NCBI GenBank assembly: GCA_030272155.1 | Contig: CP126203.1 | Coordinates: 1,488,001 to 1,552,000 of the forward strand | Direction of reading: 5' to 3' | DNA length: 64,000 nt | From: Tetradesmus obliquus | Lineage: Eukaryota > Chlorophyta > Chlorophyceae > Sphaeropleales > Scenedesmaceae | Shown: piece after piece, positions 1 to 64,000 of the stretch | Position numbering within the stretch: the first letter of the stretch is position 1 | Layout: each line of letters opens with the position of its first letter | Notes under the pieces: model-generated | Database searches by the model: none | What the model saw: the letters and a program-made list of their open reading frames with translations, nothing else | Told to the model about the DNA's origin: nothing | Position numbers and translations under genes: made by a program

Positions 1-3000
1 CGGCCGCACTGTCACCCCAGCCGCCGCCGCCGCCCCAGCCGCCGCCACCCCGCTGATCAACAGCAGCAGCAGCAGCAGGTGCGCCGTAGTCACCGCCGGC
101 ACCATAATCGCCATAATCGGCTGCTGCTGTCGCGCCGCGCCCCCGCACGCCGCTGCGGCCGTACGCAGCCGCCGCAGCACCGCCGGCAGCAATTCCAGCA
201 GCAGCAGCAGGTGCTGCACTGACAGCCGCATGGCTCCTTGCTGCTGCAAAGTTGGCTGCTGGTGTGGTAGCAGTTTGGGGCAGCTGCTGCGGAGCGCTGA
301 GGTAGCCTCCTGCAGAGGGCCCTGTTGTGCCCCTGGCTTCAGCCTTGAGCTCCTACAGCAGCAGCAGCGGAAGCAGAAACATTGCACACATTGATTCTAT
401 GTTGACTACATGTTGACTACATGTAAAGAGCAGGCAGGGAAACAGGCTGACACTTGGTACGCATGCGCGACTCGAATGACACAACGTCACTGTTCTGGGC
501 CTTTGCCTCCAGCTGCTGCAGGGGGCTGGTGTGTGCATGGATTCCACTTGCAGTCTGTGCTGCACTATCTGCACAAACCGTGCTGTCATGAGTAATACAC
601 AGCTGGCTAGGAGCAGAACAGGGCTTTTCGCCTTAGCCTGCCAGCATCACCATCTGCCAAGATGCAGCCTTGCTACCATTGTCTGCCAGATAGACCCAAT
701 GCGTATACACAACCCAGCCCACAGGGCTGTGGTGTCACATGACGAGTGGACCGCCCTGATGGAGCTGGCACACTGCTGTTTCACTCCGAACAAAAGGCGC
801 AGCTACCGCAACCGAACCTATATCTGCTGCTGCTGCTGCTGCTGCTGCTGTGGCCCACCTCGAGCACGTACTCCAGCATTGTCCAGTACTGCCCGATCCT
901 GCGGATCTTCAGGTCGGTGCCAAACCAGTCCTGCAAGCAGCATCAAAGCAGGCGGCAGGTTGCAGCAGGTTGCAGGAGGTTGCAGCAGCAGCACCAACTA
1001 TGGATACGTGTCGCTGTGATGCACTACAAATACCAATTTCAGGTGCCGGCAGCTGTGCATAGCGCTACATGCATGAATGATGCGGTTGAAACGCAAGTGG
1101 GGGCTCTACGGCTGCGCCGCCTGCCTGTCACAGCCAAGTCGCCCATGGAGCCTCTGCATATGCACGTCAGTACTAGGCCTCTGCTGCCGCCTGGCATTGC
1201 ACCCTCAAGCAAGCATGCCTGGCATCCATTCTCCTGCAAGCTGTTTTACATGCTGTCCTGCAAGCTGTTCTGCCAATTCTCCTGCAGAGCTGTGCTGCAA
1301 GGCTATTGCATAAGCTGTATCTGCTGCCCTGCAAGATCGCCTCAAACATGCCCTGCAAGCTGTCCTGCAAGCGCCCGGCCCACCTGCGCAAACCAGTTGA
1401 TGATCTGTGCAGCGTCAAAAGGCCCGTGCACATCCTTCAGAGGGTCCTCGTACTCCCACACCTTGGGCAGTGCTGCTGCCTTGCTGGCAGTTTGTGCTGC
1501 CCTGTTAAACCCCGGTGCTGGACCCTGTGGCTTGAATGGCTCCGCATCTGCCCGCAGCGCAGCCTGCTGCTGCTGCTGCTGCTGTGCGGCGCTGTATTGC
1601 TGCTGCGCGGCGTCCTGCTGGCGGCCGTATGCAGCATTATGGCCGCTGTTATATGCTGCACGCGGCGCCTCGCCGCCTGTGCGGTCGTCATGCTGCCACC
1701 ACCGACTGCCCATGGTGAAGTGTCAGTGCTGTGCTGCTTGCAGGAGGTGCAGAGGTGCACTGCTGCTGTACACCGCTGCTGTACACTGCTGCTGTTGCTG
1801 TTGTGTCCCTGCAAGACCAGGTAAGCGATGCCCGGTGAAATGAGATTCACTTAAGTGGTGCAAGCACCCCTCTCAAGGCGTGGTTGTCCACACCAACGCT
1901 GTATGGGTGCAGGGCGGGTGCACGGCAGTTAGACAGCACCCTGCGTTACCAGCAGCAGCTTACAATGCCGAACTTCTACAAAGCCAATGATCATATTATT
2001 ATTGTTGACATTATGTGACGCTTGCGCTGATCATCCAGCTGAAAGTGCACTTCTCGACTACAACGTGAAGAGCAGCCAGAGTCACTCGTTGCTTACCAGC
2101 ACACTTGGCCGCTGCCAGTGGATGATGTGCAGGCCTACTGCTATCGGTTTACGTAGCTGCCAATCGCTCAGAACGCAATGTGCAAGGGAAACTGCCCCAA
2201 CCTTTCCTGTGCACTCACACGTTCATCAATGGCGTATCGGCTGCGGACTATGCAGCAGCCTGCTGTAATAACTGACAAACCCGTCAGACGAGCTTTGTCA
2301 GTGGTGCTACCGCAGGGATGGAAGCGGTTGCTCAGGCAAACCACTGCGTCACTTGGGGAGCGCTGCAGGCTCCTATAACCCTTTCGCAGGTCGACGCCTT
2401 GATCGGCACAACAAGCGACCATTAACTATCATCAGATACGTTTTAATCCGTACATGTTGGCATCGAGGCCCATCTTACGCCAGGGGGCAAATGGCCTGCA
2501 GCTGCAGGCTCATCTTCACTGTCACCTACTGCTCAGCAATGCTGTCGCGTCTCATCCGTGTACCACCGTCAATTGAGGACCCACGTGCAACCCAAACCGC
2601 CTGAAACTTTCACCATTTCACTTGCCTCCACCTGCACACCATGTACCATGAACAACGCTATTATGCTGAGCAGCAGACCGCCACATCGGACACACACACA
2701 CAATCTGCAGTGCCACAGCAGGTATGCGTACCTGCATCAGTGCGTTGCAAAACATGGCATGCAACAACCGCAGTGCAAGGCAAGAATGTCAACCATACCA
2801 AACCAGCGGCCTGGGTGCTGCTCAAACCATAGGCCGAATGCAACGACAGCCCCAACAAGCAAAGCTGAATGGCCGCAAATGTCCTGTGCGGCCCGTCGAC
2901 TATCAACGATTTGTCAAGTGCTGATAGCCTACCAAAACACTAAAAAGCACCCCTCTACTTCTTCTGGCGACATTACTACCCCCGAGTCACCCTGGTATGA

Positions 3001-6000
3001 TAATTCACCACACAACAAACACAGAAAGCGGGCAAGTGCCCCAGCACAGTCATGATGGTACCAACAACGCCACGTGCACATGACATACTCGTGTAACTAT
3101 GTTATAACATGCATGCCTTACTCATGAGGCAACAACACGCACACCACATCACAATGACAAGGCATCATGCAGACATGCATGGAGGCCATTACTCAATGCG
3201 CAAGTCACACCCAACCACCAACAAATCATGACATACCGCACCGATGCCAAGCGGCTTGAACAATGCAAGGACAAGGAGGAACCTTACTGCAAACAGTGCT
3301 GAGTCTTGTAGCAGATGCAAGCGGTAATAAAGCGGTGGCAGTCAGGACCAGCACTGCGAAACTGCATAGCATGCATGCAAACAGCCCAGCTGCACATCAG
3401 CTGACGTATGATCTACTGCTGCTGCTGCTGAGTGTGCTGCTGCCCTAGTGCTGCTGGGCCCTGCGCGGCCAACAGGCATAGGACGCCGACAGTTCAGCTG
3501 CATGTCCAGCTGGCATACAAGCCAACCTACATCCTGCCCTGCTGCTGCTGCTGCGCGTGCTGCTGCCCCAGTGCCGCTTGGCCCTGATCAGCCAACATTG
3601 CAGCATTGGGCATGCCAGGAGGGCCACCGCCAAAACTTATGGCCGTGCTGCTGCTGCTGCTGCTGCTGCTCCGCAGTTTTGCGCCGCGCTGCGTGGCCCT
3701 GCGCAGCCAACAGGCATAGGATGCAGACAGCTCAGCTGCATATCCAGCTGGCATACAAACCAACCTACATCCGGCCCTGCTGCTGCTGCTGCTGCTGCTG
3801 CGCGTGCTGCTGCCCCAATGCCGCTTGGCCCTGAGCAGCCAACATTGCAGCATTAGGCATGCCAGGGGGGCCACCCCCAGAACGTCCTGCCCTGCTGCTG
3901 CTGCTGCTGCTGCTCCGCAATTTGGCGCCGCGTTGCTTCGCCCTGCACAGCCAACAGGCATAGGATGTCGACAGCTCAGCTGCATGTCCAGCTGGCATAC
4001 AAGCCAATGCACAAGCCGGTCTACATCCTGCCCTGCTGCTGCTGCTGCTGAGCATGCTGCTGTCCCAATGCCGCTTGGCCCTGAGCAGCCAACATTGCAG
4101 CATTAGGCATGCCAGGCGGGCCACCCCCAGAAGGCACCGACACCATACGAGGCATGCCAGCCTGCTGCATCTGCTGCTGCTGCTGCTGGGCCTGCTGCTG
4201 CATCTGCTGCTGCAGCTGCAGGAGCTGCTGCTGCTGCAGCTGCAGCAGCTGCTGCTGTGCCTGCTGCTGCTGCTGGCCCTGCTGCTGCTGTGGAGGCTGC
4301 TGCTGCTGCTGGCCCTGAGCCTGACCCTGCTGCTGCTGCTGCCCCTGCTGTCCCGCCTGCTGGGCTTGCTGCTGCTGCATGAGCTGCTGTTGCTGCTGCT
4401 GCAGCAGCATCGCCTGCAGCTGCTGCTGCAGCTGCTGCTGGTTCATTGCTGCCATCATCTGCTGCGGCACCTGCACCATCTGCTGACGAGGCTGCTGCCC
4501 CTGCTGCTGCTGCTGCTGGCCTGGCTGCTGCTGCCCCTGCTGCTGCTGCCCCTGCTGCTGCTGTCCTGCATTTGCCAGCGTCACAAGCATCGGCCCGCTT
4601 GCAGTCGCCATCAGCTGCTGCCGCCCCTGCTGCTGCTGCTGCTGCTGCAGCTGCAGGTTCATCAAGCTTGCAGCAATGCCAGCAGGCAAACCCTGCAAGC
4701 CCCCTGGGCCACTGGCAGCAGTAGCAAGTGCAATGGGGGCTGAGGCCGGCACCAGCATCCCACCCATGCTGCCCGGACCGTTAGATCCAGGGCCAGATCC
4801 AGGGGTTTGTCCAAGGTTGATCAGGCCGGCCGGTAAACCCTGCAGTCCTGCAAGGTTTGGCATGCCTGCTGCTGCCATGGCTGCCGCCTGTGCCTGCTTC
4901 TGCACTGCTGCAACGGCTGCCTGCTGCTGCGCCTGAGCTTGCGCCTGCGCGGCCTGCATTTGCTGCTGCTGCTGCTGGTGCTGCTGCATGTTGGCCAGCA
5001 GCATCTGCAGCTGCTCCCGCGAGGCGCCGGCAGCGCTGGCCGTCTGCAGCAGCTGCTGCAGGGATGCAGCAGAAACCTGAGCTAGTGGTGCACTCCCTGG
5101 TGCACCCATCTGCTGCTGCTGCTGCTGCTCTGCGCCATCAGGGCCCTGCATTGGCTTACCCCTGCCTGCTGCAGCAGCTCCCCCAAAGCCGCGCCCGCCC
5201 GCAGCAGCAGCAGCACCCCTGCCGCCCTGGCCCCCTGACCCCTGCCCGGAGGCTGAACCCTGCGCCTGCCGCTGCCGTTTGAAATCCTCGCCGTATTCAA
5301 AATCCTGATCTGGCGCCAGCGCCGCATTCAGTGCAGCTGCATTGATGCTGTGGTAATTCGCAGCCTTAGCACTATCAGCACCCTCACCACCACCTGCACT
5401 GGCGTTGCCGCCGCTGCTGCCCCCTGCTGCTGCTGCTGACTCAGTTGCAGCGCCGCCGCCGCCGTCTGACGCAGCATTACCTCCACCACCCCCAGATGCA
5501 CGTGCACTACCAGGGGCACTTCCCTCGGCCTCTCCGCCGCCATCGCTGCTGTCTGCCTTGCTCACTCGCAGCCCTGCAGCACCGCTCACGCTGCTGCTTG
5601 CGCTGCCACCGCCTCCTCCGCTAGGCGGAGGAATATCCCTCCTCCATGTAGGTGCATCTGACGCCCTGCCAGGGGGCCCAAATGCAGAAGCAACAGGCCC
5701 GTAGCCGCCTGCTGCCGCTGCCGCTGCTGCAGATGCATCGCCTAAGCCGCTGCTGAGAGAGTCGGCTCTCCTTGGGGGTGGAGGGGGTGGGGGTGGTGCT
5801 GGCAGCGCTCCGGCTGCAGCACCGCCAGCAGCAGCAGCAGCAGCGCCGGCGGCTGGCAGCGAGCCCTTGCGGCGCAGGGAATCCAAGGTTGCTGGCGAGT
5901 AGCGCTCCCCGCGGCGCACTGCAAGCAGCAGCTCTGAGAGGGGCTGGTAGAGGTTGCGGCCGGGCGGGATCTGCAGCGGTCAACAAAAAGACAACGGAAG

Positions 6001-8423
6001 TCAAACAGAAGTCAGACATAAGTCAAACACAACACTGGCGTAAGGGCGGCGCACTGCCAGCGGCAGCTCTGAGAGGGGCTGGTAGAGGTTGCGGCCGGGC
6101 GGGATCTGCAGCGGTCAACGAAAAGTCAACGGCAGTCAACAAAAGTCAGACATAAGTCAAACATAGCATTGGCATCAGGGCGACAGCGCGGACGTGCCCC
6201 GTGCAGCTGCAGGCGTCAGCGCAACTTGAAACGTCAGCTACGCTTGCATTGTCACCCATCATGCTGCTTCTGGCGCACCACGCACAAGCCACAGAAGCAG
6301 CAGTAGGCAACAACCTCGCACATGCGCGTCTCCTCCAGCAGCATGCCACCACCACGCATTGCAGCATCACACAGGTAACAACGCAAGTGTGACATGAAAC
6401 ACAGTAAGTATGAGGCTTCAACATGTCACAACAAGATTGGCGTCCACGCCACACATGCGCGTCTCGTCCAGCAGCATGCCGCCACCCCACATCACAGAAT
6501 ACCAGAGGTAACGACACAAATGAAACAATGCCAGCTCGGATCTGACCAATAGGACCCTCGCCTCGTCTTACACACCAAGTAACAGTCTTTAATAACTCAC
6601 CCGGAGCTTGGCATCCGCACCGCACATGCGCGTCTCCTCCAGCAGCATGCCGCCACGTTGCATCACAGATTCCACAAACCATCACACGTTTTTTGTGACA
6701 TAACATAACATAACAGAAATACGAGCTCACCCCGAGCTTGGCGTCCGCGCCGCACATGCGCGTCTCCTCCAGCAGCATGCCACCACCTTGCATCACAGCA
6801 TCTCACACAAAACATCACACACTTTTTGTAACATAACATAACAGAATAACAACTCACCCCGAGCTTTGCGTCCGCGCCGCACATGCGCGTCTCCTCCAGC
6901 AGCATGCCGCTGCTGACCCACCCGATCATCTCCCTGGCACTGAAGGGCCCCTGCACCTGGTCGCTGCGGTCAAAGTAGTACCACACAGGCTCGCCGCCCC
7001 ACGCATCTCCAACAAACAGCGCCTTGAGCTCATCGTCATGACTCATCACAGCCGGCGGGCCGCCGCCAGCGCTTGCAGGAAAGCCTGCAGGAACGCTGCC
7101 GGCCGCACTAATGCCGGCCGGCCGCGGCGGCGGCGGCGGAGGTGGCGGCGGCACGAGCGCAACAGCAGCAGCGCTGAAGGGGCCTGCATTGCTGAATGCG
7201 CTGCTGCCAGGTGCACGGGAGAGTGCTGCTGCTGTGGGTGTGTCTGCATCCGGGGCATCCTCGATCGCCCTGACCAGCGGACCCACAGGGAACCAAGGCG
7301 AGCGGCAGCGCACCTGCAGCAAAAGAAAGCAGGGAATTTTTTTTATACATCTTTTTCAATTCAATTTTCAACATCGTGGTTGGCGTGCCATTGTTTGTTG
7401 TAATGGTGTGCAGGCAGCAAGCAGTAAACTGAGCAGCTGCTTTGCATGACATGACAGCAGCGACAGCAGGGCGCGAGCAACCGAAATGCAATACCAGAGA
7501 TGACACAGCCCTAAGAAAATTGTGCCAGGTACGGTCGTGCAAGAACAGCCATCGCTTCCTGGTGCATTGTGTACTGTTTCCCGCCACTGCCTCACCTTCA
7601 CATCCTCTGGGAAGTAGCCCTTCTTGTGCCAATTCAGGATCTTTTGCAGCAGCCCGGGCTCCTCCCCGAAAGTATCCACATAGAACATCCACAACACCCC
7701 AGCAATGCAGCCGATGCCACCACAAAACACACTGCAGGACACACTACTATTGCAATACACCCCGAGTGCGCTTGGAAATTGCTGCGCACAAGCCACCACT
7801 GTACTCCCTCATGCTTTTCAATTTTATCTCCAGCCAGTTGCCTCACCTTCACATCCTCTGGAAAGTGGCCCTTCTTGTGCCAGTTGAGGATCTTCTGCAG
7901 CGGCACAGGCCCGTGCTCCTTCCCGGATAGGTCCACATAGAATGCTCACAACACCCCAGCAATGCAGCCGATGCCACCACAAAACACACTGCAGGACACA
8001 CTACTGTTGCAATACACCCCGAGTGCGCTGTGGAAAGTCTGCACACAAGCCATCGCTCTACCCCCTCATGCTTTTCAACTCATCTCCAGCCAGTTGCCTC
8101 ACCTTCACATCCTCTGGGAAGTGGCCCTTCTTGTGCCAGTTCAGGATCTTCTGCAGCGGCACAGGCCCGTGCTCCTCGCCCGAGGGATCCACATAGAACC
8201 ACTCGCAGCGCCGCTGAAACGCAGCAACGCTTGCTGTCACTGGAGGCACCCGCTCATAGCCAAAAGGCGCATCATCCTGGCCGGATCCAGCGGAAGGGGA
8301 TACTGCTGCTGCTGATGTGAGGCTCGGGGCTGAGGAAAGGGATGCGGCGCGGTCTAGGTCGCTCGAGGTTTTGCCGCGCGCGCCGCGCTTTACCATAAAC
8401 CCTGGAGGGGCTGCTGCTTCCAT
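1..8423 (-). CDS. GYF-domain protein with three GYF-like modules and a poly-Q middle, 3' end outside the window
   Basis: Exons that splice in frame: 8423-8103, 7313-6858, 5970-4025, 1705-1384, 930-859 and 352 to beyond base 1 (about 1,156 residues so far). The start is the ATG at 8423, first in the open frame. Three GYF-like modules are visible. GYF1 (about residues 73-115) has WFYVDPSGEEHGPV and ILNWHKKGHFP. GYF2 (about 213-275) has WYYFDRSDQVQGPF, MIGWVSSG and then PGRNLYQPLSEL. GYF3 (about 988-1035) has VWEYEDPLKDVHGPF and IINWFAQ. Between GYF2 and GYF3 lies about 650 residues of low complexity with Gln runs at 4,150-4,650. The last exon is Gly/Trp-rich with DYGDYG and GRSGVRGRG. GYF folds bind proline-rich peptides, in splicing, mRNA decay or translational repression proteins of the GIGYF type; which pathway applies here cannot be told. 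Upstream it diverges from the small gene at 9,483. Poly-Pro and poly-Ala tracts add uncertainty only to length, not to identity. Confidence 0.85.
3440..4135. repeat. Tandem copies of the 3' end of the poly-Q exon, about 250 bp apart
   Basis: The segment encoding PPGMPNAAMLAAQGQAALG, a Gln run and the donor GTAGGT recurs with equivalent bases at 3,574, 3,821 and 4,071 (spacings 247 and 250), plus a partial copy near 3,440. The copy at 4,071 belongs to the exon that splices in phase to 1,705; the others lie in the following intron and keep the same donor. The copies differ by many substitutions, so they are not a simple assembly echo. Confidence 0.85.
5911..6115. repeat. Two copies of the acceptor side of the 5,970 exon, 135 bp apart
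   Basis: The block from GCGGCGCACTGC through the acceptor (read on the minus strand as TTGACCGCTGCAG then ATCCCGCC) occurs at 5,911 and 6,046. Both copies have an intact acceptor and the start of the PGRNLYQPLSEL coding segment, so two competing 3' splice sites precede this exon. The 5,970 copy continues open for 1,946 nt; the upstream one does not. Confidence 0.8.
6310..6905. repeat. Five copies of the 3' end of the GYF2 exon with its donor
   Basis: The segment encoding GMLLEETRMCGADAKLG plus donor GTGAGT recurs with equivalent points at 6,318, 6,451, 6,622, 6,752 and 6,879 (spacings 133, 171, 130, 127). The copy at 6,879 is the end of the real exon (6,858 boundary); the four others are in the intron downstream. 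Several keep a consensus donor, so the intron offers several alternative 5' splice sites. Confidence 0.85.
7585..8110. repeat. Three copies of the 3' half of the first GYF exon
   Basis: The segment encoding ILNWHKKGHFPEDVK with donor GTGAGG recurs at 7,591, 7,842 and 8,098 (spacings 251 and 256). The 8,098 copy is joined to the ATG. The two intronic copies extend back to the FYVD segment of the GYF fold, and the copy near 7,600-7,690 is still largely open with changes such as FYVDTFGEEPG. Confidence 0.85.
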
Positions 8424-9482
8424 GGTGATTAATTAATTGGCTGCTGACTGCTTTGATTAGGAGGTATGCACGGCGACCAGCTCTACTGTTGCTGGCTTAC
8501 TGCTGCTGTGGGGAAGTAACGCTGCAGGGCAGCTTGCGTGGTGCAGGAGCTGCGGTTACTGTGTCCTGCAGCAAAGCATCGGCAATGCCTGCAGCAGCAG
8601 AGGCATGCCCAAAGGACAAGTTTACATCAGAGCATGCACGCTGAATGATAAGGCTGCAGGTTATGCCTGTACCCGTGGCAACATGCTGCATGCTTGGGTG
8701 GCACTGCCATGCTGCAGAAGAGGCACTGAGAGCTGCTGTTTGCTGCTGCTGTTGGGTGCTGCTGGAATCAGGCATGCTGCAGGTCACAGCACAAACCCTA
8801 CTCTATGAGTTGGTTCGCAATCAGTGATCATTGCGGTTTGGGAGGCCAGATCACTGTGCAGGAAGCACCGAGTCCAAGGCGCGGTGAGTGCTGCTCTCCT
8901 GCACCAGCAGCACACGTTGCTTACCTGATCAGCCGTGCAGCCCGTACACGCCTACTACTGATGCTAGTTGTGCACAATGAGGCCGTCAAGGGTCGCTGCT
9001 GAAACGTGGCGCGAGTTTGGAGTGCTGCAGCTACCCCGAGCAGCGGGTGGCACAGCTACTGCTAGAAGACGTGATCGGTTCCTAAACACGTGCGCGAACT
9101 AATGATACAAGCAAACTCCCAAATCACGGCCACGTAGACCGGAGCGTTGCGTACTAGCACTGCAGACAGGCACCAACGGCATCAGCTGACCGCAGCCAAG
9201 CTATCATCCGGTCAACAACTACTTAAAGCTTAAGCTATCGAAAGTTACCTGACTGCCTGATCACTTACGAAGCACATGACATGACAAGAACAGGGCTTTT
9301 CAGCAGGGTGTTGTGGCGGGTTCTCAGGCAACGAGCTGATCTGCTGTGCTCTACGCTGCCACGTAAAAGTATTTGTTTTACCGTTAAACTACCTGTTCCA
9401 GTACTGCCGGTGGTGTGACCTCCTGTCTGCTGTTGACCATTACCTTGCTGTTGTTCAACCCATCGTTTCAAGCATCGCCACC
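8424..9482. promoter_or_regulatory. Intergenic region between two divergent genes
   Basis: About 1.06 kb separates the ATG of the GYF gene (8,423, minus) from the ATG of the small Cys-rich gene (9,483, plus), so both promoters must lie here. I see no convincing TATA box or named regulatory motif and no open frame with coding character. The short open frames in it are low complexity. Confidence 0.5.
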
Positions 9483-10139
9483 ATGTGTCGCAAGGTCACC
9501 TGTTCTGCATGCGGGAAGGCCTCCTGGGCTGGTTGCGGCATGCATGTCGACTCTGTGAGTCCCTGAGGCTTGTGACACACAGGTCCTGACTTGGTCAATG
9601 CAACTGCACTGCATTGCACTGCAGCATTCCCTGGCAAACATCCTGCTTGGCAACTTGCGTCATGCCAGTTGTGCAGTTTGACTGCTGCAATCGAGATTGT
9701 CTTACTTGCTTTTCTGTTCATATGCTGTGTCCGTCCATGCAGGCCCTGGCTGGCGTGCCAGAGGCTGAGCGCTGCAAGTGCAAGGTGATCTGCGGCACTA
9801 AAACAATGCAGTTGGCACACATTCTGGCCACCATTGTTTGAAAGACCAGCTTTGTCTGTGCTGGAGAGCGTGCCACATGTTCATGATCTGCAGAAGTGGC
9901 AGGCATTCTGACTGCATCGTCACAAGGAAGTGCAGACCGTCTGCTGTCAGACAGCGTGCATGCAGGACACCTGCCTGCTGCTGACTGTCCCCTGCAAGCT
10001 CTGCCAGTCATCAACTAACATAGCCACCATCAGTATATCGCGTTCGGCTGCTGATTTGTTTGCTGATGTGTGCCGCTGGCGCACGCTGCTGCAGCCCCAC
10101 ACCCAGGAGATGCAGAACCAGGCATCTGGCGGCAAGTGA
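9483..10139 (+). CDS. Small conserved Cys-rich protein, 52 residues, three exons
   Basis: Exons 9483-9554, 9743-9784 and 10095-10139, all phase 0 with GTGAGT/GTGATC donors and CAG acceptors. The ATG has a good context (GCCACC before ATG). The product opens MCRKVTCSACGKASWAGCG, continues HVDSALAGVPEAERCKCK and ends PHTQEMQNQASGGK. Cys pairs C-x4-C-x2-C, then a GCG and a C-x-C, look like a small metal site. From memory this resembles a widespread family of 50-80 residue proteins in fungi, plants and protists that share the MCRKVTC-CGK-TWAGCG start; no function is established that I can name. Being so short it is easily missed by gene finders. The three exons joining without frame conflict, plus the conserved start, make the call firm. 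Confidence 0.85.
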
Positions 10140-12540
10140 GTAAGTGGGCAGCTAACCAGTGCTGCCAGCAGCTATTGACAAAATGTCAATCTATGCTGTG
10201 CTGTGTTGTGTGCTGTGTTGCTGTGTTTTGCTGGTGGAATCTTTGGGCTCTTGTGGTTCATGTTACCAAGAGTGCTGCGCTGTCTGTTTTGCGTTGCTGA
10301 GCGCTCGTGCCTACTTCCTTGCAGCTGCTGCTGTGGGTCTATAGAAGCCCACCTGCTTGCATGCCTAGCGTAGTTGCGGCTGCCGCTGCTATTGCCGTGG
10401 GAGTGCTACCTGCATGTCTGCATGTCACACAACAGCACACTTTCTAAGACCGCATCCGCTGTGCATGTCTGCAGGGCCGGTTGCAGTGTCTCTTGAGGCG
10501 CCCGGCTGCAGGGTGCCAGCAGCAACGGCTGCTGTGTGGAGCTCCCTGTGCCACCTACATGTGGTGGTTTTGGAATGTTGGAGTTGTGTACGAGCAGGGA
10601 TGCTGATAAAAGCAGGTGCTGGCTGTGGACTGCACCAAGGAATTCATGCATTGCATGATGATACATCTTGGATGTTACAAGCATCTGACGCTTGTAGTTG
10701 AGCGGATGTAGCATGCATATTGCGGTGGAGTACAAACTGACACTCACTGCTGATGTGGACTTGCGCCTTTGAGGTACATTCAGCTGCCTCAACTGCTTGA
10801 GGGGGATGTATTGCACTACACGATTGCGATTTGCAGCATGGTAGGATTCGCTTGCAGCTAGCAGTACTGCAGAATTGAGCTGAGTTGCCTTGTCAACAAT
10901 TGCAAGGTGTTGCATTGCCAATGCGGTTGCACTGTGCAGCTGCACCGCCGTTATTTGCGAACTATCAAAGCATTGCAGGTGTCGGCGTGAACAACATGGC
11001 ACTTTCATATGCAAATTCTGTGAGTTTGCAACTCTGCATAGCTTCTTGACTCTGCATTGGGCCTCAGGCTGCAGAGCATACTATGCTCTAGTAGGCACGT
11101 ACGCACTGCATGGACGCGAAACAGCCATATTTTGTATTGTGCAAGGCATCATGCAGTGCATGACATTGGTAATGGACAGCATTGCTTGAAGGTATGCCTG
11201 ACAGTGGTACTGGACAGCTGTGCCTGCGTGATCAGCCCACTTCGAGTGCCAGAAGCCTTCGGGCAGGGGGGCTTCTGGTCCAGCATTGCTTTCAGTTGTG
11301 CATTTACCATGCCTAAAACTGTCATATTGCATGGCGCACACTACACTGTAACAAGCATCCCAATGCGTCTTGACATCACAGCATCGCCAGTCCCAGTATG
11401 GTAGCATGACAACCAGCATTGGCTGCTGCCGTTCAGTGGCTGCAAGTTTTTTTGTTAAGCGGCGCTATTTTTCCCGTGACACCAATGCCATTGGTGTCCA
11501 CTAGCAGCACTGCCCGTCCAAGCAGGTGCCAGCAACATATCTGAAGCATGTCTACCGACTCTCTTCAGGTTCACGCAAGGCTTACTAGACCAGCAGGCTT
11601 GCATGCAACAGCTGACTGTGCTAGCAACCCGCCGACATTGAAGGTTGGTATCATTGTAGGTGCAGCTGTCAGTTGGCCGCCCGGCGGCACGGTGCTGGCA
11701 TAGGTTGCCTGCCCTGATGACAATTGTCACCAGTTGTTCATGCCGACATGGCGCCAGGTCAACACAGCCGATGGTGTCGTAATCGTTTCATCCGAGTAGG
11801 ATACAGCCTTTCAGCGCCAGAGCCAGCTTCAGCCCTCAGGGCTGCTTACATGCTGGAACATGAAAAATCTTCCTCTACAGCTGCCAGCAGCCCCGCCGTT
11901 ACCATCCTGCTTGCATGCTCTCAATTGCAGACTCTTGTTACAGTGGAAACAGCTCAGCAGCAGCCAAAACCCTCAAGAGTGACCCAAAAGCAAGCTCAGG
12001 CGTCGGCAATGCGCAGCATACCGCAATGCTCTAGACAGGAGCGCTGCTTGCAGGCACCCCAAAGCCCCAAAGTTTGGCATGGGACCAGCATGGCGCTAGC
12101 TGCCCGAACACAATAACGCTTTCAAAGTATTCATGCAATGGACAGCAGCGTAACAGCGCCGCCACAGCACACGCAAGCCCAAAAGCGCGATCAACAAGCT
12201 CATTGATCAGCAAAGTTGTGGGGACCACCCAACGCATGTGATAGCAGAACATGTGCCACACTGCATCAGCCGTATGCATGGCTGCGCCCCAACAACAGCC
12301 TCCTGCCTAGGCTGGCTGCCAGCACCGACACGCAGCTTCAGTGCTGCATCTTTGCCGCAAGCAAGCTTTTGCTCTGCTCAGCAGACCAACTGCATAAGCC
12401 ACAACAAACACAACGCACACCCCCCTGGTGCCTGTTGCTGGACCTAGACGCCTGCCAGCGTCTGCTTCGAGCAGAGCCCTGTTACCGATCATTGGAAAAC
12501 TCCCTGCATAAAGATCAATGCTGGTCATGCAAGCCCTACA
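10140..12540. other. 2.4-kb gene-poor stretch
   Basis: Between the end of the small Cys-rich gene and the 3' repeats of the DDT/PHD gene I find no open frame with recognisable domains, no consistent exon chain and no RNA gene. Long open frames on the minus strand around 10,406-11,014 show no conserved motif or splice logic and are probably chance. The first few hundred bases should hold the 3' untranslated region of the small gene. Confidence 0.5.
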
Positions 12541-13260
12541 GTGTCAAGTTGCGTTGGGCTTCACTGGCGGTGCGTGAGCCTGGGGGTACTTTGTCTGGCT
12601 GCCGCACCGCGTGCAGCCAGGGCTGCATCACATAGCATAGACAACACACCTAAATGCCTGCGATTTTGGCCCCTCTGCCCTCCCAGCCTTGCAGTTAAGA
12701 GTGCCTGCAAGCTGCCAGCCACGAGTCACTTCTTCTTAATTAATAACACACCACGCTGTCATATAAGCTTGTACCCCATCAGGTCGCGTTGGGCTTCACT
12801 GGCGGCGCGTGTGGCTGTGGGTACTTGTCCGGAGGTGGCACCGCGTGCAGCCAGGGCTGCATAACCATAGCACAGACAGCAAGCCTAAATGCCTGCAATT
12901 TTGGCCCCGCTGCCCTCCCAGCCTTACAGCCAAGAGTGCTGGCAAGCTGCCAGCCACATGTCACTTCTTCTCAACCAACAACACACGATGCTGGTCATAT
13001 AAGCTTGTACCCCATCAGGTCGCGTTGGGCTTCACTGGCGGCGCGTGTGGCTGTGGGTACTTGTCCGGAGGTGGCACCGCGTGCAGCCAGGGCTGCATAA
13101 CCATAGCACAGACAGCAAGCCTAAATGCCTGCAATTTTGGCCCCGCTGCCCTCCCAGCCTTACAGCCAAGAGTGCTTGCAAGCTGCCAGCCACATGTCAC
13201 TTCTTCTCAACCAACAACACACCATGCTGGTCATATAAGCTTGTACCCCATCAGGTCGCG
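12541..13260. repeat. Four tandem copies of the last codons, stop and 3' UTR of the DDT/PHD gene (236-bp unit)
   Basis: The block that encodes PPPDKY, PHAPPVKPNAT and a TGA stop on the minus strand recurs with exact 236-bp spacing at 12,779, 13,015 and 13,251, and as an older diverged copy from about 12,541. Each of the recent units also contains the minus-strand TGTAA polyadenylation signal (for example 13,164-13,160, 87 nt after the stop). The units differ from each other at several bases. The copy at 13,251 is in frame with the gene; the others lie downstream of the stop. Confidence 0.9.
13160..13164 (-). terminator. TGTAA polyadenylation signal of the DDT/PHD gene
   Basis: On the minus strand TGTAA lies 87 nt past the TGA stop at 13,253-13,251. 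TGTAA is the usual green-algal poly(A) signal. The same signal repeats in the 236-bp units further downstream, so several cleavage sites are possible. Confidence 0.5.
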
Positions 13261-16200
13261 TTGGGCTTCACTGGTGGTGCATGTGGCTGCGGGTACTTGT
13301 CCGGAGGCGGCACCGCATGCAGCCAGGGCTGCTGTAGGCTCATGCAGTGGTCAGGGCAGTAGTAGAAGTCTGCATCAGGCATGCCTGCACAGCCCAGGTG
13401 CATCAGCACGCTGCAGCCGGGGACCTGCAGGGGAGGAGTGGTGCGGCAAACAGCGGCAGGGTCAGCAGTGCATCTACAGGGCATAGCTGGTAGGGCAATG
13501 TTTGGTAGCGCAGGTGCATCAGCACGCTGCAGCTGGGCACCTGCAGGGGTGGAGCGGCGGGGCAAACAGCGGCAGGGTACTTGTCTGGAGGCGGCACCGC
13601 ATGCAGCCAGGGCTGCTGCAGGCTCATGCAGTGGTCGGGGCAGTAGTAGAAGTCTGCATCGGGCATGCCTGCACACCCCAGGTGCATCAGCACGCTGCAG
13701 CCGGGCACCTGCAGGGGTAACATGGCGGGGCAAAGAGCGATCGGGTCAGTATTAGTGCATCAACAGAGCATAGCTGGTGGAGGGATGTTTGGTAGCCCAG
13801 GTGCATCAGCACGCTGCAGCCGGCGACCTGCAGGGGTGGAGCGGCGGGGCAAACAGCGGCAGGGTACTTGTCTGGAGGTGGCACCGCATGCAGCCAGGGC
13901 TGCTGCAGGCTCATGCAGTGGTCGGGGCAGTAGTAGAAGTCTGCATCCGGCATGCCTGCACAGCCCAGGTGCATCAGCACGCTGCAGCCGGGGACCTGCA
14001 GGGGTAGAATGGCGGGGCAAACAGAGGCAGAATGTTCAGCACGCAGAGCATAGCTGGTAGAGCAATGTTTGACAGCCCAGGTGCATCAGCACGCTGCAGC
14101 CGGGCACCTGCAGGGGTTGATATGTGGTGTGCGCAGTGGCAGGGCAAGGGATGGCAGTGATGGTTAGCATCTTCAAGCTCTGGTTAAGCCAGGGGAATGA
14201 CGCCGTCGGATCCCACAGGGGAGGGCCAGTAGGGGGCACACTGAGCATAGCCCACAAGAAGATAAGTGGGATAGCACGGGTGCATCAGCACGCTGCACAG
14301 CTAGGGCATTGCATGGAGCAGCGGAGAGAACGAAGGGAGTGGGGGAGCAGTGTGCACAAGGGCAGCCGCAGATGCTGCAGGGTCAATGTTATGCAAGCAG
14401 GCTGCACAGTCATTACCAAACAGGCCACAGCAATGGCGCCGTAGCAATGACGCCACATGCTGCACTGTGAGTTGAAGCAGAATTGACACGGCCCGTACCC
14501 ACCAGCCCGCACCAAGGGCCTGCGCAGCAAAGACACATTCTCTTCACACAGCCGATTCCCCAGTGCGCAACGACATGTGCTGTGCATAAGAGTCCGAAAT
14601 CCAGTGAAAGATACCACGCATGCCCACCTCGCAGCACGCCACTTCAGGCCCTGAGCCGCCACACACGCAGCACTCCAGCCCCCAGCGCCCCTCAGGCAGC
14701 GGGTAGGCCTCCTCCTGCTGCTCCTCGTAGCCCCCATAATAGTCCCCGTACTCATCACCACCGTAGCCGCCGCCTCCTGCTGCCCAGTAAGCCTCGTCGT
14801 CGCTGCCTGCTGCGCTGCCGCCGCGCTTGGAGCGCTGCCGCGCGGACATCTTGCGGCGCGGCTCCTGCAGCGCAGTCGTGCCCTGCAGCAGAAAGAGCAC
14901 AGCAGAGCGGCAGAGCGTCAGTAGGCAGGGGTTGAGTGTAGCCAGGGGTTGAGTTGAGACATCTTGCGGCGCGGCTTCTGCAGCGCAGCGGTACCCTAGA
15001 CAGCCGAGGCACAACGGGGGCAGCAGCAGAGCAGAGCAGTAGGCTTCAGCAGCAAGCTTGAGACGTGGACACCTTGCGGCGCGGCTCCTGCAGCGCAGAC
15101 GTGCCCTGCAGGGAATACAGCAGCAAACAGCAGAAGAGCTTAAGCACAGGGCAGCAGCAATGGATGCTTGTTTGTTTTCTGTCTACATCAAACATGCGCT
15201 GTTGAAGCGCCGGCGGACATCTTGCGGCGCGGCTCCTGCAGCGCAGCGGTGCCCTAGACAGCCAAGGCACAACTGGGGCAGCAGCAGAGCAGAGCAGCAG
15301 GCTTCAGAGCAAGCTTGAGACGCGGACACCTTGCGGCGCGGCTCCTGCAGCGCGGCCGTGCCCTGCAACAGAAGAGGGCAGCAGAGCAGCGACGCAGCGC
15401 AGCAGAGCTGTGTAAGCTGCAACCAGTGGTGTTGTCCTTGGCTGCGGCCTTGTCAGCAGCAGCGTCCAGCATGCCGTGTGTCAAGCCCAGCGCCTCCTCC
15501 CAGGGGGCAGGCCCCAGCAGCAGCAGCTGCCTGCTCAAATCCCAACTCCCAGACCGCTTCTCGCACCATCGCAGACTAGCACACTTCAAAACGTCTCCAA
15601 CAAATCCTCCGAAGCCCGTTGCCAGCCCCACCAAAGTACAAAACACACACCTTGATGCGGCGCCCCGTAGACGTCACGATCGTGTTGTCCTTTGCGGCGG
15701 CCTTTTCAGCAGCAGCATCCAGCATGCCGCGTGTAAGACCAAGGGCCTCCTCCCAGGGGGCAGGCCCCAGCAGCAGCAGCTCCTTGCGGCGCACTGAGGC
15801 CTGGCGGTCCTCTGCGATTGCTGCTGCCACGCCGGTGCGGATGCGGCTGAGCGCGAGGTTGGACATGAGCCGCTGCAGGCATGAATGATGAAAGTAAGCA
15901 GCGGCTTAGTTATGAACAGTTGCTGAGCCGGTACGGTATGGGTGCGATGTAAAATGCATTGTTGTTGTTGATGGTATTGGAAGAGAAGATGTGAAAGATG
16001 TGAGTTGCGAGGGTGGGAAAGGAGGCCCCAGCAGCAGCAGCTCCTTGCGGCGCACTCAAACCTGCCGGTCCTCGGCGATGGCTGCTGCCACACCGGTGCG
16101 GATGCGGCTGAGCGCGAGGTTGGACATCAGGCGCTGCGCGCAGATGGTGTGTGTAACAGACAGTAGTGATTGACAGCTACTGAGTGTGTTTGTTGTGCGA

Positions 16201-18614
16201 TGCACTTTGATGTGGACAGCATGTGGGTTGCAATGGACGTAGACACAAGCGAGGCAGAGAGAGAGAGGCCTGCCGGCCCTGCACCGCGCACACGCAAATA
16301 AGGAACATCCAGATCAACTTCACCCCACACTCACGTGTGCTCGGTCGACAAGCGCGGCAGCAGCGTACGCCGCACCACCAAGCGCCCCTGTGGTGCGCGC
16401 GCGCCGCAGGTCCTTCACCCATACTCCCAGCTCGCGCGCGGAGCGCCACAGCACGACTGGCGGCGGCGGCAGCGGCTCGCCCGCCTTCTCTGCTGCGCGC
16501 TTTTCCTGGTAGCGCTTTTCCGCCTCGACATCTGCAGTTGTGAGGCCAGCAGCAGACGTGCAGCTGTGTCAGCGAACTAACAATGCCAAAGACATGCATG
16601 CCGCTGAGCGCAGGCAATGCCATAGGGGGCATCTGCTGGGCATCTGCAATTGATCCGGCAGTACAAGCACCGCATACATCGCAGCTCTTCAACCCCCAAC
16701 AAACCACCGACCACCACCAAACCAACAGCCGCCCAACCCCCTCGCCAAACCCACCGCGTCACAACAAACAGAACCAACCCCACCTGAGTCGTCCAGCTCC
16801 TCCAATGGCGACACCATCTTTGTGACATCCTCATCCTGCTGCTGCTCAGCCTTCACGCCTGCAGCAGCAGCGCCGCCATCCTCCTGCTCGCTCTTCACCA
16901 CAGCAGCAGCAGCAGCGCCATCCACCTGCATAGCGTCTCCCGGCTCCCCTGCCTCCTGCTTCACTTGCTGCTGCTCCTGCTTCACGTGCCCTGCTTTCCG
17001 CACACGCGTGGCGCCAGAGAACAGCGTGACCATGGGGCCCCTGTGTGCAGCAGCATCCGGGTTTGTGTCATCATCAGCATCGCCATCAGCAGCAGACGCT
17101 GCTGCAGACCCCTTCTTCCCGCCTTTCTTGCTGCTGCCACCCGCTTTGCTGCCGCCGCTGCCCTTTCCCTTCTTGCTGCTGCTGGCGGCTGCTTTCTTGC
17201 CCTTTTTGTTGCTCGGCGGCGGCGGCCGCGCAGCGGCAGCAGCAGCAGCAAGCGCTGGTGGCTCGCACGCATCATCGTCACCACCCCCGTCGCCGCCGTC
17301 TGCTGCTGCTGCGGCGGCTTTCTCGGCCGCTGCTGCTGCTGCCGCTGCTGCTGCTGCCTCCTGCTGCTCCGCCAGCTCCGCTGCTGACACAGGCATGACG
17401 AATTCGGCCTCGTAGATGTCTGCTTCCCGGATGAACTCGTCGATTGCCTCTTCTGTGGCGCCTGCTGGGCGGCCGTCGCCGATTCGGGAGAGCGCTGCCT
17501 CAAACTCTTCCAGCATTTGGCCTGCACGGTGGATAAGCAGCAATGCAGCGGGTTCAAACAGTTAGGTGTTGATGACACTCTCTGGCGGGTTCAAAGCGGT
17601 AGGTGTTGGTGAAACGACCTGGCGAGAGGTGCGACAGCGCTGCCTCAAACTCCTCCAGCATTTGGCCTGTGGATGTTTAGGAATACAGAGATACATTCTC
17701 GTGAATAAAGGCAAGGTTGCAATGCTGCAGACACACCAAAACCAGTGAGGTTACGTACGGCACTCTTCAAGAGGTTCAGGTTTTTGGCAGTGTGGGTCGG
17801 TGTGCAGCTCCCACCTCACACCCAAATGAAGCAGCAGACACAATTCTAGCCAGCATAGCACACAACAAAGTGGCAAACAACTGGACACACAGGAGAGGTG
17901 TTCCCCAGGAGCAGCAGCGGCACGCACAGCAGCGCTGCGTGCCATTCGGTGATGCCTCAGGAAAGCTGCTGCTGCTGTCGCCCGGGAAGCATAAGTCACA
18001 TGGCACGGGTGAGCCATGCAGCTGCCAAATCGGGCCAGGTCATCGCGAGCTGCTGAAGGTACAGACGAAACACAAGAAGCATTCCAAACAGTTGCAACAT
18101 ATGATGCGTCCACCAGATGACACGACAAGTCACCTTCCAAAATGGACAACAAAGACACCATCACACGCGATGGGGTGTTGCATGCAAGGGAGAACCATGC
18201 AGCACAGCCACAACTCCACAAAGCAGGCACTCACAGAGCTCGTCCACACTGGTTTTGCCGCACCTGTGCATGTGCTGGTGCTTCTCTGTTCCTGGCACAC
18301 TGTAGACCCGCTACCACCAGCAAACTGACCAGGCCTGCCAACCAAGCACGCCAGACACCTCTACCAAGCGACACGCAACACGCAAGCTGGGACCGTGACA
18401 GCCCCCACAACACACAGATAAACCCAGCGCAAAACAGAAGCTAAAAAAAGCAGGCACTCACAGAGCTCGTCAACGGAGGTTTTGCCGCGCAGCCTTGCCC
18501 GCCAGTCCTTCACCGACAGGTCGTAGATGCCCGCCCCTACCAGGCCGCTGACCAGGCCTTCTAGCTCCGATAGTGAGGCGGCAACAGCAGTGGCTTCACT
18601 GGCAGCCTGCGAAC

Positions 18615-18654
<40 letters not shown>

Positions 18655-18748
18655 TGGTGAGGTGGTTGGGTTTGCTGACCAGGCCTTCTAGCTCACTTAG
18701 TGAGGCTGCCACTGCGGTGGCTTCACTGGCGGCCTGCGAATACAGCAT

Positions 18749-18788
<40 letters not shown>

Positions 18789-18867
18789 GATAGGGAAGTT
18801 AGGCAGCTGACAAGGCCTTCTAGCTCCCTCATTGAGGCGAAAACAGCAGTTGCCTCGCTGGCAGCCT

Positions 18868-18900
<33 letters not shown>

Positions 18901-21700
18901 ACGATTGTTTGGGTAGTGTAAGTCGCATGAGGCCCTGGCTCGGCGATGTACAGCACAGCAGCCGCCACGAGCAGCTTCAGCTGCACTGCAGCATGCCAAC
19001 AACTACAGAAACCTGTTATGTGACATGTTATGTACAAATAAACTCACCAGCAGCTGCTGGTAGTCAGGTTGCGCCTCATCATCCTGCTGCTGCTGCTGCT
19101 GCAGCGGCCAGCCAGAAGCGTCCAGCTTCACATTCGCAGGCATCGCCCGCGCTGCCGCCTTGAGCCAGTTGCGGCGGCTGCGCCTGTTGCGCGGCACTGC
19201 TGCCACGTCCAGCGGCATATGCGGCGGCCGCAGGCAGCGGCAGAACTCGTCGTAGCGCTTTTGGAGCACCTGCAGCAGCAGCAGCAAGCGCCGTCAGCCC
19301 ACGTGACGCATTACGCTGGCAACAAGCTGATGGTGTCACACTGCTCACTTGATGCAGCAAGCCCTACTGCTGTTGCTGTTGCTGTCGCTTTGTTTGCGGC
19401 CGCATCAGCTCACCTAGTGCTTCGCGCTCTCGCGGCTGCCGCGCTTGTTGGGTCCTGCCATCACTCGACATATGCATGCTCGGCAACACGCAACGACTTG
19501 TTATCAGACCTTTCAAACCTAAATTACCCGCCCACCTGGTGCAGAGCGCGCTCGCGGCTGCCGTGCTTGTTGAGCCCCCCAACACCCAACCTGTATGCAT
19601 GCTAGGCACCATGAAGTTATCTGTATCTTGAACAAACATCGACTTATCGGCCCACCTGGTGCAGCGCGCTCTCGCGGCTGCCGCGCTTGTTAAGCCCCGC
19701 CATCAATGCGTCCAGCTGGCTCCTGTTGGTGATGAGCCCCAAGCTGTCGCCCTCTGCGCTTTCTACAAAGATGATGCTGGGCAGGCTCTGCAGTGGCAGC
19801 AGCAGCAGCGGCGGCAGCAGCAGCGGCGGCAGCAGCAAATAAGGCATGCGGGTGCAACGACAGCTGCGGCAATGAGGGTAACAGGGGTTGTATTAGATGC
19901 CCACCTGCATGTGCTAGTACCGCTGGTGGTGCCCATCCATCCCAAGCGGCTCGCTGCGGCTGCTGTAGGGCGCCAGCTTAGCCATCAGCTACACGTCCAA
20001 GCGCTAAAGATAGTAACAGGGGTTGTAACGATCCCCACCTGCATGTGCCAGTAGCGCTGGTGGTGCCGTCCATCCCAAGCGGCTAGCTGCGGCTGCTGTA
20101 GCGCGCCAGCTTAGCAATCAGCTATACGTCCAAGCGCTAAAGACAGTAACAGGGGTTGTAACGATCCCCACCTGCATGTGCCAGTAGCGCTGGTGGTGCC
20201 GGCAGGTACCAAGCGGCTCGCTCCTGATGCTGTAGCCGGCCAGCTTACCTCAACTGTCGCAAAAATATCACATCTACGAACGATTACTAAACAACAAAAT
20301 TAACACCTCCCCACCTGCATATGCCAGTAGCGCTGGTGGTGCCGGTCCATCCCAAGCGGCTCGCTGCGGATCGAATAACGCGCCAGCTCAGCACTTAGCG
20401 CAGCATCACGCGCCTCCCGATCTTCCGCGCTGCGCCAGCCGGCAGCAGCAGCAGCAGCGCCGCCGCGCGGGTCGAAGCCTGCGCCGGCGGCTGCGGCGGC
20501 TGGGTCCGGCGTGCCGTCACGCGTGTCGCCGCCTGCAGACAAGTGTGCGGCACAAAGTGGGTGAGACGCATGCACGGATGACGGCTGCAGCAGAAGGAGC
20601 GGCGGGGCCTGGCATGCCGTCACGCGCGTCGGCACCTCCTGCATACAGTGTGCGGCAGGAAGTGGGTGAGAGTCATGTGCAGATGACAGCAGGGCAGCAG
20701 TGGGGTCGAAGCCTGCGCCGGCGGCTGCGGCGGCTGGGTCCGGCGTGCCATCACGCGTGTCAGCACCTCCTGCAGACAAGTGTGCGGCACGAAACGGGTG
20801 AGACACATGCACTGACGCCTGCAGCAGCAGCAGTGGGGTCGAAGCCTGCGCCGGCGGCTGCGGCGGCTGGGTCTGGCGTGCCGTCACGCGTGTCAGCACC
20901 TCCTGCAGACAAGTGTGCGGCACGAAACGGGTGAGACACATGCACGGATGACGCCTGCAGCAGCAGCAGCGGCTGGGTCAGGCGTGCCATCATGCGTGTC
21001 ACCTGTGTGCGTATAAAACTCCACTGCGGTATGAGAGAGGGTTTCTTAAACCTACGCGAGCTCTGTGCTGGTAGGGCAGTTTGTTTTACCTCTGGACCTT
21101 TTTTTGCACAACTCCAATGAGAACACAAAGCAGCGCTGAGAGGCATGCCAGGTTGCAAACACTTTTTATTATGGCTGAACAGCTGGAGCAGATTGACAGG
21201 GCGCGGCAACGTCATCCAGGAGACACCAATCCACCATGCATGAAAAACTCACCCAGCCCAGGCGTGTCAAACCCATCGCCTGCCATGCCGCTGCTGCTGC
21301 GTGCGCGCTTCAGCGGCGGCTGCACGGCGCTGCTGTAACACAACGCTGCGAAAACCGCTTGAGCAAGGCCTGCCAGGTGAACCTCTTCTAGCGGCTGACC
21401 ACAACGCTCTCAAAGCAAACAGGCAGTGCAAGCCACACAGAAACAGATAACTACCCAACATGGTCCACGCAAAGCATGCAGTTACTCACCTAGCCCAGGC
21501 GTGCCATCAACGCCGCCAAAGTCACCCCCCAAGCCGCTGCTGCTGCGTGCGCGCTTCAGCGGAGGCTCCGCAGCGCTGCTGTCGCCATCTGCGCCGCCGC
21601 CGTCTGCTGCTGCCGAGTTTGCAAACTGCGGGTCTGGCGTGCCGCCATCTGCTGGTGTTGAGGCCATGCTGAGCTCCCGCGCACGCTTGTCCCTGCAGCA

Positions 21701-21737
<37 letters not shown>

Positions 21738-22675
21738 CAGCACGTTGAAGAATAGTCTGGCGTTGAGGCCATGCTGAGCTCCCCCGCGCGCTTGTCCCTG
21801 CAGCAACAGCAAACCAACATGAAATTGGTGTTGGAGTATGAGCAGCATCTCATTGCAGCAGCATCCAGAGCTGATAACAAGGCAGCAGGAGACACACTGT
21901 ACACTAAAGAACAATCAATACTCCCAAAGCCCAACAGTGCCGCCTCTCCTCCTTGCGCTCCTCAGCGTCCGCGTGGACCCCTAAACCCCTGCACCCTGCA
22001 ACCTAAAACCGGCTCACCGTGCTGCTTGCGCTGCCTCGCGCCGCATGCGCGCCGCTTCCTTCTCCTTCTTGCGCTCCTCAGCGTCCGCGTGGAACTTCTC
22101 TATCTGCAGCGCAATGCTGGTGTCCAGCCTGGCAGCAGCAGCAGCAGCAGCGGCAGCAGCAGCATGGTGCTCAGCATGAGCAGGCAACTTCTGTGACTGC
22201 GCACCTGCTGCTGATATCAGCCTTCATGTGCAGCAGTTGAGGACATGGCTGCTGGTAATGTTGCATCAGATCAACAAACAATTCAACAAGCACAACATCA
22301 AAACACCACCCACGCACCTGCTGCTGATCTCTGCCTTCATGTTGAAGCAGTTGACCACGTCGTTGCACCAACCGCCTGTTAGTATTGTTGCACCAAATAA
22401 ACACACATATAAACGAGCTGAATTGCACAACACCCACACCCGCACCTGCTGCTGATCTCCGCCTTCATGTTGAAGCAGTTGACCACGTCGTTGCACAGCG
22501 CGTCTGCTGAAAATGCTGCACCAAATTGTGACCAGTTGACATCCAAACAAGCGAAACCACCTACGCACACACCTGCTGCTGATCTCCGCCTTCATGTTGA
22601 AGCAATTGACCACGTCGTTGCACAGCGCATGCAGCAGCCGCAGGTGGAACTCCGGCGGCAGCCGCCACGCATCCT

Positions 22676-22738
<63 letters not shown>

Positions 22739-25700
22739 TTGAGCACGCAATCAACCAACATGAGATCGGCAGCAGAGGTAGCCACAATACGCGCAGTAGC
22801 AGACACCTATGAGGCAGCAGCAAACGCAATCCACTTACCATTAGCCGGTCCTCCGGGCAAACTCAACTCACGCTGCACATCGCCTGCACATCGCCTGTAT
22901 TATGTGTTATAACATGGTTTACAGCGCTCCCCGCACCTGCTTGCCCAGCTCCACCGCGGCATGCACCATTATCAGGTCATCTGTCATGCTTGCGTAGCAC
23001 TGCCCGGCTTAAGCTCGCTGTCCCTTCAATAACATATGTGTCACATACAAATAACATATGTTCTAACAGTGTGTTGTAGCGATATGTTACCTGCTTGCCC
23101 AGCTCCACCGCGGCATGCACCATGATCAGGTCATCCGTCATGCTGGCGTAGCACTGCCCGGCTTTCAGCTCGCTGTCCCATCTAACAAAAATGTACAAAA
23201 CGTACATAACAGAATGTAACATATGTCATAATGCTATGTTACCTGCTTGCCCAGCTCCACCGCGGCATGCACCATGATCAGGTCATCTGTCATGCTGGCG
23301 TAGCACTGCCCCGGCTTCAGCTCGCTGTCCCATCAAACACAAATGTATCAAAAAACACATGTTCTAAAAAACAAATGATAAAGCATGTAACATATGTCAT
23401 AACGCTATGTTACCTGCTTGCCCAGCTCCACCGCGGCATGCACCATGATCAGGTCATCCGTCATGCTGGCGTAGCACTGCCCAGGTTTCAGCTCGCTGTC
23501 CTTCACGTCTACCACACACATGCTTGGAACTCATACAAAGCACATGCTGTGTAACAGACGTTGAGTAACAAACGTTGTAATGCTCCGCCCACCTGCTTGC
23601 CCAGCTCCACCGCGGCATGCACCATGATCAGGTCATCCGTCATGCTGGCGTAGCACTGCCCCGGCTTCAGCTCGCTGTCCTTCACGCGCAGGCTGCTGCG
23701 CGACAGCAGGCAGTAGCGGCGCAGCAGCTCCTGCCAGGTGGCGTTGCCGTTTGGTACCATGCCATTGACACCCTCCGCGCCAGGCTGCATAGTATCAGCA
23801 ACCACATCAGTGTCAAAAAAACCTTTTGTTGAGGTTTATTGTGTGTTAGTATAAGGCTATTGGGCACCATGCGACTCACGCCCTCGGCGCCAGCCTGCCG
23901 ATGAGAAGTGAGTGTGACTATTCAAAAAATGCAGCCCAGCAGCAGCAGCACTCACCGCTGCATCGAAGCTGCCGATGGCGCTGCTGCGCTCCAGGCAACG
24001 AGCCCAGCGCCGCACGCGCGCACCCACATGGCCCGACTCGATGTGGCTCTGCAGCGCAGCAATTGCAGGCAGTACAAAGTTGGAGAGTGTGACAACAGCT
24101 AACCAAGGCAGCTCGTGTTCTGTTTCAGCGGCTCTCCCAAAACATGCTGCCGATCGTTACACCCACAACGCTTTGAACAGACTTAGGTAGGCTGTCACAC
24201 AGGCGACCATTGCAGAAACCAACACACTCATGGCACTATCCAACCCCAAGCCAAACTTTCATTGCAGAAACCAACACACTCATGGCACTATCCAACCCCA
24301 AGCCAAACTTTCATTGCACTCACCCACTGTGCCAGCAAGTACTTGACCAGGCTGCTGTATGTTTCACACAGCTCCGGGCCATCCAGCAGCCTACTCGCCC
24401 TCACTCTAAAGCCAACTACCCCTGAACCCCACTCACCCACTGCGCCAGTAGGTACTTGACCAGGCTGCTGTATGTTTCACACAGCTCCGGGCCATCCAGC
24501 AGCCTACTCGCCCTCACTCTAAAGCCAACTACCCCTGAACCCCACTCACCCACTGCGCCAGTAGGTACTTGACCAGGCTGCTGTATGTTTCACACAGCTC
24601 CGGGCCATCCAGCAGCCTACTCGCCCTCACTCTAAAGCCAACTACCCCTGAACCCCACTCACCCACTGCGCCAGTAGGTACTTGACCAGGCTGCTGTATG
24701 TTTCACACAGCTCCGGGCCATCTAGGGGCCTACTCGCCCTCACTCTAAAGCCAACTACCCCTGAACCCCACTCACCCACTGCGCCAGTAGGTACTTGACC
24801 AGACTGCTGTACGTCTCAAACACCTCCGGGCCATCTAGGGGCCTACTCGCCCTCACTCTAAAGCCAACTACCCCTGAACCCCACTCACCCACTGCGCCAG
24901 TAGGTACTTGACCAGACTGCTGTACGTCTCAAACAGCTCCGGGCCATCTAGGGGCCACGCTGCAGCCTGCTGCAGCTGCGCCAGGCCCAGCAGCGGGGCC
25001 CCGCACACGCCCGCAAAGGTGGACAGAAACTCGGCCACAGCGAGGGCGTCCATCAGGCTGTGCAGCTGGCGCTCGTCCTGCGAGCATTTCACAAGATGAC
25101 ACATACAGCTGACGTGTGTTGTTTGGTTATGGGTGTGTTTTGGCAGTTGGCGGAAGCGCACACGCCGGCAAACGTGGACAGGAACTCGGCCACAGCCAGG
25201 GCGTCCATCAGGCTGTGCAGCTGGCGCTCGTCCTGCAGGGCAATACCACATGCAGAAATGATTATGTTACTGGAGTTTGTATATGGTGACAGAACAGCAA
25301 GATTAAGCTTGCAGCTGCAGGTGTTGCTCACACAAGCAACAGACCCTGCCAAGCAAAGTCAGCAGCACACCGCAGCAGCCGCTCCGCACGCTGCAACACA
25401 ACTGCAACCAGCCCAGCAGCTGCTGGCACTCCCATTGTCTTGTTCATACCAATCAGCTCACCGTGATGGTGTCTTTCAGGGCTGGCGGCCCCGCAGCAGT
25501 GGCCTGCAGCCGCCGCAACTTGTCGCTGGCCTCCCGCAGCTGCCCACTATCTTCAAATGTTTGCAATGACCTCAGCTGACCGTGAGGGTGTCCGTGAGTG
25601 CTAGCGGGCCCGCAGCAGCAGCCGATCAGGCTTTCAGAGGATACAACAGCCCAGCCGCTGATACTTCAGTATCCCATCCATCAACCTAAGCTCACCGTAA

Positions 25701-28700
25701 TGGTGTCTTTAAGTGCTGGCGGCCCGGCAGCAGTGGCCTGCAGCCGCCGCAGCTTGTCGCTGGCCTCCCGCAGCTGCTCGCTGGCGGTTGACGCACCGCT
25801 GTAACCGCCGCCGCCGCCTGCGCCGTACGCGCCATAAGCGCCGATGCGGCGGTTGGGCGGCAGCGGCGGCAGGCCATGCTCCGATTCCGCGGCATCCTGC
25901 AGAAACAAAAGAATTACAAATAGAGAACTAGCTCCTAAATGTTTACTTGAAAACACCAGTTACTGTCAGGCTGTCAACCACTTCATGTGTAGTTGCTCAA
26001 CACACGGCTAAATCAGGCAACTGCTGGGTTGAGCCGAAAACAAAGAACAGAGCTGCAGGCAAGCTTTGACTACGCACCCGTCTCCAAGCAAGTAGCATTG
26101 TACCGCTGTGAACCCAGCAATGCTCATTAAAACACGCTGCTTCCAAAACCCGCAATCTCACGCCCCGCACTTACATCCGCTGGCTCGTACGGCATGGCTG
26201 CCGCCGCTGCTGCTGCTGCCGATCCGCGCCTGCCGCCGCCTCCCTCACGCTCTGCTGCATCCTGCAGCTGAGTCATCAGGCTGGTCAGGCGGGCTGCTTC
26301 TGCTGCCTCCTCCATGGCAAGGTCCATGTCATCCACCTGGAAGGGCCTGCAGGAGCAAGAAATGACAGTATAACAGTCATGTGACAGTCAATCACCGGTC
26401 AGTGTAACACTCAGCAGGCTGGACAGGCGTGCTGCGTCTGCTGCCTCCTCCATAGCCGGGTCCATGTCATCCACCTGGAAGGGCCTGCAGGAGCAAGCAA
26501 GCAAACAACAGAATAACAGTAATGTGACAGTCAAAGTAACAATTGGTGTAACACTCAGCAGGCTGGACAGACATGCTGCTTCTGCTGCCTCCTCCATTGC
26601 CAGGTCCATGTCATCCACCTGGAAGGGCCTGCAGGGGTCATACCAACAGTCAAAGTAACACTTGCGTAACATTCAATGAATGTAACACTGGACGTGAATC
26701 TGCATGGGTTGCATGTGCAGCAGGTGCCACAGATTGCAGCTTCCATACTCACCCCTTTGCGCGCTTGCTGTCTGCTGTCTCCTGCTCCTCCTTGAGAGCT
26801 TCTCCTTTGCCAGCTTTTCATCAGCCTCAAACTTTCACACACCAACCAGAGACGCTCACACGCACTCACCCTTTCGCGCGCTTGCTGTCTGCCTTCTTCT
26901 GCTCCTCCTTGAGCTTTTCCTTTGCCAGCTTCTCATCTGCCTTGCGCCGCTCCTTGTCTGCTGCTGCGCCTGCGGCAAAGGCCTTGAGCCGCATCTGCTG
27001 CTCGCGCTGCAGCGCCAGCAGCCTGCAGGATGACGCAAATAACACAGTGCGACAAAAACCACATCATCAAACAGTGTGTTGAAAGCTGTTGTCCAAACAG
27101 GCATCAAAAGGCAGAGCACAAACATGGATAAGTACAACACAGTGCCACATTATCGAACAGCGTTTGGGGAGCTGTTCACTGCCTGTACAAGCGACTGCAC
27201 AGCAGACGCTCTGTGCTGCACTGGACTGGAATACTCATCTCTGCTAAACACGGCAGCATTCAGCTGGACCTCATACTCTGCCGCTGTGCAACAAAGTATA
27301 ATAACAACCAGAGCCCGGCAAACGCAAGCTGTGCATGCACAGCTGATTGCCCGCAGTAGCAGCCACAGCTGCAGCAGGCCACGCCAGGCCGGCAGCAACT
27401 CACCGCTGCTGCTGAATTACGTTGCGCTGGCCGCCAGGCAGCGGCAGGCAGCTGCAGCAGCAGCAATCAGAGGCAGCAGAGGGTTGGTGAGCGTGCGCGT
27501 GCTGGGCACCGTGATAGCATGCAAAAGCATGAAAAAGAAACTGCTGCTTATTCTAGCTGTTGTGACACAAGTGGCACTTGTGTCACAAAGAGTGCAAAGT
27601 GAAAGAAAGGATACTGCTGATCGTCCCAATTGCATGGCACGCGTTTGCATTTCTGATCCATGCTGAACAGGCGCTTCACTGATACGCCACCACCAGACAG
27701 TGCTACTGCGGCTGCAGTTCGTGGCGCACTATCCGCTGCTGCTGCTCAGCTGCTGCTGGCTGCACCAAATAACCCCCTCCGATGTTGCAAACAAAGCACA
27801 TAACAGCATATAAACCAAACCTACCTGGGGCAAGCCCACTCCCCCTCAGGCAGGTCTGGCCAGTCAAGCCCCAAGCAGTACACATGGTGGATACTGCCAA
27901 CTGCCCAGATGCATGGCATGCATGTGCATTTGTGTTCCGTTTTGAAGGGGCTGATTATTGAAACACCAACACCAGCCAGCGCTGCTGCTGCAGTTTCTGG
28001 CCGCTGCAGCTCAGCTGCTGCTGGCTCAACAACCCCAACTGCTGCTGCAAGCTAACATAAACGCAGCAAACAACAAACCTACCTGGGGCAAGCCCACTCT
28101 CCCTCGGGCAGGTCTGGCCAGTCAAGCCCCAAGCAGTACACATGGTGTGCCTGGGGGCAGAAGTCACACAGCAGCAGCGGGCTGAAACTGGGGTGGTACG
28201 TCTCAGCACACACCGAGCACTTTGCGTTATTCGCAGCATACGCCTGCTTCCGTAACTTTGCGTGCGCGGGGTTCGCTGCTCCGGGCGCGAGCGGCGCCGC
28301 CTGACTCAGGATCGCTGCTGCTGTCGCGGTGGGCGCTGCTGCCGCAGCGCCGTTTGCTGCTGCTGCTGCTGCTGCTACGCTGCTGCGTTTGAACTGCTCC
28401 CACAGCTCGTGTGCTACAGCTGGCTCCAGGTGTGGCATCAGCTTTGAGAGCACGTCTGCTACATTGATTGGCTGTGGGGAGTGTGTGAGGGTGAGCTGCA
28501 GCGTCTCAGCACTCATTGCTGCTAGCGGCAGCATCTTCCGGGCATCCTCATGATGCTCTAAGAGCTTGATTACTGCTTGCAGGACTTTGCACTGCTCCAG
28601 GCTGGGTGGCTGTGGCCGGCCTGCTGCTGCTGCGGCTGCAGCAGCTGCAGCGTGCACGCGTGCTGCTGCTGCTGCTGGCGCGGGTGCTTGGCTGGTGCCA

Positions 28701-28915
28701 TTAGTGTCTGCTGCTGCAGGCTTTGCTGCGTCGACTGGAGCAGCAGCAGCTGCAGCAGGGTCGGGTGCAGCAGCTGCGGCCGCGGCTGCTGGGTCTGCAG
28801 CAGCTGCTGCGTCCTCGTCTGGTACTGGCGCAGCAGCTGCTGCTGCTGGGTCCACTGCTGCTGGCGCGTCGGCTACTGCTGCAGTAGCTGCTGCTGCGTC
28901 GCCGTTCTCTGTCAT
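13251..28915 (-). CDS. Chromatin-remodelling type protein: PHD, coiled coil, DDT, WHIM, C-terminal PHD
   Basis: Twenty exons splice in frame: 28915-28083, 27451-27404, 27022-26870, 26346-26175, 25896-25696, 25077-24889, 24048-23956, 23784-23593, 22673-22569, 22190-22018, 21692-21490, 20532-20315, 19787-19656, 19269-19048, 18606-18462, 17521-16784, 16531-16335, 15872-15651, 14882-14628, 13424-13251 (about 1,554 residues). The N-terminus is Ala-rich. The first PHD (about 234-281) has CSVC, CDFC and HHVYC, and is closed by WACP-SC only if the 48-nt exon 27451-27404 is included. A charged coiled coil follows (about 281-345). The DDT region (about 470-662) includes ALAVAEFLSTFAGVC and WQELLRRYC. 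WHIM motifs are LGMDRHHQRYWHMQ and FVESAEGDSLGLIT with LNKRGSRESALHQ (about 845-904). The C-terminal PHD (about 1,455-1,530) has ECCVCGG, CCEVPGC, MHLGC and YYCPDHC. DDT plus WHIM is the ACF1/BAZ/RLT signature of ISWI partners in nucleosome spacing; that role is inferred. The donor at 22,568 is chosen over the AG-GTGTGT site because it alone keeps the frame. Confidence 0.9.
13405..14110. repeat. Six copies of the acceptor side of the last PHD exon
   Basis: The unit holding a CCTGCAG acceptor, then VPGCSVLMHLGC coding bases (minus strand), starts near 13,424, 13,544, 13,700, 13,820, 13,993 and 14,110 (spacings about 112-170). Three copies run through the whole YYCPDHCMSLQQPWLHAV segment. Because the preceding exon ends with CCE at 14,628, any of these acceptors would complete the PHD zinc site; only the 13,424 copy reaches the stop in the annotated frame. 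Confidence 0.85.
14848..15375. repeat. Five copies of the acceptor side of the 14,882 exon
   Basis: The block CTTGCGGCGCGGCTCCTGCAG (20 of its bases shared) and the acceptor behind it recur at 14,850, 14,963, 15,073, 15,221 and 15,330 (spacings 113, 110, 148, 109). On the minus strand each reads acceptor then ALQEPRRK. The copy nearest 14,850 continues into the Gly/Tyr-rich PHD exon; the other four lie in the intron before it. Confidence 0.85.
15420..16140. repeat. Partial duplications of the 15,872-15,651 exon
   Basis: The acceptor and the segment MSNLALSRIRTG to AEDRQ occur twice, at 15,872 and about 260 bp upstream at 16,133, where the copy ends in a possible donor after DRQ. A second, downstream partial copy near 15,430-15,540 repeats the PAPWEEALGLT-GMLDAAA segment. 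Either upstream copy has an intact acceptor. Confidence 0.8.
17495..17670. repeat. Two copies of the acceptor of the 17,521 exon, about 145 bp apart
   Basis: The sequence CTCAAACTC-TCCAGCATTTGGCC with the adjoining acceptor is present near 17,501 and 17,646. Both read acceptor then QMLEEFEAAL on the minus strand; only the 17,521 exon stays open for 738 nt. Confidence 0.75.
18540..18900. repeat. Three copies of the 18,606 exon acceptor, each with its own CAG run
   Basis: The block encoding AASEATAV-ASLSELEGLVS on the minus strand appears three times (exon at 18,606, copies ending near 18,733 and 18,866). Each is preceded by a run of CTG on the sense strand (plus strand CAG at about 18,619-18,652, 18,747-18,786 and 18,868-18,896). 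The microsatellite has therefore been copied together with the splice acceptor and then changed length independently. Confidence 0.85.
19425..19700. repeat. Three copies of the 3' end of the WHIM exon, about 120 bp apart
   Basis: Bases encoding NKRGSRESALHQ with donor GTGGGC occur at the true exon end (19,656) and again near 19,550 and 19,430 in the following intron. Donors remain recognisable in the first intronic copy. Confidence 0.8.
19895..20345. repeat. Four copies of the exon end carrying the WHIM motif RHHQRYWHMQ
   Basis: Equivalent bases at 19,903, 20,037, 20,170 and 20,313 (spacings 134, 133, 143). The 20,313 copy is the true exon end; the three in the intron still read RHHQRYWHMQ-like codons on the minus strand followed by a GTGGGG-type donor. 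Confidence 0.85.
20500..21005. repeat. Five copies of the acceptor side of the 20,532 exon
   Basis: The unit with a CTGCAG acceptor and codons for DTRDGTPDPAAAAAGAGF recurs at about 20,508, 20,611, 20,741, 20,874 and 20,978 (spacings about 103-133). Only the 20,532 exon continues into the WHIM motif. The copies sit upstream in the intron, each with a possible 3' splice site. Confidence 0.8.
21235..21800. repeat. Flanking copies of the 21,692-21,490 exon edges
   Basis: The exon end (LKRARSSSGLGG) is echoed downstream near 21,250-21,320, and the exon start (acceptor then DKRARELSMASTP) is echoed upstream near 21,770-21,800. Both edges of one exon have thus been duplicated outward. Confidence 0.75.
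22200..22630. repeat. Four copies of the DDT exon end NDVVNCFNMKAEISSR
   Basis: The segment appears in the real exon (22,673-22,569) and three more times near 22,470-22,440, 22,355-22,310 and 22,240-22,200 in the following intron. The last copy merges into the acceptor region of the next exon at 22,190. Copies keep the GCAGGTG-type donor. Confidence 0.8.
22677..22736. repeat. (CAG)20 microsatellite abutting a 3' splice site
   Basis: Twenty uninterrupted CAG triplets on the plus strand, which are CTG triplets on the sense (minus) strand. They end directly at the CTGCAG acceptor of the 22,673 exon and occupy the position of a polypyrimidine tract. Confidence 0.95.
22935..23645. repeat. Five copies of the exon end encoding TDDLIMVHAAVELGKQ
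   Basis: Equivalent bases at 22,937, 23,090, 23,242, 23,413 and 23,592 (spacings 153, 152, 171, 179). The 23,592 copy ends the true exon; the other four fill the intron downstream. All keep codons back to PGQCYASM and a GTGG/GTAA-type donor after GKQ. Confidence 0.9.
24208..24313. repeat. 52-bp direct duplication inside an intron
   Basis: A 52-bp unit beginning ATTGCAGAAACCAACACACT is present twice back to back (24,209 and 24,261) with no visible difference. It contains no exon sequence, unlike the neighbouring arrays. Confidence 0.85.
24321..24990. repeat. Exact 113-bp tandem array carrying an exon end and donor
   Basis: Six units with equivalent bases at 24,321, 24,434, 24,547, 24,660, 24,773 and 24,886, that is five successive spacings of exactly 113 bp. 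Each unit holds TYSSLVKYLLAQW codons (minus strand), donor GTGAGT and 60-odd intron bases. The unit at 24,886 is the end of the true DDT exon. Units 2-4 look identical; the outer ones carry substitutions. This is the most homogeneous and so probably the youngest array here. Confidence 0.95.
25000..25235. repeat. Two copies of the start of the DDT exon, 155 bp apart
   Basis: Acceptor plus DERQLHSLMDALAVAEFLSTF codons (19-20 residues shared) occur at 25,077 and 25,232. Both acceptors end in CAG before GACGAGCG. Only the 25,077 copy stays open to the donor at 24,888. Confidence 0.85.
25455..25775. repeat. Three copies of the exon end encoding PPALKDTIT
   Basis: Equivalent bases at 25,457, 25,576 and 25,691 (spacings 119 and 115). 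The true exon ends at 25,696; the two others lie downstream in the intron, each followed by a GTGAG donor, and the first also repeats SDKLRRLQA codons. Confidence 0.85.
26280..26640. repeat. Three copies of the acceptor side of the 26,346 exon
   Basis: The unit with acceptor CTGCAG and codons for PFQVDDMDLAMEEAAEAARL starts at about 26,346, 26,484 and 26,628 (spacings 138 and 144). All three acceptors are in the same phase, so each could open an exon; only the 26,346 copy extends to the donor at 26,174. Confidence 0.85.
26750..26965. repeat. Two copies of the coiled-coil exon end, 117 bp apart
   Basis: Codons for KLAKEKLKEEQKKADSKRAKG with donor GTGAGT occur in the real exon (ending 26,870) and again about 117 bp further into the intron (near 26,753). 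The second copy has a few changes. Confidence 0.8.
27825..28155. repeat. Two copies of the PHD exon end, 248 bp apart
   Basis: Codons for YCLGLDWPDLPEGEWACP and donor GTAGGT are present at the true end of exon 1 (28,083) and again ending near 27,835. The copy is nearly identical for about 70 bp. Confidence 0.85.
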
Positions 28916-30329
28916 GGCTACTGTGCCAGTCACCCTGCACACGCAGCAGCAGTTCAGCAGTAATACAAAGGCACGCACAAGTGAACGATTTGTTGCTGGA
29001 AAGCTTCAATGAACGCCACATAAGCTGCCTGCAGAGCCAAGGCATGCAATCAAGGTGTATGCAAGCTTCACGTGCACTTACGCTGATGCAAGGGTACCAA
29101 CCGACACCCCGAATGTCTGCAAAGTCTCACCAGAGCCATACCCAAACGTGCTTCGTGAATAGCAAGCACATCAGCAGCTCCTTTGTCCAGTTACAAGCAT
29201 GGCATGCACCTTACATCTGCATGCAGCTGCATGCTCCCTGCTTTCCTTGCCCACCAGCAAGGCAGTAGCACACTAGGCAGCCGCTGCCTCACTCTAGCAC
29301 CAGCTGGCAGTCAATGCTGCAGTGCAGCAACGTCAAACTGCCATGCATGCCCATATTCCTGGAAAGTAAGCTGCTAGAGAATGCTAACGGCCCTTGCATG
29401 CCGAGCTTTGCCGCTCAGGGCTTGCCCTGGGACAGTGGGGCCCCTAAACTGCCAACCGCAGCTGATCTGTATAGCTGCAACAGCAACGACGCAGCGGCCT
29501 CGGCTGACCCGCTACCCCCCGCATGCTACGGCTGAGGCCAACAACATGAGCCAGCGAGGCCAGAACAAGGCCCGTAACTCACAAGGTGTCGGGAAAGCAG
29601 GTGTTGCCTGCTTATAGCAGGCTTATAAAAGCTTCCAGCTCCACAGAATACCGCTCACGGCTCCAGATCGCCGTGGTGCCGAGCCCACTCGGCAGCCCGC
29701 TGCTGTAGACTACCGAGACGGCCAATCGCTCATGTTGCTGTCTCAAGTTTGAAAATGCAAGGGTGGAAACATAGGGAGGGTGGGTATATGAGCACGACAC
29801 AAGCCTACGGCACGAATGTGTGCAGTGAGCTCCCCCGAGCTGGTGCGATCTTATGTTTGCCGCAAAGGTTCGGCAGGGTTGCTGATTTACAGGTTATAAA
29901 GCTTCATGAAAAGCTATTTTCAGCGTCGACATGGTGTTGCTGCTCAAAACTCAAGGCCTTTAACGTAACAGCGCACAAACAAGAGCACTGCAACTTTTTC
30001 ACTTGGTGTAATCTTTCGAAAGATTTTCTTTGATTGTGATCAAGATTGCTGCCTGCACCTATTCAGCCAAGAGCCCATGCCCCAGCAGTGACTGCTGTTG
30101 TGCTGCCCCTTGTTCTCTCATACGCAGGATATCCTTTGATAGATTGCTTCCAATTCCCTGACTCGACGCTTCTTTTAAAACGCATATATTGTAAGGACTT
30201 GCACCAGCACGTCAGCCTTGCACAGCAGCAGCAGCAGCTGTAGCTTGCAGCGCAGGCCCAGCAGGGGGCGCAGGTGCCTGCTGCTGCTCAGCAGCTGCCT
30301 AGCTCTGCTGCTGCAGCCTCTTCGGCGCC
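28916..30329. promoter_or_regulatory. Shared upstream region of the divergent DDT/PHD and LEO1 genes
   Basis: 1.4 kb separates the two start codons, which point away from each other. A likely acceptor just upstream of the DDT/PHD ATG (GTGTGCAG at about 28,934 on the minus strand) suggests an intron in its 5' untranslated region. Apart from that I see no motif I can name and no coding exon. The stretch has fewer CAG runs than the genes on either side. Confidence 0.45.
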
Positions 30330-33300
30330 ATGTCGGACGAAATGGAGGACCTGTTTGGCGATGATGATGAGGACCAGCAGCAGCAGGAGCACGAGGGCAA
30401 CGTCCTGCAAGACGAGGACGCAGCAGCGCAGCAAGCAGCAGACGAGGAGGTAGATTATGCTGCTGGCTTAGAGGATGATATGGACGATGCAGCAGCAGCT
30501 GCAGGGGGTGATGCAGCAGGCGGCCTAGGAGCTGATGAAGAAAGGGAGCTGTTTGGAGGGCTGGAAGATGATGACGAGGATGCAGCAGCAGCAGGGCCGC
30601 AGGAGGAGCGAGGGCCACCTATCGATGTGCACGCGCCGCTGCTGCCGAGGTGCGTTGGGGGTGCATCTGCATGTGTGTATGGTTGATGGGATGCTCTGGT
30701 GGGGTGTTGCAGGCGGGTGGAGTGCAGCAAGGTGTGTTTGGCGCAGCAAGCATGGTGTGGACAAAAAGTGACACAGGGTCCGACGCAAGCTGTAGCGCCA
30801 TGCGCACATCACTCTATTGTGCAGCGGTGGTGATATTTTTCATTTTCATGGCAGTGCTGTTGCGGCCTGAGTGATGCCTGTGCTCAGGCTGGGGCGCAGC
30901 AGCTGGCAAGGAGCATGCATGCAGCTTGCAGGAGAGGCAGCAGCGCAGTAGCCACTGAAACAGCAAGCGCTACAGCATCTGCTGGAGCTGCAACTTGTGT
31001 GGAACTGGAGCGCAAGCAAGCCACCACAACCCTTCAATGACAACCACATGCGTCTATTGCAATGTTAGCTGCATGCAGGCTTGCTGCTGCAATGTGTACT
31101 GTGGCTGCTGGCTCCCCACATCGCAGCCATCCCAGGCATGATGCAGCAGGTCAACATCACTGTGTTGCCCCCTGCGCTTCTCTGAGACAGCAACCGCACG
31201 ACACTGGTATAGCGTCGCCTGCCAACAAGCAACTGTCCTGCAGGCCTGCTGCTGACAGCATGGTGCCCAACATCATACGCATTGAATCGCGGTCGTACGA
31301 CGCGGCGCTGTTTCTCATGGTACATCAAGTGTACTGCTGCCATCTTGCAGGCCTGCTGCCGACAGCGTGGTGCTGCTCTAAGTGCCCAACATTCTACGCA
31401 TCTCAGGCAGCCACCCACAACCCCACTGGTTCCAACTGGCTCCTGCCAACCGCACGTTTGCTGCTTTCCTGCAGGCCTGCCGCCGACAGCGTGGTGCTGC
31501 TCAAGGTGCCCAACATCCTACGCATTGAGCCGCGGCCCTATGACCCTGCGCTGTTTGAGGAAGGGGCAGAGGAGATCATGGACCCAAACACAGGCGTGGT
31601 GAAGACGCGGCCGCGCGACATCAACGTCGTGCGCTGGCGCCTCAAGTGAGCGGCAGCGCGTTCAAGGTTCTGGGTTGGGCGGTGGCTATGGAGGTTTAGT
31701 TGGGTTTGCAGCTATGCATGTTTGGTGGCAGCAGTGGCGTGTTGAGGGTTCTGCAGGTTGCCATTGCGGCTGTGGTTGAGGTTTCACCCTGCCCAGTTTG
31801 AGGAAGGGGCAGAGGAGATCATGGACCCCAACACTGGCGTGGTGAAGACGCGGCCGCGGGACATCAACGTCGTGCGCTGGCGCCTCAAGTGAGCTGCTGC
31901 GCGTTCACGGTTCTGGGTTGGGCGGGGGTTATGGAGGTGTGTTTGGGTTTGCAGTTCTGCATGTTTGGTGGCAGCAGGGTGCAGAGTGGTAGGGGTTCTG
32001 CAGGTTGCCACTTCGGCTGCAGTGAAGGTTTCACCCTGCCCATTGTGAGAAAGGGGCAGAGGAGATCATGGACCCCAACACGGGCGTGGTGAAGACGCGC
32101 CCCCACGACATCAACGTTGTGCGCTGGCGGCTGAAATGAGCAGCTGGGGCTGGTTGTTTTCGTTGTTTCCCTGCTTTTGTCATGCCCGCTGACATGGTGA
32201 AGACGCGCCTGCGCCACATCAACGTCGTGCGCTGGCGGCTGAAGTAAGCGGCTGGGGCTGGTTATGGGTTGGGCTGCGGTTGTTTTTCAGCGCTGTGGTG
32301 CGGCTGTTTTGCGTGCTTGTGTGATGTTGACGGCTGTGGTCAATATGCAGCCGTGCAGCATTAACGAGGGTATTGTGTTACTTCAACTGCCTGCGTCTTC
32401 TGTCGTCTGCCTGTGTGCAGGGTTGGGGAGGATGGGCAGCTGGCGCGTGAGAGCAGCGCGCGCTTTGTCAAGTGTGCAGTATGCACTCTCTACCCTTCCT
32501 GCTCACCTCATCCAACATACACTGTGCCAGCCGCTCCCCCGCCATTCAACCAGCACCCAACTGACAATGCCAACTTCAAACCACTTGTGTGCAGGGCTGG
32601 GGCGGGGAGGATGGGCAGCTGACGCGTGAGAGCAACGCGCGCTTTGTCAAGTGTGCAGTATGCACTCTCTACCGTTCTCGCTCACCTTCAACCAATATGC
32701 ACTGTGCCAAGCGAGCTCTTTATGGCATAGGTGATGCAGCCCACCCGTGCTTCTCCCTCCACTCAAGCAGCAACTTCAGTTCTTGATCAACGACTATTGA
32801 AACCAACTTTCAACCGGCTGTGTGCAGGGTTGGGGAGGATGGGCAGCTTACTCGTGAGAGCAACGCGCGCTTTGTCAAGTGGAGCGATGGCAGCGAGAGC
32901 ATCGTGCTGGGGGATGAGGTGCTGAATGTGACCCGGCAGCAGCACGCAAAGTCACACTCGTACCTGTACGCGGTGAGCTGCAGTTTGACTGGGTTGACCA
33001 AAATTGACTAGGGGTTGACCAAGGTTGACTAGGCTGGGCGATAAAATGCTCACCATGACCCGGCAGCAGAATGCAATATTACGCTCACACTTGTAAACTG
33101 TGAATGGTGTTGTTTGCATGGGGTTGACAAGGGCTGACTAGGGGTTGACCAGGGTTGACTAGGGTTGACTGGGGTTGACTAGGCTGGGTGATGAGGTGCT
33201 CAATGTGATCGGGCAGCAGCACGCTACAGGCACACACCTACCTGTGTGCAGTACGTCGTTGGCGCTGATTTTCAACAGGTGCTTTATGACGTCATTGAAG

Positions 33301-35523
33301 GCCAGGCACACCTTAACGCGTATATGACGGCAGTTGAACGGCAGTGTCTTTTGTTGTTTTCTGCTGTAACAGGTGCGTTATGACGTCATCGAGGGCCAGG
33401 CGCACCTCAACACGCGCATGACAGTGGTCCCCGCCAACATCAACTCCAAGCTGCACAAGCGGCTCAAGATGACAGTGGCACACGCGGCAAGGAGGGTGGA
33501 CAAGGTGCGCGCCACTCTTCGGTTCTGATCAGACTATATCGCGTGTTAGGTTTGACAACGACATGCGTGAAGGAGGTGCATGCCATTTGTTTCAACTTAG
33601 CCTTGGCTCCAAGCTGCTGAAGATGACTGTGGCGCACGCCTCGAGGAAGGTTGACAAGGTGTGCGCGGCCTCGCAGTTCTGCTGAAATGTTGCAGTCAAC
33701 TCCACAGTGTGTTTTGTATTATGTTGCGTGTTGTGCCGGCAACGAACACATCCAAATGAATCAACCCCTTTATTATACATGTTGCAGGTGCGGCTGCACT
33801 ACGCCGCCAAGAACCCGGAGCTGGAGAAGATCGAGAACCTGGCTGCTGTTGCTGCTGCTGCCATGCTATGACACAATCATGTGTTTTCAACGCTTGATTG
33901 CAGGTGCGGCTGCACTACGCTGCCAAGAACCCGGAGCTGGAGAAGATCGAGATTGAGAAGCGGGCAGAGGAGCAGGCACGGCTCAAGTGAGACTGTTTTC
34001 GGGGGCTGCGGGGAAAGCCAGGCAGGGCGGGGTGCTGATCACTGCAATAAACAGAGATCTTTGTTGTGTCAGATGGGAGGCAGCAATGAGACTGCAACTG
34101 CAATGCATATGCAATGCAATCGGCAGTGGATCTGACGGCAATGCATATGCAATGCAATCGGCAGTGGAACCAAGCTGCAGCGTCAGCGCTGCCAGGTAAT
34201 ACCGCACAGCATGACATAAGATAACACAACATGACATGACGTAATATAACATAACAAGCCACGTGTGCTGCGCTGTGTGCTTGCTTGCTGCAGGGCTGCG
34301 CGGGAGCGCTCGATGCCGCGGCCTGCAGCGCCCAAGCGGCGAAATGTGTACACTGCAGCATACCTGGAGGAGGAGGACGAGTTTGCGGTGAGCACCTGCC
34401 GCTGCTGCTGCTGCTGCTGTTGCTGCTGTGATTGGGACATACAAGACATTTTGTTATTGTTTGCTCAGGCTGTGCCCTGTGCTCAGGTTGCAGCTGGGAG
34501 TGGTTGGCAGGAGAGTGTGGCTGCAGCTGCTTGTGCTGGTTTCGCTGCAGCGGCGTTTCACAACGCGCGACAGAATAAAACAAAAGCTATGTGTGCCTTT
34601 CCCTGATCACTGCTGGTGTTGTAGTTTCTTGCAGGGTGGCGGTGGCAGCGGCTTGGGCTACGATGACAAGGAAGCTGGCTGAACAACAATATCAAAGACT
34701 AGACTTGTGCCCTACTGTGATCATTGCTTTATTGTGGCCGCATGCAGGGCGGCGGTGGCGGCGACTTGCGCTACGATGAGGAAGACAAGGCCGGCGGGGC
34801 AGCAGCAGAATTAACCAGAATCAACAACAGTTCCTTTGGGTTTTTTTCCTGATTATTGCCGTTTTTGACACCAATGCAGGGTGGCGGTGGCGACGACTTG
34901 GGCTATGATGAGGAAGACGAGGCGGGCGCGGCAGCAGCAGCAGATGATGATGAACTGTACAGGCGGCGGCCCGCTGACAGAGAAGAGGAGGTGGGGCTGA
35001 ATTTGTATGTGTACCTGTATATACATGTGCCTGTCACCGTGGCTGGCATTTGTGCTTGTGTATCATGCTGGCAAGTGATGCAGCAGACGATGATGAGCTG
35101 TACAGGCGGCGGCCGCTGACAGAGGGGACATGCAGTGCGACAGCCCATCCAACCACCAACCCAATGAGCACTGCTGGCATCTGTGCTTGCTAGCGTTGTG
35201 TGTGCTTGAGTTGGCCTGCTCGTGCCTTGGTTCGTGGCCTCATCATTGCTGCACACGTATTGTAGCCACTGGCTTGCTGCCGGCTTGCAACTGTAACATT
35301 TGACTGCATGCTGGCCTGCTGGCTTGCTGGCTTGCAGGAAGCGGCAGAGCGGCGGCTGCGTGTGGCCAAGCGCACCACGCCGCCCCCCAGGGGCAGCAGC
35401 AGCAGGAAGCGCGGCTATGACTCAGAAGAAGAAAAAGCAGAGGAGGAGGAGGCGCCTGCTGACAAGGCAGCGCCGGGCATCAAAGTGCGGCGTGGGGCCA
35501 TTCTGGATGATGACGATGACTGA
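30330..35523 (+). CDS. LEO1: LEO1, subunit of the PAF1 transcription elongation complex
   Basis: Eight exons join in frame to 413 residues: 30330-30649, 31475-31645, 32828-32972, 33373-33504, 33904-33986, 34294-34387, 34880-34990, 35338-35523. The ATG at 30,330 begins MSDEMEDLFGDDDED. The N-terminal 106 residues are acidic with Gln and Ala runs. The Leo1 core (about 107-300) shows VPNILRIEPRPYDPALF, DINVVRWRLK, ESNARFVKWSDGS, VLGDEVLNV, HSYLYA and LNTRMTVVPANI, then KMTVAHAARR. The C-terminus is charged and ends GAILDDDDD. Order, motifs and acidic ends match LEO1 (VIP4 in Arabidopsis), which with PAF1, CTR9, CDC73 and RTF1 travels with RNA polymerase II and supports H2B ubiquitination and H3K4 methylation. 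It diverges from the DDT/PHD gene. Several exon edges are tandemly duplicated in the introns, but the chain given is the only one I find that keeps phase throughout. Confidence 0.92.
31255..32245. repeat. Copies of both edges of the second LEO1 exon
   Basis: The exon end from GAEEIMDPNTGVVKTRPRDI to the donor recurs at 31,561, 31,804 and 32,051 (spacings 243 and 247), with a shorter fourth copy about 97 bp later. Partial copies of the exon start (PAADSV-KVPNI) precede the exon near 31,240-31,290 and 31,355-31,400. The intronic copies keep WRLK and a GTGAG or TGAG donor. Confidence 0.85.
32405..32900. repeat. Three copies of the third LEO1 exon start
   Basis: Acceptor TGTGTGCAG plus codons VGEDGQL-RESNARFVK recur with GATGGGCAGC at 32,431, 32,610 and 32,838 (spacings 179 and 228). 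The last one continues as the real exon. The first copy measures 51 nt from its acceptor to a possible donor (GTCAA then GTGTGC) and is phase 2 to phase 2, so it could be spliced in without a frame change. Confidence 0.85.
32930..33260. repeat. Decayed copies of the third LEO1 exon end with GGTTGACTAG runs
   Basis: The codons for DEVLNVTRQQHA are echoed near 33,039 and 33,188 with substitutions. Between them lie many short copies of GGGTTGACTAG or GGTTGACCA (about 32,990-33,180), a small minisatellite of 10-11 bp. Confidence 0.75.
33270..33670. repeat. Duplicated edges of the fourth LEO1 exon
   Basis: The exon start (acceptor, then YDVIEGQAHLN) has an upstream copy 94 bp before at 33,276. 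The exon end (KMTVAHA-R-VDK plus donor) has a downstream copy about 151 bp later near 33,617-33,658. Confidence 0.8.
33783..33955. repeat. Two copies of the fifth LEO1 exon start, 116 bp apart
   Basis: CAGGTGCGGCTGCACTACG and following codons for AAKNPELEKIE occur at 33,785 and 33,901. The second continues into the true exon; the first ends in a Leu/Ala-rich stretch with no donor in phase. Confidence 0.85.
34630..35110. repeat. Copies of both edges of the seventh LEO1 exon
   Basis: Acceptor plus GGGG-DLGYD codons occur with CTTGGGCTA equivalents at 34,652, 34,765 and 34,897 (spacings 113 and 132). The codons DDELYRRRP are repeated once after the exon, near 35,085-35,115. The 34,880 exon is the one that joins both neighbours in phase. 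Confidence 0.8.
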
Positions 35524-36235
35524 GGTTGGTCAGCAGGCCTGCCAACTGTACACCGGCGCTTGTCATCGAGCCGTTGGCAGTTGTTTGTGTGTGATGAGCT
35601 CTGAAATATCACCTGGCAGCGGCCATAGGGCCTTTGCTGGCTGTGCGCTATGACTCAGAGGAAGAAGAAGCAGAGGAGGAGGAGGCGCCTGCTGACAAGG
35701 CGGCGCCTGGCATCAAAGTGCGGCGAGGCGCCATCTTGGACAATGGCGATGACTAAGCTTGGTCAGCACAGCCGGCAGGCCGTACGCAGGGCGCTCAGTC
35801 ATTCGGCCGTTGGCAGTTGTTTGTGCGTGATGAGCTCTGGAATATCACCTGGCAGCGGCCATAGGGCCTTTCCTGGCTGCTTGGCTATGACATAAGAAGA
35901 GGAAGAAGAAGCAGAGGAGGAGGAGGCGCCTATTGACAAGGCAGCGCCTGGCATCAAAGTGCGGCGCGGTGCCATCTTGGACGATGACGATGACTAAGCT
36001 TGGTCAGCAGGCCTGCCGGCTGTACACCGGCGCTGTGTCATCGAGCCGTTGGCAGTTGTTTGTGTGTTAGGCTCTGGAATGTCACCTGGCAGCGGCCACA
36101 GGGCCTTTGCTGGCTGCGCGGCTACGACTCAGAAGAGGAGGAAGCAGAGGAGGAGGAGGCGCCCCTGCTGACAAGGCATCGCCCGGCATCAAAGTGCGGC
36201 GTGGGGCCATCTTGGACGATGACGATGACTGAGGT
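35405..36235. repeat. Four tandem copies of the LEO1 C-terminus, stop and 3' UTR
   Basis: GGCATCAAAGTGCGG lies at 35,477, 35,709, 35,950 and 36,185 (spacings 232, 241, 235). Each unit spans RGYDSEEE, EEEEAP, GIKVRRGAIL-DDDD and a stop. The first unit ends the gene; three more follow the stop. Units differ by substitutions and small indels, so some later ones are no longer open throughout. Confidence 0.92.
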
Positions 36236-36239
36236 TCTA

Positions 36240-37480
36240 CAGCTGCACAAGGCAGGTCTGTTGTATCTGTGCGCGTGAGGGTGTACGAGTGTATCAGATG
36301 GTGTGGCCGCAGCTTGCTCTGTGCCACTGAGCAGAATGATCGGCGGCAGGAATTGATCACGCCATGGGTGTACAGTTTGTGGCTGGTCTTCGCACCAGAG
36401 CATTGTGCTCTGCTAAAGAAGCGCCGAGCAGCGCAGCTGCAGCAGAAGCACAGCTATGGCAGCTAGCAAAAGCGTTGGTGCTGTGCTTTCGGCGTACATG
36501 GCAGCAGCCGGGGTGGGTCACCCAGCCTGGATGGATCTGACAGCATGCTGTGATGTCCACAACTGCAGATTGTGTGAACATCACACCCCTCACCGGAACA
36601 GGATGCTGCTGCGGCAGTACTGCTAAGGCAGCTGCACTACATGTCCCTTTTCTTCATTGTCGTTTTGTGGCATCTTGGTGCCTGGCACCGCACCACCCAG
36701 TAACACAATTAGTGGTCAGGTCTTTGCGCAGCCTGAATTCGGGCTATGCCGGTCACCGTGTCAAGATATGGCCGCTAGCGTTGCCCTGTGGCCTTTTGGG
36801 ACGGCGTTGACGAGGTGTTGTTATGAATGCAGGTAATACAAAAAGACACATAGGAGCAGAAGCAGGAGCTGCACATGCTTGCAATCTGAGGTTCAGCAGC
36901 CATGGTGGCCTTTTGGGGGACCACTTCTAGCCATGTGAGTACTCATTACCCTGCATTATACTTGCAATGATTGACCTGCTTGCACGTTTGTACCAATTTC
37001 ATACTGACGCAGCCCGGGGGTCCCCTCATGATCAGCTCTTGTCCAAGCTTGCCAAGCCTAGCAGCGCTCGCTGCATCTAGCTCCCTCTACAACCACTTTA
37101 ATTCATTTAAATTAAAGAAAAAATGAATTTAAGAATTAAGAATAAAACTTTCTTTGTGACATGGAATTCCACAGTTCGGTGTGGTTTGACCGGTGACACC
37201 GAGTGCCTACCCCTGCCTTCAGCTGTGCTGGCCTCCTATCACGCAGAATAGCAACTGGTGAGAGCTCAGGTAGAGTTAAAAGTTGGTAGTAACATTCTGC
37301 AAATACTACAGTGCAAGCCCTCGCATGAACTGTGCTGTGAATCGGCTCTGAAAGTCTGCTCCGCCGTGTCAGGCACATCTCAACCACTGATGGCAGAGGG
37401 CAGCGGAACACGCCAACATCACGTTTAAACGTTGACCATACGCCAAGCTGCCGGCACCTGAACTTGCTCTCAACCCACAC

Positions 37481-37541
<61 letters not shown>

Positions 37542-37584
37542 GCATAAGTCCACACATGTTCAGAGCAGTGCGCCAGCCCCAGCC
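36240..37584. other. Intergenic stretch with an exon relic and an AT-rich patch
   Basis: Apart from the exon relic at about 36,775-36,960 and an AT-rich patch at 37,085-37,155 (runs of A and T with TTTAAATTAAAG), I see no gene here. The 3' UTR of LEO1 and the promoter of the downstream plus-strand gene should lie in it. Confidence 0.45.
36775..36960 (+). pseudogene. Decayed copy of the last exon of the 37.6-41.4 kb gene
   Basis: This 185-bp stretch matches 41,277-41,462 in the same direction at roughly 80 percent by eye, including the acceptor, codons around GAAHA-LRFSSHGGL-GDHF and a GTGAGT donor. Here the frame meets a TAG soon after the acceptor and another before the donor. It lies 4.5 kb before its better copy, as would be left by loss of most of a tandemly duplicated gene. 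Confidence 0.6.
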
Positions 37585-37599
37585 ATGCCACCCAGTCGT

Positions 37600-37681
<82 letters not shown>

Positions 37682-38071
37682 CAGTGGCAGCAGCACACGA
37701 GCTGCAGGACCTGCTGCGAGGCCCCAGGCTGTCGCAGCTGCTGCAGCACCCGCCTCCTGCCAACCTGACAGCTCAACAGCGCAAGCTGCTGCTGCTGCTG
37801 CTGCTGCTGCTGCCTTGCCCTGAATCAGCTTTGTCAGGCTCTGCTGGGCTATCCTGCTCCAGCAGCAGCAGCAGAGCAGCTGGGCACGGCTCTGCGCCTA
37901 GAGGCGGCTCACAACGCAGCAGCACTGGTTGTATGGGCATTGCTCACGCCAGGGCAGCTGCAGCTTCGAGAGTGCTTGACCCATGCGCCCGCTGCCGACA
38001 CAGTGACAGGTGTCTGGTATTGCGCACATGCTGCTGTGAAGGCTCATTTGGCAGCACTCGATGACTTGGGG

Positions 38072-38117
<46 letters not shown>

Positions 38118-41100
38118 GCACAGCACTGCTGACCTGGCAGCTCACGCACCAGCTGGAGCGCGCAGGTGAGCATCATGGATCAAACATGATACATATGGGT
38201 AACATGATGATGATGATACATATGGCATGTTCATGGTCAGGGCTGCGTCAATCCAACGTATAGCTTGACCACTCTGTATCGTTTGCTGCATCCATACACC
38301 GTTTTGTGTCCACATGCTGCAACTACAATGCAGTGCACTCAAGGGACATTGAAGCCCCAATCTGCAGGGCACTGCATCACATTTGCAGTTGTTGCAGATG
38401 TCAAGCAGCAGCGGCAGCGTCACCTCCAATTGTGTTTTCGCAGTGCCCTGACCATTCTAGCGACAAAAGGATGCACTTCATCACTGGCGCTCGTGCTGCG
38501 TGTGTTGCTGCTGCACTGCGGTGAGCAGGCCTGTTGGACAGGTTGCCGTCACTGATGGGGCTGTATGCTCCACAGCAGCAGCAGCAGCAGCAGATCTTTG
38601 CACCTCTGAGGATGATACCGTCTGCTGTCTGGAGCGAATACGTCACGGGGCTCTTCATGCTGTGGACTAAAGCATTAGCTGTGCCTATCAATGCACTGAC
38701 TCTGCCCTGTGGGCCAGCAGCAGCAGCAGCAGCCAGAGAAGCAGCGGCAGAATTGCCAGCTGTGGTGCGTGTAGCGCTGCCGGTTGTGCAGCAGTTGCAG
38801 CGCGGCGGCCCTCAGCTGCTGACAGCAGGTGTAGCTGCAGCTGCAGGCAGTGACAGCAGCAGCACTGCTCACCCACAAATGCACAGAGCTTTCCAGTTGG
38901 TGCAAGCACTGGCGGGCCGGGTGCTGCACTGCATTGGAACAATCGTTTCGCATTGGTACAAGTGTTTGACGCAGTGACGGATCAATCAACACTGGACCTG
39001 CTATTTCAGCTGCTGGCGAAGCATACCATGTTGCTGTACCAACAGCACGCAGCGTACATGCAGCAGCAGCAGCAGCAGCAGTTGCGGCGTCCAGCAGGCC
39101 AAAGCAGCAGCAGCAGCAGCAGCAGCAGCCATTGTGGTCAGGGAGCAGAGCAGCAAACCACTCAATCCAGCAGCCGGCAGCAGGCAGGCTTGCTGCCAAT
39201 CCCTGCCTTCCACCAGCATCAGGACATGTTGCAGCTGCTGCCAGGTGGCCAGGCCTACCTGGATACAGGCCTACCTGGAGGCAGCAGCCGCACCTGCTGG
39301 TGTTCCAGAGGCACTTGTAGAAGAGTGCTTGCAGGAAGCAAGCATGTACGCTGATGTGTTCAGGCTTGCTGTCCATGTTGCTGGGCAGCAACGGTCGTTG
39401 TACAGCGATGCTCCTGTGCTGTCAGTAGCTGCTGTGCGGCTGGTGCTGGAGCTGCAGCTGCTGGCTGCCTGGGCAGTGCAGCAGCAGCAGCAGCAGCAGC
39501 CTCAGGCTTCAGGGCAGCAATCAGCTGCAGGTGCAGCACAGCAGGGTCTGAGCAGCGAATCATCCCAGTTGCTGTGGGGCATCAATGAGCTGCTGCTCCT
39601 GCAGCTGAGAGGTGTGCTGCAGGCAAGCGGCAGCGGCCTGCCGCCTGAGCTGCTGCAGCAGCACGGATTGCAGCTGCTGCAGGCGCTGGCGGCACCAGTG
39701 CAGCAGCTGCTGCTGAGCAGCCAGGCCCGGGAAAACGATCTGCTGAGTGCTGCTGATGCAGGTACCAGGCGCCCCGATGAGCAACTGTTCGCGCTGAGAG
39801 CAGCAGCAATTGGGTTGCAGGGCCTACCAGCAGCTGAGAGAACATTAGGTAAGCGCATAACCCATTGCTGCATCTGGGGTCGGGCTGGACTGGTCATTTG
39901 TGTTGTGCATTTGGACACCTACGACCGGAGTCGGTCCTTGACCCCCGCAGGCCGGTGTTTGAGAATTGCCGCTCCTACGCCCTGTCTGGCGTTATGCTGA
40001 CAATGTTAATAACGATGCTTGCTGGTGCACATGCGCAGTCACTCTTAGCAGCTGTTGCCTTCCACATGGCAAGGCCTGCGTGTGTTGCCCGCTCAACCCA
40101 AGCAAGCAAGCCCTTTGATGCGTGCTTCTGGCTACAGAAGAGGAAGGTGCGTCCGTTCAGCTTCTAGAGTTGTCATTGCTGGTTTGTCACAGCCAAATTG
40201 CAGGGCCCTCGCATTTTTGCGAGGCGTTGCAACAGTGCTGCGCTGCGCATAGCCGTCTGTTGTTACTCATTGTCACAGGCAGCCATTGATTCTTGTCCAT
40301 GGTTGAAGTTGCAGCCGTGGCAACACTAATGCAACCTCTTAGCTGCTGTCTGCTTGTACATGCTGCTGATGCTGCTTGCAGGCTGTGTACCTGCAGGGCA
40401 GTTGCCTGCCCTAGCAGCAGCACACCCGGAGGCCTACACAGCGCTCATCGACTGCTGCCTGCGCTCACCGCTGCTGAAAGCCAGAGACATTATAGCAGCT
40501 GCACAGCTGCTGAAGTTTGCAGTTGCTGCCCTGCTAAGCTGTGAGAAAGCTCTCAGCAACAAAGCAGCAGTGGCTGGCCAGGCGTCTGCCCTGACCAGCC
40601 TGACAAAGCGAGCCGTGTGCTTCACACATGCAAAAAAGGCACAGGACCAGGCGGCTGCGGCAGCGGCGGCGGCGGCAGCAGGGACAGGAACCGGGGGCCT
40701 GCACTTTCCAGCTGTGCTTGATCAACTGGTCAGATCTGAGCTGGCTTGCTCAGTGACAGGGACAGCCATTCACTTGAGCAGCAGCAGCAGCAGCAGCAGC
40801 CGCCAGGCAGCCGCCAGCGCAGCATTCCTGGCTGTGCTACATACCCGCAGCCTGCTGCAGCTGGCAGATGCAATGGAGGCAGCAGGGCCGCGGCTGCTGT
40901 TCAAGTCTCTGATTGAAGATGCCAGGTTCAGGATCGCATGGGCATTTGAAGAAGGTCATCTGATGGTGTGGACAACTGCTGTCAGCTGTAAGGGCAGTGA
41001 GCAGCAGCACACTGAGGCCGATCAGTGGCGCCTTTGGCAGCTGACTGTGCTGGAGACTTTCAGGGTTATGCTGATGGCGCTGCGGCTCTTGGGTGTGGCC

Positions 41101-41429
41101 CTTGGGTGTGGCTCCAGAGGTATCAGCAGCAGCATCTCTAGCATAAACCAAGATCAACGTTAACCCGCCTGATATATTAGGAAACAACCCAACCCCGGGT
41201 GTCAAATGCCGCGGCGGCGCCATGCAAAGATGCTGCAGCTCAGCGTCGCACAAACAACAGCAGGTGGCGCAAGTCAAACCACTGGCTCTTCGGGACGGCG
41301 CTGACCAGGTGTTGTTATGGTTGCAGGTAATACTAGACGACATAGGAGCAGACGCAGGAGCTGCACATGCTAATCTGAGGTTCAGCAGCCATGGTGGCCT
41401 TTCGGGGGACCACTTCTTGCCATGTGAGT
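37585..41429 (+). pseudogene. Unidentified poly-Q/poly-A protein gene with several frame breaks
   Basis: Exon-like blocks: 37585-38165, 38368-38520 continuing 38529-39847, 40382 to about 41126, and 41329-41429. Splice sites are good (GTGAGC, GTAAGC, CAG acceptors) and codon content is clearly protein-like (for example ALNQLCQALLGYP, LFQLLAKHTMLLYQ, LLWGINELLLLQLRG, AAQLLKFAVAALLSC). The product is Leu/Ala/Gln-rich and helical in look, with a (CAG)27 run at 37,600-37,680; I recognise no family. Frame breaks occur in the CTG run near 37,790, at 38,521-38,528, near 38,945, at a 16-bp tandem duplication (39,251-39,266 repeated at 39,267) and at a 13-bp duplication (41,088-41,100 repeated at 41,101). 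The last block then fits the preceding donor only when the 13-bp copy is discounted. Neighbouring genes show no such breaks, so loss of function is more likely than poor sequence, though a consensus error cannot be excluded. The ATG at 37,585 is a guess. Confidence 0.5.
37600..37680. repeat. (CAG)27 run
   Basis: Twenty-seven uninterrupted CAG triplets, longest in the window, read as poly-Gln in the plus-strand gene. A shorter interrupted CAG/TAG run lies just upstream at 37,481-37,542. Confidence 0.95.
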
Positions 41430-41499
41430 GCGCATTATGTTGCATGATACTTATGCTTGTAATGAATGCAATTCGGCAACTTTCTTTATACTGGCTATT

Positions 41500-42900
41500 T
41501 GAAAGCAGCCACTGCTGGCAGCAGCAGCCGCAGGCTGGCCATCAGCCACGAACTGGTGCTGCCAGCTTGCTGGCCATGCTCCGCAGCGCAGCAACGCTTT
41601 CAGCGAGTCCACAATCACACCAGCGCTTGCTCGCGTGTAGCCGCCAGGGAGCAGCATGGCAATGGGTGCGCGCTGCTGCTCTGCGAAGGCAAAAGACTGC
41701 CACATGCGACTACAGTCTCTCTCAATGTGGTTTGCAAACCAGTGGCACCCCGACAGCAGCAACAGCTGCGCTGCTGAGCTAGCCATTTATGCCTGCTCCC
41801 AGCGTGCCGGCTACTCCCCGCAGCAGTGCCGTCAACGAGTCACAATCACGCCAGCACTCGCGGAGCCTGACAGTAGCATGACAACCGGTGCGCTGCCGCT
41901 CTGCGAAGGCGAAAACTCATGTGACTATTGTCTCTCTCAAAGGAGAACATATGCCAAAGCAGCGGCAAACCACTAGCTACGTACCCAACAGCAGCAGCGG
42001 CGGCAGCGCTGCTGACTAGCCATCAAGTCCCTGCTCCCCCAAGCTTGCTGGCCATGCCCCGCAGCAGTGCCGTCAGCGAGTCCACAATCACGCCAGCACT
42101 CGGACGCGTGTAGCCGCCTGACAGCAGCATGGCAATGGGAGCGCGTTGCTGCTCTGCAAAGGCAAAGACTGCTGCGTCGCGCTGTTGCCTCTCTCAACAA
42201 ACACTGTCTCCCCGTCAGCCGCGCCAGCGGCAGCAGCCGCGGTGCTGACTAGCCATCAACTGCTGCCCCAAGCTTGCTGGTCATGCCGCGCAGCAGTGCC
42301 GTCAGCGAGTTCACAATCACGCCAGCACTCGCACGCGTGTAGCCGCCTGACAGCAGCATCGCAATGGGAGCGCTGCTGCTCTGCCATGTCAAATAACAGC
42401 CGCATGTGACCACTGTTACATCTTAAAAGAGGACAACTTGCCAATGCAGCGGCAAACCACTAGCTACCCAACAGCAGCAGCAGCACCAGCAGCGCTGATC
42501 AGCCATCAATTGCTGCCCCCAGTTTGCCGGCTACTCCTTTCAGCAGTGCCGTCAACGAGTCCACAATCACGCTAGCACTCGCGAACGTGTAGCCGCCTGA
42601 CAGCAGCATGACAATGGGTGTGCGCTGCTGCTCTGCAAAGGCGAAAACTCCCACATGTGACTTTTGCCTCTCTCAAAGGAGAACATCTTGCCAAAGCAGC
42701 GGCAAACCACTAGCTACTCAACAGCTGCAGCAGCGGCAGCGCTGCTGACTAGCCATCAAGTCCCTGCTGCCCCAAGCTTGCTGGCCATGCCCCGCAGCAG
42801 TGCCGTCAACGAGTCCACAATCACGCCAGCACTCGCGCGTGTGTAACCGCCTGACAGCAGCATGAAAATGGGAGCCCGCTGCTGCTCTGCAAAGGTGAAG
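41500..42900. repeat. Six tandem copies of the last HDAC exon, stop included
   Basis: The ACAATCAC landmark lies at 41,609, 41,840, 42,082, 42,311, 42,561 and 42,815 (spacings 231, 242, 229, 250, 254). Each unit spans FAEQQR-PI-MLL-GGYT, ASA-VIVDSL, ALL and KLG on the minus strand. The 42,815 unit belongs to the annotated gene. The next (42,660-42,490) is still open, keeps the catalytic-Tyr loop SGGYT and has its own stop; several others have frameshifts. Confidence 0.92.
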
Positions 42901-44138
42901 ACTGCTGCGTCGCGCTGCTGCACGCCTGCAGCAGACACTGACAGCCTGCCCAGGGGGTCACCCGCCAGGATATCTGTGCCTGGACAGCAGCATGAAATCA
43001 CCCAAAGAATCTGACAGTAAGTTACTGGTGGGGAGATATGGGTGTGAGGTGTGCAGATTTGCACTTTGCAAGCTGAACTGTACATCTTTACACAAACTCA
43101 TGGCGTTGTTTACAGATGGATTGCGTTTGAGTGCATGCCAGTAGTCGAGCGATGCGGTGGAATGATGCATGACGTGTGTCACCAGACATTGGCAGCCGGC
43201 CCAGGGGGTCACCCGCCAGAATATCTGTGCCTGCACAGCAGCATGCACGCATACGCATAAGTGTTGTTGACAAAAACAATGCAATGCGTCATGGAAAAGG
43301 GTGCGGTTGTTCATCAGACACTGGCAGCCGGCCCAGGGGGTCGCCTGCTAGGATATCTGTGCCTGCACAGCAGCATGAATTGGTCACGACATTGTTGAAC
43401 ATAAATGAGACCGGTATATTGTTGTGTAAGGAAGGATGTGGGTGATCAGCAGACACTGACAGCCAGCCCAGGGGGCCGCCTGCTAGGATATCTGTGCCTG
43501 CACAGCAGCATGCACACGGTCACACACTTTGCTTTAAGAACCAATCACATACAGCGCTGGGGCGGCATTGCAGCCTCAGCCAAAGCCAGTTTGGAGATAC
43601 GACCATAGGTGCGTCAAGACGTTGTGTCAAGAGGATGTGTGTATGTGCAGCAGACACTAACAGCCAGCCCAGGGGGTCACCTGCTAGGATAGCTGTGCCT
43701 GCAATGCAGCATGCACACCACCTTTTTAAAGACCAGTATGTGGTGTGGTGCCCCACTTGTACTGCTGCCTGGGTCGCTGGCAACACCTTGCTTGTTTGCA
43801 CTTGAACATACACGCATAAGCAGTTGCAGTGATCAGTATTCAAGCTGATTGTGACCAACTCTGCCAGCCCGGCGCTCTGTGGATGCAAATTTGAATCATA
43901 ACTAGCGCCTGCAAGCAACAGGATGACCAGCACAGCTGGCAGCTGACGTTTTCACACCACCTTGCATGGCACGCCCAATGTGACCCAGCAGAACATCGAT
44001 ATCTACACTGCAACAAAGTCTCACCAGCGTTGTAGATAATGAGATGGGGCTGCGGGAACTCTGCTGCTGCTTTGTTCAGTGCTTGGTGCAGCTGCGAGAG
44101 GTACTGCTGGTCTGAGGTGCCTGGCTGAAGCTCCACCT

Positions 44139-44177
<39 letters not shown>

Positions 44178-47100
44178 AGCAAACAGCAGGATGGCGGCAA
44201 CGTTGGTTGAACAGCATGAGCAACAAACCTTGGTGTTAGCTGCTACCTCAGCAACCGCTGCTGCATTGACTGCTGCTGCCTGATGTTTGGTCAAGCTGCA
44301 TTCAACTTGGCATCAATTGCTGCCTTTTGCGGCAGTGGTCAGTGTGGAAGCATGCCTGTTGCACATGTCTAGGTTGTACAGCTCAGCAACCTATTGCTTA
44401 TGGTACAATAGCTGTTATTGTGGGATAGGAAGGTTACATGTGCGTACTGGTTATGCAGCACAAACATTCATGTGTCTACCTTGGTACTGATTGCTGCCTT
44501 TGCAGCAGTGTCCCAAGGAAATGCCGCACCGTTGTACATGTCCAGGATCTACAGCTCACAACCGCAATCAGTAGAATGCAATGTTCACTCACCTTGGTGT
44601 TGATTGCTGCCTTTGCAGCCGTGTCCCATGGAAACGCCGCACCGTTGTACATGTCCAGTATGTACAGCTCAGCATCACCAGCAGCCAGCTTGTCCCTGCC
44701 CACACCGTTGCCCTGATGAACATCTAGGTCTATGACCATGATGCGTGAGACTGCACCAGTAGAAGCAGCCCTGCGGAATATACAAGCAGGTGTTTTCGGG
44801 TGATGTCAGCATAAGGGCACCAGCCAGCGCCGGCATCCGTGTGCACATGGTGCATAACCCTCCGCCTGCAGCACACTTCTTGCTGCAAACTAGGTTCAAA
44901 CCACCATCCCACCTGATGCGCTGCACTGCCAGGGTGATGTCTGCTTACGGGCACCAGCCAGCACCATCCTCCCTGTGTGCATGGTGATACCTCCCAAACC
45001 CTAAAGCATACTTTAAAAGCAAAACTTACAGCCATAATATCCCTCATCCCACCTGATACGCTGCACTGCCAGTGATATGTCTGCATAAGGACACCAGCCT
45101 GCGCCATCCTCCCTGTGTTCATGGTGATACCTGCCAAACCTAAAAGCATACTTTAAAAGCAAAACTTACAGCCATAATATCCCTCATCCCACCTGATACG
45201 CTGCACTGCCAGTGAAATGTCTGCATAAGGACACCAGCCTGCGCCATCCTCCCTGTGTTCATGGTGATACCTCCCAAACCCTAAAGCATACCTGAAACCA
45301 AAAAAACTTACAGCCATGATCCTTCATCTCACCTGATGCGCTGCACTGCCAGGGAAATGTCTGCATAAGGGCACCAGCCGGCTCCATCCTCCCTGTGCGC
45401 ATGATGAAACATCCTAAGCCCTGAAGCATTCAATACAAATCAGAACCCAAAACCTAGTCACTCATCCCACCTGACCCGCTGCACTGCCAGGGTAATGTCA
45501 GCATAGGGGCACCAGCCAGCTCCATCCTCTCTGTGCGCATGGTGCATGCCGCCGCCCACATTCACTGCCCAGCCATGCGCCACTGCCAACGCAGCAGCAA
45601 GCACAGTCCCTCCCACATGCAGCCGCATCGGCTGCAGCACTTTGTGCTGCATGGTGCATTTTGCATGCCTTACACGCTTGATGCAAACCTCTCATTCAAA
45701 CCTGCTGGCAACTGTGTCCCGCCTGTGTCAACCCACCTGATGCGCTGCACTGCCAGGGTGATGTCCGCATAAGGACACCAGCCAGCACCATCCTCCCTGT
45801 GTGCATGGTGATACCTCCCAAAACCTAAAGCATACCCTAACCCCAAAGCAAAACTTACAGCCATTCTTTAAAAGCAAAACTTACAGCCATAATATCCCTC
45901 ATCCCACCTGATGCGCTGCACTGCCAGTGATGTGTCTGCATAAGGACACCAGCCTGCGCCATCCTCCCTGTGCACATGGTGCATACACTACAGCACACCT
46001 TGCATTCAAAATTTTCAACCACCACCTCACCTGATGCGCTGCACTGCCAGGAAATGTCTGCATAGGGGCACCAGCCCGCGCCATCCTCTCTGTGCGCATG
46101 GTGCATGCCGCCGCCCACATTCACTGCCCAGCCGTGCGCCACTGCCAACGCAGCAGCAAGCATGGTACCTCCCACATGCAGCCGCATGGGCTGTAGCACT
46201 TTGCGCTGCATCGTGCATGCGTTTACGCTTGATGACAACCTCTTTTCTAAACCTGCTCAACTGTAACCTGCCTGTGTCAACCCACCTGATGCGCTGCACT
46301 GCCAGTGTTATGTCTGCATAGGGGCACCAGCCCGCGCCATCCTCTCTGTGCGCATGGTGCATGCCGCCGCCCACATTCACTGCCCAGCCATGCGCCACTG
46401 CCAGCACAGCAGCAAGCACAGTGCCTCCCACATCGGCTGCAGCACTTTGCGCTGCATGTAAATAGTGCATGCCTTTACGCTTAATGCAAACCTTTCGTTC
46501 AAACCTGCTGCAACTGCAACCCGCCTGTGTCAACCCACCTGATGCGCTGCACTGCCAGGGTGATGTCTGCACAGGGGCACCAGCCGGCACCATTCTCCCC
46601 CGTGCACATGATGAAACCTCCTAAGCCCTACAGCATTTTTAAAATCAAAAACTAAACCCTAGTCACTCATCCCACCTGATGCGCTGCACTGCCAGGGAAA
46701 TGTCTGCATAGGGGCACCAGCCAGTACCATCCTCCCTGTGCACCCTTTAGTATAAGATGATGAAACCCTACAGCAGAGATAGATATTCAACCCAAACCCT
46801 AATAACTCATCTCACCTGACCCGCTGCACTGCCAGGGTAATGTCAGCATAGGGGCACCAGCCAGCTCCATCCTCCCTGTGTGCATGGTGCATGCCGCCGC
46901 CCAGATTCACTGCCCAGCCATGCGCCACTGCCAGCGCAGCAGCAAGCACAGTACCTCCCACATGCAGCCGCATCGGCTGCAGCACTTTCCGCTGCACAAT
47001 GAAGTGTGGTAGTGCTGCTAATGGGGCGAGCTCTGTGACTTGTGCTACTTTGAAGCTTGAGGAGTGCAGCTGCTGCAGGTATGTTTGACTGTGCACTGAC

Positions 47101-47367
47101 TGCAGCGCGGTCAAACTTGCAGGAAGAGGTTTGACCAGCTGGCTGTTGTTTGAAATGATGCCGTTGGTGTGCAGTCCTGCAACCACCTGTTTGCAGGGTA
47201 GGAAATTGGAATTTGGGAATGAACAGCTGCAAGCAAGGATGATGAGTAGATGGAGCCACCAGGGATGCAACCAGTTTGCTGCTGCCGTTGCTTCTGCTGC
47301 TGCTGCTGCTGCTGCTGCAGCACCCAACATAACTTGCTGAACTTGCAGGCGTCAAAGGGGTGCAGCA

Positions 47368-47420
<53 letters not shown>

Positions 47421-47521
47421 ATTGCATCTGGTATGTCGGCACATCGTTTTTCTGACGTATCTTGCTGAACTTGCAGGCGTCAAAGGGGTGCAGCTTCTCC
47501 AGGCCACGTTGCTGCCGCCGC

Positions 47522-47554
<33 letters not shown>

Positions 47555-48322
47555 ATTGCATCTGCACACACACGTGATCCATCATCGTTTTACCCACCTT
47601 GCTGAACTTGCAGGCATCAAAGGGGTGCAGCTTCTCCAACCCACCTTGCTGCCGCGGCCGCTGCTGCTGCTGTTGCATTGCATCTGCACACACGCGTGAT
47701 CGATCATCGTTGTACCCACCTTGCTGAACTTGCAGGCGTCAAAGGGGTGCAGCTTCTCCAGGCCAAACAGTGTGATGTTGTAGCCGGGGTCATACACCAT
47801 GGGCAGCTGCTGCTCACTCTTCCAGGATTCTGCAAAGTATGTTCATAACAATTTGTTGGAGAGAAAGAGGGACAGCAGGTGCTTAGAAGGCAGAAGTCGA
47901 ACTAGGTGTGTTGTTGCAGCCCTGGTTGTTCACGAGCGGCAGCATGGTGCACTGCCATGTTCTGTGCCATGCAACTTTGAGGGAGAGAGCATGTGCTGCA
48001 GCTGCACTAGTCAAAATAACAGCAAGCCAGTTCAGGCACCATGACACAGCACTTGAGGATCACATGGGCTGATGCATGCACCATGCAGTTTGGCAGCACT
48101 GCATATGCACAGCAGCACTGCTGACAGCTCACCGCACACATCCATGTAGTGCTGCTTGAGCTGCTCTTCAAGCTGTGGCCGTGCTGCTGCAGTTGCGCAT
48201 CGTGCCAGAGTTTCCGAAATCGAAGCACGACCTGCAGTGGGTCCTGCAGTGGGTCCTGCAGCTGCGCCTGCTGCTGTCCTGCTACTGCTGCTCGTGCTGC
48301 TTCTGCTGCCTCGGCCCAACAT
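42756..48322 (-). CDS. HDAC11-like: Class IV (HDAC11-like) histone deacetylase
   Basis: Six exons join in frame to 394 residues: 48322-48133, 47829-47720, 47186-46816, 44770-44593, 44136-44025, 42979-42756. The ATG at 48,322 gives a short Ser/Ala-rich leader that no homologue requires. The deacetylase fold follows in order: LPMVYDPGYNITLFGLEKLH, HPFDACKF, QRKVLQPMRLHVGGT, HGWAVNLGGGMHHAHRE, GWCPYADITLAVQ, MVIDLDVHQGNGVGRD, ELYILDMYN, FPWDTAAKAAI, LIIYNAGTDILAGDPLG and MLLSGGYTRASAGVI. The two catalytic His (GGGMHH), the zinc ligands (IDLDVH and GTDILAGD) and the transition-state Tyr (SGGYT) are all present. The pattern is that of HDAC11 and Arabidopsis HDA2, class IV enzymes that remove acetyl and, in animals, long-chain acyl groups from lysine. 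Whether the algal enzyme prefers acyl groups is unknown. Nearly every exon edge is duplicated in the introns, and the last exon is repeated after the stop. Confidence 0.93.
42960..43705. repeat. Five copies of the acceptor side of the last HDAC exon
   Basis: The block with acceptor and codons TDILAGDPLG-L-VSA occurs at about 42,975, 43,220, 43,350, 43,490 and 43,690. The 42,979 copy is the true exon start; four lie upstream in the intron. All keep the zinc-ligand Asp of GTDILAGD. Confidence 0.88.
44139..44172. repeat. CAG run adjoining an HDAC 3' splice site
   Basis: Eleven CAG triplets on the plus strand (CTG on the sense strand) end at the CTGCAG acceptor of the 44,136 exon, the same arrangement as at 22,677. 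Confidence 0.9.
44285..44660. repeat. Three copies of the end of the HDAC IDLDVH exon
   Basis: Codons for ILDMYNGAAFPWDTAAKAAINTK are present in the true exon (ending 44,593), again at about 44,475-44,555 (nearly identical) and, decayed, at about 44,315-44,375. The middle copy is preceded by text that still reads as SWTCTT in another frame. Confidence 0.8.
44905..46960. repeat. Twelve copies of the HDAC exon end carrying the catalytic His pair or its downstream segment
   Basis: The landmark ACCTGATGCG or close variants lies at 44,911, 45,051, 45,191, 45,331, 45,469, 45,735, 45,906, 46,029, 46,284, 46,537, 46,674 and 46,814. Spacings are mostly 137-140, with some of 123-171 and some of 253-266. 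The 46,814 copy is the real exon end. All copies read YADITLAVQR or similar on the minus strand with a donor AGGTGAGA or AGGTGGG. Three long copies (45,469, 46,029, 46,284) also carry HGWAVNVGGGMHHAHRE, that is the active-site His pair. Confidence 0.93.
47290..47790. repeat. Copies of the second HDAC exon end, with CAG runs
   Basis: Codons for GLEKLHPFDACKFSK occur in the true exon (ending 47,720) and again ending near 47,595, 47,460 and 47,335. The intronic copies are each separated by CAG runs on the sense strand, including (CTG)17 on the plus strand at 47,369-47,419. Confidence 0.88.
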
Positions 48323-49535
48323 GATCGCAGATGAAATAAACCAAGACAACACTTATTGGTATAAAACAAATGTGACCAGGCATGCACTGCACGACCCGCA
48401 CACGGTGACACAAGCAACCCACGAGTGGATATGTCGTGTGATGATGCCGCTCTGACTTCGTAGGATGCAGACCCAACAAGGATATATTTGCTACAGGTTT
48501 TCAAGGTATTCGCCACGCATAATGCCCTATCCCCGAAACCCTGGACAAGTGAGTCCTGATCAGTCACTGAAGGACAACGGTTGTCCTCACGTAACAAACG
48601 AAGCAGATTATCACAGCAGCACACTTACACACTGCCCCGTATGCCTTTCAACATGCATGTTGTCTGCGAAGCGAAGTAAACATGGTAGCTGTTTGCAGCT
48701 GCTGTGTGCTGATGCTGCACTTGAGCTCAGCGCAGGCTGCAGGCCGCCTGCAGCAGGCTGCGCCACGCGCCAGACGGCGTGTCAGGCAATTCACACCGCA
48801 TCTGAAGTAGCGCACCTGCAGCACAGTCTGAAGCAGCATCCAGCCTGGCAAAAGGCAGTGCACGCATGAGCTACATTGCTGCCCAGGGAAGGGTTGGGTG
48901 ACATGAGCATATTTTGGTTGCCAAGCCCCCAGCTGCTGAACCAGCGCATGGCAGAGCCGAGTGTTCCTGGGCTAGTAGCCGTTGCTGCTGCCTTGTCACC
49001 ACAAAAGGTACATGCCGTGTTAATATGACCAGAATTCAAGACAGCAAAAAGTAAACAACAAGCAGGACTGCTGTTCTGCGCCACTACAGATTTCAATTGC
49101 TGGCTAGGTACAAGCAGCGATTGGTAGCCTGCTCGCACTGAGTGCAAAGCTGCAGCTGAGGAGCGAGAAACCCATCTGTTGCAGCGCCTATATTGAATGG
49201 CAGGTTATCAGCTGAGCAACAGGCATCTAGAATGCGTCAGCTTAAACCCAACAGGTTGCAACACGGCCTTGAAGCTGCAAAAGTGTATGGCTAAGCATGG
49301 CTGAGGGAGCCCAGCTATCAACAGAGCTGCTAATCACAAGCAAGGCACATAACAAGCAACCTGCTGCCCTCTGCTTAAACAGTGTCAACTTCACGCTTGC
49401 ATATATGCCTGTCAACTCAATGGATGCCTGTTGCAACGGCCACAGACTGGAGACAGCTGCCACTTGCATGGTGGCACAAGCAGCAACGGCAACTCAAGCA
49501 GCAGCATCGGCTTGCATTCATCAAACATACTGATC
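48323..49535. other. 1.2-kb stretch without a supported gene
   Basis: Lies upstream of the HDAC start codon and should contain its promoter. I see no exon chain, no RNA gene and no repeat of note. Confidence 0.45.
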
Positions 49536-49539
49536 AACC

Positions 49540-49950
49540 CAACTGCATTCCTGCTCCAGTTGCTGAGCCCAAAAGCTTTGCAGCCGCTGCCCCATCAACA
49601 TATGTCCCCAACCTCATGCCACACATCTAGCCTGTTTCATCACTACTGGTTCTTCCGATTTGGCCAGCCACTAGGATTGAACAGCTCTGCAGCAACTGCA
49701 CCGTCCATCATCCCCCGATGGGCCCTGCAGCATGTCGCAGTTACTACTGCTTCTTCCTATCCAGAATATCAATGAACTTGACCACAGTCCTGCTCCAGCC
49801 ACTGGGACCAACAAGTGATGCAGCTGCTGCCGCGTGCATGCCCTCAAGCACCCCACGCCACCCCTGCACCTTCAGCCTGTTCCAATTACTACTGCTTTTT
49901 CCTATCCAGCATATCAACAAACTTGACCACGTTCCTGCTCCAGCCACTAG
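49540..49950. repeat. Copies of the last coding segment and stop of the Ly6/uPAR-like gene
   Basis: The minus-strand segment encoding SGWSRNVVKFVDMLDRKKQ and a TAG stop (49,889) is repeated about 145 bp downstream (SGWSRTVVKFIDILDRKKQ, ending near 49,744) and again, more decayed, near 49,640. A fourth trace lies near 49,540. Confidence 0.85.
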
Positions 49951-52900
49951 ACCCAGAAAATGCTGCAGCTGCTGCACTGTCCATATTTCCCAGAGCCCTA
50001 CCCCACACCTCGAGCCATGCATCACCATTGCCAGCATGCTCAACATGCACATAAAACTCCGCAGTGCCGCCAAACAAGGAAACAGGCACAGCAGACACCT
50101 CACAGTGGCCTCCACCCATCACCTGCACAGAGAACGCTGCAGGAATGCCGTAGCTAGCTGGCGGCGGGTGTGCAGCGGGCTGCAGCGGCAGCACAGCATG
50201 CTGCCAGGCCATATAACGCTGGCCCAGCTGCTGCTGCTGCTGCTCCCAGGCCGGATCCAGATCAGCCGCCACTTTCAGAAAGGCAGAATTTGTGCCAGGG
50301 AAAGGATTGGCCTCCCAAACAGAGATGCTCCAGTTTACCGCAACCCAGCACGTTGTTGCTGCTGATGTGGACACCTGCGCTGCACTGCTGGCTGATCAAG
50401 ATCTCACTGGTGGGCCCGGTGATCTGGGTGATCTTGTCCAAGGTTGGATCTGGCGCATTGCAGTTGTCGGTGGAGCAGCAGGTGACGACTTTGAACTGCG
50501 AGCCAGGCTGCTGTGACATCCACTGCATCTGATAGCACTGAGACAGTGTGAGGGGGTAGTATGCCCAGCTGCCCACCCCGGGGATATTCTCATAGCCCTC
50601 ACAGTCGCTGCTGCCTGGTGCACACAGCTCCAGCTTGTAATTGGCGCACACAAACGGCTCAGTAGTGACTTCAGGGGGGTTCCAAGAAGCGTTCCCACTG
50701 GCGTTCCATGTGCCGTTCCAAGAGCCGTTCCAGCCGGCGATGCTGTTCGCGCTGAGGAACTGTGTGGTGTTGCTGGTGGCGTTGAAGAAGGTGCCATTAC
50801 CCATGCTGCTCTGGTTCGTGGTCCTCCAAGTGGTGACTATTGAGTTGTACTGCAGCGACTGCACTGCTGGCAGGCCTTGTGCTGTTGCATTGACACTGGT
50901 GAAGCAGGAGATGGTGGGGTTGGCTGGGGCGGGCACATCAAGCACCTGCAGGCACGAACGTTTGAGCATCAACACGTTGTGGTACCAGCTGCTGCTGCTG
51001 CAGCTGCTGCTCCAGAGCATGGATTGTTTGAAGCTGTTGGATGTATGCAGCATTTACAGCATCCATTTGCACTGGCATTACAACGTGCAGTGATCTGCCG
51101 CTAGCAGATGCTGCTGATTTAGGTGCCATATGCTGTCAAATGAAACAACAGTGTTGCTTGGTGTGCAATGCCTTCCACAATCACCTGTGTTACTGTGTCG
51201 TTTCCAGCATCTGGGCTGTTGCAGAGGTCTGTAGCACAGCAGGTGACGCTGTGCACTGCAGAAGTAGCTCCGTTTGACGCGTCCCATTGCTGCAGGTAGC
51301 AATCTGACAGCTTTGTGACACTGTAACTCCACATCCAGCGTCCAGGATCAGAGTCTGCCAGAGCACAGCCCTTGCCAGCTGCCTTGCACACATCTATTTT
51401 GGCTGTGTAGCACACCGGTGTACCATGGTACCATGGTACCATGGGATCTCCTAGCATTCCATAAGGCCCCCACACAGGATTCTGTGCATCCACTACAATA
51501 GGGTGCACAGCTGGCGGAACTGCTTCTGAAATCGTTTCACCCAGCTGCATGCTCTGGTAGCATGTCAGAGTCTCTGCTGCTAATACAATGGCAGGCCCTG
51601 TCAGCGGCTGCTGCGTCACAGAATCCACCTCAACAATTGGTGCATTGCAGCCATCTGTCGTGCAGCAGGTGACGTTGCTGGCATACATCGGGTTCAGCTC
51701 CTTTTTCAACGCCAGGCAATTAACCATGGTCAGGCGCTGGTATACCCACGCCCATCTGCTTGAAGTTCCTGGGTTGTCAATGCAGGATGCGATGTTTGAA
51801 GAATCCCAGTCCGCGTAGTAGTAGTCATGCTCATCCTGATCACATTGCACGTACGTGTAGCGCGCACATGCTGCCTCCTCATGTGTGCGAAAGCTCCCCC
51901 AAAAGCCGGTCATCACTTCGTCGCCGGAGGGCTTGGTTGGCAGGTTGGTGGGAAAGGCCACTGGGACTGCAGCATAAGGAGCTTCAGATGAAGATCTCCA
52001 TGACTCAATGATCACATAGCAAGTCACATCAGCTGCTGCTGTATTAGCTTCGTCTGCCTTGATGACCATTGTGGTGGGGTCGGCTGTCAGATCAGGCGCG
52101 TTGCAGAATGATGTGTCGCAGCATGTCACGTTGCGTATGTCGCCGTTTGTCCGTGACTGCGCAGTAATCTGAGCACACGTAGCGCTGTCTATCGTCTTAT
52201 ATATCCACCTTTCCAGCCCTGCATCAGCGTCCGAGCTTGTGCATCCTGCCCATTCCCTTTGGGTATTGTTGTGACTGCACTTTGCGTAAAAATTCATGCA
52301 GATCTGCGCAACGTAGCCAGGCTTGTAGCCAGCTGGCTTTGTTACGCCCAGAGAAAAGTCAAACCTGTAGTCTTTCAGGCCCTTGCTAGTGGTTGTGACT
52401 GTTCGCACATACCCGGTGTAGGCATGCTGTTGCCGGCTTCCTTGGTCATAGCAAGTGATTTCCTCTGGGTATTGTGGGGCTAGCGATGGCACGGCCGTGG
52501 GATCTTTAACAGGATCTGCAGAGTGGATTTGTCAACCACATAGCCACAAAATTTGGTTAGCCAGCAGATATGCGGGCTATGTGTGTGCACAGTACTGCGC
52601 ACTAGTGTTATTGTAACGGCGCTATCGCTGTTGGTAACATGTCGTGTGCCAGGTACTTGGGTAATTTTGAAACAGCAAGCAAGCATGCATGCAACATGTT
52701 CTGTGCGCTCCATTTGTGCTTGCACATGTTGCATGCTCCACGTCTGTGCCTGTGCACGTGGCTGTTGGGAATGCTTCTGGTGCAATGCTGCACATGCCTG
52801 CACATCAACCTAGATTGCTGCATATATGACCCATACACACACCAACACTTGACCTCACACCGTTGAGTTTTGAGCCTCAGGCGCACAAACACATACATTG

Positions 52901-55062
52901 CATATATAGCATACACCCTCAGCAAAGTCATGTTCACCTGGCTTATTGCAATACGGCGCAGTGCAGCACGTCACGCTTGCCACATATCCTGCTGCGACAT
53001 TCGTGCCGGCCGCTGCAGCCGCCTCCAGCTTGATACACAGCGATGCTGGCATAACCTCGTACTACCACACCCACTCGCTGCTGCTCCATGCCTGCACGCT
53101 GTGTGAGGCACATACAGTGTGCTCCCCTGATGCTGTCCTTGAAGGCATGTACCGGTAACCCTGCCCGACCGTGTAAGGGGAGTTCTGCGTGAACAATTTG
53201 TCATGGCTGGTGTATACAACATCGTGGCCTGTGGGCGAAGAGCGGCCCACGTAGCACTCCATGGCTGGTGATGTCATGTCGCCAAGTACTGGATAGTCGC
53301 CGCTGCCGTGCCAAGGAGCGTATGACCCATGTGGTGGCACACGCTGCCGCTGCTGCTGTTGCTGCTGCTGCTGCTGTAGCATTTCACATGGCACTGTCCC
53401 TGGGAGACACCAGTCTCCATGCTGTGGCTGCTGCTCAGTTGTGAGCGGGAGATCATAGGTCCGCCAGTGGTCAGACAAAACATACGCATCCATGGGTGCT
53501 GCAAACCATGCTGGGCTGATACAGGTGTAGGAGTCAAACGGAATTGGGTAGCTTGGTGCAGCAACACTGCTCAAGGTGTCAGCTGCTAGGAGGCCACCCT
53601 GTGCAAAGTAGTCCATTTTCCATGCCCATGGATTACTGGTGTAGCAGGATGTGTTGTTGTCCTGGTCAGTCACTGCAGCTGCTTGCCCTGTGGTGTTGTG
53701 GAGTTGCATGGAGCCCTCGTCACATGGAATGTTGACAGGGGCTTGGAAGCGGTATGTGATGTTGGCGCACTGCGCGGCCCTGGCATCTGCGTCTGTCTCT
53801 GTGCAAGGAGAGTTTGGCGGCTGCCAGAAGATCGTGATGTTCCTGCAGACCTCATGCTGCGTCTACAGCTGTATGTTCAGCTGGGCACAGGAACGAAACC
53901 TTCTAGGAACTAGACTGGATACTGACTGAATCGATGTAGACCGTAATCAGAGAGTATTCCAGTTAGTTACCAAGTGAAACCGAACAACAGTAGGGGCGCT
54001 TGAAGAGCACGCGAACGTTGATCGAGTACTTCTTGATTGACCGAAGAATGGTGGACTGGCACCCCTTTATATAGTCGTCTTGCACATAGTATACTCATAA
54101 GAAACATCCAGAATTAACACTACTAGAAGCATCCTGCAAAGCTACATCATACCATCTCCGGAGAGATCCGGAGAAACCTTGTACATTCGAGATCGATCCA
54201 CATCATTCGACAACTCTCAACAACAACTACCATGTTCACGAACATACCATATAAAACTTACTAAGTTAAACTACACTACTTCCTATGTCCTCCTTACACC
54301 TCAGTAGGCGCCGTGTCGTGGCAAGGCATGTGGCCCTGCAGGATGGCCCCGGTCAACAGGTTGGCTGCCACACGAGCATCAACCCAGCAGCTGACGTTGG
54401 GCATCAATGTTTCCTCCGGCGGACTGCCATAGTACATGGACCACAGCTGCTCACGCAGGCTTTGCTGCTGCCCTGTGTTGTTGAGGCTTGCTTGCAGGAG
54501 AGGCCAATCTGGGCAGCCGAATCCTGCAGGAAGCTCATCAAACAACTCCCCAGTTGGAAGCACATTGTAGCCTGTTGTCAAGTTGCCCACATACGCCAGC
54601 AGCTGCCGAGGCAGCAGATTGTAGCGCGTGATGCGTGTTGCGTTTGTGTTTGGATCGGCAACTGGTAAGTAGCCTCCTTGCATCAGCAGCACGCGGCCAA
54701 GCTGCAGTGCAGCAGTGACTGGCATCACCCCGCAGCTGCTGTTGCTGCTGGCACAGAAGCACCCTGTGTCAGGATCATTCATGCAGGGAACATTGCTGAT
54801 GTCGCTTGCACAGTAGGAGTTGTTGCAGCCCACAAGGTCTTGAGCTGGGACGCGTGTGTTGTTAAAATTGGGACTTCTGTGCACCACCACTCACAGGCTT
54901 GGCCGTTGTAACTGGATGCTTCCAGCTGCATGCGACTGCGCAAGGGCAGCACCTGCCTAGATGCTGTGAAGCGGTCTCCTGCAAAGTAGCACAGAGAGGT
55001 GCGTGTTTCAACTTACCGGTGAACATGCTAATCGGGATGATAGGCAGGAGGTTGCTGCTTCC
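49889..55062 (-). CDS. Tandem Ly6/uPAR-like (three-finger) repeat glycoprotein, frame broken in places
   Basis: Supported exons: 55062-55017, 54978 to about 54300, 53856-52938, 52515-51185, 50945 to about 50375 and a C-terminal block to 49889; the N-terminus was not found. At least six repeats of 100-130 residues start with a CY or CF pair (for example SCYTSNP, TCYDQGS, TCYVIIE, TCYQSMQ, SCFTSVN) and five close with the LU-type signature VTCCTAPYCN, VTCCDTSFCN, VTCCTTDGCN, VTCCATDLCN and VTCCSTDNCN. Between them is a W-x-W/Y and a further Cys. That signature and Cys spacing belong to the Ly6/uPAR three-finger fold of secreted or GPI-anchored proteins. Many N-x-S/T sites agree with an extracellular glycoprotein. 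The last 150 residues are non-repeat and end DMLDRKKQ. Lesions: a frame conflict at about 54,876-54,895, an in-frame TAG at 53,061-53,059, and another frame conflict near 50,340-50,375. It may be a pseudogene, a null allele or contain consensus errors. Confidence 0.7.
53870..54290. other. AT-rich, CAG-free segment within an intron
   Basis: About 420 bp between the 54,300 donor and the 53,856 acceptor with a clearly lower GC content than its surroundings and no CAG runs. It contains CTTTATATAG and many CTACACTAC/ACTAAG-like words. Its look is that of inserted DNA, for example a solo LTR, but I could not find matching target-site duplications or clear terminal repeats, so its nature is open. 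Confidence 0.4.
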
Positions 55063-56640
55063 CTGTGGATTCTGAAGGAGCCAGCATGCTGTCGGTTTGA
55101 AACATATAGCAGGCTGCTGAATGACATGCCGTGCTTCTTACACAGCCTCATGATCATCATATTCAAGTGCTGCTTTCCGTTGGCTGCTGCATACAGATAC
55201 AACATGCTGTGGAGTTTCAGGCAGCATTGTCTGATATCAAGCAATGGAGCATCAACCTCAATGCAATACGTCCTTGAAAGAACCAGAGCAGTGAGCTGCA
55301 CTGAAGTCAATCACCTTGGTCAACTGCTGCTGCTGTGAGCACAACTGTAGCATGCCAACCAGCAAGAGCAACCATCACAACTCTTCGTAGTATGTCAATT
55401 GTTCTGATCTTGGTCTTGAAAGTCAGGAGAGGCTGCATCAGACACGGCAGACAAGGGTGTGACGTTCCGCATTCCGCCTGCTGATACTGATTTACACCGA
55501 CTGCTGTGCCTGATGAACATCCAAGCACACTTGTATACAACCCTTAGATTGCTTTGTATACGTTAAAACCAGCATTTGCGTCAAACATTTGCTGCAGCAG
55601 CAGACGCTTTACAAATCTTTGTCGTGGGTCACGAGCTCACCTTATTTGCGCACGACATGAAGTCACAGAGCTTTGATAGAACTATTATGAGATCAAAACC
55701 AGCTTGAATTGAGCCAGTGACGCAGTATGGTACAATATGTTGCGGTCAAACTGAAGTATCTCAGCACTCATCAGCCCAAGGCTGGCGAGCAGCAACACGC
55801 CGCGTTCGAATATCCCCGGGACGCAAATTTGTGCTGCCATTGGATCATGGTTGCACTGCTTAAAGGCAGCTGGCTTTGATCAAAACCCTAACAATGACAG
55901 GGTTTGCTGTGAACATCCTGTCAGCTTTGCCTAGTAGGTTACCCTCCCGGGCAGTGCCCTCAAAAAGCTGTGAAGGCCTAGACTGCAGTGTTAACGTAGA
56001 TTACAAGCTATAGGTGCGTGAATCAGCCATGATTGCGCACGAGCCACAAGCCTTGGTGAACAGGAACAGGCCACAAGCAAGCTGCTGCAGCCGGCAGCAG
56101 CTTTCAGGGGTAAGTGCAACAGCATCGATCGTTGCTGCCAGGGAAGCAGAGTGATGAGTAGTTGGTCACACATGCCTTGCATACTCATCATCAGCATCTT
56201 CTTTTCCATGATCTGTGTTACCCATCGACCCACAGCAGCAGCGCCATCGCGGCCACCCCACTGGAGCCGGAGAACTGGCTGTAACCAAAGTTACAAAGTG
56301 AGCAGCCTTGGTATCCTGAAGTTCCCAGCAGTAGTTAGCACTCACTGCAGGACCCCCAGTGCGCAACACATGCTCAGGCTGCTGTAATCAATGGCAGAGC
56401 ATCTGCTGCGCGGCAAGCATCTGCTGTGCTGCGAGAAGCACACACAGCTCACAACGTTGCCCTGCAGCCGTGCAGCGACTCTGATCAACCATGCTGCGCT
56501 GTGTGCCTGGTCAATACCCATATGCTGCTATAGTATAAATAACATCGTCCTGCTGCTTCTCTCCTTAAAGGGTGAAGATGTATATTTCGCCTGTCATCCC
56601 AACAGCTGTCTGTCAAGAGAACCTCAAGCAGAAACATCAT
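55063..56640. other. 1.6-kb stretch with no supported exon
   Basis: Should hold the missing 5' exons and promoter of the Ly6/uPAR-like gene. I found no exon with a signal peptide and consistent splice phase. Composition is more even than elsewhere. Confidence 0.4.
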
Positions 56641-56739
56641 GTTGGTGCATATTGAATATCAGCGCAAGGTTGCATGCAACAGGCTGCAGCCAGTGGCCAG
56701 GAGCCATGCACAAAGTAACACATCATAACCGGATGCTGC

Positions 56740-57240
56740 TGTGTGTGCCGTGCACATGCATGTTGCAGCATGTCCATGCCTGGCCTATGGCCACCGTCTC
56801 TACCATGCTGTTGGCATGCTTCATGCTGCATGCTGGCTATTGGCCACAGCCTCTGCATGTCAAATGCATGCCAGCATGCTAGCATATCATGTTGGCCTTA
56901 AGCCACAGTCTCTGCATGCTGTATGTGGTATGCATGCACCATGCTGGATGCCGGCCATTGACCATTGGCGCTGCATGTCAGATGCATGCGAGCTGCATGC
57001 TGGTCGTTGGCCACAGTCTCTGCATGCTGCATGCATGCATCATGCTGGGTGCTGGCCTTTGGCTCCGTTTGCAGAATGCATGCTGCCTGCCAGCTGCATC
57101 CATGACCCAAGGCCACAAGATCTCTGGAGCCTGTGGGCATGCTGTATGGATGCTGCATGCATGCTGCATGCGTGCTGCAACTGTATGCATGCTGTATGCT
57201 GCATGCATGCTACTTGTTGGCTACATCAAATGGCAGGCAA
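56740..57240. repeat. Diverged minisatellite of about 60 bp built on GCATGCTG words
   Basis: Units share the order GGCCACAGTCTCTGCATGCTG, a run of GCATGC words, then CATGCTGG-TGCTGGCC; good copies lie at about 56,850, 56,905, 57,010 with looser ones on both sides. SphI-type GCATGC palindromes are very frequent. No reading frame is conserved between units. Confidence 0.7.
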
Positions 57241-57359
57241 AGTAGAAAACCGCATGCATGGGGTGCCAATGCAAGTCTTGCTGCCTCAACAAGCGTACAA
57301 TGAAATGTAATTTAGGTGTGCAACAGGTCTAAATGCACCATTTCCTGCTCAACACTCAC

Positions 57360-57476
57360 TATGTGGTAGTTGGTTGTTGATGGCTGCTGCCCCTGCACAC
57401 CGTCAAAACCCTGCGTAAGCCCTCTCAACTGACCTAAACCCTGCTGAACCTCAAAGCCCACAGCGCCATGTGACAA
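57360..57476 (-). CDS. Isolated exon candidate, 39 codons
   Basis: A CCCTGCAG acceptor, 117 open nucleotides (LSHGAVGFEVQQGLGQLRGL and onward to PSTTNYHI) and a GTGAGT donor, phase 0 at both ends. The codons look protein-like but I could not attach it to a neighbouring gene. It may be part of a gene downstream of the Ly6-like gene or a relic. Confidence 0.3.
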
Positions 57477-58751
57477 CTGCAGGGTAAGTGCGCCAAGCTG
57501 ATTATGTTGTGCAATTTGACAACATATCATGTTGCGCATGCAACATACCACACACGGCCTCACAAAAGGGCGCATGCATACATGACCACAGCCTCCTTGC
57601 AATGCAAACACAAGCCGCAAATGCATGGTTCCTTTGGGAAAGCAAAGCCGCTATTGCCATGGGGTGTGTTTTTGGGGGCAAAGTGGTATGAAAGCCAAAT
57701 CAAATCGCCAGCGCGCACGCACGACACATACACAGCCAATACATGGAGACCATTGGAATAAATCATGCTCACGCTTCTTCTTGCGCACACGTGCTGTCAT
57801 TTACACACAAGTCCATATTGACCTCATCATTCCAGGAACGCAGCAGCTGCAGGGGCAGGCAACACACACAGCAAACATTCCCAAGGAGTGCACACTGAAC
57901 ACCCCAAAAGGTGTATCCAGCTCAAAACTACCACACCCCATGCCACACCATCATGGCATGCTGGTTGGCAGCATGCTTCAGGCTGTGTACATCTGGTCAG
58001 CAATTAAGTTGGGTTCACCACCCTCCTGCATAACGAGACCGCACCGCCAGCCCTCTGATTAATGCTGATTAAAGAGCTGCCATCTGAGAGCACCGGCTAG
58101 CTCAGATGCTGCAGGTCTGTAGCACATGCAGTGATGGTATGACATGGCATGCAGCAGGCGAGCCAGCCAGCATGCCACGCACACACGCACAAACAGACGT
58201 GGGAACCTAGTTTGAAACCAGCAGCTGCAAGGCATCCAAAACCCTCATGAGTAGACGCATCAGGTGAGCTGCACCGTCATGCCCAGCAAGCCAGCCTCAC
58301 GCGCAGACATTTCCGCATCCGCAGCTGTTACAAGCCACAGCACCTGCTGCTGCCCCTGACTCCGACCTCAACCCTGGTGCTGCCGCACACACACCGCCCC
58401 TCCCCCCTGCACATAACCACTCAATGCTGCCAAGATTGCTGCCCAGCCAATACGTTGATGATGGTACATGTGTGGCCTTGCACACCACATGATAGCACAA
58501 GCTATCCCCGCCTTCTGCTGCATAACCTGCATCTGGCCACACAGCAAGCACAGTGACACTTGACGTCCTGCATTGCCTGCTGCTGCACCACTGTCACAAC
58601 GCTCAATGCATACACACTCAATGAAATGCATTCTTCAGCGAACAAACACTTTGTCCACACACGCCCCCACACCAGCACACCCACAGCAGGCCAGCCAGGC
58701 AGCGCTCGTCACGGCTTGTCAAATAACATGTCACATGACAAAAGTAACAGC
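57477..58751. other. 1.3-kb stretch without a supported gene
   Basis: Downstream of the stop at 58,752. I see no coding exon or RNA gene; the 3' UTR of the Ala/Ser/Gly-rich gene lies at its right end. Confidence 0.45.
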
Positions 58752-61700
58752 TCACAGCAGCTGCATGTGGGGGTTGCCCCTCAACAGCACGAAGTGCCTG
58801 TGCAGCCTCCTGTTGGCCTTGCTCTCAGTCTGGCTGTGGATTGGAATTGCCTCCTGCCGATCAAAGCCATTATCTTCGGGGGTACGGCTGCCAAGTGTAA
58901 CGGGTGGCTTCTTGTCACGCGCAGCACGTGCAGCAGAAGAGACTTCCCAGCCTGCAGAGTTGGCGAGTTGGCAAATGGGCGGGCAGTGCAAGGACAGCGC
59001 GCAGAGAGTAAGGCATAGGGACGAAGCAGGTGTGATGTGGGTGTGCACGTGCAGCAGATGAAAATTCTCAGCCTGCATCAAGTGCGGTGAGGTGGGGTGT
59101 GCAGGCACAGCAGGCAGAGAGTGAGGCACACAGACGCAGCAAGTGTGACGTGGTTGTGCATGCACAGCAGATGAGACCTCCTAGCCTGCATTGAGTGTGA
59201 TGAGTTGGCGAGTTGGGTGGGGTGTGCAGGAACGGCAGGCAGAAAGTGAAGCCTGGCCAGCTACAGCCTCCGGCTCGCACCTGAAGCGATAGCAGCAGGG
59301 CCGTTTCCAGTGCCGGACTGCGCAGCGGACTTTGGCGCAATGTTTGTCACCGCAGCGCTCCTGCTGCGCTCCTGCCTGGTCATTGAAGCAGCGACGTTGT
59401 CCTGCGCGGTGGGCGCGTAGGAGTCGATGGTGGCAGTAGCAATGCCATCCTTTGCCACTCCGTACATGGAGCCAGAGCCTGCTACAGCACGAGCTCCAAG
59501 GTATGTGCCAGCCACGGTGTGTACACCACGCTGGAAGGCATACTCAGAGTCCAGGTTGGCTGCAGGACAATCGCGGTAGAAATTGCAGCAGGGCAGCAAT
59601 ACGACTGATTAGCGGCAGGACAGGTGTGCACCACGCTGGAAAGCATACTCGGAGATTAGGTTGGCTGCGGGACAACAGCAACGCAATTGGCAGCAGCAGA
59701 GCGGGCAGCGCAATTGATGAGCAGCAGCGCAGGCAGAGCAATTGGCGGCAGAACAGGCACTGCCGTGTGACATGAGGAGCTCGCAGTGCGATTGGCAGGA
59801 GAGCGCAGTACGTATGAGCAGCACAGCCGGCAGTACAGGCGAACCACGCATGGGTTGGTTGAGGGCCATGTTTTGCAGGTTTACAGGTGTAGCAGGGGGT
59901 TGCTGCTCTGCATGCTTCGTCTCAGCATCCGAAAGGCAGCTGAGATGCTGTTTTGATGTACAAAGTTCGCATGCGTGCACAGTCTCACCTGCAATGGCGT
60001 AGTTGGTACCAGCCGCGCTGCGCACGTTGTTCGGTGCGCCCACCAGGTCATTGTTTGGGGCGTTCTTGGAGTAGGCACCCACCCAGCTGGCCTTGGCCTT
60101 GTCGCCTGCCTCAACAGTGACCGTTCCTGCAAACAGTTTCCAGGTGTGACACACAGCATGTGAGCCCATGTTTATGGTTGTGGCGGGCAAAGACAGACCG
60201 TGGGAGGTGACATGACACCCAGCTGGCCTTGGCCTTGTCGCCTGCCTCCACAGTGACGGTGCCTGCAAGCAGTTTCAGGTGTGACACGGACGGCATGTGA
60301 GCCCATGTTTTTGGCTGTGGCGGGCAAAGAGGGACCGCTGGAAGTGACATGACACCCAGCTGGCCTTGGCCTTGTCGCCTGCCTCAACAGTGACGGTGCC
60401 TGCAAGCAGTTTCCAGGTTCGACACAGACGGCGTGTCAGCCCATGTTTTTGGCTGTGGCGGGAAGTGATATGGTTTCCTCAGGAAGTGTTAAGCTACTGA
60501 ACTGGCCTTTGCCTTGTCTTCTGTCTCCACAGTGGCATTTCTGCAAAATTTCACATGTTTGCAGGGTGTGCAGGTGAGGTGCGACATACAGCAGGCACGC
60601 ACAGCTGAGGAGCGTGCAGCCTGCGCAAGCTCAAGCTTTTACAAAATCTTCAGGTCTCTAGAGCCATATACAATACATAACATGGTGCATTGGCCAGTAC
60701 TTCAAACAGAACAGCAGCTATGCGGGGAGTCAGGTGCCGTATCTTGGCACATGCTGCACTGTTCAGAGTTCTGGATGTGCAAAAAAACTCGATCTTCGCA
60801 AGCAGCAGGACTTGCAAGGGTGTACTGGAAACAGCAGTTCTGCTGAAACAGGGAGTCATTATGCCCTCCACTCACCGTCATTGTAGTAGACTCCGTTGTA
60901 TCCAGAAGAGGCCGAGGCTTCAGCGTTGATCCATGTGAAGGCATCACCCGCGCCTCCAGGGTCATTTCCTGCGCTGTAGCTGTAGGCAGAAGCCTGGGTG
61001 TCCTTGGAATCCTTTTCACGCCTGGTAGGCTCAATCTTCCTTAGCTTTCTTGCCGCCTGTGCAGTTGAAATGGCGCCTGAGGGATGGCAGAGGTGGCCCG
61101 AGTGCAGCAGCAGTACAGCGCATGCGCAGCAGGGAGTGCAGGTGTCCGTGTGATGGAGCTAAGAAGACGGCATCCTGCAAGTGATAAGCGTCTGAAAAAG
61201 CATGGGACGGTTCACCACAAAATCGTGTGCAAGCGCTGGGATGTCTAGGATGGCTGATCGGGGTGCAAGCTGATGATGAGATGGCCATCGACCTGGCTGC
61301 TGCTAGGTAACTGCAAGGTAGGCCGACTCACCCAGAAGAAGAGCTGTCACCAAACAGGTGCGTACAGTAGTGGAAAGCGACATGTTTTGCGCTGCTCGAG
61401 CTGTGGCGTGTTGTGCCGATCCTTGAGGGGTCAAATGGACGGTCCACGTGCTGGTTGCCTGCTCCCTGTCGGCGTTGTCGATTGCTTGAAAGAACCAAAT
61501 AAACTCTTATCACTACAAATGACGTGATGAAGCTGGTAGTAGCCTGCTGAAGCAGAAACTGTCGCTGCGATGGCGCCCACGTTATTGATGGTCAAGGTGT
61601 CGTAAGGCTCGTGCTCGGAGTACAGATGCACAAGGAACTGGATCAACTCTGAAAAAACAAAAAGCAGGCAGTCTGCTTTGACGTGCAAGCCTGCACTTGT

Positions 61701-62080
61701 TTGGGCCTGTGACAGCAGCGAACAAAATTGCAAGCAGTGAGCTTGCAGCGACTGTTGAATCACAGCCTGCTTCAGCGATGAGTTCAAGCACATGAAATGT
61801 TGTCCCATGACCCACGTGCGTGCTTTGTAGCGCCCATGTGGGTTGCGTTAGGACTGTTACACGAAACCGACGTGGCGGGCAATGTAGGCAACACAACGAG
61901 TTGCATGCTTGAGTAGACAAATAACACAAAACAGATATGTTTCATGATTACAACCAAGCTACCGAAGGAGGCGGCGCCTCCGAGGCGCCTTGCCGCAGAA
62001 GCAGTGACCGAGTCAATCTCCTGCAGGCCATTTCTCACACGAAGCTTAGCAGGCACTGCAACTGCGCCTGTAAGGTTCAC
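58752..62080 (-). CDS. Ala/Ser/Gly-rich protein of unknown function
   Basis: Four exons join in frame to a TGA stop: 61056-60876, 60126-59989, 59559-59281, 58951-58752 (about 266 residues). The text is rich in Ala, Ser, Gly and Tyr: SAYSYSAGNDPGGAGDAFTW, SSGYNGVYYNDG, TVTVEAGDKAKASWVGAYSK, NAPNNDLVGAPNNV, EYAFQRGVHTVAGTYLGARA and GSMYGVAKDGIATATIDSYA. The C-terminus is basic and polar (NRRLHRHFVLLRGNPHMQLL). Two further 5' exon candidates, 62080-61963 (LTGAVAVPAKLRVRNGLQEI) and about 61648-61517 (YDTLTINNVGAIAATVSASA), fit each other in phase, but the join to 61,056 is unresolved. I recognise no domain. Composition and short repeating units suggest a structural or secreted protein, which is only a guess. 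The acceptor of the last exon is preceded by GAGTTGG words also seen near 62.5 and 62.9 kb. Confidence 0.6.
58930..59265. repeat. Three copies of the acceptor region of the last exon of the Ala/Ser/Gly-rich gene
   Basis: A unit of about 115-135 bp containing CAGCCTGCA, GAGTTGGCGAGTT, GGTGTGCAGG, GCAGAGAGT, a GACG-AGCA-GTGTGA core and GCAGCAGATGA recurs from 58,930, 59,055 and 59,165. Each holds the 3' splice site region on the minus strand. Confidence 0.75.
59535..59665. repeat. Two copies of the start of the 59,559 exon, about 93 bp apart
   Basis: Bases encoding EYAFQRG and the acceptor behind them occur at 59,559 and about 59,655. The upstream copy reads ANLISEYAFQRGAH in the same frame. 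Confidence 0.75.
60088..60545. repeat. Four copies of the start of the 60,126 exon
   Basis: CCTTGGCCTT lies at 60,091, 60,227, 60,364 and (changed) 60,506, spacings 136, 137 and 142. Each unit reads acceptor then GTVTVEAGDKAKASW on the minus strand; the outermost has decayed. The 60,126 copy joins its neighbours in phase. Confidence 0.88.
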
Positions 62081-62109
62081 CTGAATATAGTTTGATAATC
62101 GTATCAAAT

Positions 62110-63640
62110 AACTATAAGCACATTATACATTATATGGCTGGCACATGTGGGCTGTCGCAAAGGCAATCAACAAAAGGTTGGACATGCAGGCTCCGGAATA
62201 GGGACAGTCATATACAATGCCATGCGGCATGTGCCCTGCTGTTGACCTAAGCCGGTTGAAACAGATCCAGATAGAACCCACAGCTGCTGGCGTGTAACAT
62301 CTACGCACGCGTCAGACTGCAAGATGCATCAGATGCAGGCTTCTATCTTTCCAACTGGACCTCCTTTGCTAAGACTCACTCAGCTGTTGAACAGCTGCCC
62401 AGTGCATCTCGACAAAATGTCAAAGTGTGGACAACTCAGCACAGTCCCAATGTTGACGTATTTATCTCTATATGTATAATCTCACACAGACAGCGCATGT
62501 TTGAAAAAGCCCAATACCGTATGCGCAGTAAATGCAAGGCAGTGAGTTGGCGAGTTCGAGCGGCGACCAGTGACCGCTGCAGGTTTCCAGATTTACAACA
62601 CTATATGCACAGCATATGAAGCGGGGATGATTGGTAACATGCATAAGCCAGAGGGGGGTCCAAGTGCATCCACATTGTGGTGGAGTCACTGCAGTGACCA
62701 GTGACATGGCAACCTTAAACTCGCTGACTCGGCCAGGCAAGAAGTGAAATTCGAAGTTCAACTTGCTCGTTGCGAGATTTGCCGCGGACGGAGGCGAGTT
62801 GCAACCGAGTTGCAGGTGAGTTGCGAGTTCAGTCGAGTTGGGGCGAGTTGAGAGTTGGCAGTGAGTTGGCGAGTTCGAGCGGCGAGGCGGATCGCGAGTT
62901 CAGGTCCCTGTCTCAGTTCCAGTTCAGCGAGTTCTCCCCGTCTCCTCCCCCTCTACTCCGGAATAGGGACAGTCATCAATAATTCAAGGCACCTGGTGAA
63001 AAAAGTCTAAAACATTGGTTTTTGCGGTATGAAATTTCGGGCTCGTCACTGGGCAGTAGGAAAGAAGTGACTTAATTCACCTGTAATTATCGTTCAACTT
63101 TTTTTTGCGGTGAGTCGAAGTCTAATTTTTTTTTTGATAACTTGCATTTACTGCGCATACGGTAATCACCCTTAGCGTCACACATCCTCCCTAAGGACTC
63201 CTACTAGGGACTTGGAAAATAAGAGCTGAGCGTTGATTTAGTTCACTCGTACCAATGAAATGTATCATCTGTATCTACAACAGGAATTGTTTTTGATGTC
63301 AAAAGGCCTGAAGTGGCAAGCTTGCAGCACCTGCTACAGGCGCAAACAGGCATCATCTGCAGATACTGTTGACAGCTGCTGATGCTGGGAAAGCATGGTC
63401 TGCGCTATTGTTATGGGGCAGGCTGCTGTGATGCGGGCACACTTGTTTGCAGGGGCAGCTGCTGTCATGCAGACTGTCCACGTGTGCTACTGCTGCCAGC
63501 AGTCTGCTGCTGCTGCTGCTGCTGCTGCCTAGCGTGAATCGTCTCACCTGCTACACTGCTTGAGCTCCCTTGCTAAGGTCGTCACAGTACGCAGTAGCGC
63601 CTTCCCTGTTAGCCTCCAGTCAGTGCTGAACTGAACGCTT
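62110..63640. other. Gene-poor stretch with scattered direct repeats and AT-rich patches
   Basis: CTCCGGAATAGGGACAGTCAT is present twice in the same direction (about 62,192 and 62,956), and GCAGTGAGTTGGCGAGTTCG with a few following bases twice (about 62,540 and 62,847). From 62,790 to 62,890 GAGTTG and GAGTTC words are dense. About 62,990-63,300 is AT-rich with T runs of 8-10. No coding exon is supported. Confidence 0.55.
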
Positions 63641-63648
63641 TTAGCAAG

Positions 63649-63996
63649 GTGCCAGCAGGGGCTCCAGCTGCACTGCTGCTGCAGGGGCTGCAGGACAGGG
63701 TGCTTAGCACAGCAAGTGCCCGAGAATCCACGGGGTGCCAGAGCTCAGTGTCACCCATATTACTTAATCTCGCAATGATGTTTCATCCTGCACGCAGGAA
63801 CATCTCAAACCTTCTCGTTGATCAGGAGCATCTGACAATGGTCAGCAGCAGTACAGCTGCACTGGACAGGTTGACCACAGACGCACAATCGTGTAAACAG
63901 GACCTGGATGCAGACTTCACATACTTTGACATAGTCAGGAGGTCCATGATGTGCTTTCAATCTTCAGTAGGGCATTCCGAGCTGGCAGACACCTGA
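63649..63996 (+). CDS. Exon-like open frame near the right edge, unknown product
   Basis: A 115-codon open frame after a CCAGCAG acceptor-like site, with protein-like content (LLQGLQDRVLSTASARESTG, SPILLNLAMMFHPARRNISN, LLVDQEHLTMVSSSTAALDR) and a TGA stop at its end. It lacks an ATG at its left edge, so it would be an internal or last exon. I recognise no family and cannot see the rest of the gene. Confidence 0.35.
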   Translation: MPAGAPAALLLQGLQDRVLSTASARESTGCQSSVSPILLNLAMMFHPARRNISNLLVDQEHLTMVSSSTAALDRLTTDAQSCKQDLDADFTYFDIVRRSMMCFQSSVGHSELADT

Positions 63997-64000
63997 CAGT

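Follow-up and report, generated by a model that had tools for sequence, protein, structure and literature searches.

Do introns that hold tandem copies of the neighboring exon's end record the birth of introns or the lengthening of existing ones, and why do the spare copies stay alike? Intron growth is usually inferred from single cases, and one widely grown alga, the common freshwater green alga Tetradesmus obliquus, holds many such arrays, in which copies of different ages adjoin the source exon. The window analyzed here is a stretch of 64,000 nt from its genome (GCA_030272155.1, CP126203.1, positions 1,488,001-1,552,000, forward strand; Table 1). When the window was compared with itself by BLAST, filtering left 133 direct pairs, of which 132 are separated by less than 3 kb, and two inverted pairs, both within CTG/CAG runs. 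The repeats are local and arranged in tandem. They reduce to 43 clusters of direct repeats without overlap, and arrays with units of at least 60 bp number 19. A first-pass annotation of this DNA had counted about 30 arrays, which are thus real and more numerous, and had described copies that include part of an exon with its donor or acceptor, as we confirmed in the HDAC, GYF, and DDT-like genes. Some stretches, though, have no array: the pair list shows no repeat pairs at 49,976-56,787 or beyond 60,462. Similarly, most of the 13 arrays that we placed in a reading frame are centered on splice junctions, as that annotation proposed, but two consist of terminal-exon copies past the stop codon. 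To look beyond the window, we sampled 20 stretches of 10 kb (200 kb) spread over all 17 contigs, of which 15 carry arrays with units of at least 60 bp (27 arrays in total). Junction arrays are therefore found genome-wide, yet more densely in the window than in the sample; scaled from the 27 per 200 kb, there are about 14,000 arrays in the genome, some of them satellites outside genes.

Table 1. Positions (numbered within the window) and content of the HDAC11-like gene and of the repeat arrays.
Feature	Position	Strand	Remarks
HDAC11-like gene	42756..48322	-	six exons; joined, an open 394-aa protein
HDAC11-like exons	48322-48133, 47829-47720, 47186-46816, 44770-44593, 44136-44025, 42979-42756	-	
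HDAC exon 2 end, 4 copies	47333..47761	-	donor GT lost in two, exon parts still identical
HDAC exon 3 end, 13 copies	44798..46889	-	1 used, 12 extra; intron 3 filled
HDAC exon 4 end, 2 copies	44480..44670	-	TAG in extra copy
HDAC exon 6 acceptor and start, 5 copies	42932..43698	-	last copy used
HDAC terminal exon, 6 copies	41557..42887	-	5 extra copies past stop codon
Exon end within GYF domain and donor, 3 copies	7596..8204	-	PF02213, 41.3 bits
DDT-like gene, 113-bp array, exon end and donor, 6 copies	24324..24954	-	
DDT-like gene, acceptor and exon start, 2 copies	25003..25232	-	differences: 4 synonymous, 0 other
DDT-like gene, preceding exon end and donor, 2 copies	25462..25776	-	differences: 5 synonymous, 0 other
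Exon end reading DSELKPGQCYASM..., 5 copies	22937..23679	-	one-base deletion in two
Acceptor and exon start reading PFQVDDMD..., 3 copies	26274..26627	-	
Gene called LEO1 in the first-pass annotation, exon end and donor, 4 copies	31545..32243	+	
Same putative LEO1 gene, terminal exon, 4 copies	35413..36229	+	stop codon ending each copy
Two adjacent arrays	12544..14117	.	units about 236 and 287 bp; self-BLAST pairs
136-bp array	60080..60462	.	last within range of the first-pass annotation; self-BLAST pairs

The genes differ in how well they are identified: the HDAC11-like protein has a full-length ortholog (P0001, 82% identity) and matches PF00850 with 182 bits, the DDT match scores 16.1 bits, under the Pfam cut-off of 22, and the pieces tried from the gene called LEO1 gave no Pfam match. 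Spacings in the window clusters are distributed with none below 95 bp, 23 at 95-160 bp, two at 160-215 bp, 14 at 215-300 bp, and four above 300 bp, close to the 95-180 and 228-256 bp previously read by eye. We found a further copy between the pair members in 11 of 17 testable pairs spaced 215-300 bp (p <= 0.015; 17 of 24 such pairs were testable, drawn from the window, the sample, and HDAC-family loci), so the longer spacings are mostly multiples of the shorter ones.

The edges of the repeats tend to fall at splice donors. Without any gene model, splice-donor words were enriched at repeat edges in both window and sample relative to background and shifted control bands, with CAGGT and AGGTG as the top two 5-mers, although copies within one array are not independent; the identity profile, preselected for donors near the edge, cannot show a drop. 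Of the 30 extra copies of donor type that extend to the end of the exon, 27 keep the GT, and the introns do offer decoy donors, as had been suggested, while AG is present by eye in seven of seven acceptor copies (automatically in five of seven, one seed starting 1 base inside the exon). The copies also fill the adjacent introns as first described: the four HDAC introns with copies measure 456-2045 bp, against 303 bp for the one without. Many introns have been lengthened by repeated copying of an exon end together with its splice site. The first-pass annotation had instead invoked intron gain, and in the AGGT-duplication model a new intron takes both splice sites from the duplicated segment. 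The leading edge 5-mers and the 13 copies of HDAC exon 3, mostly ending CAG/GT, would suit this model. However, the three HDAC donor arrays are paired with an acceptor, and the HDAC acceptor array with a donor, situated beyond the array itself, so that in introns 2-5 the duplicated segment never supplies both sites, and several framed arrays read ACG/GT or TGG/GT, with no AG before the GT. Because each HDAC array repeats a single intron end and the site in use at the opposite end lies elsewhere, we read these arrays as intron growth, and we regard intron birth from AGGT-bearing segments as very unlikely.

Differences in the exon parts of the extra copies are mainly synonymous. We framed 13 arrays by hand (59 copies, 46 of them extra), because automatic framing was unreliable: a codon-usage model based on open frames drifted to alanine-rich repeats. 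Frames are supported by the ortholog for five HDAC arrays, by Pfam for GYF, and by open reading frames only for the other seven, and the copy contiguous with the rest of the exon was taken as the copy in use. Among changes private to one extra copy, 55 of 103 were synonymous, against a neutral expectation of 0.272 (p = 1.8e-8; the count needs three copies and excludes the two 2-copy arrays and HDAC exon 4). The HDAC arrays alone gave 21 of 50 (p = 0.017), and acceptor arrays four of 11, which is not significant. Broken copies share this pattern: 11 of the 46 extra copies contain a frameshift or stop, and their private changes were synonymous in 25 of 43 cases, compared with 30 of 60 in intact copies. 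Variants common to several copies were 32 synonymous to 11 nonsynonymous, and singletons 67 to 56 (Fisher p = 0.03). Mismatches also concentrate in one codon phase (430 versus 383.2, sd 7.8, under random placement; 89 independent pairs), an excess present in the genome sample alone (z = 4.9). These synonymous-rich exon parts in spare copies, like the unrelated flanks described below, are new here. Informally, we also considered whether third positions might be hot spots of mutation; of the nine differences in the two DDT-like arrays with two copies each, six are transversions, which speaks against CpG decay.

In concerted evolution of tandem repeats, copies remain alike while their flanks drift. 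We found this trait in the arrays: in 96 of 134 copy pairs (one truncated HDAC copy included) the flanks are no more similar than shuffled sequence, although the exon parts there have a mean identity of 0.888, and the copy at 23177-23091 has no substitutions relative to the exon in use beside an unrelated flank (z = 0.3). Direct tests of exchange were weak: PHI gave p = 0.042 for exon plus intron, 0.34 for the exon part alone in the largest array, and 1.0 in three other arrays. Exon types partly track flank types (p = 0.002), as expected without exchange. The likeness to concerted repeats ends at one point: here each family includes one working exon end, and selection on the protein would therefore act on the whole family.

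One alternative reading would be plain tandem duplication followed by neutral decay, the exon part seeming better kept because one member of each pair is a constrained exon. The broken copies fit this, as do the near-identical flanks of the 113-bp array, which is young, and the HDAC differences at which the ortholog's residue matches the exon in use in 42 cases, the copy in 14, and neither in five. Yet 67% of the changes between exon in use and copy are synonymous, against the 43% predicted for neutral copies, and the flanks are unrelated in those 96 pairs despite exon parts that are 89% identical. Neutral decay as the whole story is rejected by the synonymous excess in extra copies, and overall we consider this reading unlikely. 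That excess, together with the intact GTs, could alternatively mean that many extra copies serve now or served recently as alternative exons or exon ends, under protein-level selection of their own; a longer HDAC copy (45650-45471) forms a whole exon with an open frame, and in the public model P0002 an exon begins a few bases at most from the point at which the longer HDAC copies start to match. We find this quite unlikely, since most copies consist of one exon end only, the broken ones are as rich in synonymous changes as the intact ones, and with spacings that are not divisible by three, for example 113, 140, and 155 bp, exon use would break the frame. Nor do the arrays resemble tandem or mutually exclusive exon duplication, in which copies would be whole exons with open frames and a splice site on either side: apart from the longer HDAC copy, most are single exon ends, and 11 of the 46 extra ones are broken. 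A hidden acceptor turning each copy into a mini-exon was discarded, as the left edges of the copies have no consistent AG by eye.

Substitutions between copies had been taken as evidence against an assembly echo, an argument weaker than it looks, because two diverged haplotypes merged in tandem would likewise show mainly synonymous differences and diverged introns. Such an artefact, whether from haplotypes or from reads, is nevertheless very unlikely, given that a single exon end occurs in as many as 13 different copies, that units measure about 100-160 bp, and that 15 of 20 stretches have arrays. Indirectly, the separate assembly of strain UTEX393 has long introns too: its mean intron of 462 bp is the longest among five green algae tabulated, the others ranging from 230 to 302 bp (PMC5966456).

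The explanation that we favor, tentatively and at somewhat less than an even chance, is that short tandem duplications are tolerated, that their exon parts exchange sequence with the coding exons, and that their flanks turn over. It builds on the observed arrays, spacing, splice-site edges, synonymous excess, broken copies, and near-identical exon parts beside unrelated flanks, whereas we infer the exchange, its route, and the role of diverged haplotypes. Local duplication of about 100-160 bp, or multiples of this, would take in the end of an exon together with the splice site and a short piece of intron, and the extra copy would persist where it is spliced out with the intron or sits past the stop codon; with survival limited to these places, existing introns and 3' ends would lengthen. 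Most extra copies would not be working exons at present. Because the exon parts are closely spaced direct repeats (some 60-90 bp long, about 100 bp apart), they could continue to recombine among themselves as well as with the coding exon, and probably also between diverged chromosomes, which we assume because rough arithmetic makes a long constrained history hard to reach by exchange on one chromosome lineage. As any copy might then reach the coding position, damage to amino acids and splice sites would be purged from the whole pool, while the unconstrained flanks would turn over. It is possible, if rather doubtful, that introns genome-wide hold standing pools of exon ends that exchange with the working exon, probably across diverged chromosomes, with protein-level selection thereby reaching non-coding DNA in introns, and introns growing and turning over from their edges, tied to splice junctions.

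Introners, which are dispersed copies of one element, likewise change introns genome-wide through copied sequence; unlike them, each array here copies its own neighboring exon end and is found at one locus only. A dispersed mobile element or introner was rejected: of the 133 filtered pairs, one is separated by more than 3 kb, and the unit from HDAC exon 3 matched the genome at its own locus only. In the potato RdRp case, a short tandem duplication across splice signals likewise left an extra segment in an intron, but that intron was new and took both sites from the duplicated stretch, whereas here an existing intron is extended from one side, in many genes and with up to 13 copies. In the polyubiquitin array with its dual-specific AGGT sites, unit boundaries also carry AGGT usable as donor and acceptor (PMC10809524), but UBC units are in-frame coding monomers retained in the mRNA, while the copies described here are for the most part incomplete, out of frame, and intronic. 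Short direct repeats near splice sites also lie at intron borders, but their mean length is 11.4 bp and they have been interpreted as footprints of insertion (PMC11782384), whereas the repeats here are at least 40 bp long and form arrays. For Haematococcus, the sections available report short repeats in tandem and nothing resembling exon-end arrays (PMC7617258), and in the literature searched, with most subscription journals outside its scope, intronic arrays of exon ends were described neither for T. obliquus nor for any other alga.

In T. obliquus the growth of introns, their decoy splice sites, and the exchange of coding with non-coding copies thereby become directly testable, and in genomes of this kind exon copies may be mistaken for exons by gene prediction and by exon searches. 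Among minor observations, the last copy of the 113-bp DDT-like array is followed by a different intron sequence, an additional degenerate copy of the HDAC exon 4 end lies near 44400-44330, and another degenerate copy sits between the two DDT-like copies at 25462..25776.

We searched the 104.66-Mb genome (17 contigs) of Tetradesmus obliquus, a scenedesmacean green alga, and sampled 20 stretches of 10 kb outside the window, drawn from all 17 contigs. The first-pass annotation had described tandem copies of exon-intron junctions in nearly every gene, and the repeats proved real and local: after filtering, 132 of the 133 direct pairs in the window self-BLAST lie less than 3 kb apart, and the two inverted pairs both fall within CTG/CAG runs. 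The window holds 43 non-overlapping repeat clusters and 19 arrays whose unit is no shorter than 60 bp, about twice the array density of the sample, where 27 such arrays are spread over 15 of the 20 stretches. The sole filtered direct pair more than 3 kb apart is 86% identical. Copy spacing was measured in 107 independent pairs from the window, the sampled stretches and eight HDAC-family loci: 57 are spaced at 95-160 bp, 9 at 160-215 bp, 24 at 215-300 bp and 12 at more than 300 bp. Of the 215-300 bp pairs, 17 could be tested, and in 11 of these an additional copy lies in between (p <= 0.015). In the window and the sampled stretches (L009-L028), spacings are sharply bounded at the low end near 95 bp, with 5 of the 107 pairs below that value, and favour 100-160 bp. 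The 113-bp exon-end array of the DDT-like gene is followed immediately by a perfect tandem duplication of 52 bp, which seems to have arisen very recently.

Positions of the features discussed (window positions, or positions within sampled stretches L024 and L028) and copy numbers
Feature	Position (strand)	Copies
HDAC11-like gene (public model P0002, OEZ86_009029)	42756-48322 (-)	
HDAC exon 2 end		4, one in use
HDAC exon 3 end		13, one in use
HDAC exon 4 end		2, one in use
HDAC exon 6 start		5, one in use
HDAC terminal exon		6, one in use
113-bp array, DDT-like gene	24324-24954 (-)	
52-bp duplication	24208-24318	
Array with substitution-free copy	22937-23679 (-)	
Substitution-free copy	23177-23091	
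Distant direct pair	36789-36963 / 41283-41452	
L024 array, 279-bp unit	16-3959	14
L024 array, 345-bp unit	4115-6039	5.5
L028 array, 114-bp unit	7850-8399	

The repeats are also tied to splice sites. With no gene model used, AGGTG and CAGGT were the two 5-mers most enriched within 12 bases of a repeat edge on its inner side, with CGCAT, GTGAG and GTGGG next. Donor motifs starting inside the edges are in excess both in the window (26 of 338 edge instances, 10.6 expected) and in other loci (26 of 410, 11.4 expected), each edge counting as two instances, so that the effective numbers are about half; control bands in the window and the other loci gave 10 and 15 inside the repeat, and 10 and 20 outside it. 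A wider donor count agrees (74 vs about 26 expected; 17 in reverse orientation).

When joined, the six exons of the HDAC11-like gene yield a 394-aa protein that aligns to a full-length ortholog at 82% identity and also matches PF00850. Copies occur beyond the stop codon and in four of the five introns (533, 2045, 456 and 1045 bp); the single intron without copies measures 303 bp. In each copy-bearing intron the opposite splice site lies outside the array, so the arrays lengthen these introns from one side and are not the source of both splice sites. The suggestion that AGGT duplication was a route to intron gain is thus not supported at this gene. The exon 3 unit has no match elsewhere in the genome beyond its own locus. 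In the public model, exon 3 lacks its initial portion, which orthologs keep, and starts no more than a few bases from the point at which the longer copies begin to match; the model also lacks the gene start and is probably a short prediction or an isoform. A transcript-based protein of a related alga (P0016) stops precisely where exon 3 ends (…AVQRIR), as though its transcript had retained the intron that reaches giant size in T. obliquus. Published work describes AGGT sites acting as donor and acceptor, and a UBC array (PMC10809524), short direct repeats near splice sites (PMC11782384), and a mean intron of 462 bp in T. obliquus UTEX393 vs 230-302 bp in four other green algae (PMC5966456); within the portions of the literature returned by our search, and for that search alone, no description of comparable exon-end arrays turned up.

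A coding signature is present in the copies. Among 89 independent pairs, one codon phase holds the mismatch excess (largest-phase sum 430 vs null 383.2, sd 7.8), outside the window (z = 4.9) and within it (z = 3.5). We framed 13 arrays by hand, comprising 59 copies, 46 of them extra to those in use. Ten of these arrays have three or more copies; in them, 55 of the 103 private changes of extra copies are synonymous, vs a neutral fraction of 0.272 given the transition bias that was observed (p = 1.8e-8). Synonymous changes make up 25 of 43 in copies with a frameshift or stop, 30 of 60 in intact copies and 15 of 22 in copies in use; 34 of 53 with HDAC excluded and 21 of 50 in HDAC only (p = 0.017); and 26 of 44 in donor arrays, 25 of 48 in terminal exons and 4 of 11, not significant, in acceptor arrays. 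Nonsynonymous to synonymous differences in the three two-copy arrays are 0:4, 0:5 and 2:5. Between exon in use and extra copy, 67% are synonymous, where neutral copies would give 43%. At HDAC, the residue found in the ortholog agrees with the exon in use in 42 cases, with the copy in 14 (13 of them from two sites) and with neither in 5.

Most copies consist of a single exon end, several spacings are not divisible by three, and 11 of the 46 extra copies contain a frameshift or stop within the aligned exon part; the majority do not look like working exons at present. Variants common to several copies are 32 synonymous to 11 nonsynonymous, vs 67 to 56 for singletons (Fisher p = 0.03); older variation among copies looks filtered, newer variation less so.

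Several arrays follow the pattern E f E f E g, in which E stands for an exon end together with its splice site, f for the stretch of intron separating copies and g for a different sequence past the last copy; in the 113-bp array this final copy ends just past gtgagtg. We compared the 40 bp past the splice-site footprint in 134 copy pairs from 11 donor or acceptor arrays. Flanks align no better than shuffled sequence in 96 pairs, with a mean exon identity of 0.888; in the other 38, identity is 0.928 in the exon and 0.890 in the flank. One copy has zero substitutions relative to the exon in use, with one base deleted, and an unrelated flank (z = 0.3), and two copies from HDAC exon 2, identical in their exon parts, no longer carry the donor GT and align only weakly in their flanks (z = 2.7 and 2.2).

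We propose that the copies may exchange their exon parts, both with one another and with the coding exon. Such exchange would explain why exon parts are similar next to unrelated flanks, why repeat edges fall at the splice-site footprint and how selection reaches non-coding copies. Frequent recombination is to be expected between direct repeats of 60-90 bp spaced about 100 bp apart. The direct tests of exchange are weak: in the largest array PHI gave 0.34 for the exon part and 0.042 for exon plus intron, and in three other arrays it gave 1.0; exon types partly track flank types (p = 0.002). By rough arithmetic on the substitution counts, divergence between exon and copies would have arisen mostly while both were coding. 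Such a history is hard to obtain on one chromosome lineage, so we add a further, putative step: exchange between chromosomes that have diverged, or use of the copies in the past.

Two long tandem arrays in L024, in which codon-phase bias is absent, resemble satellites more than exon copies. In the L028 array one codon phase holds 17 of 19 mismatches; its unit is a multiple of three, and it is perhaps a true in-frame protein repeat.
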